This document shows positions 1-36,855 of a stretch of 36,855 nt of DNA, in pieces. Positions within the stretch are counted from its first letter, which is position 1, and each line of letters starts with the position of its first letter. Both the position numbers and the translations under genes were made by a program. The stretch comes from Nevskia sp. (GTDB lineage: Bacteria; Pseudomonadota; Gammaproteobacteria; Nevskiales; Nevskiaceae). The notes beneath the pieces are model-generated. The model was not told the origin of the DNA, ran no database searches, and saw only the letters and a list, made by a program, of their open reading frames with translations. Location of the stretch: contig JARLJS010000065.1 of the NCBI GenBank assembly GCA_031291075.1, positions 1 through 36,855 of the forward strand, read 5' to 3'.

Positions 1-40
1 AATATTGTGGCGTTGAGAAAATTCAGGGGGCTGGAACATG

Positions 41-99
41 CGTTACCGCGATGAACCGCAGTTGCGGCTCCGCCCTATGTGGTTCATTCAGCGTTCGGC
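41..99 (+). repeat. attC-like site preceding cassette 1 (partial)
   Basis: The ATGAACC and GGTTCAT arms (54-60 and 81-87) form the L''/L' pair around a short loop. The core GTTCGGC is at 93-99, five bases after L', the usual spacing. I could not find a good RYYYAAC R'' box. The site is therefore either degenerate or belongs to a cassette that begins left of the window. Confidence 0.5.
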
Positions 100-102
100 A
101 TC

Positions 103-570
103 ATGAATCTCCCAGAGCCGCAAATCTTCGCGCTTCAACTCAAGCCACCGTCGAGCTACGAGGTGGTGCTTAATGGCGCATCACGTCCTGGTTTCAGCTC
201 GCCCGCCACTCTCGTCTGCCCAAAGCTTTACGTCGTAACTCAGTCGCAAGACATTCACTATGTCGGCGTTACCAATCGGCCAATGTCTTCTCGAATCAAT
301 CTCGGGTTAAAAGCAAAAGGCAAAGGTGGGTATCACGGTTACAAATGGAAAGGCATTAAGCTTCCGCTCCGCCTCCTCGTTTGGTCATTCCCGGACAAAA
401 CGAACAAAGGGTTCCTTAGAGAGCTTGAAACGGTAGAAGCAGAATTTGCATTCTTGGTGCGCAAGGACACAGGTCAATGGCCATTGAGCCAAACAGAAAT
501 TCATTTCTATCAAGCCACGGCGGCACATTTCGCCGCAGTAGTAGCAATGAAGGCGCTATGTGCGGAGTAA
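103..570 (+). CDS. Cassette 1: GIY-YIG-like nuclease domain protein
   Basis: A 155-residue protein. The ATG at 103 lies four bases after the cassette core, the usual placement for cassette genes. The segment LYVVTQSQDIHYVGVTNR (from about residue 43) resembles the GIY-YIG signature strand-turn-strand ('Y-I/V-x...Y-V-G-x-T-N-R'). Basic residues follow, and downstream there is a Glu in 'ELETVEAEF' that could be the metal-binding acidic residue of this fold. There is no signal peptide or membrane segment, so it should be cytoplasmic. The family covers homing, repair and restriction-type endonucleases, and small GIY-YIG proteins are a known class of cassette gene. The substrate is unknown. The family call rests on motif reading alone. 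Confidence 0.55.
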   Translation: MNLPEPQIFALQLKPPSSYEVVLNGASRPGFSSPATLVCPKLYVVTQSQDIHYVGVTNRPMSSRINLGLKAKGKGGYHGYKWKGIKLPLRLLVWSFPDKTNKGFLRELETVEAEFAFLVRKDTGQWPLSQTEIHFYQATAAHFAAVVAMKALCAE

Positions 571-579
571 AGAACCAGG

Positions 580-670
580 GCCGAACAAGCGGCTCCAAGA
601 CGATCGCAAAATCGCTACGCGCTTTTAGTCCCTCCCGTTTGTCGGCGGCGCTTGAGCAGCGGCGTTGGGC
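580..670 (+). repeat. attC site of cassette 1
   Basis: R'' is GCCGAAC (580-586) and R' is GTTGGGC (664-670), giving a 91-bp site. L'' GCTCcAAG and L' CTTGAGC pair with one unpaired base on the L'' side. That extrahelical base is what gives the bottom strand its identity for IntI. R'' is the exact complement of the start of cassette 1 at 94-99. Confidence 0.85.
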
Positions 671-682
671 AGCCCAAAAGCC

Positions 683-1246
683 ATGCATGAGCTGATCTCA
701 CTTCTTAAGTCAGACCTGAACGCAGCCAATGCCTTCGGAGCGCTTGCGAGTGCGGCCGCTGCATTCCTTGCATTAGTGGTATCTGCAATCTCGGTTGGAA
801 TTTCCATCTGGGCGATGCGGCTTCAGCGGCAGCACAATGAACTTTCTGTTCGCCCTCTCGCAGAGGTTACCGTCGCAGACTATGAAAACAGCTTGCGTGT
901 GAAGCTCAGGAACAATGGAACGGGTCCCATGATCGTCACAGGGATAGAGGTTTCAGATGGACACAGCGCCAAAGCGTGCGTTGTGGAGTGGATGCCGTCT
1001 TTACCTAAAGGCAGGCCTTGGACCACCTTCTCACATGATCTAAAAGATAGAACCCTTCAACCTGGTAGTGCGATCGTGCTTCTTGAACTCACCGAACATC
1101 AAGGAGAACAGGACTTTGCCTCGTGTCGAGACTTAATTCGGGCTGCACTTGCGCCGTTGACCATCACCGTTGATTACACGGATATATACAACAAGGCTAT
1201 GCCGAAGCGTATCAAGGCACTGTCGTGGTTCGGGCGCCGCAAGTGA
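683..1246 (+). CDS. Cassette 2: single-span membrane protein of unknown function
   Basis: A 187-residue protein starting at the ATG at 683, 13 bases after the core site. The TTG at 665 is inside the core and is rejected. A hydrophobic segment at about residues 18-46 (Ala/Val/Ile-rich, ending IWAMRLQRQ) anchors it. It is followed by a soluble region containing 'LRNNGTGPMIVTGIEV', which looks like a small beta-sandwich. The basic C-terminal end (WFGRRK) runs to two bases before the R'' box. I recognise no catalytic motif. Membrane proteins of about this plan are common among anonymous integron cassettes. Function is not assigned. Confidence 0.7.
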   Translation: MHELISLLKSDLNAANAFGALASAAAAFLALVVSAISVGISIWAMRLQRQHNELSVRPLAEVTVADYENSLRVKLRNNGTGPMIVTGIEVSDGHSAKACVVEWMPSLPKGRPWTTFSHDLKDRTLQPGSAIVLLELTEHQGEQDFASCRDLIRAALAPLTITVDYTDIYNKAMPKRIKALSWFGRRK

Positions 1247-1247
1247 T

Positions 1248-1325
1248 GCCCAACCATCGGCTCCATCCGACGTCCCTGCCGCCGCTTCGCGCCGTCAGGG
1301 CCACGGGTGAACCGGGGCGTTGGGC
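1248..1325 (+). repeat. attC site of cassette 2
   Basis: R'' is GCCCAAC (1248-1254) and R' is GTTGGGC (1319-1325), giving 78 bp. R'' exactly complements the start of cassette 2 at 665-670. The L arms (GGCTCC... and ...GGTGAACC) pair only partly by eye. The central loop is GC-rich. Confidence 0.85.
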
Positions 1326-1332
1326 TTAACTG

Positions 1333-1473
1333 ATGAGCACCAAGCGCGTAGTGGTTTCTGCGGTTCGAATAGTCACGACTCTCATTGTTGTGGGCGGGTT
1401 GCTATTCGCTGTGTCCGCCTATTCGCGAAGCAACGATTTGATCGGACGCACCGATATTGTAGTGGCATCATGA
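1333..1473 (+). CDS. Cassette 3: short membrane peptide, possibly a gene cut by a stop codon
   Basis: The ATG at 1333 lies seven bases after the core and opens a 46-residue ORF with one hydrophobic segment (about residues 9-29, VSAVRIVTTLIVVGGLLFAV). It stops at a TGA at 1471-1473. The same frame then continues open for another 48 codons to a TAG at 1618-1620, just before the attC. The usual cassette plan fills the space up to attC with one gene. So the original product may have been about 95 residues, and this copy may carry a nonsense mutation. A frame-shifted alternative ORF over the same stretch is Cys/His/Arg-rich and looks non-coding. Confidence 0.5.
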   Translation: MSTKRVVVSAVRIVTTLIVVGGLLFAVSAYSRSNDLIGRTDIVVAS

Positions 1474-1629
1474 TTGGTTCGGATAGCCACAACCGATGCT
1501 CGGATTTCGTTCGAAACTGGAAATCATTTGAACATCGGGCTTCGTGGCGCTTGCCATTGTTCGTTGCCAATTGCTCACGGCGTTTTAGCTGACAGCGGGC
1601 GAGCTTTCTGCAATGACTAGGCCCCCGGC

Positions 1630-1710
1630 GCTCAAGGGGACAGCTCGCCTAAGCGCATCTGCACTCCTCTATTTCGGTGCGACGAACCGCCGCTTAGCTC
1701 TGTGTTGGAC
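1630..1710 (+). repeat. attC site of cassette 3
   Basis: R' is GTTGGAC at 1704-1710. The arms CTAAGCG and CGCTTAG (about 1649-1655 and 1691-1697) pair perfectly as L''/L'. The best R'' candidate is GCTCAAG at 1630-1636, off consensus at its last base and one mismatch from the complement of TTGGGC at 1320. The boundary on the left is less sure than for the other sites. Confidence 0.65.
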
Positions 1711-1713
1711 GCC

Positions 1714-2010
1714 ATGAAAGCTAGTCGGAAAGTTGTGTGGCATGGGCCACTCGCAATAGGTCTCGTTAGCGGTGGCTGGCGGGGGAACATCGACGCGCAT
1801 CGCAGAGTGGCTGAGCACGCAAGGCTAATGCAGGAGCATATGGGTTGGGTTTGCGCTACGGGATTTGGAGAACGGATTTTTATCGGCACGGTTGTTGGTT
1901 TGCTCGCAGGTGTGATGTTTGCCGTAGTTGTCGCGCGGCTGTTATTAAGGATTTTCGCTCAACAGGACGCTCAAACCGGCGGGCCCACCGGTGGCGGGTC
2001 TGCGGCTTAG
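1714..2010 (+). CDS. Cassette 4: small membrane protein, C-terminus encoded inside its attC
   Basis: A 98-residue protein with its ATG at 1714, three bases after the core. A hydrophobic stretch (about residues 53-76, including GTVVGLLAGVMFAVVVARLLL) predicts one membrane span near the C-terminus. The last ~17 codons (Gly/Thr/Ala-rich) lie inside the attC hairpin that starts at 1957, and the stop is at 2008-2010. This is odd, because cassette genes usually end before R''. No family is recognised. Confidence 0.6.
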   Translation: MKASRKVVWHGPLAIGLVSGGWRGNIDAHRRVAEHARLMQEHMGWVCATGFGERIFIGTVVGLLAGVMFAVVVARLLLRIFAQQDAQTGGPTGGGSAA

Positions 2011-2023
2011 CGCGGCGTTAGCC
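1957..2023 (+). repeat. attC site of cassette 4
   Basis: R'' is GCTCAAC (1957-1963), a full RYYYAAC match, and R' is GTTAGCC (2017-2023), giving 67 bp. L'' TCAAACCG can pair with L' CGGCTTA with a bulge. R'' differs at two positions from the complement of this cassette's own start, so pairing across R''/R' is weaker than at the neighbouring sites. Confidence 0.7.
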
Positions 2024-2026
2024 GTC

Positions 2027-2563
2027 ATGAAAGTTCCCCTTACACTCGCCCTCCTTCTGGTCACTGCTGGCGCTATCGCCCAGGAGGGTTGGCGCAACGC
2101 TCAAGGCCACGCCGCACCCGACACGCATGCACGACGGTCGGTAGGTGGCTTTGGAGGCTGGGTCGTCGTCACGTCCGATGCGGACTGGAAGCAGAAGTGG
2201 GAAACGCCATCAAATACCATTCCAAACTTCACTGAGACGAAGAGCGTGGCTCTGGGCAAGCAGATATTTGTCCTAACATTCTTTGCCAATCCGCAGATCA
2301 ATGCTGACGGAGCGGCACAAGTTACGTGCGATCTTGATGTAATCAGACCCAATGGCACGTCCTCAGTCCATCAAGACGGCGCCGTATGCTTCAAAGGCAC
2401 TTTGAAAGAGCCGCGCATGACGTACTTGTCGGCTCCTGTAGTTGGATTTGTCGGAGATCCAGGTGATCCACTCGGAACGTGGCTGGTGCGGATAACCTTG
2501 CACGATAACGTGAGGCATGTCGCAGTGTCTCTGAAAACATCATTCGAACTCGTCGAGAAATGA
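2027..2563 (+). CDS. Cassette 5: exported protein of unknown function
   Basis: A 178-residue protein with its ATG at 2027, three bases after the core. The N-terminus MKVPLTLALLLVTAGAIAQ is a clear Sec signal peptide, with cleavage likely after AIA. The mature part has a 'GGFGGWVVVTSDADWKQKWETP' region and two Cys about 25 residues apart (in VTCDLD and AVCFKG), which could form a disulfide. It ends in a beta-strand-like pattern. It should be periplasmic. The gene stops one base before its R'' box. No known domain is recognised. Exported cassette products are common. Confidence 0.7.
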   Translation: MKVPLTLALLLVTAGAIAQEGWRNAQGHAAPDTHARRSVGGFGGWVVVTSDADWKQKWETPSNTIPNFTETKSVALGKQIFVLTFFANPQINADGAAQVTCDLDVIRPNGTSSVHQDGAVCFKGTLKEPRMTYLSAPVVGFVGDPGDPLGTWLVRITLHDNVRHVAVSLKTSFELVEK

Positions 2564-2564
2564 C

Positions 2565-2629
2565 GGCTAACCAAGTGCTCCAGCCGAGGTCGTCGTAGCC
2601 GCTTCTCGGCTCCTCCGCACCGGTTGAGC
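2565..2629 (+). repeat. attC site of cassette 5, last of the array
   Basis: R'' is GGCTAAC (2565-2571), the exact complement of TTAGCC at 2018. R' is GTTGAGC (2623-2629), giving 65 bp. AGCCGAG and CTCGGCT form perfect L arms. No further cassette ORF follows. The next gene is in opposite orientation and ends at 2680, so this appears to be the far end of the array. Confidence 0.85.
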
Positions 2630-2679
2630 ACAAGCGATAGCCGGCGGCATGCTGGGCAGTACCTGTACCCTGCCGACCG

Positions 2680-4317
2680 CTACGGATTCACCCCGGTGAT
2701 CGACCCCGGCAGCGCCGCCTCGATCACGATGAAAGGCGCCCAGAAGTTGCACTTGTGCTCCCGGGTGTGCGTCGGCAGCGCCTGCGGCGCTGGCGGCACC
2801 AGGGCGGTCACCTCGTCGGTCGCTGGATCGTAACGGCGCCAGGCGGAGCCTGCGGACGCGGCGGGCCGGCCCGTGCGCGCGAATTCGGTCCACGCGCTCA
2901 TCATCGCGTTCGACAATGACTGCTCGGCGCTGGAGAACGTCGCCCCGTAGGGACTGTCCGCCACCAGCGCGGGGAACAGGTAGGGCAGCTCGCTGCTGTG
3001 GAAAGCCCCCATGTCGAGCGTGGTGACCTTGGGCGGCGAGAACCGGTAGGCGTTCTCGTCACTGAACTCGTAGGCGAACACCGGGACATACCTGGCCAGC
3101 AGCTCCTCGGTCACGCGGGCCGAGCAGGCGAATCCGCCGTCGGTGTATAGCGAGGCATAGGCGAGGTCCGGGCTGTCGTAGTCGCTCAAGGGATAGAACG
3201 CGAGGGCGAAGGGTGCCGTCAGCGGACCGAGCAGAGCCTTGACCGCCGCGGGATAGTCGGCGGCCTGCAGGGGACCGCTCTGCAGGTCGAAGCTGTTGGC
3301 GGTGAACAGGCGCGCCTCGTCGTGGGTGTGGCCGTTCAACACCGGCACCCGGTTGAATGTCCCAAGCAGGAACGCGGTCATCGGCTGCATCGGCAGGGTG
3401 GTCCCTCCGGTGACAGGGTTGAACGCCGTCAGCGCCTTCTGCGCATTGGAACTGGATTGGCTGGCGACGATGGCGGCCATCGACAGCCCGCGCAGGCAGC
3501 TCGCGTCCGAGGTGCTGGTGCAGCCTTGCGCGGTGGCGAAGGTCTCGCCCGCCTTCTCCGCGCTCTGCATCGTCGGCAGCCGCACGTCGAAGGTGCCGCT
3601 TTGCACGATAGCCTGGTGGAACAGGCCCTTGGCCCCCGGCGAAGCGAGCTGATCGACCACGCTCTGGCCGCCGGCCGACTCGCCGAAGATGGTGACGTTG
3701 GCGGCATCGCCGCCGAACGCGGCGATGTTCTTCCTGACCCAGGCCAGCGCGGCCTGCTGGTCCATCAGGCCGTAGTCGCCGGTGGAGTGCTTGCTGTCTT
3801 CCGCGGCCAGCGCCGGATGCGAGAGGAAGCCGAGCCAGCCGAGGCGGTAGTTGATGGTGACGACGATGACGTCGCCGGTCACGGCCAGCGCCGACCCGTC
3901 ATAACGGGCGCCGGTCCCTTCGACGAAGGCGCCACCGTGGATCCAGGCCATCACCGGCTTGGACGGCTTGCCACCCTGCGGCACGTAGACGTTGAGGTAC
4001 AGGCAGTCCTCGCTGCCGGCCGGCAGGCCGCCGCTGCCGGCCTGCGGGCAATCGGCCCCGCTGGCGACCGCCTGCAGCACCCCGGACCACGCGGATGCCG
4101 GCGCCGGCGCCTTCCAGCGCAAAGCCCCCACCGGCGGCGCCGCGTAGGGAATCCCGAGATATTGGTTGGTCTGATTCGCCTGGATGCCGGCGATCATGCC
4201 GGCGGGCGCGGCGATCACCGGGGCCCCGGGCGACGCGCCGGCAAGGGTGACGAACGAGCTGGCGCAAAGCATGGCCCAGGCGGCAACGGCCGGCCTGCGG
4301 TACTTGAGTGCTGTCAT
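2680..4317 (-). CDS. Secreted type-B carboxylesterase (alpha/beta hydrolase)
   Basis: A 545-residue protein. The ATG at 4317 is chosen because a signal peptide follows (basic KYRR, a hydrophobic core to about residue 28). A longer upstream reading is Arg/Pro-rich and unlikely. The mature part has the type-B carboxylesterase plan: QYLGIPYAAPPVG near the N-terminus, SEDCLYLNVYVP, the oxyanion-hole stretch WIHGGAF, and the nucleophile elbow GESAGG (Ser214). Triad partners are probably Glu334 (THDEAR) and His440 (GAFHSSELPYLF). It would hydrolyse carboxylic esters in the periplasm or outside the cell. The natural substrate cannot be read from sequence. It ends about 50 bp from the cassette array. 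Confidence 0.9.
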   Translation of the reverse strand: MTALKYRRPAVAAWAMLCASSFVTLAGASPGAPVIAAPAGMIAGIQANQTNQYLGIPYAAPPVGALRWKAPAPASAWSGVLQAVASGADCPQAGSGGLPAGSEDCLYLNVYVPQGGKPSKPVMAWIHGGAFVEGTGARYDGSALAVTGDVIVVTINYRLGWLGFLSHPALAAEDSKHSTGDYGLMDQQAALAWVRKNIAAFGGDAANVTIFGESAGGQSVVDQLASPGAKGLFHQAIVQSGTFDVRLPTMQSAEKAGETFATAQGCTSTSDASCLRGLSMAAIVASQSSSNAQKALTAFNPVTGGTTLPMQPMTAFLLGTFNRVPVLNGHTHDEARLFTANSFDLQSGPLQAADYPAAVKALLGPLTAPFALAFYPLSDYDSPDLAYASLYTDGGFACSARVTEELLARYVPVFAYEFSDENAYRFSPPKVTTLDMGAFHSSELPYLFPALVADSPYGATFSSAEQSLSNAMMSAWTEFARTGRPAASAGSAWRRYDPATDEVTALVPPAPQALPTHTREHKCNFWAPFIVIEAALPGSITGVNP

Positions 4318-4378
4318 GGATAGGTTCCGGTGGACGTGATGGCGTGACGCAAAGATGCCGCGGACGGCTTGGGCGACT

Positions 4379-4678
4379 TCACCCGGCCGGCGGGGCCGGT
4401 GGCGGATTCCGCCTCTCCTTGTGATCGCCGCGGAGCTGCCGCGTCGCGGCGGCGCAACCGGCGGACAGCTTGAAGCCTGGATTGGATTTACGGTAGGCCT
4501 TGAGGCACCTGAGCAGGCCGGTGCCGACTCTTTCACTGCCGCATTGGGCGGCGGCCGCGTCGGCGGCGCAAGCCTGGTCGACGGCCTGCGCGTCCTGCTT
4601 GAGCACCGGATCCGCGGCGATGGCCACGGACGAAACGACCAGCAAGCTCGCCGAAGCAAGCACACGAAAAGTCCTCAT
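4379..4678 (-). CDS. Small secreted Cys-rich-repeat protein
   Basis: A 99-residue protein. The ATG at 4678 starts MRTFRVLASASLLVVSSVAIAADP, a clear signal peptide cleaved near AIA/AD. The mature part contains four cysteines in the order ACAAD...QCG...RCLKAY...GCAAA. This resembles a single copy of the Cys-rich repeat found in small bacterial periplasmic proteins and in the eukaryotic Golgi GLG1 family. The tail is basic and Pro-rich. It lies 61 bp upstream of the carboxylesterase on the same strand and could be co-transcribed. Function is unknown. Confidence 0.65.
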   Translation of the reverse strand: MRTFRVLASASLLVVSSVAIAADPVLKQDAQAVDQACAADAAAAQCGSERVGTGLLRCLKAYRKSNPGFKLSAGCAAATRQLRGDHKERRNPPPAPPAG

Positions 4679-4831
4679 CTGCCCCCTCCCGCAGATTCTG
4701 CAGCTTATTCTGGGAAGACAATTTAACCCATCGCGAGCCACAGTTCCTCAAACGGCGCCCGGATCGGCCGGGGTCGGGACCCGGCAGCGGCGCTTGCCCC
4801 TGCCGGCAGGCGCCACCGGCGTGCCGGCGGG

Positions 4832-5000
4832 TCAGATGAAGAAGTCGGTCTTGTCCTTCCCCAGCAGCACGCCGCCGTAGTTGCGGCAGAACAGATCCGG
4901 GTTGTTGGCGAAATGCGCCCGGCCGGCGTTGATGTCCTGGAAAGTGCCGGGTGATGGCGTTGTCGGCGAAGATGCCGCGCGCGCCGGAGGCGGCGCGCAG
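4832..5000 (-). pseudogene. C-terminal remnant of an acyl-CoA-dehydrogenase-fold flavin monooxygenase
   Basis: Read on the minus strand, codons ending at the TGA at 4832-4834 give 'FQDINAGRAHFANNPDLF', then 'RNYGGVLLGKDKTDFFI'. This is the C-terminal pattern of HsaA/DszC-type monooxygenases (a D-x-x-A-G-R-A-H motif near the end). Just upstream, in another frame, comes 'LRAASGARGIFADNAITR', also typical of the same region. The two join if one T of the TTT at 4941-4943 is removed, so there is a one-base frameshift. A stop codon and unrelated sequence follow beyond 5000, so the N-terminal ~85% is gone. This is a decayed gene. It shows that the Rieske gene's left flank has been rearranged. Confidence 0.7.
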
Positions 5001-5069
5001 CCTGTGCCTTTATCGAATTACCGGGCTGTAGAGCGGACCGCACCTACATCACCGCGACTTTGTCCGTCA

Positions 5070-5083
5070 TTGATCTGGATCAA
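5070..5083 (+). promoter_or_regulatory. Perfect FNR/ANR/DNR-type box upstream of the Rieske gene
   Basis: TTGAT-CTGG-ATCAA is a perfect palindromic match to the Crp/Fnr-family consensus TTGAT-N4-ATCAA. Its centre is about 100 bp before the Rieske start codon. If it activates at -41.5, transcription would start near 5118. The rest of the 4679-5176 gap holds only the monooxygenase remnant and this site. Confidence 0.75.
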
Positions 5084-5176
5084 TCGCCGGGAGGGCCTTG
5101 TCATTCGAATGGACGAAGTCGGACGACGTCGCCGCCTCCAGAGTGGGCCGCACATCGAACCCACCGGAGACGGAAC

Positions 5177-6286
5177 ATGGTTGCTGTGGTCAAGGTCGCC
5201 AAAGCGGCCACACCGACGGAAACAAACGACATCAAGCCAGCCGCCGACCGCTACGCGCGCGGCTGGCACTGCCTGGGCCTCGCTGCGGACTACAGGGACG
5301 GCAAGCCGCACAGCATGAACATGTTCGGCACCCGCGTGGTGGTGTTCCAGGGCCAGGACGGCGCACTGCACGCGCTCAACGCCTGGTGCCCGCACATGGG
5401 GGCCGACCTCGGCCTGGGCCGCATCGAGGGCAATACCGTGGTGTGCCGCTTCCACGAATGGGGCTTCGGCACCGACGGCGGCTGCAAGCACATCCCCTAT
5501 GCCAAGCACATCCCGCCCAAGGCGCGCGTCAAGGCCTGGCCGACGCTGGAGGAAAACAAGCTGCTGTTCGTGTGGCACGACGCCGAAGGCGGCGCGCCGG
5601 ATCCCGGGCTCGCGGTGCCGCGCCTGCCGCAGGTGTTCTCCGACCAGTGGTCGGAGTGGAGCATGCTGCACTGGAAGATCGACAACAACTGCCGCGAGCT
5701 GGTCGACAACCTGGCCGACCTGGCCCACTTCGGGCCGGTGCATGGCTCGTCGAGCGTGGCGTACTTCGCCAACATCTTCGAAGGCCCCAAGGCCACGCAG
5801 GTGATGGTGGGCACCAACGAGCGCCTCGGCGGCGCCCGCAACCACCTGACCACGGTCGCCACCTATTTCGGCCCGGCCTGCCTGCTATGCAGCATGAGCG
5901 GCGAAGCGGACGGCATGCCGATCGAGTCGATCCTGTTCGTCAGCCACGTGCCGATCAACCAGACCAGCTTCGACCTGCGCTACGGCGTGCTGGTCAAGAA
6001 GATCCCGGGCCTGAGCGAGGAGCAGAACCAGGCCGTGATCAAGAACTACGTCGACCTCGCCGTAAAGGCGTTCTCCGAGGACGTCGAGATCTGGCACAAC
6101 AAGGTGCGCGTGGACATGCCGCTGCTCTGCGACGGCGACGGCCCGATCTACCAGCTGCGCCAGTGGTACGGTCAGTTCTACAAGGATGTGGACGACGTGC
6201 CGGTGGAACTCGGCAAGCGCCGGGTGATCGAGATCGACCACGGCATCGGCACCAAGCCGCCGCTGCAGCACGTGTTCGGGCTGTAG
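5177..6286 (+). CDS. Rieske non-heme iron oxygenase, terminal (alpha) subunit, KshA-like
   Basis: A 369-residue protein. The ATG at 5177 is preferred because GGAGACGGA precedes it and the longer upstream reading is Arg/Pro-rich. The Rieske [2Fe-2S] ligands are C71-x-H73 and C90-x2-H93. The mononuclear iron motif is N178-x2-D181-x2-H184-x4-H189. Length and motif spacing fit the KshA-type single-component oxygenase alpha subunits (steroid, morpholine and other side-chain or ring hydroxylases), rather than the ~450-residue benzoate/naphthalene type. No ferredoxin or reductase gene is adjacent, so electrons must come from elsewhere. It sits head-to-tail before the oligo-urea genes but has no sigma-54 site or GntR palindrome. 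A shared pathway is inference only. The substrate is unknown. Confidence 0.85.
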   Translation: MVAVVKVAKAATPTETNDIKPAADRYARGWHCLGLAADYRDGKPHSMNMFGTRVVVFQGQDGALHALNAWCPHMGADLGLGRIEGNTVVCRFHEWGFGTDGGCKHIPYAKHIPPKARVKAWPTLEENKLLFVWHDAEGGAPDPGLAVPRLPQVFSDQWSEWSMLHWKIDNNCRELVDNLADLAHFGPVHGSSSVAYFANIFEGPKATQVMVGTNERLGGARNHLTTVATYFGPACLLCSMSGEADGMPIESILFVSHVPINQTSFDLRYGVLVKKIPGLSEEQNQAVIKNYVDLAVKAFSEDVEIWHNKVRVDMPLLCDGDGPIYQLRQWYGQFYKDVDDVPVELGKRRVIEIDHGIGTKPPLQHVFGL

Positions 6287-6344
6287 CTTTCGCCACGGCG
6301 GACCGCGGCCGCCAGGGCATTTTCCGCACAGATACATAACGGTT

Positions 6345-6376
6345 GTTCCCCTCCCCCGCACGCGGGAGAGGGGAAC
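6345..6376 (+). terminator. Hairpin after the Rieske gene
   Basis: GTTCCCCTCCCCCGC and GCGGGAGAGGGGAAC form a 15-bp stem with one mismatch and a two-base loop, followed by AAAAC. On the plus strand there is no T tract after it, but GTTGTT precedes it. It may work as a terminator or be a dispersed palindromic repeat. It separates the Rieske unit from the sigma-54 promoter at 6435. Confidence 0.5.
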
Positions 6377-6434
6377 AAAACTGTGTGCAGCCGTTGGTCC
6401 GCCTCGCCAATCCGGGACCTGCCGCGCATGCGCA

Positions 6435-6449
6435 TGGCACAACGGTTGC
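6435..6449 (+). promoter_or_regulatory. Sigma-54 (RpoN) -24/-12 promoter of the biuH-like gene
   Basis: TGGCAC-AACGG-TTGC matches the sigma-54 consensus TGGCAC-N5-TTGC at every conserved base, with the invariant GG and GC at correct spacing. The expected start is near 6460. I found no convincing NtrC pair upstream. The closest sequence, around 6390, has the wrong spacing. Confidence 0.85.
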
Positions 6450-6460
6450 TTGTATACAAG
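6449..6460 (+). promoter_or_regulatory. Palindromic operator CTTGTATACAAG (copy 1)
   Basis: A perfect 12-bp palindrome whose first base is the C of the -12 element, so a bound protein would cover the -12 to +1 region. The core TTGTATACAA recurs at 8472 and 25282. The TTGT...ACAA half-site style fits GntR/FCD regulators, two of which are encoded in the window (7647 and 19706). Confidence 0.8.
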
Positions 6461-6487
6461 ACGAACCGACCCCGGAGCCCGGCGCAC

Positions 6488-7171
6488 ATGACATTCGGCA
6501 CAGTTGCCGCGGAACCCTACCGCTGGCCCTTTGACGAGCGCTTCTCGGCGGCGGACACCGCGCTGGTCGTGATCGACATGCAGACCGACTTCTGCGGCCG
6601 TGGCGGCTACGTCGACAAGATGGGCTATGACCTGTCGCTGACACGGGCGCCGATCGGGCCGATCGGCAGGGTGCTGCAGCGCATGCGCACACTCGGCTTC
6701 GCCATCATCCATACCCGCGAAGGCCATCGGCCGGACTTGTCGGACCTGCCTGCGAACAAGCGCTGGCGCTCGCGCCAGATCGGTGCCGGTATCGGCGATC
6801 CCGGCCCTTGCGGCAGGATCCTGGTGCGTGGCGAGCCGGGCTGGGAGATCATCCCGGAACTGGCGCCGGCGGCGGGCGAGATCGTGATCGACAAGCCCGG
6901 CAAGGGCTCGTTCTGCGCCACCGACCTGGAGCTGATCCTGCGCACCCGCGGCATCCGCAACCTGATCCTGAGCGGCATCACCACCGACGTGTGCGTGCAC
7001 ACCACCATGCGCGAGGCCAACGACCGTGGCTTCGAGTGCCTGCTGCTGGAGGACTGCTGCGGCGCCACCGACCACGGCAACCATCTGGCTGCGCTCAAGA
7101 TGGTGAAGATGCAGGGGGGCGTGTTCGGCGCCGTGGCGGGATCGGAAAGCCTGCTGGCGGCGCTGGCCTGA
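6488..7171 (+). CDS. biuH: Biuret amidohydrolase-like cysteine hydrolase (isochorismatase-like family)
   Basis: A 227-residue protein starting at the ATG at 6488. It would hydrolyse biuret to allophanate plus ammonia in the cytoplasm. The triad is Asp30 (VVIDMQTDF), Lys136 ([10 protein letters not shown]) and Cys169 (TTDVCVHTT), with Gln209 (KMQGG). From memory, the characterised Rhizobium BiuH uses D36, K142, C175 and Q215, and all spacings here (106, 33, 40) are identical. Stretches such as [22 protein letters not shown] and DCCGATD also match what I recall of BiuH. It is followed by the AtzH-like gene, and the allophanate hydrolase that would take its product is in the divergent arm. A different ureido substrate cannot be excluded, but BiuH is the best reading. 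Confidence 0.82.
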
Positions 7172-7242
7172 GCGGTCAACAGGGCATGCGGCGCAGCGCG
7201 GCGTCGCATAGAATCGATCCCGGAACAAAGAAACACCCGCCT

Positions 7243-7647
7243 TTGGAAGACACGGCCGTCAACATTCCCGATGTGCTCGCCGAGCTGCGCACCGAATTCG
7301 AGCGCTACGAAGCCGCGCTGTTGCGCAACGACGTGCCCGTGCTGAACGACTACTTCTGGAACAGCGCCGAAACGGTGCGTTATGGCTTGGCCGAGCACAG
7401 CCTGGGCATCGCGGCGGTGCACGCGGCGCGGGCGGAACTGGCGCCGGTGCCGGCCGATCGCCGCCTGCAGCGCACGGTGATCACCACCTTCGGGCGCGAC
7501 GCCGGCAGCGTCAGCACCGAGTTCCAGGCGCCGGGCTCGCCGCTGGTCGGGCGCCAGACCCAGACCTGGATCCGCTTCGCCGGCCGCTGGCGCATCGTCG
7601 CCGCCCACGTCAGCACCGCCGACCCGGCGCGGCTGCGGCGCTACTGA
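7243..7647 (+). CDS. AtzH/HpxZ-like protein (DUF3225, NTF2-like fold)
   Basis: About 134 residues. The most likely start is the TTG at 7243. No ATG fits, and homologs begin a few residues before the conserved 'P-x-V-L-A-E...FERYEAAL'. The conserved pattern FERYEAALLRNDVPVLNDYFW, then VRYGLAEHSLG, then FQAPGSPLVGRQTQTWIRF matches the DUF3225 group. That group includes AtzH, which acts on 1,3-dicarboxyurea in cyanuric-acid breakdown and yields allophanate, and HpxZ of oxalurate catabolism. No AtzE/AtzG or HpxW partner is present. It overlaps the following regulator by one base (TGATG), implying translational coupling. The exact reaction is uncertain: it may handle a carboxylated intermediate of triuret or biuret breakdown. 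Confidence 0.7.
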   Translation: MEDTAVNIPDVLAELRTEFERYEAALLRNDVPVLNDYFWNSAETVRYGLAEHSLGIAAVHAARAELAPVPADRRLQRTVITTFGRDAGSVSTEFQAPGSPLVGRQTQTWIRFAGRWRIVAAHVSTADPARLRRY

Positions 7648-8384
7648 TGGCCAGGACGCCCGCCCCCGCCGAGCAGGCCGCCAGTCCCCCGCCCGCCAAT
7701 GCGCTGGCAGAGCAGGTCTATGTCGCCATCAAGGCCGAGATCTTCGACTTCCGGCTGCTGCCCGGCGACCGCTTCACCGAGACCGAGATCGCGCGACGGC
7801 TGGGCGTGTCGCGCACCCCGGTGCGCGACGCCCTCTACCGCCTCAAGCGGGAGGGCTATCTGGAAGTCGCCTTCCGCAACGGCTGGCGCGTACAGCCGCT
7901 CGACTTCGAGCGCTTCGACGAGCTTTACGACCTGCGCACGCTGCTGGAGACCGTGGCGCTGGAGCGGCTGTGCCAGAACGAGCTGCCGCCGCACATCGCC
8001 ACCCTGAAGGCGGTGTGGCTGGTACCGCCGGCCGAGCGCGAAACCGACCCGCGGCGGGTGGCGGAGCTGGACGAGGCGTTCCACTGCACCCTGGTCGAGG
8101 CGGCCGGCAACCAGGAAATGGCGCGGGTCCACGCCGACATCACCGAAAAGATCCGCATCATCCGCCGGCTGGACTTTCTCAAGCGGCCGCGCATCGAGAC
8201 CACCTACGAGGAGCACGGCAAGATCCTGCGCCTGCTGCAGCGCCGCAAGGCCACCGAAGCCGGCATCCTGCTGCGCTCGCACATCACCCAGAGCCGCAAC
8301 GAAGTGCGCAAGATCACCTTGCACATGCTTTACCAGGCGCGGCAGTCGGTGGAAGCCGCTACGCCGCGCTCCAAGCCACGCTGA
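7647..8384 (+). CDS. GntR-family transcriptional regulator with FCD domain
   Basis: A 245-residue protein. The ATG at 7647 overlaps the previous stop. The N-terminal winged helix spans about residues 18-85 (ALAEQVYVAIKAEI..., with SRTPVRDAL as recognition helix, then EGYLEV). The C-terminal all-helical FCD ligand and metal domain follows (LYDLRTLLETVALERL; conserved D...H residues around LDEAFHCTLVEAAGN and EEHGKIL). It is a clear paralog of the regulator at 18987-19706, with the same length, near-identical helix 3 and the shared IRIIRRLDF and RNEVRKITLHML-like blocks. It probably binds the TTGTATACAA palindromes. The effector is likely a pathway ureide. Confidence 0.88.
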   Translation: MARTPAPAEQAASPPPANALAEQVYVAIKAEIFDFRLLPGDRFTETEIARRLGVSRTPVRDALYRLKREGYLEVAFRNGWRVQPLDFERFDELYDLRTLLETVALERLCQNELPPHIATLKAVWLVPPAERETDPRRVAELDEAFHCTLVEAAGNQEMARVHADITEKIRIIRRLDFLKRPRIETTYEEHGKILRLLQRRKATEAGILLRSHITQSRNEVRKITLHMLYQARQSVEAATPRSKPR

Positions 8385-8448
8385 TCCCCGGCGTCGCTCC
8401 CCCAAGAGCCGATTCAGCCGATTCGCCGCGCCGCCCGGGCGCCGGCGG

Positions 8449-8463
8449 TGGCACAAGCTTTGC
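8449..8463 (+). promoter_or_regulatory. Sigma-54 promoter of the trtA-like gene
   Basis: TGGCAC-AAGCT-TTGC is a full consensus match with correct N5 spacing. The expected start is near 8474. It should drive the second cysteine hydrolase and the permease. Confidence 0.85.
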
Positions 8464-8470
8464 GTCCAAT

Positions 8471-8482
8471 CTTGTATACAAA
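8471..8482 (+). promoter_or_regulatory. Palindromic operator CTTGTATACAAA (copy 2)
   Basis: The 10-bp core TTGTATACAA is identical to copies 1 and 3. The outer base pair is broken here (C...A). It lies eight bases downstream of the -12 C, over the expected transcription start. Confidence 0.8.
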
Positions 8483-8512
8483 ACCCGTCGGACGACCTGA
8501 ACCAGGGTACGG

Positions 8513-9202
8513 ATGAACTCGACGATGGACCGGGACCAGCTGTTGAGCGTCGCCGCGGAACCGTACCCATTCGAGTTCCGCCCGGCCAGTTGCGCCCTGC
8601 TGGTGATCGACATGCAGCGCGACTTCCTGGAGCCGGGCGGCTTCGGCGCCGCGCTGGGCAACGATGTGAGCCTGCTGCGCAGCACCATCGCGCCGATCGG
8701 CCAGCTGCTGGCGGCTTGGCGCGCCGCCGGCCTGATGGTGCTGCACACCCGCGAGGGCCATCGCGCCGACCTGTCCGACCTGCCGCCGGCCAAGCGCGTG
8801 CGCGGCCGCTTCAAGACCCGCATCGGCGATGCGGGGCCGATGGGCCACATCCTGGTGCGCGGCGAACCCGGCCACGACATTATCCCGGAGCTCTACCCGG
8901 TGGCGGGCGAGCCGGTGATCGACAAGCCGGGCAAGGGCGCGTTCTGGGCCACCGACCTGCACGCCATCCTGCACCACCGCGGCATCCGCCAGCTCGTCGT
9001 CTGCGGCGTCACCACCGAGGTCTGCGTCAACACCACGGTGCGCGAGGCCAACGACCGCGGCTACGACTGCCTGGTGCCGGAGGACTGCGTGGCTTCCTAC
9101 ATGCCGGAGCTGCACCGCGCCGGCCTGGCCATGATCAAGGCCCAGGGCGGCATCTTCGGCTGGGTATCGCATTCACAGCGGCTGCTGCAGGCGCTCGCCT
9201 GA
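8513..9202 (+). CDS. trtA: Cysteine hydrolase paralogous to BiuH, candidate triuret hydrolase
   Basis: A 229-residue protein with its ATG at 8513, preceded by AGGGTACGG. The triad Asp33 (VIDMQRDF), Lys138 ([10 protein letters not shown]) and Cys171 (TTEVCVNTT), with Gln211 (KAQGG), has the same spacing as the gene at 6488. It lacks the BiuH-style DCCGATD block (DCVASYM instead) and has FLEPGGFG where BiuH has FCGRGGYV, so its substrate differs. Published work describes triuret hydrolase TrtA as a BiuH-like isochorismatase-family enzyme with about half identity to BiuH and encoded beside biuH. That fits this paralog pair. The product, carboxybiuret, decays to biuret. Specificity is inferred from context, not proven by motifs. 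Confidence 0.65.
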
Positions 9203-9251
9203 TGGCAGCGGCAGCCTGATTCCAACAGCTTCGCTCACAGGGGAACCGACG

Positions 9252-10871
9252 ATGGAAACCGCCGCCACCAGCAGCACAGAATTCAAGCCCAAGCTGTGGT
9301 CGCCCGGCGACTGGAACGCCTTCTTCGGCTTCGGCACCAACATCCTGGTCAACCTGCTCACGCTCACCGCGCTACTGCGCTTCGTGCTGAAGCTGCCGGA
9401 CCCGCTGGTGTTCGGACGGGTGCTGCCCGCCGCAGGCCTGATGATGGCCCTGTCGACGTTCTACTACGCCTGGCTCGCCTACCGGCTGGCGAAGAGCAGC
9501 GGCCGCGACGACGTCTGCGCCCTGCCCTCCGGCATCAGCGTACCGCACATGTTCGTGGTGGTGTTCGTCATCATGATGCCCATCGCCGCCAGGACCGGCG
9601 ATCCGGTCAAGGGCTGGGAGGCCGGGCTGACCTGGGTATTCGTGCAAAGCTTCGTGCTGATGGCGGGCGGCTTCGTGGCGCCCATCATCCGCAGGATCAC
9701 GCCGCGCGCCGCCCTGCTCGGCGCGCTGGCCAGCGTATCCATCGCCTTCATCTCGATGCGCCCCGCCCTGGACATGTACATGTCACCGGTGATCGGCATC
9801 GTCTGCTTCTCCATCCTGCTGGCGAGCTGGTTCGGCGGCGTGCGCTACCGCGGCGTCCCCGCCGGCCTGGTGGCGATCGCCGCCGGCTCTCTGATCGCCT
9901 GGGGTTCCACCGCGCTGGGCCTGAACTTCGGCGGCCTGAGCCTGTCCGGGCTCGGCGCCTCCTTCGCCAGCTTCGGCTTCGCGGTGCCGCTGCCGGCGGT
10001 CGGCCACGTCTTCTCCGGCTTCCAGTTCCTCGGCGTGATCCTGGTCACCGCCATCCCCTTCGGCATCTACGACCTGGTGGAGGCGATGAACAACATCGAG
10101 AGCGCCGCGGTCGGCGGCGACAGCTTCCCCACCACCCGCGTGCTCACCGCCGACGGCGTGGTCAGCCTGATCGGCTGCCTGATGGGCAACCCCTTCATCA
10201 ACGCGGTGTACATCGGCCACCCGGGCTGGAAGGCCATCGGCGGCCGCATCGGCTATTCCGCCGCCACCGGGACGATGGTGCTGGTGCTGTCCTGGTTCGG
10301 CATCATCGCCCTGATGATGGCCTTGATCCCGGTGGTGGCGATCTCGCCGATCCTGCTCTACATCGGCATGCTGATCGGCGCGCAGGCGTTCCAGGAGACG
10401 CCGCGCAGCCACGCGCCGGCGGTGATCCTGGCACTGGTGCCGCAGGTGGCGGGCTGGGCCAAGGGCCAGATCGACAGCGCGCTCGGCGCCGCCGGCACCA
10501 ATGTCGCGGCGGTGGGACTGGACAAGCTCGGCCAGAACGGCGTGCTCTACCAGGGCCTGCAGATCCTCGGCAGCGGCGCCATCCTGGTCAGCGTGATCCT
10601 CGCCTCCATCACCGCCTGCCTGATCGACCGCGCCTACGCCAAGGCCTCCGCCTTCGCCGTAGCCGGCGCGGTGCTGACCTTCTTCGGCTTCATGCACAGC
10701 GAGGCGATCGGCATCGGCAAGACGCCGCTGGTGGCGATCAGCTACCTGGGCGTGGCCGCGGTGCTGTTCGCCTGCAGCCGCTTCGCCGCGGCCCCCGCGC
10801 CGGCGACGCTATCCGCCGAACGGGAGGTGCTGGACAGCAGCGGGGCGATACCCGAGCCGGTGGCCGAATGA
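9252..10871 (+). CDS. NCS2/AzgA-like nucleobase-type permease
   Basis: A 539-residue integral inner-membrane protein with a good Shine-Dalgarno (AGGGGAA) before the ATG at 9252 and only 49 bp after the trtA-like gene, so probably co-transcribed. About a dozen hydrophobic segments run the full length. Features of the family are NTNILVNLLTL-like packing in the first helix, the DDVCALPSGIS region, and PFGIYDLVEAMNNIESAAVGGDSFPTTR-like signature text around residue 280, followed by GNPFINAVYIGHPGWK. Family members move purines, xanthine or urate by proton symport. Here the cluster suggests urate-, cyanurate- or oligo-urea-type substrates. Direction and substrate are inference. Confidence 0.8.
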   Translation: METAATSSTEFKPKLWSPGDWNAFFGFGTNILVNLLTLTALLRFVLKLPDPLVFGRVLPAAGLMMALSTFYYAWLAYRLAKSSGRDDVCALPSGISVPHMFVVVFVIMMPIAARTGDPVKGWEAGLTWVFVQSFVLMAGGFVAPIIRRITPRAALLGALASVSIAFISMRPALDMYMSPVIGIVCFSILLASWFGGVRYRGVPAGLVAIAAGSLIAWGSTALGLNFGGLSLSGLGASFASFGFAVPLPAVGHVFSGFQFLGVILVTAIPFGIYDLVEAMNNIESAAVGGDSFPTTRVLTADGVVSLIGCLMGNPFINAVYIGHPGWKAIGGRIGYSAATGTMVLVLSWFGIIALMMALIPVVAISPILLYIGMLIGAQAFQETPRSHAPAVILALVPQVAGWAKGQIDSALGAAGTNVAAVGLDKLGQNGVLYQGLQILGSGAILVSVILASITACLIDRAYAKASAFAVAGAVLTFFGFMHSEAIGIGKTPLVAISYLGVAAVLFACSRFAAAPAPATLSAEREVLDSSGAIPEPVAE

Positions 10872-10925
10872 GCGATGGCCATTTGAACGCAACACCTTTT
10901 CCGGTTGGATGCCCGCTCGGCCGGA

Positions 10926-11333
10926 TCAGGTCGGCGCACTGAAGTCCAAAACACGGATGCCGGGGATTCTGGCGAATTCCCTGACATTGGCGGTGAGCAC
11001 TGCGAGCCCATGCTGGGCGGCAGTCGCCGCGATCAGAAGGTCGTGAGCACCGACCGTGACTCCACGCGGCAGAGCGGCCAGCAACTGCGCGTGGGCACGC
11101 GCGGTTTCCAGATCGAAAGGCAGTACGGGGACAGCGGCAAGAATCGCCTCGACGAAGGCAGCGCGCCGTATCCGGCGCGCTTCGCTGTCCGCTCGATGAA
11201 TCCCCGTCAGAAGCTCTGAAGCGCTGATGGCGGCAAGATAGGCGTCTCCTTCCGTCTGCCAAGCCGACCAGTCGGCGGGACGCTCGCGCCGCTCGGCGCG
11301 GATGAGGACATTGCTGTCGAGAAGCAGGGCCAC
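10926..11333 (-). CDS. vapC: PIN-domain toxin (VapC-like ribonuclease)
   Basis: A 135-residue protein starting with the GTG at 11333. The first acidic residue is in LLLDSNVLI, the second in ASELLTGI, and the third and fourth in GAHDLLIAATA and LTANVREF. These form the Mg-binding acidic cluster of PIN RNases. The size is standard for VapC. It starts nine bases after its antitoxin. It sits between the convergent ends of the NCS2 permease and urtE, in a stretch less tied to the nitrogen theme, so it is probably an acquired module. Confidence 0.85.
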   Translation of the reverse strand: MALLLDSNVLIRAERRERPADWSAWQTEGDAYLAAISASELLTGIHRADSEARRIRRAAFVEAILAAVPVLPFDLETARAHAQLLAALPRGVTVGAHDLLIAATAAQHGLAVLTANVREFARIPGIRVLDFSAPT

Positions 11334-11342
11334 TGCGGACTC

Positions 11343-11624
11343 TCAGCGCCAGGGATCACGTGGCGGTCGCAGGCGCTTGCGGGACGCCGCCACGTCCCTC
11401 TCGAAGCGTTCGCCGTCGCCTGGTGCCAGAGCCGGCAGACGATCCAGCAGCGCCGACAGCTCCGCCACGGTGATGCGATGCGGCATAGGACGCACGGGCA
11501 CCAATCGAGCCACCACTTCACGTCCACGCCGGATGTCGTAACTTGCACCGAAGTGGTTGACTTGGTCCAGGACGTCCGAGAAGTTGCGGGCAGCCTCGGT
11601 CGCGGTGAGGAGCTTGGGCGTCAT
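11343..11624 (-). CDS. Phd/YefM-type antitoxin
   Basis: A 93-residue protein. The ATG at 11624 is chosen over an upstream TTG because the Phd/YefM N-terminus (TPKLLTATEAARNFSDVLDQV) begins here. The 'ATEAARNFSDVLDQV...YDIRRGREVVARLVPV' block is the DNA-binding part of this family. The basic Arg/Pro-rich tail (RKRLRPPRDPW) would wrap the toxin. It pairs with the PIN toxin immediately downstream, a common mixed combination. It is likely autoregulated through the palindrome at 11645-11661. Confidence 0.82.
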   Translation of the reverse strand: MTPKLLTATEAARNFSDVLDQVNHFGASYDIRRGREVVARLVPVRPMPHRITVAELSALLDRLPALAPGDGERFERDVAASRKRLRPPRDPWR

Positions 11625-11644
11625 TTCAGCAGCAAAACCGATTA

Positions 11645-11661
11645 AATCAGATTTTCTGATT
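11645..11661 (-). promoter_or_regulatory. Palindromic operator of the toxin-antitoxin pair
   Basis: AATCAGATTTTCTGATT is a 7-3-7 perfect inverted repeat about 20 bp upstream of the antitoxin start, in a locally AT-rich patch. This is the expected place for antitoxin autorepression and overlaps any promoter there. Confidence 0.65.
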
Positions 11662-11740
11662 ATAAGCTGGAGCATCGGCAGGTCAAGCCGAAGCGCCAAA
11701 GGGCGACGATCGGCCGGAAGCGTGCAGAAACCAGGCCCCG

Positions 11741-12460
11741 CTAAACCGTCAGATGCTGCCTCACCATCTCGTCGCTCAGCTCGCCGATGGCGCCGCCCGC
11801 CACCAGCCGACCCTTGTCGAGGATGTGGAAGTGGCTGGCCACGCGCCGCGCGAACGGCAGCTTCTGCTCCACCAGCAGCACGGTCAGGCCGTGCTCGGCA
11901 TTAAGGCGCAGGACGAGGTCGCCGATCTCGTGCACGATGTTGGGCTGGATGCCCTCGCAGGGCTCGTCCAGGATCAGCAGGCGCGGCCGCAGGATCAGGG
12001 CGCGGCCGATGGCGAGCTGCTGCTGCTGGCCACCGGAGAGGTCGCCGCCGCGGCGCCGGACCATCTGCTTGAGCACCGGGAACAGGGTGTAGATCTCCTC
12101 CAGCGCCCCGGCGACGGCCCCCTTGCGTGCGAACAGGCCGACGCGCAGGTTCTCCTCCACCGTGAGCTGCGGGAAGATCTCGCGGCCCTGCGGCACGTAG
12201 CCGATGCCGAGACCGGCACGGCGGTCGGCGTCCTGGCGCAGCAGGTCGCCGCCTTCGAAGCGGATCTCGCCGGAACTCACCGGCAGCAGGCCCATCACGC
12301 TCTTGAGCAGCGTGGTCTTGCCCATGCCGTTGCGGCCCATCAGGCAGGTGCGCGAGCCGGCCGGCACCGCCAGGTCGACGTCCCAAAGCGTATGGCTGCT
12401 GCGGTAGAACTGGTTGATCCCGCGCAGATCGAGCATCGCGGCAGTTGCATCCGCATTCAT
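11741..12460 (-). CDS. urtE: Urea ABC transporter ATP-binding protein UrtE
   Basis: A 239-residue protein. The ATG at 12460 is chosen because GGGAG lies nine bases before it. A longer upstream reading has no family support. Walker A is GRNGMGKTT, the Q-loop follows in YVPQGREIFPQL, the signature is LSGGQQQQLAIGRAL, and Walker B is LLILDEP followed by EGIQPNIV, the branched-chain/urea LivF-UrtE style. It is the last gene of the minus-strand operon. An inverted repeat separates it from urtD, unlike the overlapping urtB-C-D joints. Confidence 0.9.
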   Translation of the reverse strand: MNADATAAMLDLRGINQFYRSSHTLWDVDLAVPAGSRTCLMGRNGMGKTTLLKSVMGLLPVSSGEIRFEGGDLLRQDADRRAGLGIGYVPQGREIFPQLTVEENLRVGLFARKGAVAGALEEIYTLFPVLKQMVRRRGGDLSGGQQQQLAIGRALILRPRLLILDEPCEGIQPNIVHEIGDLVLRLNAEHGLTVLLVEQKLPFARRVASHFHILDKGRLVAGGAIGELSDEMVRQHLTV

Positions 12461-12492
12461 GGACACCGTCTCCCACTGGGGGCAATCCAATA

Positions 12493-12592
12493 AGCAGTCC
12501 GCAAATGAACGCCAATACACGCAAATAAAGTCGATGTCGTCGGCTGCCGTGATTTTCTATTTGCGTTCATTTGCGTTCATTTGCGGACTGCT
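12493..12592. repeat. 34-bp inverted repeat between urtD and urtE
   Basis: The left arm 12493-12526 begins AGCAGTCCGCAAATGAACGC. The right arm 12559-12592 is its reverse complement at 31 of 34 positions. The loop is 32 bp. The right arm contains the unit TTTGCGTTCA twice in tandem. It ends exactly at the urtD stop codon. It looks like a mobile palindromic intergenic element, or a hairpin that tunes urtE expression. Confidence 0.75.
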
Positions 12593-13437
12593 CATTCGCC
12601 CAGGTAGACCTCGACCACGCGCGGATCGTTCTGCACCTGATCGATGGTGCCTTCCGCCAGCACGCTGCCCTCGTGCAGCACGGTGACGGTGCGGGCGATG
12701 GAACGCACGAAGTCCATGTCGTGCTCCACCACGATTACCGAGCGCTCGCCGGCCAGGCTCAGCAGCAGCTCGGCGGTGCGCTCGGTCTCCTGCGGCGTCA
12801 TCCCCGCCACCGGCTCGTCCACCAGCAGCAGGCGCGGCCGCTGCATCAGCAGCATGCCGATCTCCAGCCACTGCTTCTGGCCGTGCGACAGGCTGCCGGC
12901 GCGGGCGCCGCTGCGGTCCTTGAGGCCGACGAGTTGAAGGGTCTGTTCGATCGAGTCACGCTGCTCGCCGCTCAGCTTCGCGGCCAGCAGTTTCCAGGGC
13001 GAGCGGTCGCCGGCCATGGCCAGTTCCAGGTTTTCGAACACGCTGTGGTTCTCGAACACGGTGGGCCGCTGGAACTTGCGGCCGATGCCGCTCTGCGCGA
13101 TCTCGGGCTCGTCCAGGGCCAGCAGGTCGATGGTCTGGCCAAACCAGGCGGAGCCGTGGTCGGGCCGGGTCTTGCCGGTGATGACGTCCATCATGGTGGT
13201 CTTGCCGGCTCCGTTGGGGCCGATGATGCAGCGCAGCTCGCCGGCGTCGACGTACAGGGTCAGGGCGTTGAGCGCCTTGAAACCGTCGAAGCTGACGGTG
13301 ATGTCCTCCAGGTAGAGGATGGTGCCATGGCTGGCGTCGAGGTCGTCGGCACGCAGTGCCGAGCCGCGGCGGCGCAGCAGGCGCCGGTACGGCTGTTGCA
13401 GGCGTCCCGTCGTGGCGCGCACGGATGCCTGGTTCAT
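12592..13437 (-). CDS. urtD: Urea ABC transporter ATP-binding protein UrtD
   Basis: A 281-residue protein. The ATG at 13437 overlaps the urtC stop (ATGA). Walker A is GPNGAGKTTMMDVITGKTRP, the signature is LSHGQKQWLEIGMLL, and Walker B is LLLVDEPVAGMT, followed by the H-loop VVEHDMDF. This is the LivG/UrtD class. The first ~40 residues are an Arg-rich extension not needed for the ABC fold. Together with UrtE it powers the UrtBC channel. Confidence 0.92.
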   Translation of the reverse strand: MNQASVRATTGRLQQPYRRLLRRRGSALRADDLDASHGTILYLEDITVSFDGFKALNALTLYVDAGELRCIIGPNGAGKTTMMDVITGKTRPDHGSAWFGQTIDLLALDEPEIAQSGIGRKFQRPTVFENHSVFENLELAMAGDRSPWKLLAAKLSGEQRDSIEQTLQLVGLKDRSGARAGSLSHGQKQWLEIGMLLMQRPRLLLVDEPVAGMTPQETERTAELLLSLAGERSVIVVEHDMDFVRSIARTVTVLHEGSVLAEGTIDQVQNDPRVVEVYLGE

Positions 13438-14561
13438 GATCCGGCTCCCAGCCGCTGGCGCAGGAAGCCGACGATGCCCTGTGGCAGGAATACCGTCACC
13501 ACCACGAACAGGGCGCCGAGCGCATAGAGCCACACCTCCGGCAGCGCCGCGGTGAGCCAGGTTTTGGCGAAGTTCACCAGCACCGCGCCGAGCACCGCGC
13601 CATACAGCGTGTTGCGACCGCCCACCGCCACCCAGATTACCACCTCGATCGAGTTGATCGGCGCAAACTCGCCGGGGTTGATGATGCCCACCTGCGGCAC
13701 GTAAAGGGCGCCGGCGATGCCGGCCAGCACCGCCGAGAACACGAACAGCCACAGCTTGTAGTTCTCCACCCGATAGCCGATGAAGCGGGTACGGCTCTCG
13801 GCATCGCGGATCGCCTGCACCACCCGGCCGAAGCGCGAGGCGGCGATATGGCGGCAGGCGGCATAGCCCAGGCCCAATGCCCCGGCGCTGACCAGGAACA
13901 GGCCGACACGGGTGCTGTCGCGGTGCAGATCGAAGCCGAGCAGGTCCTTGAAGTCGGTCAGGCCGTTGTTGCCGCCGAAGCCCATCTCGTTGCGGAAGAA
14001 GGCGAGCATCAGGGCATAGGTCAGGGCCTGCGTGATGATCGACAGGTACACGCCGGTGACGCGCGAGCGGAATGCGAACCAGCCGAAGGCCAGGGCCAGC
14101 AGGCCGGGCGCAAGCAGGATCATCGGCAGGGCGAAGGCGAAGCTGTCGAAGCCGTGCCAGTACCAGGGCAGCGCCTTCCAGTTGAGGAACACCATGAAGT
14201 CCGGCAGCAGCGGATCGCCGTAGACGCCGCGGCTGCCGATCTGACGCATCATGTACATGCCCATGGCGTAGCCGCCGAGGGCGAAGAAGGCGGTGTGGCC
14301 CAGGGTCAGGATGCCGCAGTAGCCCCACACCAGGTCCACCGCGATCGCCAGCAGGGCATAGCTCATGTACTTGCCGAGCAGGGTCACGGTGTAGGTGGAC
14401 AGGTGCAGGGCCGAGCTTTCCGGCACTGCCAGGTTCAGCAGAGGCACCAGCAGGGCGGCGGCCAGCAGCACGGCGTAGAACACGCGTCCACCGAAGTCGC
14501 CACCGGACGCTGCGGCCGGGGCGGCATGGCGGACCTGCCCCAGGCGCATGATGCGGATCAT
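13434..14561 (-). CDS. urtC: Urea ABC transporter permease UrtC
   Basis: A 375-residue inner-membrane protein of the LivM/UrtC class. The ATG at 14561 overlaps the urtB stop by four bases. Multiple hydrophobic helices are present. Conserved stretches include VDLVWGYCGILTLGHTAFFALGGYAMGMYM-like text near residue 80, NNGLTDF, and the EAA-like loop QAIRDAESRTRFIGYRVENYKL. Length is normal for the family. It partners with UrtB to form the membrane channel. Confidence 0.92.
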   Translation of the reverse strand: MIRIMRLGQVRHAAPAAASGGDFGGRVFYAVLLAAALLVPLLNLAVPESSALHLSTYTVTLLGKYMSYALLAIAVDLVWGYCGILTLGHTAFFALGGYAMGMYMMRQIGSRGVYGDPLLPDFMVFLNWKALPWYWHGFDSFAFALPMILLAPGLLALAFGWFAFRSRVTGVYLSIITQALTYALMLAFFRNEMGFGGNNGLTDFKDLLGFDLHRDSTRVGLFLVSAGALGLGYAACRHIAASRFGRVVQAIRDAESRTRFIGYRVENYKLWLFVFSAVLAGIAGALYVPQVGIINPGEFAPINSIEVVIWVAVGGRNTLYGAVLGAVLVNFAKTWLTAALPEVWLYALGALFVVVTVFLPQGIVGFLRQRLGAGS

Positions 14562-16354
14562 GTGCCCTCCGCGGCCCGGCCCTTCTGCGGGAACAGCCCG
14601 CGTGGCCGGCGCTGGATGAACATGATCAGGAACACCAGCACCAGGATCTTGGCGATCACCGCGCCGGCGTAGGGCTCCAGCAGCTTGTTGACCACGCCCA
14701 GGCCCATGCCGCTGATCAGCGTGCCCCACAGGTTGCCGACGCCGCCGAACACCACCACCATGAACGAGTCGACGATGTAGGACTGACCCAGGTTGGGACC
14801 GACGTTGGTGAGCTGCGACAGCGCCACGCCGGCGACCCCGGCGATGCCGGACCCCAGCCCGAAGGTCAGCGCGTCGACGCGCTCGGTGCGCACGCCCATG
14901 GCGCGGGCCATGCCTCGGTTCTGCGCCACCGCCCGCACCTTCAGGCCCAGCGGGGTGCGGTTCAGGATCAGCACCAGCAGGAGGAACACCACCAGGCTGA
15001 AGACCAGGATGTAGACCCGGTTCCAGGTCAGGGAGAACAGGTCGTTGACCTGCCACAGGCCGCTCATCCACTCCGGCGTGGCGACCGAGCGGTTGAGCGG
15101 CGAGAACACGCTGCGCACGAGTTGCTGCATGATCAGCGAGAGGCCGAAGGTGGCGAGCAAGGTCTCCAGCGGCCGGCCGTAAAGGTAGCGCACCACCGTG
15201 CGCTCGATCGCCACCCCGGCCAGGCCGGAGACGAGGAATGCGGCCGGCACCGACAACAGCAGGGCGGCGCCGACATGATGCGGCATCAACTGCTGCATGA
15301 CGTAGGCGGTATAGGCGCCGAGCATCATCAGCTCGCCGTGCGCCATGTTGATCACGCCCATCACGCCGAAGGTGATGGCCAGGCCGATCGCCGCCAGCAC
15401 CAGCACCGAGCCCAGGCTGAGGCCGAAGAACAGGGTCTCCAACGCCTCGTAGAAGTTGCGCCACACCTCGATGTGCCGCACCGCCCCGATGGCGGCGGCG
15501 CGCATCGAGGCATCGCTCTCGGTGCCGGAATCCTGCGCCAGCGGCTTGAGCGCATTGTAGACGTCGGCGGCGGTTTCGCCATCGAGGGCGCGCACCGCGG
15601 CGAGGCGTACCGCGGCATCGCCCGCACCGAGATCGGATACCGCCAGCGCCACCCGGATCTCGTGCTGCGCCCGGCCGTCCTTCTCCTGCGTCAGCGCCGC
15701 CCGCAGCGCCGTCACCGTGTCCTCGTCGAGATCACGCCGCATCTGCCGGACCGCGGCGGCGCGTACCCGCGGGTCGGGATCCTTGAGGTCGAACTGCGCG
15801 ATCGACACCTTGAGCAGCTTGCGCAGCGCGTTGTTGCTGCGGACACGCTCGAAGTCGTCGGCGGCGCCCTCGCCCGCACCCTTGCCGTCGAACGGGTCGA
15901 CCAGCACCAGGGTACCGTCGTGTTCCTCGACCACGAACACTTTGCCGTCACTGCGCCGCGACTCCAGCCGGTTGTCGAGCCAGGCGGCAAGCAGCACGCG
16001 CGCCTGCGGCACGTGCAGTTCGGTCATGCGGGTGACGATGGCCTGCTTGGCCGCGAAGTCGGCCTGCGGCAGCGCCGCGACCAGGCCGGGGAAATCGACC
16101 GGCAGCGGAGCTGCGTCGTCGGCTCGTGCCGTGGACATCCACAGCAGGCACAGCGCCAGCAGGACCAGGAGCAACAACCGCCGCCGAACACCAAAAAACC
16201 CTTCTTCCAGCGGCACGGCCCGCGCGAGGGTCGCGATGTCGACGTCGCGGTCACCCCGGTGAACCGGGGACGCCTTGCCCGTGCCCGCTGACGCGGGAAG
16301 AAGGAAGCCGCATGCTGTTGTCTGCCTGGTCTTCAATGTAATCACACGACTCAT
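14558..16354 (-). CDS. urtB: Urea ABC transporter permease UrtB (start unresolved)
   Basis: The C-terminal ~300 residues are a LivH-type permease (AIGLAITFGVMGVINMAHGELMMLGAYTA-like core). The N-terminal ~250 are the periplasmic HEAT-like region peculiar to UrtB (DPDPRVRAAAVRQM, LTQEKDG). With the ATG at 16354 it is 598 residues, longer than the usual ~540. The first ~55 residues read as translated intergenic sequence over two hairpins. The true signal-like segment (RRRLLLLVLLALCLLWMSTARA) begins near 16185. The frame is certain and the start codon is not. It follows urtA after about 70 bp. Confidence 0.85.
   Translation of the reverse strand: MSRVITLKTRQTTACGFLLPASAGTGKASPVHRGDRDVDIATLARAVPLEEGFFGVRRRLLLLVLLALCLLWMSTARADDAAPLPVDFPGLVAALPQADFAAKQAIVTRMTELHVPQARVLLAAWLDNRLESRRSDGKVFVVEEHDGTLVLVDPFDGKGAGEGAADDFERVRSNNALRKLLKVSIAQFDLKDPDPRVRAAAVRQMRRDLDEDTVTALRAALTQEKDGRAQHEIRVALAVSDLGAGDAAVRLAAVRALDGETAADVYNALKPLAQDSGTESDASMRAAAIGAVRHIEVWRNFYEALETLFFGLSLGSVLVLAAIGLAITFGVMGVINMAHGELMMLGAYTAYVMQQLMPHHVGAALLLSVPAAFLVSGLAGVAIERTVVRYLYGRPLETLLATFGLSLIMQQLVRSVFSPLNRSVATPEWMSGLWQVNDLFSLTWNRVYILVFSLVVFLLLVLILNRTPLGLKVRAVAQNRGMARAMGVRTERVDALTFGLGSGIAGVAGVALSQLTNVGPNLGQSYIVDSFMVVVFGGVGNLWGTLISGMGLGVVNKLLEPYAGAVIAKILVLVFLIMFIQRRPRGLFPQKGRAAEGT
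16254..16297 (-). repeat. Two tandem GC hairpins in the urtA-urtB junction
   Basis: CCCCGGT-GA-ACCGGGG (16254-16269) and CCCGC-TGAC-GCGGG (16284-16297) are both perfect short stem-loops. They sit inside the putative leader of urtB, with a TTTTTT run 55 bp further along the minus strand. They may reduce expression of the permease relative to the binding protein, protect the urtA mRNA 3' end, or be a dispersed repeat. Confidence 0.5.
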
Positions 16355-16425
16355 GCAATCTAGAAAGGGGCCGGCCGCCATAGACGGGATGAACAGGCAC
16401 GGCCGGCCCAACGGGCGTCATGAAA

Positions 16426-17715
16426 TCAGAAGTTCTGGCCGGCGCACTTCTTGGTGACGGTGTTGTAGTTGCCGCACTTGAGCGTCACCCAGTCCGCCTC
16501 GATGTCCTTGCTGCCGGGCAGGTAGTCGGACCATGCATCGCCGGGCACCGTGCCCTTGGTCTGCCATACCACGTCGAACTGGCCGTCGTCGCGGATCTCG
16601 CCGATGTAGACCGGCTTGGTGATGTGATGGTTGGGCAGCAGCTTGGCCATGCCTCCGGTCAAGTTCGGCGTCTCCAGCCCCGGCAGCGCGTCGATCACCT
16701 TGTCGGTGTTGGTGGTGCCGGCCTTCTCCACCGCCTTCACCCACAGGTTGAAGCCGATGTAGTGCGCCTCCATCGGGTCGGTGGTGGTGCGCTTGGGGTT
16801 CTTGATGAACTCGTGCCATTGCTTGATGAAGGCGTCGTTGGCCGGGGTCTTGATGCTCTCGAAGTAGTTCCACGCCGCCAGGTGCCCGACCAGCGGCTTG
16901 GTGTCGACGCCGGACAGCTCCTCCTCACCCACCGAGTACGCCACCACCGGGTTGTCCTCGGCGGAGATCTTCTGGTTGCCCAGCTCCTTGTAGAACGGCA
17001 CGTTGGCGTCGCCGTTGATGGTGGACACCACCGCCGTCTTCTTGCCGGCCGAGCCGAACTGCTTGATCTTCGCCACCTCGCTCTGCCAGTCGGAGAAGCC
17101 GAACGGGGTGTAGTTGATCATGATGTCCTCGGGCTTGACGCCCTTGGCCTTGAGGTAGGCTTCCAGGATCTTGTTGGTGGTGCGCGGGTAAACGTAGTCG
17201 GTGCCTTCCAGCACCCAGCGCTTCACCTTGATCTCCTTCATCAGGTAATCCACCGCCGGGATCGCCTGCTGGTTCGGCGCGGCGCCGGTGTAGATGACAT
17301 TGCGCGAGGACTCCTCGCCCTCGTACTGCACCGGGTAGAACAGCAGGCCGTCGTCCTTCTCGAACACCGGCAGCACCGACTTGCGGGACACCGAGGTCCA
17401 GCAGCCGAACACCACCGCCACCTTGTCCTTCTCCAGCAGCTCCGACGCCTTTTCCGCGAACAGCGGCCAGTTGGAGGCCGGGTCGACCACCACCGCCTCC
17501 AGCTTCTTGCCGAGCAGGCCGCCCTTCTTGTTCTGCTCGTCGATCATCATCAGGATGGTGTCCTTCAGCGTGGTCTCGCTGATGGCCATGGTGCCGGACA
17601 GCGAATGCAGCACGCCGACCTTGATGGTGTCCTCCGCCTGGGCCGCGCTCGCGGCGAGCAGCCCCAGCGCCGCCGCGCCGGCCAGCAACCTGTTTCTCAG
17701 ATACTTGGTGTTCAT
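16426..17715 (-). CDS. urtA: Urea ABC transporter substrate-binding protein UrtA
   Basis: A 429-residue periplasmic protein. The ATG at 17715 has GAGAGG upstream and opens a signal peptide (basic KYLRNR, then LLAGAAALGLLAASAAQA). The mature part follows the UrtA pattern closely: DTIKVGVLHSLSGTMAISE, DPASNWPLFAEKA, VFGCWTSVSRKSVLPVFE, YPVQYEGEESS, YTGAAPNQQAIPAVDYL and EAHYIGFNLW. It captures urea at low concentration for UrtBCDE. The match is to UrtA, rather than to generic Liv-type amino-acid binders. Acetamide/formamide relatives (FmdD) are the main alternative. Confidence 0.92.
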   Translation of the reverse strand: MNTKYLRNRLLAGAAALGLLAASAAQAEDTIKVGVLHSLSGTMAISETTLKDTILMMIDEQNKKGGLLGKKLEAVVVDPASNWPLFAEKASELLEKDKVAVVFGCWTSVSRKSVLPVFEKDDGLLFYPVQYEGEESSRNVIYTGAAPNQQAIPAVDYLMKEIKVKRWVLEGTDYVYPRTTNKILEAYLKAKGVKPEDIMINYTPFGFSDWQSEVAKIKQFGSAGKKTAVVSTINGDANVPFYKELGNQKISAEDNPVVAYSVGEEELSGVDTKPLVGHLAAWNYFESIKTPANDAFIKQWHEFIKNPKRTTTDPMEAHYIGFNLWVKAVEKAGTTNTDKVIDALPGLETPNLTGGMAKLLPNHHITKPVYIGEIRDDGQFDVVWQTKGTVPGDAWSDYLPGSKDIEADWVTLKCGNYNTVTKKCAGQNF

Positions 17716-17744
17716 CACATCGCCTCTCTATAGTGAATAGTGAT

Positions 17745-17759
17745 TCAAAGCTCGTGCCG
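17745..17759 (-). promoter_or_regulatory. Weak sigma-54-like element upstream of urtA
   Basis: On the minus strand CGGCAC-GAGCT-TTGA has the -24 GG and correct spacing but GA in place of GC at -12. It could be a secondary internal promoter for urtABCDE. The missing -12 C makes this doubtful. Confidence 0.3.
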
Positions 17760-17776
17760 GAAATGCCCCGCGGGCC

Positions 17777-18913
17777 TCAGATCTGCAGCTGCAGGCCGAT
17801 GCCGACCTGCTTCTGGTCGGGCAGCCCGGCTTCCTGATAGGCGCCCTTGTAGAACATGCTGATGCGGGCGTTGAAGGCCTTGATGACGTAGTTGACGTCG
17901 AACTCGGCGGTGCGCTGGGCGTATTCGTTCGGGTCCTTCACGGTCGGCGTGTCGTCGAACTTGGCGCGGCCGTACTTGCCCAGGAGCTGGAACTTGCCGA
18001 TGCCGACCTGCTGCGGGAACAGATAGCTGAGCAGGGCGTAGTAGCCGTTGCTGTCGGCGTAGCTGCCGTCGAAGCCGCCATAGCCGGCGAGCCGGTTGTA
18101 GCGGGTGTACTCGCTCTCCAGCGTGACTACGCCGGCGTTCGGCAGCTTCTTCTCCATCAGCAGGTCGACGCTCAAATCGTGGCCCTTGGCCATGGTCTCG
18201 CCGGCCAGGCCCAACGCCAGGATGTCCTTCTCGCCGTAGTAGGTGCCGTTGAGGTAATAGCCGGGTTCCGGGTCCCAGAAATCGACCTGCAGGCGGCCGG
18301 CGCTCAGCACCTTGGACTGGTCCTTGAGCGAGCCGGTGGCGGACGGCGCGTCGAACACGCCGGCCGAGACCTTGACGATGCCGAACTGGCCCCAGTAGGC
18401 GGCGCCGTTCTGGCGCCCGACCGCCACCGACGGGTAGCCGTCCTGCACACCGTCCTCGTACACCTTCCAGTTGTTGGCGTAGTACGGACCGTACAGGTTG
18501 GCGCGATCGCTGGGCGGCAGGAAGCGGCCGGCCCAGATGTTGAGCTTGTCGCTGTACTCGAAGCGGCCGATGGCGTCCATCACCTGCACCGCGTTGCTGC
18601 CGGTCGGCGGGCTGCCGGTGTACTCAGTGTTGAAGGTGAACTTGAACTGATCCGTCGCGGCGCCGTTCAAGTAGAGACGGACGCTGTCCAGCGAGAAGCG
18701 ATTGGCGTCCGGCGTGGTACCGATGGCGTCGGTGTGGGTAAAGCTCGTACGCAGGCCGGCGCCCACGGAAATCGGCGGCAGCGTCACCGTGGGCGTGGGA
18801 ATGGTGATGTCGGCCAATGCAGCACCGGCCGGCAAGGCCAGCAGCAGCGTCCCCACACCCCGGTACAGCAGTCCCTGCACTGCCTTCTCCCTGTCCCTCT
18901 TTACTCTTTTCAT
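17777..18913 (-). CDS. Outer-membrane porin, probable ureide/urea porin
   Basis: A 378-residue protein. The ATG at 18913 has GGAGAG six bases before it. A basic stretch (MKRVKRDREK) precedes the signal peptide (GVGTLLLALPAGAALA). The mature chain has alternating beta-strand patterning rich in Tyr, Phe, Gly and Asp (RFSLDSVRLYLNG, FKFTFNTEYTG, GYYLNGTYYGEKD, FDVNYVIKAFNARISMFYKG) and ends in a strand with a hydrophobic terminal residue, as for trimeric porins. Its position between the regulator and urtA suggests it lets urea or oligo-ureas across the outer membrane. Specificity is inferred from context. Confidence 0.8.
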   Translation of the reverse strand: MKRVKRDREKAVQGLLYRGVGTLLLALPAGAALADITIPTPTVTLPPISVGAGLRTSFTHTDAIGTTPDANRFSLDSVRLYLNGAATDQFKFTFNTEYTGSPPTGSNAVQVMDAIGRFEYSDKLNIWAGRFLPPSDRANLYGPYYANNWKVYEDGVQDGYPSVAVGRQNGAAYWGQFGIVKVSAGVFDAPSATGSLKDQSKVLSAGRLQVDFWDPEPGYYLNGTYYGEKDILALGLAGETMAKGHDLSVDLLMEKKLPNAGVVTLESEYTRYNRLAGYGGFDGSYADSNGYYALLSYLFPQQVGIGKFQLLGKYGRAKFDDTPTVKDPNEYAQRTAEFDVNYVIKAFNARISMFYKGAYQEAGLPDQKQVGIGLQLQI

Positions 18914-18986
18914 CGTTGCTCTCCGTTGGTAACTCTATCGATCGGGCGCTCACGCCCAGGGTCCGTCGATGCGGCGCGGCGCGCCC

Positions 18987-19706
18987 TCAACCGGATGCTT
19001 TTTCCTCCAGCGGCCGCCGGGCCATGTGGAGCATGTGCAAGGTGATCTTGCGCACCTCCGCCTTGCTCTCTTCGATATGCGTCTTCAGCAGCAGCTGCGA
19101 CTGCTCGCAACGGCGCTGCAGCACCGCGCGCAGGATCTTGCCGTGCTCGGTGTAGGTCGCCTCGATGCGCGGCGCCTTGATGAAGTCGAGCCGCCGGATG
19201 ATGCGGATCCGCTCGGTAATGCCGTGGTGGATCTGCGCCATCTCGGCATTGCCGGTGGCCTCCACCAGCATCTCGTGGAAGCGCTCGTCGAGGGCGGAGA
19301 CGGTGCTGCCGTCGTCGAGCCGGTCCGCCGCTGGCACCAGCCAGATGCGCTTGAGGTCGGCCAGCCCGGCCGGCGCGGCCTCCATCTCGCACAGGCGCTT
19401 GACGGCGGCGGTCTCGAGGATGATGCGGACGTCGTAGAGGTTCTCGAACACCTCGAAGTCGAACGGCCGCACCTGCCAGCCGCTGCGATACAGCACTTCG
19501 ACATAGCCCTCGCGCTGCAGCCGCAGCAGCGCCTCGCGCACCGGCGTGCGGCTGGCCTGCATGCGCTCGGCGATCTCGTTCTCGCTGAAGCGGTCGCCCG
19601 GCAGCAGGCCGAAGCCGAAGATGTCCTGCTTGATCTGTTCGTAGATGCGATGCGCCAGGTTTTCACCGCGCGCTCCGGCGCGGCCGCGCGTCGACGCCAT
19701 GGGCAT
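18987..19706 (-). CDS. GntR-family regulator with FCD domain (second paralog)
   Basis: A 239-residue protein. The ATG at 19706 is chosen because GGAGCGGGG precedes it. Six codons later the winged helix begins (NLAHRIYEQIKQDIFGFGLLPGDRF, SRTPVREALLRLQREGYVEV). The FCD domain follows (YDVRIILETAAVKRL, LDERFHEMLVEATGNAEM, RIIRRLDF, TEHGKIL, KAEVRKITLHML). It is a close paralog of 7647-8384. It lies 32 bp after the urea carboxylase stop and 73 bp before the porin, so the operon encodes its own regulator. It should recognise the same TTGTATACAA sites as its paralog, raising the possibility of competition or different effectors. Confidence 0.88.
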   Translation of the reverse strand: MPMASTRGRAGARGENLAHRIYEQIKQDIFGFGLLPGDRFSENEIAERMQASRTPVREALLRLQREGYVEVLYRSGWQVRPFDFEVFENLYDVRIILETAAVKRLCEMEAAPAGLADLKRIWLVPAADRLDDGSTVSALDERFHEMLVEATGNAEMAQIHHGITERIRIIRRLDFIKAPRIEATYTEHGKILRAVLQRRCEQSQLLLKTHIEESKAEVRKITLHMLHMARRPLEEKASG

Positions 19707-19738
19707 ACCCCGCTCCGGGAATAAGGGAAGGACGCGGC

Positions 19739-22700
19739 TCACGGCAGCTCCGCCTCGGCGATCACGATCAGCACCTCGCCCGCGGATACCGGCCGGCCCT
19801 GGCGGCAGTGCACCGCCCGCACCACACCGGTGACCGGCGCGTGCACCGCGAATTCCATCTTCATGGCCTCGATCACCAGCAGCGCCTCGCCGCGCCGCAC
19901 CTCGGCGCCCAGCTCGGCCAGCAGCTTCCACACGTTGCCGCTGATATCGGCCGCCACGACATGTCCCTCGACCGGCTCCGCCGCCGCGGCGCGCACTTCC
20001 TCGGCCGCTTCCGCCGCGGCCCCGGCGCCGGCCTGCCAGTGCGCCACCTCGGCGTCGAAAGCGACTTTCTGGCGCGCGCGGAAGCGCGCCACGTCCGGCT
20101 CGATCTGCGCCAGGAAGCGGTTGTAGGCGGCGAAATCGAACACCTCCTCACGGATGTCGATGGCCAGGCGGCCCTCGCGGAAGGCCTCGCGCTGCTCGGT
20201 GAGTTCGGCTTCCTCCACCGGGTAGAAGCGCACCTGGTCGAAGAACCGCAGCAGCCAGGGCTCGCCGGGCTTGAACACCGGGTTCTTGAGGAACTTGTTC
20301 CAGATCGGCAGGGTGCGCCCCACCAGCTGGTAGCCGCCGGGCGAGTCCATGCCGTAGATACACATGTAGACACCGCCGATGCCGACGGTGCCCTCGGCGG
20401 TATAGGTGCGCGCCGGGTTGTACTTGGAGGTGAGCAGGCGGTGCCGCGGGTCCACCGGCACCGCGCAGGGCGCGCCCAGGTAGACGTCGCCCAACCCCAG
20501 CACCAGGTAGCTGGCCTGGAACACGATGTCGCGCACCTGCTCGACGCTATCGAGGCCGTTGATGCGGCGCATGAACTCGACGTTGCTGGGCAGCCACGGC
20601 GCGGTGTCGCGCACCGACTGGCGGTAGCGGGCGACGGCGTCGAGGGTGGCGGAATCCTGCCAGGCCATCGGCAGGTGCACGACGCGGGTCGGCACCTTCA
20701 TGTCGTCGACCGGCGGCAGGCGCTCCTCGGCCTTGAGCAGCGCGTCCATCAGCCGTCCCTGCGGGATGGTGCGGCTGTCGTAGTGCACCTGCAGCGAGCG
20801 CACGCCGGGCGACAGCTCCAGGATGCCCGGGATGGGCCGCGCGCGCAGCTCCTGCATCAGCGCGTGCACCCGCATGCGCAGCGCCAGGTCCAGCACCATC
20901 GGCCCGTACTCGATCAATATGTAGCGGTCGCCGGCCTGGCGGTAGGCCACCTGCGGCCGTGCCGTGGTCCGCGGCAACTCGGCGATGACGGTCTCCGACA
21001 CGGTACGCCGCGGCGCCGCCATCGCCAGCGCGATCGGGGCGGGCTCGACCGCGGCCAGCCGCTCGATCGCGGCATCCTGGGCCCGCTCAAGCTCCAATGC
21101 CTGCTCGAAACCGATGCGGCGGAAGCGGATGCGATCGCCGGGCTTGACCTGCCCCACCTTCCACAACTCGGCCTTGGCGATGGTCACCGGGCAGACGAAG
21201 CCGCCCAGGCTGGGGCCATCGCGGGTCAGGATCACCGGCATGTCGCCGGTGAAGTTGATCGAGCCGATGGCGTATTCGCAGTCGTGGATGTTGGACGGGT
21301 GCAGCCCGGCCTCGCCGCCGTCACTGCGCGTCCACGATGGCTTGGGGCCGACCAGGCGGACGCCGAGGCGGTTGGAGTTGTAGTGCACTTCCCAGGCGGT
21401 GGTGAAGAAATCGCGGATCGATGCCTCGGTGAAGAAATCCGGCGCGCCGTGCGGACCGTACAGCACACCGATATTCCATTCGCTGCCATAGGCCGGGACC
21501 AGCGCTGCCGGCGCCGCCGCCGGAACGCTGGCGGCCGGCGCGTCCCCCAGTCGCAGCAGGTCGCCGCCGCGCACAGGCCGCCCGGCATGGCCGCCGAACT
21601 GGCCGAGGGCGAAGGTGGATTTCGAGCCAAGGTAGGCCGGCACGTCGATGCCGCCGCGCACCGCCAGGTAGATGCGGCAGCCGCTTGCGACCTTGCCGAT
21701 GCGCAGGGTCTGCCCCGCCTTCACCTCGAGCGGCGTCCACGGCGCAACCGGCAGGCCGTCCAGCGTCGCCGCGGCCGGATCGCCGGCCAGGGCGACGACG
21801 GCGGCGCCGTGAAAGCGCAGGCCCGGGCCGAGGATGGTGCATTCCAGGCCCGCCGCGTCGGGGCCATTACCGACGATGCGGTTGGCCATGCGGAAGGCAT
21901 AGTCGTCCATCGGACCCGAGGGCGGCACACCGACGTCCCAGTAGCCGACCCGGCCGGGATAGTCCTGCACCGTGGTGTAGGTGCCGGGCTCCAGCACCTC
22001 GATCGCCCGCGGCGCGTACGCGAAGGTATCGAGGAAGCGGGTCGATACCTCGCCCGCCTTGAAGCGTTCGCTGGCCAGGATCTGCCGCAGGTAATCGACG
22101 TTGGTGGCGATGCCGGACAGGTGGGTCTGCGCAAGGGCATCTTGCATCGCCGCGACGGCGGCGGCGCGGTCCGCGCCGTGCACGATCAGCTTGGCCAGCA
22201 TGGGATCGTAGTGCGGCGTGACCTCGGTACCGGTGGCGACCCAGCCGTCGACCCGCGCGTCCGGCGGGAACATCACCTCCGTCAGCACGCCCGGCGAGGG
22301 CTGGAAGTTGCGCACCGGGTCCTCGGCGTAGATGCGCACCTCCAGCGCCGCGCCCTGCGGCTGTGACCGGAACGCCGCCAGGTCGGGCGGCTCGCCGGCG
22401 GCGGTGAGGACCATCCATTCGACCAGGTCGACGCCGGTCACCGCCTCGGTGATCGGATGCTCCACCTGCAGGCGCGTGTTCACCTCGAGGAAGTAAAAAG
22501 CGTCGCGCGCCGCGTCGTAGATGAACTCCACCGTGCCGGCGCTGCTGTAGCCGACGGCGCGTCCCAGATCGACCGCCGCCTGCAGCAGTGCAGCGCGCGT
22601 GGCCGGCGGCAGCCTGGGTGCCGGCGTTTCCTCGATCACCTTCTGGTTACGGCGCTGCACCGAGCAGTCGCGCTCGCCCAGCGCGATGACCTGGCCGCGG

Positions 22701-23353
22701 CCGTCACCGAAGATCTGCACCTCGACGTGGCGCGCATTGTCGATGCAGCGTTCCAGGAACACGCCGGCATCGTTGAAGAAGCTCTTGCCGAGGCGCTGCA
22801 CCGACTCGTAGGCCGCGGCCAGCGCGGCGGCGTCGGTACAGCGGGTCAGGCCGATACCGCCGCCGCCGGCGGTGCTCTTGAGCATCACCGGGTAACCGAG
22901 CTGCGCCGCGGCCGCGATCGCTTCCTCCACGCTGCCGAGCAGCCCGGTGCCCGGCGTGAGCGGCACGCCGGCGGCGCGCGCAATCTCGCGCGATTCGTGC
23001 TTGAGCCCGAAGCGCCGGATCTGTTCCGGCGTGGGGCCGATGAACACCAGGCCGGCGTGCGCGCAGGATTGCGCGAAGGCGGTGTTCTCCGACAGGAAGC
23101 CGTAGCCGGGAATCACCGCCTGCGCGCCGCTGCCATGGGCGGCGGCGATGACGTGATCGCCGCGCAGGTAGGACTCCGCCGGGGCCGCCGGCCCGATGCA
23201 GACCGCCGCGTCGCAGGCGGCGACATGGGCACTGTTGCGGTCGGCCTCGGAGTAGACCGCGACGCTACGGATGCCCATCCGTTTGAGCGTGCGCGCGATG
23301 CGCACGGCGATCTCGCCGCGGTTGGCGATCAGCACTGTGTCGAAGCGGCTCAC
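19739..23353 (-). CDS. uca: Urea carboxylase (biotin-dependent)
   Basis: A 1204-residue protein starting with the GTG at 23353 (MSRFDTVLIANRGEIAVR). It carboxylates urea to allophanate using ATP and bicarbonate. Biotin carboxylase spans about residues 1-450 (LKSTAGGGGIGLTR ATP loop, GERDCSVQRRNQKVIEETPA, EVNTRLQVEHPITEAV). A carboxyltransferase half of KipA/KipI type spans about 465-1080 (VQDYPGRVGYWDVGVPPSGPMD; NIHDCEYAIGSINFTGDMP). A C-terminal biotinyl domain has VIEAMKME with biotinyl Lys1165. Length is full. The carboxyguanidine deiminase genes that accompany guanidine carboxylases are absent, and a urea transporter follows. Urea is therefore favoured over guanidine as substrate. Confidence 0.9.
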   Translation of the reverse strand: MSRFDTVLIANRGEIAVRIARTLKRMGIRSVAVYSEADRNSAHVAACDAAVCIGPAAPAESYLRGDHVIAAAHGSGAQAVIPGYGFLSENTAFAQSCAHAGLVFIGPTPEQIRRFGLKHESREIARAAGVPLTPGTGLLGSVEEAIAAAAQLGYPVMLKSTAGGGGIGLTRCTDAAALAAAYESVQRLGKSFFNDAGVFLERCIDNARHVEVQIFGDGRGQVIALGERDCSVQRRNQKVIEETPAPRLPPATRAALLQAAVDLGRAVGYSSAGTVEFIYDAARDAFYFLEVNTRLQVEHPITEAVTGVDLVEWMVLTAAGEPPDLAAFRSQPQGAALEVRIYAEDPVRNFQPSPGVLTEVMFPPDARVDGWVATGTEVTPHYDPMLAKLIVHGADRAAAVAAMQDALAQTHLSGIATNVDYLRQILASERFKAGEVSTRFLDTFAYAPRAIEVLEPGTYTTVQDYPGRVGYWDVGVPPSGPMDDYAFRMANRIVGNGPDAAGLECTILGPGLRFHGAAVVALAGDPAAATLDGLPVAPWTPLEVKAGQTLRIGKVASGCRIYLAVRGGIDVPAYLGSKSTFALGQFGGHAGRPVRGGDLLRLGDAPAASVPAAAPAALVPAYGSEWNIGVLYGPHGAPDFFTEASIRDFFTTAWEVHYNSNRLGVRLVGPKPSWTRSDGGEAGLHPSNIHDCEYAIGSINFTGDMPVILTRDGPSLGGFVCPVTIAKAELWKVGQVKPGDRIRFRRIGFEQALELERAQDAAIERLAAVEPAPIALAMAAPRRTVSETVIAELPRTTARPQVAYRQAGDRYILIEYGPMVLDLALRMRVHALMQELRARPIPGILELSPGVRSLQVHYDSRTIPQGRLMDALLKAEERLPPVDDMKVPTRVVHLPMAWQDSATLDAVARYRQSVRDTAPWLPSNVEFMRRINGLDSVEQVRDIVFQASYLVLGLGDVYLGAPCAVPVDPRHRLLTSKYNPARTYTAEGTVGIGGVYMCIYGMDSPGGYQLVGRTLPIWNKFLKNPVFKPGEPWLLRFFDQVRFYPVEEAELTEQREAFREGRLAIDIREEVFDFAAYNRFLAQIEPDVARFRARQKVAFDAEVAHWQAGAGAAAEAAEEVRAAAAEPVEGHVVAADISGNVWKLLAELGAEVRRGEALLVIEAMKMEFAVHAPVTGVVRAVHCRQGRPVSAGEVLIVIAEAELP

Positions 23354-23450
23354 TGGTGCACCTTCACGGCAAGGTCAGTGGTGGCCCGCCATGAGCCGGC
23401 GCGCGCCTCCCGCACCCACAGCCCTTGGGGCCGGCACCGTGTCGGCGCGC

Positions 23451-25265
23451 TCATGCCCGTCCCTCCCGCTGTGCCGCCAGGTAGGCGCGCCAGCCGCCGC
23501 TGGCGGTGATGTCGCGCGCGTCGCGCAGCGCCCAGGGTTCGCAGATGAAGCCCTTCACCTGCCGCCCGTCGGCCAGCTCCAGCGTGCCGATGCCCAGCGG
23601 CGGCGGCACCCCGGCGACGAAGGAGCCGAACGCGGCCAATGGCATGTCCCACAGCTCGACCTGGATCGGCGCTCCATCGCCGGTCTTCACCAGGCCGGGC
23701 TTGGGCGGCACGGTTCCGGCCAGCGCATAGAGGCGGTAGGCGGCGGAGGTGGTGGTGGCTTCCACGAACACCGCCTCCCGCTCGGTCAGCTCGCGGTTGA
23801 GCGGCATTCCCGACAAATGCGCCCCGACCACCGCCAGTCGTACCGCCTCCGCCTGCAGCGGCGGGGGCCCGTCCGCCGCCGCCGGCGGCGCGGAGCGGCC
23901 GGTGGCACCCAGGGTCCACGGCGCCTGCGCCTGCCAGGCGCGGCCGAAGGCGGCCAGGGCCGCGTCGTGCCAGGCCGGCGCGATCATTGTCACGCCGAAC
24001 GGCAGGCCGTCCTCGCGGAAGCCCGCCGGTAGCGCCAGCGCGCACCAGTCGAGCAGGTTGACGAAGTTGGTGTAGGTGCCGAGGCGGCTGTTGAGGCCGA
24101 TCGGGTCCGCCTCCACTTCGGCGATGGTGTAGATGGTGGGCGCGGTGGGCACCAGCAGCGCGTCGACCCGGGCGATCAACTGGTCCGCCACGCGCTTGAG
24201 CGCGGCGCGGCGGTACTCCGCCTTGAATGCCTCGGCGGCGTTGAGGCTGGCGGCGCGGCCGATGATCTCGCGCACCACCGGGTGCACGGCTTCGGCGTGA
24301 TCGCGCAGGAAGCCTTCGATCGCGACATAGCGCTCCGCCACCCAGGGACCGTTGTAGAGCAGCGCCGCGATCTCGTGCAGCACCGAGAAATCCAGCGGCA
24401 CCAGTTCCACCCCCAGGGCCTGCACGGTGCCCAGGGCGGCCTTGAACGCGCGTTCCGACAGCGCGTCGCCGAACCACTGCGGGGTCTGCGGCACGCCCAG
24501 GCGCGCCGGCCGCTGGAATCGCCGGCCGGCGGCCAGCGGCGGCGTGGCGCGCGAATAGGGATCTTCCGCATCGAAGCCCGCCACCTGTTCGAACACGGCG
24601 TAGGCGTCCTCGACCGTCAAGGCGAACACCGAAATGCAATCGAGCGTGCGGCACGCCGGCACCATGCCGCAGGAACTCACCGCCCCGCGCGTCGGCTTTA
24701 GCCCGACGATGTTGTTGAAGCTGGCCGGCACCCGGCCGGAGCCGGCCGTATCGGTGCCCAGCGCGAACGGCACGATGCCGCGCGCCACCACCGAGGCCGA
24801 GCCGGAACTGGAGCCGCCGCCGACGAAACGCTCGTCGAAGGCGTTAGGCACGGCACCGTACGGCGAGCGCATACCGACCAGGCCGGTGGCGAACTGGTCG
24901 AGGTTGGTCTTGCCGATCACGATCGCCCCGGCCTCGGTCAGCCGCTGCACCGCGGCCGCCGCCCGCTGCGGCAGGTAGGCGAACTCAGGGCAGGCCGCCG
25001 TGGTGGGGACGCCGGCGACGTCGATGTTGTCCTTTACCGCGAACGGAATGCCGTACAGCGGCAGGCGGGCGAAGTCGCCGCCGGCCGCAGCCAGGGCCTG
25101 TTCGACACGCCCGGCCTGCGCCCGCAGCTCCGCCGCCGGGAACAGCCGGATCCAGGCCGGATCGTCGCGTTCCAGACCGGCGGCGAGCGCTTCCATCGCG
25201 GCGGCTGGCCGCAGCTGTCCGCCCAGGTAGGCGGCGCGCCACTCGCTGAGAGTCTGCCCTTTCAT
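23451..25265 (-). CDS. atzF: Allophanate hydrolase (amidase-signature family)
   Basis: A 604-residue protein with its ATG at 25265. It hydrolyses allophanate to ammonia and CO2, the shared last step for biuret and urea. The amidase triad is Lys78 (FAVKDNID), Ser152 (GGGSSSGSA) and nucleophile Ser176 (DTAGSGRVP). The spacings (74 and 24) equal those I recall for Pseudomonas AtzF (K91, S165, S189). The C-terminal ~150 residues (LTEREAVFVEATTTSAAYRLYAL...FGSFVAGVPPPLGIGTLELADG) form the extra AtzF domain. It is the first gene of the minus-strand operon, under a sigma-54 promoter, palindrome and NtrC sites. 97 bp separate it from uca. Confidence 0.93.
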   Translation of the reverse strand: MKGQTLSEWRAAYLGGQLRPAAAMEALAAGLERDDPAWIRLFPAAELRAQAGRVEQALAAAGGDFARLPLYGIPFAVKDNIDVAGVPTTAACPEFAYLPQRAAAAVQRLTEAGAIVIGKTNLDQFATGLVGMRSPYGAVPNAFDERFVGGGSSSGSASVVARGIVPFALGTDTAGSGRVPASFNNIVGLKPTRGAVSSCGMVPACRTLDCISVFALTVEDAYAVFEQVAGFDAEDPYSRATPPLAAGRRFQRPARLGVPQTPQWFGDALSERAFKAALGTVQALGVELVPLDFSVLHEIAALLYNGPWVAERYVAIEGFLRDHAEAVHPVVREIIGRAASLNAAEAFKAEYRRAALKRVADQLIARVDALLVPTAPTIYTIAEVEADPIGLNSRLGTYTNFVNLLDWCALALPAGFREDGLPFGVTMIAPAWHDAALAAFGRAWQAQAPWTLGATGRSAPPAAADGPPPLQAEAVRLAVVGAHLSGMPLNRELTEREAVFVEATTTSAAYRLYALAGTVPPKPGLVKTGDGAPIQVELWDMPLAAFGSFVAGVPPPLGIGTLELADGRQVKGFICEPWALRDARDITASGGWRAYLAAQREGRA

Positions 25266-25280
25266 CGGCTGGAATACCCA

Positions 25281-25292
25281 CTTGTATACAAG
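25281..25292 (-). promoter_or_regulatory. Palindromic operator CTTGTATACAAG (copy 3)
   Basis: A perfect 12-bp palindrome identical to copy 1, 16 bases downstream of the -12 C of the atzF sigma-54 promoter and 15 bases before the atzF start codon. It lies just after the predicted transcription start, a typical repressor roadblock position. Confidence 0.82.
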
Positions 25293-25307
25293 ATGAAATA
25301 CTTCAAT

Positions 25308-25322
25308 GCATAGGCCGTGCCA
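25308..25322 (-). promoter_or_regulatory. Sigma-54 promoter of the atzF-uca-urt operon
   Basis: On the minus strand TGGCAC-GGCCT-ATGC has the invariant GG and GC at correct spacing, with one deviation from TTGC. The predicted start is near 25297. It reads toward atzF. Confidence 0.8.
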
Positions 25323-25410
25323 ACTGAAGGGAACGGCCCCGCATTCAAGGGGCTACGCGGGAAGGGAGCGGATACCGGGGCGCGGGAGAGCCGTGCCTCA
25401 GGCGGTGCAA

Positions 25411-25425
25411 GCACCAGGAACGTGC
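25411..25425 (-). promoter_or_regulatory. NtrC-type enhancer site 1 upstream of atzF
   Basis: On the minus strand GCAC-GTTCC-TGGTGC is an exact match to the enteric NtrC consensus GCAC-N5-TGGTGC. It is centred about 120 bp upstream of the predicted start, a normal enhancer distance. Confidence 0.75.
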
Positions 25426-25452
25426 CGCCAGCGAGCGCGATGCGTGCTCCAG

Positions 25453-25467
25453 GCACCAACTTGGCGC
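25453..25467 (-). promoter_or_regulatory. NtrC-type enhancer site 2 upstream of atzF
   Basis: GCGC-CAAGT-TGGTGC has one mismatch to the consensus. Its centre is 42 bp from site 1, four helical turns, so both would face the same side of the DNA as in the classic paired NtrC sites. Apart from these regulatory sites, the 25266-25584 gap holds nothing I recognise. I looked for a ykkC guanidine riboswitch and saw none. Confidence 0.68.
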
Positions 25468-25584
25468 GGGGTCAGCTCCGCGAAAACAGGCACGCCGTCA
25501 ACGGCAGCGGGGGCCCCGTTCGTTGCAGAGTGGGGAAATGGTGGAACGGTGCGGCGACGCCGGCGTCATCCCGCCGGCTCTGCC

Positions 25585-25812
25585 TCAATCGCCGCTGAAG
25601 CGGATGCCCTCGAAGCAGCAGTCGATTTCCGCCTCGGCGGCAAGCCAGTCGTCGAGTTCGCCGCCGGGCGCGAAACCGCGTGCGGCGGCGCGGCGGAAGG
25701 CGGCCTGCTTGATCAGTTCGTGGCGCGACAAGGCGTGACGGGCATCGCCGGAAGCAATGCTTCTTTCGGCGATGCTGAAGTCTGCTTCATTCATGGCAGG
25801 AATTCCGGTCAT
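25585..25812 (-). CDS. Small DUF2934-like protein
   Basis: 75 residues from the ATG at 25812 (another ATG is at 25794). The segment RHELIKQAAFRRAAARGFAPGGELDDWLAAEAEID matches the DUF2934 pattern (helix with I-x2-x-A-Y/F, a short G/P loop, then D-D/E-W-L-x-A-E-x-E). It is a cytoplasmic helical protein of unknown function. It ends about 120 bp upstream of the NtrC sites of the atzF operon, on the same strand. No link to nitrogen metabolism is implied. Confidence 0.7.
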   Translation of the reverse strand: MTGIPAMNEADFSIAERSIASGDARHALSRHELIKQAAFRRAAARGFAPGGELDDWLAAEAEIDCCFEGIRFSGD

Positions 25813-26098
25813 GCGCACAAATTACCCAGTGGCTGATAGTGACTCCGCCGCCGGACGACTGCAAGTGTCGCCGCGGCCGGCAGCTTCCGCCGCGGCCGCC
25901 GCCGCCTCAAACCGCACGGCAGCCTGTCGGCACCGGCAGTCGCCGCCCTTCCCAACCACCGGCCAAATCGACCGATAAAGCTTGCGCCGGGCGGCTCCCG
26001 TGGGTTTTGCCGACCGTCATTCGATTGTGGTCCCGGATGATTGTCGGCGGTCCCGTTCCGGAGTCGAAAGCAAGTCCATCACTGCGCGAGGGAATCGG

Positions 26099-27895
26099 GT
26101 GAATGCAGCACAGCGGCCAGCCGCGGCCGACGCCGCCGAAGAAGGCGCCGCAGCCGGCCTCCGGCCGCGGGTGCTGTGCGTAGACGACGAGCGCAGCGTT
26201 CTCGACGGGCTGGGCCGCGTGCTGCGCCGCCATTGCCAGGTCCTGGTGGCGACAAGCGGCGCCGAAGGCCTGAACATCCTGCAGAGCGAGCCGGACATCG
26301 CGGTGGTGGTGTCCGACATGCGCATGCCCGAGATGGACGGCGCCACCTTCCTCAGCCGCGCGCGGGAGATCACCCCCGACGCCGTGCGTATCCTGTTGAC
26401 CGGGCAGACCGACATCGGCTCGGCGACCGCCGCGATCAACCAGGGGCAGATCTTCCGCTTTCTGCTCAAGCCTTGCCCACCGCCCCAGCTGATCGAGGCG
26501 ATCGCGACAGCCGCCGCGCAATACCGCCTGGTCAAGGAGCAGCGCGCCGCGCTGGAGCGGCAGTCGGCGGAGCTCACCAGCCGCACCGGCGAGCTCGAAT
26601 CGCTGCGCAACTATGACGCGCTGACCGGCCTGGCCAACCGCCACCTGTTCCTGCAGCGGCTGGGCGCGCAGATGGGCGACGTCGGCCCGTCCGGGCAAGT
26701 GTGCGTGCTGGTGCTGGACATCGAACGCTTCAAATATCTCAACGACAGCCTCGGGCGGACGGCCGGCGACGAGATCCTCCGCGGTGTCGCCAAGTCGCTG
26801 CGGCAGATGCCGGTGGAAGCCCAGCACATGGGGCGCATGAGCGGCTCCTGCTTCGCCATGGCGATCCGTGGCACCGCACATGGCGATGCGCTGAACCTGG
26901 CGCGGCAGATCGTCGCCCTCGACCTGCTGGAATCGCCCCTGCACGTGGCCGGCCGCACGCTGCAGCTTGCGCCGCGCTACGGCCTGGCGATGTTTCCGGA
27001 CGACGGCGGCGACGCCGAGAGCCTGCTGCGCAAGGCCGAGTCGGCCATGAAGAGCGCCGCGGCGGACGGCGAGCGCCTGCGGCTGTACAGCCCGGAGCTG
27101 GAAACCGCCAATGCGCACCGTATCCGGCTCGAGGAATACCTGCGCCGCGCCGTGGCGGCGGAGCAGCTCCACCTGCAGTATCAGCCCAAAGTCGATCTGC
27201 TGACCGGCACTATCTGCGGCGCCGAGGCACTGCTGCGCTGGAACTGCCCGGAACTGGGCCCGATCTCGCCGGTGGAGTTCGTGCCGTTGTTGGAGGAAAC
27301 CGGCCTGATCCACCAGGCCGGCCTGTGGAGCCTGCGCCGGGCGGCGGCGGACTTCCGCGGCTGGGCCGCCGCCGGACTGGTGCCGCCGCCGGTGGCTGTG
27401 AACGTCACCACGCCCCAGTTGCGCGAACCCGGCTTCGTCGATCTGGTGCGCGAGGCGGTGTGCCATGGCAGCGATCGTGCCCACGGCATTTCGCTGGAGA
27501 TCACCGAATCGACCCTGATGGAGGACACCGAGGACGCGGTGCAGAAGCTCAAGTACCTCGGCGAAATGGGCATCCGCACCGCGATCGACGACTTCGGCAC
27601 CGGCTACTCCTCCCTCGCCTACCTTGCCACCCTGCCGGTGGCGGCGGTCAAGGTGGACCGTTCGTTCGTCGCGCGCATGCGCAGCGGCAGCGACGCGATC
27701 ATGTCCGGCGTGGTGTCGCTGGCCCATTCGCTAGGCCTCAGGGTGGTCGCCGAAGGGGTCGAATCACGCGAACAGGTGGAATTCCTGCGGCAGCTGCGCT
27801 GCAACGAAATGCAGGGCTTCCTGTTCAGTCCGGCCGTTCCGGCGGCGGAATTCGCCGCCATGTTGCAGCAGGGCAAGAGCCTGCTGGTCGACTAG
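26099..27895 (+). CDS. Response regulator with degenerate GGDEF and intact EAL domain
   Basis: 598 residues. The GTG at 26099 is chosen for the GAGGGA eight bases before it. The REC domain (about residues 23-140) has phospho-acceptor Asp73 (VVSDMRMPEMDG), with DD at 29-30 and Lys in LLKP. The GGDEF domain (about 170-335) begins NYDALTGLANR, but its active-site loop reads SGSCF at 248-252 in place of GGDEF, so it should not make c-di-GMP. The EAL domain (about 345-590) keeps EALLRW, the ITES acidic residues, DDFGTGYSSL, KVDRSFV, EGVE and QGFLFSP, so it should be an active c-di-GMP phosphodiesterase. The dead GGDEF may bind GTP or act as an allosteric part. Confidence 0.9.
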   Translation: MNAAQRPAAADAAEEGAAAGLRPRVLCVDDERSVLDGLGRVLRRHCQVLVATSGAEGLNILQSEPDIAVVVSDMRMPEMDGATFLSRAREITPDAVRILLTGQTDIGSATAAINQGQIFRFLLKPCPPPQLIEAIATAAAQYRLVKEQRAALERQSAELTSRTGELESLRNYDALTGLANRHLFLQRLGAQMGDVGPSGQVCVLVLDIERFKYLNDSLGRTAGDEILRGVAKSLRQMPVEAQHMGRMSGSCFAMAIRGTAHGDALNLARQIVALDLLESPLHVAGRTLQLAPRYGLAMFPDDGGDAESLLRKAESAMKSAAADGERLRLYSPELETANAHRIRLEEYLRRAVAAEQLHLQYQPKVDLLTGTICGAEALLRWNCPELGPISPVEFVPLLEETGLIHQAGLWSLRRAAADFRGWAAAGLVPPPVAVNVTTPQLREPGFVDLVREAVCHGSDRAHGISLEITESTLMEDTEDAVQKLKYLGEMGIRTAIDDFGTGYSSLAYLATLPVAAVKVDRSFVARMRSGSDAIMSGVVSLAHSLGLRVVAEGVESREQVEFLRQLRCNEMQGFLFSPAVPAAEFAAMLQQGKSLLVD

Positions 27896-28049
27896 GCCAC
27901 AGCCCCGACCGCACCGCGCACCGGCCACATCCTACCAGCCATCGTTTGTCGCCCTTCAGTCCCGGCGGGGGCTGCCGCTGTAAGTGCGGGGTAGTGCATG
28001 CGCGACGCTATGGCGCGGCAGCTGCGGCATACGGAGGGGAACAAACGCA

Positions 28050-29617
<1,568 letters not shown>

Positions 29618-29621
<4 letters not shown>

Positions 29622-30814
29622 TCCGGGTGCTGTTCGTCGACGACGAAGCCGCGGTTCTCACAGGCCTGCGCAACTCGCTGCGCAAGCAGCGCGGCGAATG
29701 GGACATGGTGTTCGTGGACAGCGGCGAGCGGGCGCTGGAGGAACTGGCGAAGAATCCGTTCGACCTGGTGGTGACCGACATGCGCATGCCGCAGATGGAC
29801 GGCGCGCAGCTGCTGGCCCGGGTCAAGGTGCAGTATCCGGCCACCGGACGCATCGTACTGTCCGGCCACGCCGAGCAGGCGGCCATCATCCGCACCCTGC
29901 CGGTGGCGCACCAGTTCCTGACCAAGCCCTGCGAGCCGGAGCACCTGCGCCAGGTGATCGAGCGGGTCTGCAGCCTCAACGCCCTGATGCACGAGCAGGC
30001 CGTGCGGCAGATCATCGGCTCGGTGGACAAGCTGCCGTCGGTGCCGGCCACCTATTCCGCCCTCAACCGCGCCATGGCCAAGGCCGACATCAACATGTCC
30101 GAGGTGGCGCGCATCGTCGAGCAGGACCCGGCGATCTGCGTCAAGCTGCTGCAGCTCGTCAATTCCGCCTACTTCGGCCTGGGCCGGCAGATGACCTCGA
30201 TCCTGCAGGCCGTGACCTACCTCGGCATGGAGCTGCTCCGGTCGCTGGTGCTCAGCGTCAACATCTTCGCCACCCTCGACCAGAGCCGCCTGGGCGGGCT
30301 CAACCTGGAGGAGATCCAGCAGCGCTCGCTGCAAATGGGGCGCTTGATGCGCCGCTTCCTGGCCGACACCAGGCTGGTCGAGGAAGCCTTCACCACCGCC
30401 CTGGTGCACGACGTCGGCCGCATCGTACTGGCGCTCGGCCTCGGCGAGCGCTACGCCGCGGTGATGGAGCGCGCGCACGCCGAAGGCGTGCCCAGCCACC
30501 TGGTGGAGAAGCAAGTCCTCGGCGCCTCGCACGCCGAGATCGGCGCCTACCTGCTCGGCGTCTGGGGCCTGCCGTTCCAGGTGGTGGAAGCGGTGGCCTA
30601 TCACCATCGTCCCGGCGACATGCCGCTGCGCGACGAAGGCCTGTTGCTGGGTGCGCTGCATGCGGCCGATGTGCTGGTGCCCTGCGTCGGCGCTACCGTT
30701 ACGGACGAGGGCGGTGGCCTCGATCGCGAGTTCCTGGAGCGAGCCGGATGCCTGGAACAGATGCCACGGTGGCAGGAGATTGCGGCAGAGGAACTGGGTG
30801 GCGTGAAGCACTGA
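29618..30814 (+). CDS. REC-HDOD response regulator
   Basis: 398 residues with the start overlapping the kinase stop by four bases. The REC domain (about 1-120) has DDE at 8-10, Asp54 in VVTDMRMPQMDG, and Lys in FLTKPC. The HDOD domain (about 140-340) has KLPSVPATYSALNRAMAKADINMSEVARIVEQDP-like text, LLQLVNSAYFGL and LVHDVGRIVLAL, then AYHHRP. It has no DNA-binding domain, so output is probably through protein contacts or c-di-GMP signalling. With the kinase and the upstream REC-GGDEF-EAL gene it forms a likely signalling module. Confidence 0.9.
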
Positions 30815-30849
30815 GTCGCGGCAGCTGCGAGCATTTGTGCGCCAACACT

Positions 30850-32361
30850 GTGACCACTTCCGCTTACGCGCTGCCTCCGGGCACCCCCATCTCCGCCACC
30901 ATTTACGCCGGCAGCGGCTCCATGCAGGCGAATGCGCACTACTGGGCCGTCGCCCAGCTCCTCACCAACGTGGACAGCTACACCGATAGCGCCAGCTGCG
31001 CCGACAGCGGCAGCTGGCGCATCCTGACCGGCACCACCAAGGCCGCCTACACCGACGGCATGGGCACCACCATCCCGTCTGGCACCAACATCGCTTACAT
31101 GCTGAGCTTCGCCGGCGGCACATTCGCCAACGCGATCGGCGCCATCGCCAACGCGAGCACTTTGGGCTACCCGCCGCAAAGCGCCATCGACGGCAGCACT
31201 GTCACGTGCGCCAGCAGCAACGGCAGCCCGACCCGCGTCCTGGGCAGCTTCGGCACGATCACCGCCATCCCGGATTTCGGAACCTCGGATGAGGAAGTGG
31301 CCCTGTTCAATAACACGACCAACGTTCCCGGCAGCTACACCACCTCGGGCACCAAGTCGGTGTTCCACGCGGGCACCCCGCTGACCGACGCCCAGGTGGG
31401 CAACCTGAGCACCGCCGCTCTCTATACCAACCTGATGGGTCTCGCGGTGACCAATGCGCTGTACTCTGGCACCCACCCGAAGACCAGTTTCAGCAGGCAG
31501 GAAATCACCGGGATTCTGACCGGCAACATCACCAACTGGAGCCAGCTGTATGCCAACGACGGCACCCTGCTGCCGAACCAAAAGCTGATCCTGCTGGATC
31601 GCGCTCCAGGTTCCGGCACCAAGGCGGCGATGAACGTCTACTTCCTGCTGAACCCGACTGCCAGCGGTGTCGGCGCCCAGTGGATCCCCGAGAACGAGAA
31701 GGCGGTCGGCGGTGGCCCCACCCCGGCCGGCCTGTCGTCGCCGGTGCCGTCCTCGAACTGCAGCAGCAGCGTGCCGTCGGCTTACATCGACTTCAACGAG
31801 AGCAGCTCCACCACCCTGTTCCAGGACCTGGAGAACCTGAACACCGCGAACTGCCTCGCCATCGGCATCCTGGGCCTGGAATTCGCTCCGGAACTCGAGC
31901 TGGGTGGCATGAACCCCGCCACCGGGGTCGCGAACTACCAGTTCGCGAAGATCAACGGCGTCGACCCCTACGCGCGCTTCACCACCGGCGCGCACGTCTA
32001 TGCAACGTACGCCAACGAGCTGAACGGCAGCTATGACCTGATGTTCACCAACTCGTTCAACTACCGCACCGGCCTGGTCAACGGCGTGGGTCACTACCTG
32101 GGCGACGGGTCGTACAACAGCGTGTTCATCAACACGATGATGAGCCAGCTGGGCAACGGCGCCATCCCCGGCGGTGTGAGCGGCCAGTATCCCGCCGGCG
32201 TGCCGGGCATCCTGCTGGATCCCGCCGTTTCGGGCGCCGCGGGCCGGTGCGTGACGCCCGGCTCGCGTTTTCTCGACTCGCAGCACCCGCCGGAACTGGT
32301 CGGCACCTTCAACTCGGTGGCGGGCGTCACCGTTCCTGCTTGCAACGACCAGCTGCGGTAA
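30850..32361 (+). CDS. PstS-like periplasmic-binding-fold protein, 5'-truncated
   Basis: The open frame runs on from inside the preceding gene, so the start is not defined. The GTG at 30850 gives 503 residues. The first residues, TTSAYA followed by LPPGTP, look like the end of a signal peptide whose first ~17 residues are missing. No signal-like sequence was found in other frames back to 30700. The chain has PstS features: YAGSGSMQANAHYW near the start, 'SRQEITGILTGNITNWSQL', LLDRAPGSGTKAAMNVYF, and repeated Asn/Ser/Thr-rich loops. Without a signal it could not reach the periplasm, so it is either decayed by deletion or misassembled here. The exosortase gene follows after 46 bp. Confidence 0.65.
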   Translation: MTTSAYALPPGTPISATIYAGSGSMQANAHYWAVAQLLTNVDSYTDSASCADSGSWRILTGTTKAAYTDGMGTTIPSGTNIAYMLSFAGGTFANAIGAIANASTLGYPPQSAIDGSTVTCASSNGSPTRVLGSFGTITAIPDFGTSDEEVALFNNTTNVPGSYTTSGTKSVFHAGTPLTDAQVGNLSTAALYTNLMGLAVTNALYSGTHPKTSFSRQEITGILTGNITNWSQLYANDGTLLPNQKLILLDRAPGSGTKAAMNVYFLLNPTASGVGAQWIPENEKAVGGGPTPAGLSSPVPSSNCSSSVPSAYIDFNESSSTTLFQDLENLNTANCLAIGILGLEFAPELELGGMNPATGVANYQFAKINGVDPYARFTTGAHVYATYANELNGSYDLMFTNSFNYRTGLVNGVGHYLGDGSYNSVFINTMMSQLGNGAIPGGVSGQYPAGVPGILLDPAVSGAAGRCVTPGSRFLDSQHPPELVGTFNSVAGVTVPACNDQLR

Positions 32362-32367
32362 GCCATC

Positions 32368-32388
32368 GCCGGTTCGGCAGAAACCGGC
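32368..32388 (+). terminator. Hairpin after the PstS-like gene
   Basis: GCCGGTT and AACCGGC form a 7-bp stem with a 7-base loop between the PstS-like gene and the exosortase gene. There is no T tract, so it may be a processing or attenuation hairpin rather than a strong terminator. Confidence 0.35.
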
Positions 32389-32407
32389 ATGATGCGTCCC
32401 GGATGCA

Positions 32408-32917
32408 ATGAAGACTCGCACCCTTTCAAGCGAACGTTCCTTGAACTGGACGTTCGCGCTGGTGTTCGCAACGACCTACATCGTGCTGTACGTCGCGTAC
32501 TCCTTGATCCCGGACAGCTGGTTGGCTGATTTCGTCTACAACATCGGGATCGTTGGGCCGGCCAAGGTCGTTGTCAATGGGCTCGCCCCCACCGAGCACA
32601 CGGTGGGCGTGCACAACCGTCTGGAATCCGCGCGGGCGACGCTGAGTATCGTGCGCGGCTGTGACGGCTCGGGTGTGATCTTTCTGCTCATCGCGGCGAT
32701 CGTCGCATACCGCTCATCCTGGAAGCGTACCCTGCTCGGGCTGCTTGGCGCTGTGATGCTGATCTCCCTGCTGAACCTGATCCGCATCGTGGTGCTGTAC
32801 TTCATCCAGGCATACCACGCGCCCTGGTTCGAATCGATGCATGTGTATTTCATCCCGACCGCGACGATACTGCTCGGCACTCTTTACTTCGCGCTCTGGA
32901 CCGCGCGCGTGGCATGA
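32408..32917 (+). CDS. Small exosortase-family transpeptidase (XrtH/XrtM-like)
   Basis: A 169-residue membrane protein starting at the ATG at 32408. It has the exosortase triad Cys85 (IVRGCDGSGV), Arg126 (LLNLIRIVVLYF) and His145 (ESMHVYFIP), set in hydrophobic helices (about 16-34, 88-101, 107-133, 147-165). Exosortases cut a C-terminal sorting helix (PEP-CTERM or IPTL-CTERM type) and transfer the protein to a surface acceptor. The short length and the NxxRI...H-x-Y layout recall the XrtH and XrtM groups, but I cannot decide between them. No protein with a visible sorting signal is in the window. Confidence 0.8.
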   Translation: MKTRTLSSERSLNWTFALVFATTYIVLYVAYSLIPDSWLADFVYNIGIVGPAKVVVNGLAPTEHTVGVHNRLESARATLSIVRGCDGSGVIFLLIAAIVAYRSSWKRTLLGLLGAVMLISLLNLIRIVVLYFIQAYHAPWFESMHVYFIPTATILLGTLYFALWTARVA

Positions 32918-33570
32918 CCCCAGCCCGCCTGCTCAGGATTTGCCGGCGTGCGATCCTGGTGTGGTGCCTGCTGTCCGGTGCCGGCTTTTTCCTCGTGCGT
33001 CCACTCGCAGCCGCATTGCTGCCCGCGATGGGGTGGATGATCAACCACATGCAGTCCGATTTCCGGGCTCAGCTCCTGGTCGAGGACTTCAAGGGCAGCC
33101 CCATGATCATGATGCCCTGCGTCACGACCCGGGCGATCGCCCTGGCCTCGGGCGGGTTCGCTGCGCCCGACAGCTCTTTCGATGGCGGGGGCGTGGACGC
33201 GGTGCATGCGCTGGTGCCGATCGTGATATTCCTGGTTGCGGTGATCAGCTGGCCCGTCAGGGGTTGGCACGAAATGCTCGGGCGTGCTCTGGGCTCGATG
33301 GTGCTGCTTCCGCCTCTCGTCGCTATGACAACCGTGCTGCTGTTCGTCGGGCGGGTCGAGGGACTTCTTCATCGTCTAACGACGGGCGTGGCTCCGTCAC
33401 AGCGAAGCGCCCTTCTGCAGTCCTACGTGTTCATGGAAGAAGGGGGACGCTGGCTGGTTCCACTGGTCGCGGCGATGTTGTGCATTGGCATCGGCGCAAA
33501 GCTGTTCGGCCGGGGCAGGGCTTCCTCCCCCACCGGAGCGACCCCTGAACCCGGATTGCCGGCACCTTGA
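32914..33570 (+). CDS. Membrane protein paired with the exosortase
   Basis: 218 residues. The ATG overlaps the exosortase stop (ATGA). An N-terminal membrane helix (about 12-37) is followed by a roughly 70-residue, probably periplasmic region (QSDFRAQLLVEDFKGSPMIMMPCVTTRA). Three more helices follow (about 95-112, 122-145, 175-195), and the tail is Pro/Gly-rich. Tight coupling implies joint function with the exosortase, as for known exosortase-associated membrane proteins. No catalytic motif is recognised. Confidence 0.65.
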   Translation: MTPARLLRICRRAILVWCLLSGAGFFLVRPLAAALLPAMGWMINHMQSDFRAQLLVEDFKGSPMIMMPCVTTRAIALASGGFAAPDSSFDGGGVDAVHALVPIVIFLVAVISWPVRGWHEMLGRALGSMVLLPPLVAMTTVLLFVGRVEGLLHRLTTGVAPSQRSALLQSYVFMEEGGRWLVPLVAAMLCIGIGAKLFGRGRASSPTGATPEPGLPAP

Positions 33571-33623
33571 CGATGTGATTTCCTGGCCGTATGACAGCAG
33601 TGCCCGCGTAATCACTGGGCACC

Positions 33624-36600
33624 CTATGAGGAAGCGCCCGCAGACGGCCGCTTCACCCGGAACCACGCCGCATACAAGGCCGGCAGGAACGTCAACGTCA
33701 GGAACGTGGCGGCGATCAGCCCGCCCATCAGCGCGATGGCCATCGGCCCGAAGAACACGCTGCGCGACAGCGGCACCATCGCCAGCACCGCCGCGGCGGC
33801 GGTGAGCCAGATCGGGCGGAAGCGACGCACCGCCGATTCGACGATGGCGGTCCACTCGTCCGCGCCCGCCATCACGTCCTGGCGGATCTGGTCGACCAGG
33901 ATGACGGAGTTGCGCATGATCATGCCGGCCAGGGCGATCACGCCGAGCAGCGACACGAAACCGAACGGCATCTGGGTCACCAGCAGCGCCGCGGCCGCGC
34001 CGATGATGCCGAGCGGCGCCGTGAGCAGCACCAGCGAGGTGCGGCCGAAGTGCTGCAATTGCAGCATCAGCAGCAGCAGGATCACCACCGCCATCTTGGG
34101 CATCTCGGCGTTGATAGAATCGTTGGCGATCTTGTTCTGTTCCATCGCGCCGGACACCTCGATGGCATAGCCCGGCGGCAGCTTGGCGCGCAGCGGCGCC
34201 AGCTCGCGCTCGATCATGCCGCTCACGTCCGGCGCCAGCATGCCGTCCACCGCCTCGGCCTCGATGGTGATCGTCGGCAGGCGGTTGCGGCGCCAGATCA
34301 CGCCGTCCTCGAACAACGCGGTGGCGCGCCCGAACTGCGAGAACGGCACCGACTGGCCGCTGGCGGTGGGCATGTAGGCGTCCTTGAGGTCGCCCAGGCG
34401 GTCGCGCTCCTGCAGCGGCTGGCGCGCCACCACGGCGATGTTGCGGTTACCCTCGCGGTAGGTGCCGATCTGGGTGCCGCTGAGGATGGTCTGCGCGGCG
34501 CCGCGCACCTGCTCGCTGGACACACCGAGCACGCGCAGCTTGTCCTGGTCGATCTCGTCGTGCACGGTGAGGATCTTCTCGTGCCAGTTGTCGTGCACGT
34601 TGACGGCATAGGGATTGGCGCGCAGCACCTGCTTGGCCTGCTCGGCGAAGGCGCGCACCACGGCCGGGTCCTGCCCGAAAACGCGGAACTGGATCGGCCA
34701 GCCCACCGGCGGACCGTTGGGCAGGCGGTCGATTTTGTTGCGAACCTCCGGGAAGCCCTCCGCCAGCCACTGCTTGAGATGCAACCGCAGCCGCTCGCGC
34801 GACGGGATGTCGCGCGCCACCACCATGAACTCGGCGAGGTTGGTGTTGCGCAACTGCTGATCCAGCGGCAGGTAGAAACGCGGGCTGCCGTTGCCGACAT
34901 AGGCGACGTAGTCGGTCACGTCCGGGTCCTGCGCCAGCTTCGTCTCCATGCGCCGGGCCACGTCCTCGGTGGCGGCGTAGCTCGACCCTTCGGGCAGCCA
35001 CAGGTCGGCGACCAGCTCGAGCCGGGTCGAGTCGGGAAAGAACTGTTGCGGGATGAAGCGGAAGCTCGCCACACCCAGCACAAAAGCCACGCCGGTGGCG
35101 GCGATCACCGTCCAGCGATGCTCCACACACCAGTCGATGGCGGCGCGCAGGCGGCGGTAGAACGGCGTATGGAACAGGTCGTGCACTTCCTGCGGATGGG
35201 CGCGCAGCAGCCAGTGGCCGATGAACGGGGTGAAGTAGACCGAGGCGACCCAGGAGATCAGCAACGCCATGCCCACCACCGCGAAGATCGAGAAGGTGTA
35301 CTCGCCGGCGGAGGACCTGGCCAGGCCCACCGGCAGGAAGCCGGCGGCGGTGATGAGGGTGCCGGTCAGCATGGGGAAGGCGGTGGAGGTGTAGGCGAAG
35401 GAGGCGGCGTCCAGCTTGGTATAGCCCTCCTCCAGCTTGCGCGCCATCATCTCCACCGAGATCATGGCGTCGTCCACCAGCAGGCCCAGCGCCAGCACCA
35501 GCGCGCCGAGCGAGACCTTCTGCAACTCGATACCGGCGTACTTCATGGCCACGAAGGTGATGCACAGCACCAGCGGTATGGTCAGCGCCACCACCATGCC
35601 GGTGCGCAGTCCCAGGCTGAAGAAGCTGACGATGAGCACAATCACCACCGCTTCCGTCAGCGAGCGCAGGAACTCGCCCACCGCATCGTGCACCACCGCC
35701 GGCTGATCGGTGATCTGCGCCGCCTCGATGCCCACCGGGAAGGTCGAGCGGAGCTGCGCCAGCGCGGCGTGAAGCTGGCGGCCCACTTCCAGCACGTCGG
35801 CATCACGCTGCATCACCACGCCCAGCGCCATTGCCTCCTTGCCGCGGTGGCGTATCCTGGTCACCGGCGGATCTTCATAACCGCGGTAGACGCGGGCGAA
35901 ATCGCCCAGGCGCAAGGTCCGTCCGTTGACGCGGAAGCGCGTCTCCTCGATCTCCTGGATCGAGTTGTACTGCCCGCCGACGCGCACGTAAACGGCGCGG
36001 TCGGGCGTGTTGAGCTGGCCGGCGGGGGCGATGGTGTTCTGCCCCTGCAGCGCGTCGCCGAGCTGCTGGAAGCTGATGCCCAGCTCGGCGAACTTGCTCT
36101 GCGAGAACTCGACGTAGATCCTGGGTTCCTGGTCGCCCAGCAGGTCGACCTTCTCCACCCCGGGCACGCGCTGCATGGTCTTGCGCGCCTGGTCGACGTA
36201 GTCCTTCAGTTCGGAATAGCTGAAGCCCTCGGCGTGAAAGGCGTACATGGCGATGTAGGTGTCGCCGAACTCGTCGTTGAAGAACGGCCCCACCACGCCG
36301 CGCGGCAGGCCGGCCTGCATGTCGCCGACCTTCTTGCGCACCTGGTACCAGGCGTCCTTGAGATACTTCGGCGGCATATCCTCGCGCAGCACCACGAACA
36401 CCTGCGACTCGCCCGGCTTGGAATAGCTCTGGGTATAGTCCAGCCAGGGCGTCTCGGCCAGCTTCTCCTCCAGCTTGTCGGTGACCTGCAGCTCCATCTC
36501 CTTGGCCGTCGCACCCGGCCAGTAGGCGCTGACCACCATCACGCGGAAGGTGAAATCCGGATCCTCGCGCTGCCCCAGCTTGGTATAGGCCAGCACGCCG

Positions 36601-36692
36601 CTGACCACCATCAGAACGATCAGGAAACGGGTGAACGAGGCGTGCTCGATCGCCCAGCGCGACAGGTTGAAGCCGCCCTCTTGGCGTGGCAT
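33624..36692 (-). CDS. RND-family efflux transporter (inner-membrane pump)
   Basis: 1022 residues with its ATG at 36692. The HAE-RND layout is duplicated: TM1 near 17-35, a large periplasmic loop, a TM2-6 block (about 335-530), a second loop, and a final TM block from about 850. The proton-relay Asp-Asp pair is in LGLLVDDAMISVE (TM4). The loop text (YWPGATAKEMELQVTDKLEEKL, VEKVDLLGDQEPRIYVEF) is closer to the multidrug/solvent relatives without a fixed metal motif than to CusA. No membrane-fusion or outer-membrane partner is in the window. No Shine-Dalgarno is visible, and a repeat element ends about eight bases before the ATG. Confidence 0.88.
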   Translation of the reverse strand: MPRQEGGFNLSRWAIEHASFTRFLIVLMVVSGVLAYTKLGQREDPDFTFRVMVVSAYWPGATAKEMELQVTDKLEEKLAETPWLDYTQSYSKPGESQVFVVLREDMPPKYLKDAWYQVRKKVGDMQAGLPRGVVGPFFNDEFGDTYIAMYAFHAEGFSYSELKDYVDQARKTMQRVPGVEKVDLLGDQEPRIYVEFSQSKFAELGISFQQLGDALQGQNTIAPAGQLNTPDRAVYVRVGGQYNSIQEIEETRFRVNGRTLRLGDFARVYRGYEDPPVTRIRHRGKEAMALGVVMQRDADVLEVGRQLHAALAQLRSTFPVGIEAAQITDQPAVVHDAVGEFLRSLTEAVVIVLIVSFFSLGLRTGMVVALTIPLVLCITFVAMKYAGIELQKVSLGALVLALGLLVDDAMISVEMMARKLEEGYTKLDAASFAYTSTAFPMLTGTLITAAGFLPVGLARSSAGEYTFSIFAVVGMALLISWVASVYFTPFIGHWLLRAHPQEVHDLFHTPFYRRLRAAIDWCVEHRWTVIAATGVAFVLGVASFRFIPQQFFPDSTRLELVADLWLPEGSSYAATEDVARRMETKLAQDPDVTDYVAYVGNGSPRFYLPLDQQLRNTNLAEFMVVARDIPSRERLRLHLKQWLAEGFPEVRNKIDRLPNGPPVGWPIQFRVFGQDPAVVRAFAEQAKQVLRANPYAVNVHDNWHEKILTVHDEIDQDKLRVLGVSSEQVRGAAQTILSGTQIGTYREGNRNIAVVARQPLQERDRLGDLKDAYMPTASGQSVPFSQFGRATALFEDGVIWRRNRLPTITIEAEAVDGMLAPDVSGMIERELAPLRAKLPPGYAIEVSGAMEQNKIANDSINAEMPKMAVVILLLLMLQLQHFGRTSLVLLTAPLGIIGAAAALLVTQMPFGFVSLLGVIALAGMIMRNSVILVDQIRQDVMAGADEWTAIVESAVRRFRPIWLTAAAAVLAMVPLSRSVFFGPMAIALMGGLIAATFLTLTFLPALYAAWFRVKRPSAGASS

Positions 36693-36699
36693 GAGCGGC

Positions 36700-36855
36700 T
36701 TAGGGCCTGTTGACCATTACTTTGGCGCTGCGTTGGCCCCGGATTTGCGGCCAGGCAAGGCGCGAGGAACGCTGCGTAGTTGAAGTAGGTAAGCGACGAG
36801 CAACGCCGCATGGCCGCAAATCCGGGGCCAACCCTTCGGGACGGGGTCTATTTTC
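36700..36855. repeat. Palindromic intergenic element (MITE/REP-like), runs to the window edge
   Basis: Perfect 21-bp arms (36733-36753, beginning TTGGCCCCGGATTTG, and 36811-36831, its reverse complement) enclose 57 bp. The interior holds an imperfect direct repeat (GCGCGAGGAACGCTGCG and GCGACGAGCAACGCCGCA) and a small palindrome around TAGTTGAAGTA. No ORF is present. It has the look of a dispersed non-autonomous element. Confidence 0.65.

Follow-up and report, generated by a model that had tools for sequence, protein, structure and literature searches.

A known counterpart of the locus studied here is the hutU promoter of Pseudomonas, where the region protected by HutC, a repressor of the GntR family, overlaps the sigma-54 site and where NtrC and CbrB act as additional regulators (PMC12977541, PMC8871633). 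As far as the portions of these sources at hand describe it, HutC resembles the arrangement proposed below in being a repressor of the GntR superfamily that recognises a GT/AC palindrome (TGTA-N2-TACA) and whose footprint overlaps a sigma-54 site; activation follows nitrogen or carbon limitation and the inducer urocanate lifts repression, which parallels the logic proposed here. According to the same portions the systems differ in several respects: the HutC subfamily is not FCD, the operator spacing is another one (TGTATACA here is without the two extra bases), the pathway concerns histidine instead of oligo-urea, and one repressor gene stands against two paralogues. An earlier note on this DNA knew of no such combination, but the AND logic is known in kind from HutC/hutU (PMC12977541, PMC8871633). 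By this comparison our system would work like a HutC-type gate but is no HutC system. The new aspects are regulators of the FCD type, a regulon for ureides, a single operator for which two paralogues are candidate repressors, and the fact that the arrangement recurs.

Two further systems share parts of this architecture. At PatzR of Pseudomonas sp. ADP, NtrC and sigma-54 reportedly act together with the specific regulator AtzR, which represses the sigma-54 promoter; as here, the function is said to be cyanuric acid/biuret-type nitrogen scavenging, but AtzR is reportedly a LysR protein with another site and logic. In Klebsiella pneumoniae the GntR protein HpxS is said to regulate an operon for the ureide allantoin together with nitrogen control, in that case through a sigma-70 promoter and NAC and not sigma-54.

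A comparative-genomics survey of NtrC regulons predicted control of atzF in Rhizobiales and of urt in several orders, as proposed here, but the sections of it consulted name no GntR operator at those genes (PMC5343134). The triuret pathway of TrtA, BiuH and AtzF employs the same enzymes as our locus, where TrtA is putative (PMC7948467, PMC12625717); the portions consulted of both papers describe no promoter or operator, and the words promoter and GntR are absent from the main text of PMC7948467. In PMC12625717 the legend to contigs with biuH from ammonia oxidisers includes a gntR gene. Among the matches listed in the open-licence literature, the exact fusion was not recognised by title and start of abstract, and TTGTATACAA as text returned no listed paper on this subject by title.

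Sigma-54 elements and a shared palindrome in the window

The window comprises the whole analysed stretch of 36,855 nucleotides; its features are collected in Table 1. The earlier note had claimed that three units each carry TGGCAC-N5-(T/A)TGC together with the same palindrome, placed 0, 8 or 16 bases after the element. Exact matches were found at all three promoters, and the gaps of 0 (biuH), 8 (trtA) and 16 (atzF) bases were confirmed, with the operator downstream in each case. TGGCAC-N5-WTGC occurs exactly three times in the whole window and nowhere besides these promoters. The -12 half reads TTGC in two of the three elements and ATGC at atzF, with GG of the -24 and GC of the -12 region ten bases apart. 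Extended to a flanked 12-mer, the palindrome matches CTTGTATACAAG perfectly at biuH and atzF and reads CTTGTATACAAA at trtA. All predicted start numbering rests on the convention, which we take to apply, that the C of (A/T)TGC is position -12. Thus numbered, the operator overlaps the promoter region, and the idea of a palindrome over the start site holds for trtA, where it spans the predicted start, but not for biuH (before the predicted start) or atzF (after it). A reading of the palindrome as an RNA hairpin was set aside, because a loop-less palindrome of 12 bases is unable to fold on itself.

Table 1. Positions of genes and regulatory elements in the window, with the evidence for each
Feature	Position	Strand	Evidence
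Sigma-54 -24/-12 element TGGCACAACGGTTGC, biuH unit	6435..6449	+	exact match
GntR-type operator TTGTATACAA, biuH unit, abuts -12, predicted -11 to -2	6450..6459	.	exact
biuH, biuret amidohydrolase	6488..7171	+	NCBIfam NF050097, 418.5 bits, cut-off 370
AtzH-like gene, candidate decarboxylase	7243..7647	+	Pfam PF11533, 1e-44
GntR1, FCD-type GntR regulator	7647..8384	+	Pfam GntR 2.4e-16, FCD 2e-20
Sigma-54 element TGGCACAAGCTTTGC, trtA unit	8449..8463	+	exact
Operator TTGTATACAA, trtA unit, predicted -3 to +7	8472..8481	.	exact
trtA-like hydrolase, isochorismatase fold, triuret specificity putative	8513..9202	+	Pfam PF00857
Permease-like protein, candidate importer	9252..10871	+	hydrophobic sequence, judged by eye
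urtE, ATP-binding subunit	11741..12460	-	TIGR03410, 311.9 bits, cut-off 285.8
urtD, ATP-binding subunit	12592..13437	-	TIGR03411, 389.8 bits, cut-off 304.1
urtC, permease subunit	13434..14561	-	TIGR03408, 445.1 bits, cut-off 296.2
urtB, permease subunit, start approximate	14558..16198	-	TIGR03409, 428 bits, cut-off 250.3
urtA, urea ABC-transporter binding protein	16426..17715	-	TIGR03407, 555.8 bits, cut-off 492.75
Porin-like protein	17777..18913	-	ExtI-porin model 55 bits, far under cut-off 150
GntR2, second FCD-type GntR regulator	18987..19700	-	Pfam FCD 2.2e-18, GntR 8.9e-17
uca, urea carboxylase	19739..23353	-	TIGR02712, 1934.5 bits, cut-off 1304
atzF, allophanate hydrolase	23451..25265	-	TIGR02713, 839.9 bits, cut-off 511
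Operator TTGTATACAA, atzF unit, predicted +6 to +15	25282..25291	.	exact
Sigma-54 element TGGCACGGCCTATGC, atzF unit	25308..25322	-	exact
NtrC-like site GCAC-N7-GTGC, centre ~122 bases upstream of predicted atzF start	25411..25425	-	weak alone

We compared these occurrences with the genome of origin (5,648,424 bases in 302 contigs, 97% complete). Exact TTGTATACAA was found at three places in the genome, all inside the window, with 0.36 expected at the base composition of the window; allowing up to two mismatches, the window holds five places against 1.45 expected. None of 200 dinucleotide shuffles of the window contained an exact palindrome or a fused element, and the mean count of exact sigma-54 elements in a shuffle was 0.3. 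The exact sigma-54 element occurs 22 times genome-wide, many of which may be chance since a letter-reversed control gives 12; with one mismatch it was found nine times in the window, which is not above chance. Under random independent placement, finding three of three palindromes 0–25 bases downstream of a sigma-54 element has a p of ~1e-12. An origin by chance, or by copying of DNA from one promoter to another, has nothing in its favour beyond the short shared motifs; the N5 inside the sigma-54 elements differs among all three promoters, as does the distance to the operator, and the arrangement is conserved in relatives, so that with the placement statistic we regard this explanation as negligible. 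Chance in particular was rejected by shuffles, genome counts and placement statistics, and the three sigma-54/palindrome fusions are confirmed as real. A control for order, own locus included, gave 0/369 for the reversed against 3/369 for the observed order, numbers too small to carry much weight.

One-mismatch palindromes are not commoner in the genome than the letter-reversed control (11 versus 16). Eight of them lie outside the window and none of these adjoins a sigma-54 element, so a fourth member was not found and a wider regulon in this genome was rejected.

Genes of the three units and their candidate regulators

Two enzymes of the triuret/biuret pathway, biuret amidohydrolase (NF050097) and allophanate hydrolase (TIGR02713), score above cut-off. 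The trtA-like protein is 60% identical to BiuH of the window and reaches 278.5 bits with NF050097, below the cut-off of 370. For the permease-like protein no Pfam or NCBIfam family was matched and no relative was found among solved structures up to E 1; its homologues, at 70–87% identity, adjoin trtA in many loci. Homologues of the porin-like protein occupy the same place in two related loci, L184 and L050. For similar clusters, PMC12625717 names trtB as a putative carboxybiuret decarboxylase, to which the AtzH-like gene may correspond. The start of GntR1 overlaps the stop of the AtzH-like gene. The earlier proposal of one regulon of three units with oligo-urea function is supported.

The window holds two FCD-GntR genes instead of one, a point absent from the earlier note; both lie inside the units, and their products are paralogues of 59% identity. 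Among GntR1, GntR2 and 35 homologues, the S, R, T, P and last R of SRTPVR are kept in 37 of 37 sequences and the V in 33; D or E, H, H and H, presumably the FCD metal site, are likewise kept in all 37. Fourteen sequences among solved structures are relatives of GntR1, and for half of these the name says no more than GntR-family regulator. The operator consensus given for the FadR subfamily of GntR proteins in the part consulted of PMC4494728 is NyGTM-N0-1-KACNy, and TTGTATACAA fits it with N0. This fit, together with the FCD-GntR genes in the units, speaks for the earlier assignment of the palindrome as a probable GntR-type operator. Two candidate repressors would accordingly be available for one operator, which may bind either GntR1 or GntR2 or both.

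Proposed dual control by nitrogen and a pathway metabolite

The genome encodes sigma-54 (two PF00309 matches above cut-off) and NtrC, which lends the earlier interpretation indirect support, as does the enrichment of NtrC-like sites in other species described below. We consider it probable that these are sigma-54 promoters, probably activated by NtrC, which an FCD-GntR repressor blocks until a pathway metabolite arrives. From sequence we infer the following scheme. The three transcription units, each taken as an operon, would constitute one small regulon, every unit being read from its sigma-54 promoter and depending on an enhancer-binding protein, in all likelihood NtrC, that activates under nitrogen limitation. 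The operator, between -11 and +15 on each promoter, would dock FCD-type GntR repressors; GntR1 and/or GntR2 bound there would hold back sigma-54 polymerase, or keep the open complex from forming, as long as no inducer releases them. Both repressor genes lie inside units under their presumed control, which would lead to negative autoregulation. Transcription would then follow an AND of nitrogen limitation and a pathway metabolite. Our guess for the inducer is allophanate, an intermediate in which the branches for biuret and urea meet; it is also a carboxylate, the type of ligand bound at the metal site in FCD domains.

The same architecture could be driven at biuH and trtA by an enhancer-binding protein other than NtrC, responsive to carbon or to a substrate, to which we assign a minor share of the likelihood. 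The genome holds seven further matches to the NtrC model above 300 bits, an exact NtrC-like site stands in the 400 bases before atzF but not in those before biuH or trtA in the window, and hutU is an example of a GntR-gated promoter shared by CbrB and NtrC. GCAC-N7-GTGC occurs six times in the window, not clearly above background, since spacers of 6, 8 and 9 give 3, 0 and 5. Upstream of related promoters from other species, however, GCAC-N7-GTGC was found in 22 of 108 regions against 0–4 for other spacers, in 18 of the 22 at 95–160 bases before TGGCAC; 13 of the 22 are from Achromobacter, and nine regions remain against at most four when this genus is left out. The predicted NtrC regulons with atzF and urt cited above also argue against a different protein, and we retain NtrC as the preferred activator.

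If gating by GntR is true, oligo-urea uptake and hydrolysis would be paid for only in nitrogen-starved cells with the compound present, giving a handle on the scavenging of fertiliser impurities such as triuret. The operator would be a natural case of one site that two diverged repressors may share, and the short sequence signature would predict more regulon members in unannotated genomes.

Recurrence of the fusion in related loci

Loci of relatives were chosen by protein, and up to two mismatches were allowed in either element. Conservation in orthologous loci, whose absence the earlier note had named as a refutation, was supported within the family, though one gene arrangement lacks the near-consensus fusion and its occurrence outside the family is patchy. 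Among 14 loci whose AtzF is at least 60% identical, own locus included, the fusion precedes atzF in 13, with an exact operator in three, one mismatch in nine and two mismatches in one. Loci with atzF and biuH showed the fusion in 6/8 and the operator in 8/8; loci with uca before atzF showed the fusion in 0/7. At trtA, own locus included, the fusion lies upstream in 12 of 18 loci (operator exact in three, with one mismatch in nine) and is lacking in six; shuffled trtA upstreams gave 0/1800. The element is located about 1.0–1.1 kb upstream of trtA in nine of the twelve, and in L181 this gap of about 1 kb contains two overlapping open frames, the one on the minus strand without a Pfam family. Ten stretches with a BiuH match outside the family, from nine other genomes of the class, contained the fusion in three cases, at a distance of 3.6–4.3 kb before biuH; in one of these the sigma-54 element has two mismatches, and in one the operator has a single mismatch. 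Two of the remaining seven have a lone one-mismatch operator; five of the ten have neither an exact nor a fused operator, lone one-mismatch operators being outside this count.

Before ureide genes the spacing of the operator varies between 4 and 22 bases, as expected for occlusion. Four loci (L141, L143, L204 and L206) carry the operator and no detected sigma-54 element, suggesting that the operator goes with the regulator and not with a type of promoter. The first two of these would also suit a reading in which TGGCAC is incidental and the palindrome, supplying TATACA as a sigma-70 -10 box, is itself the promoter core; TTGTCA-N18-TATACA can be read by eye. We hold this to be very improbable, as all three exact palindromes in the genome follow an exact sigma-54 element and the pairing is kept in the family with both halves near consensus.

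L142, with its operator just upstream of -24, is the sole reversed case met. Such a position would fit a GntR protein that also activates when ligand-bound instead of acting as a plain repressor, and HpxS of Klebsiella, an allantoin-responsive GntR, is reportedly such a dual regulator. In the window and in 31 fused loci (own locus counted in each set) the site lies downstream of -12 at varying spacing, from where activation is unlikely, an order partly built in for the 31 loci because the fusion test itself demanded an operator downstream of -12. Dual regulation is in our judgement a slim prospect compared with repression by occlusion.

Tentatively, and with more doubt than confidence, we propose that the fusion of an FCD-GntR operator to a sigma-54 promoter is a two-key grammar widespread in the nitrogen scavenging of Alpha-, Beta- and Gammaproteobacteria, located before ureide and other N-compound transport operons, with an operator that slides from -11 past the start and, here, two paralogues per operator and allophanate as inducer. 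The scan for fusions returned at least 115 stretches, some surely by chance, for example those of the cyanobacterium L065 and the Streptomyces L118, whose groups to our knowledge lack sigma-54. As a raw count without a background rate, a homologue of GntR1 or GntR2 (E 1e-10) was found in 50 of the 115 scan loci listed, at most 8 kb each.

Sigma-54 elements and palindromes in the window and its genome

The window contains two convergent gene groups, one on the plus and one on the minus strand. Three exact sigma-54 elements, TGGCAC-N5-(A/T)TGC, and three exact copies of the palindrome TTGTATACAA are present, paired with gaps of 0, 8 and 16 bases just as the earlier note had read them in three oligo-urea units. 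Each pair lies directly 5' of the first gene of its unit (biuH, trtA or atzF). In the following, the palindrome or a near version of it is called operator, and a promoter carrying it shortly downstream of a sigma-54 element is called fused. If the final C of the sigma-54 element is numbered -12, the operator spans -11 to -2, -3 to +7 and +6 to +15 at the three promoters.

Genes of the two convergent groups in the window
Feature	Position	Strand	Remark
biuH	6488-7171	+	passes NCBIfam cut-off
AtzH-like gene	7243-7647	+	
GntR1, FCD-type GntR regulator	7647-8384	+	FCD domain found
TrtA-like hydrolase	8513-9202	+	BiuH-related, under BiuH NCBIfam cut-off
Permease-like gene, 539 aa	9252-10871	+	judged by eye
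atzF	25265-23451	-	passes NCBIfam cut-off
Urea carboxylase (Uca)	23353-19739	-	passes NCBIfam cut-off
GntR2, second FCD-GntR	19700-18987	-	FCD domain found
Porin-like gene	between GntR2 and urtABCDE	-	
urtABCDE	ends at 11741	-	UrtA to UrtE each pass NCBIfam cut-offs

The 5.65-Mb assembly contains no exact palindromes other than these three, while 0.36 are expected from composition. Exact sigma-54 elements occur 22 times compared to 12 for the letter-reversed control, so the element alone is weakly informative and the pairing strongly so. For each of the three palindromes, one of the 22 elements lies at most 25 bases upstream (p ~1e-12 under random independent placement). Palindromes with one mismatch, exact ones included, do not exceed the letter-reversed control in this genome (11 vs 16), and none of the eight outside the window has a sigma-54 element nearby. 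Two further positions in the assembly (G000:C218:77645-77659 and G000:C252:16979-16993) carry exact copies of TGGCACGGCCTATGC, a 15-mer from the atzF promoter.

TrtA-like is a name given by resemblance: the protein is related to BiuH but falls under the BiuH cut-off. For the permease-like protein no Pfam family (E up to 0.1), NCBIfam family or solved relative was found; homologues at 70-87% adjoin trtA in many loci. It is a candidate importer of triuret or biuret that belongs to none of the curated families. Between the gene groups (11000-11640) small minus-strand genes resemble, by eye, a toxin-antitoxin pair, and next to the atzF unit (25982-30814) are response regulators that carry GGDEF-EAL and HDOD domains.

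Conservation at atzF, trtA and biuH loci

Conservation in orthologous loci, on which the earlier note had let its reading depend, was found for the fusion at most atzF and trtA loci, but neither where a uca homologue precedes atzF nor in most BiuH stretches. AtzF loci were chosen by protein and 350 bases upstream were read, allowing up to two mismatches per element. Of 61 genomes, counting our own, 33 gave an AtzF match (35 matches, 30 loci read). At 60% identity or more, 13 of 14 loci including our own are fused, with an exact operator in three, one mismatch in nine (seven TTGTATACAT, two TTGTACACAA) and two mismatches in one. In the exception (L124) atzF follows the permease gene of a trtA unit; the promoter of that unit is itself fused (L185). 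Where atzF is followed by biuH, the operator is present in all eight loci and fused in six. The other two (L141, L143) keep the operator, and no sigma-54 element was found in the upstream read. There the operator is located some 57 bases 5' of the approximate start of atzF, and TTGTCA-N18-TATACA is readable across it; this resembles an exchange of promoter class beneath an unchanged operator. In none of seven loci with a uca homologue (45-49%) before atzF was either element detected within the same limits. In locus L142 the order is the other way round, with a one-mismatch operator one base 5' of the -24 and the exact sigma-54 element after it (206-181 bases before atzF).

Within the family, 18 of 58 genomes gave a TrtA match. 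Twelve of the 18 loci, own included, are fused (operator exact in three, one mismatch in nine), compared to 0 of 1800 shuffled upstream sequences; two further loci (L204, L206) have an operator but no sigma-54 element. The distance from the fused element to trtA is about 1.0-1.1 kb in nine of the twelve (L190, L192-L199), about 0.2 kb in two and 64 bases in our genome. L181 and L194 come from one genome, and in L181 the ~1-kb gap is occupied by two overlapping open frames, the minus-strand one without a Pfam family. Farther out, 11 of 369 genomes of the class gave a BiuH match. Ten stretches from nine of the ten other genomes include three with a fused element on the strand of biuH, 3.6-4.3 kb upstream of the gene; two of the other seven have a one-mismatch operator only, and five of the ten contain neither an exact nor a fused operator. 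Based on these counts from protein-chosen loci, the fusion is a trait of the family and occurs here and there beyond it.

Candidate repressors and proposed regulatory logic

Persistence of the operator without sigma-54 elements in some loci ties it to the regulator. TTGTATACAA matches the form NyGTM-N0-1-KACNy given for operators of the FadR subfamily in PMC4494728. The two candidate binders, GntR1 and GntR2, are 59% identical. In an alignment of 37 GntR sequences the S, R, T and P of SRTPVR and its final R never vary, and its V is retained in 33; the four positions of the FCD metal site are occupied by D (32 sequences) or E (5), H, H and H. In a quick tree, support values aside, GntR1 groups with regulators from biuH/trtA clusters, and GntR2 falls among regulators from Alcanivorax atzF operons. 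Owing to these different placements the two look like old paralogues, and they may have one operator in common.

Under nitrogen limitation sigma-54 polymerase would most probably become active at the biuH, trtA and atzF promoters, and an FCD-GntR dimer on the operator would block it until a pathway metabolite is bound. Occlusion fits the variable operator position better than activation does. As both repressor genes lie inside regulated units, repression should be self-limiting. FCD metal sites are known to hold carboxylates, and allophanate is made in the biuret branch as well as in the urea branch; our guess for the inducer is therefore allophanate.

The earlier note knew of no description of this exact combination, yet the logic is already known from hutU: the GntR-family repressor HutC has a protected region of 51 bp that overlaps the sigma-54 site of this promoter (PMC12977541), and the promoter is activated by NtrC and CbrB (PMC8871633). 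Unlike HutC, the regulators described here carry FCD domains, and their operator is devoid of the two central bases of the HutC site, so this is not a HutC system. Among the best matches in the open-licence literature the exact fusion was not found for FCD regulators or ureide genes; within that literature its occurrence with both is what is new here, whereas the gating logic is known.

Fused elements across genomes and NtrC-like sites

Scanning the genome_contigs collection for the fused pattern yielded at least 115 stretches with at least 116 sites, some of which are chance. At least 48 sites have BiuH, TrtA, Uca or AtzF (at least 48% identity) no more than 1.5 kb away on the same strand; among the matches listed, 12 of these 48 are from Achromobacter. 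In at least 20 the first gene is a distantly related gntR (Azospirillum, Ancylobacter and kin); the remaining matches listed comprise 6 without room and 42 others. When 369 genomes of the class were sampled evenly, three, own included, had the two elements in the stated order and none had the reversed order or the letter-reversed control, although these numbers are small.

NtrC sites have the spacing GCAC-N7-GTGC. Among the matches listed, this was present in 22 of 108 upstream regions of scan loci, compared to 0 to 4 for spacers of 4-6 and 8-10; 13 of the 22 are from Achromobacter and hence not independent. PMC12977541 gives the Pseudomonas site as GCACCA-N3-TGGTGC. Our genome encodes two sigma-54 genes and an NtrC above cut-off, and the window holds one such site upstream of atzF. 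Since none was found upstream of biuH or trtA and the whole window is not clearly enriched, we infer rather than observe that NtrC acts at these two promoters.

In the gntR-first, no-room and other classes gene content was read in a few loci only. L032, the sole gntR-first locus scanned against Pfam, has an FCD-type gntR and, after it, an ABC system whose binding protein is of family 3. A cytosine/purine-type permease (L027) and a Bmp-type ABC system (L024) are found at fused elements. In L029 the next gene belongs to the polysaccharide-deacetylase family and is allantoinase-like by our reading. In Kosakonia and other enterobacteria the gap of the fused element is 21 bases (L029; also L009, L034, L069, L084 and L095).
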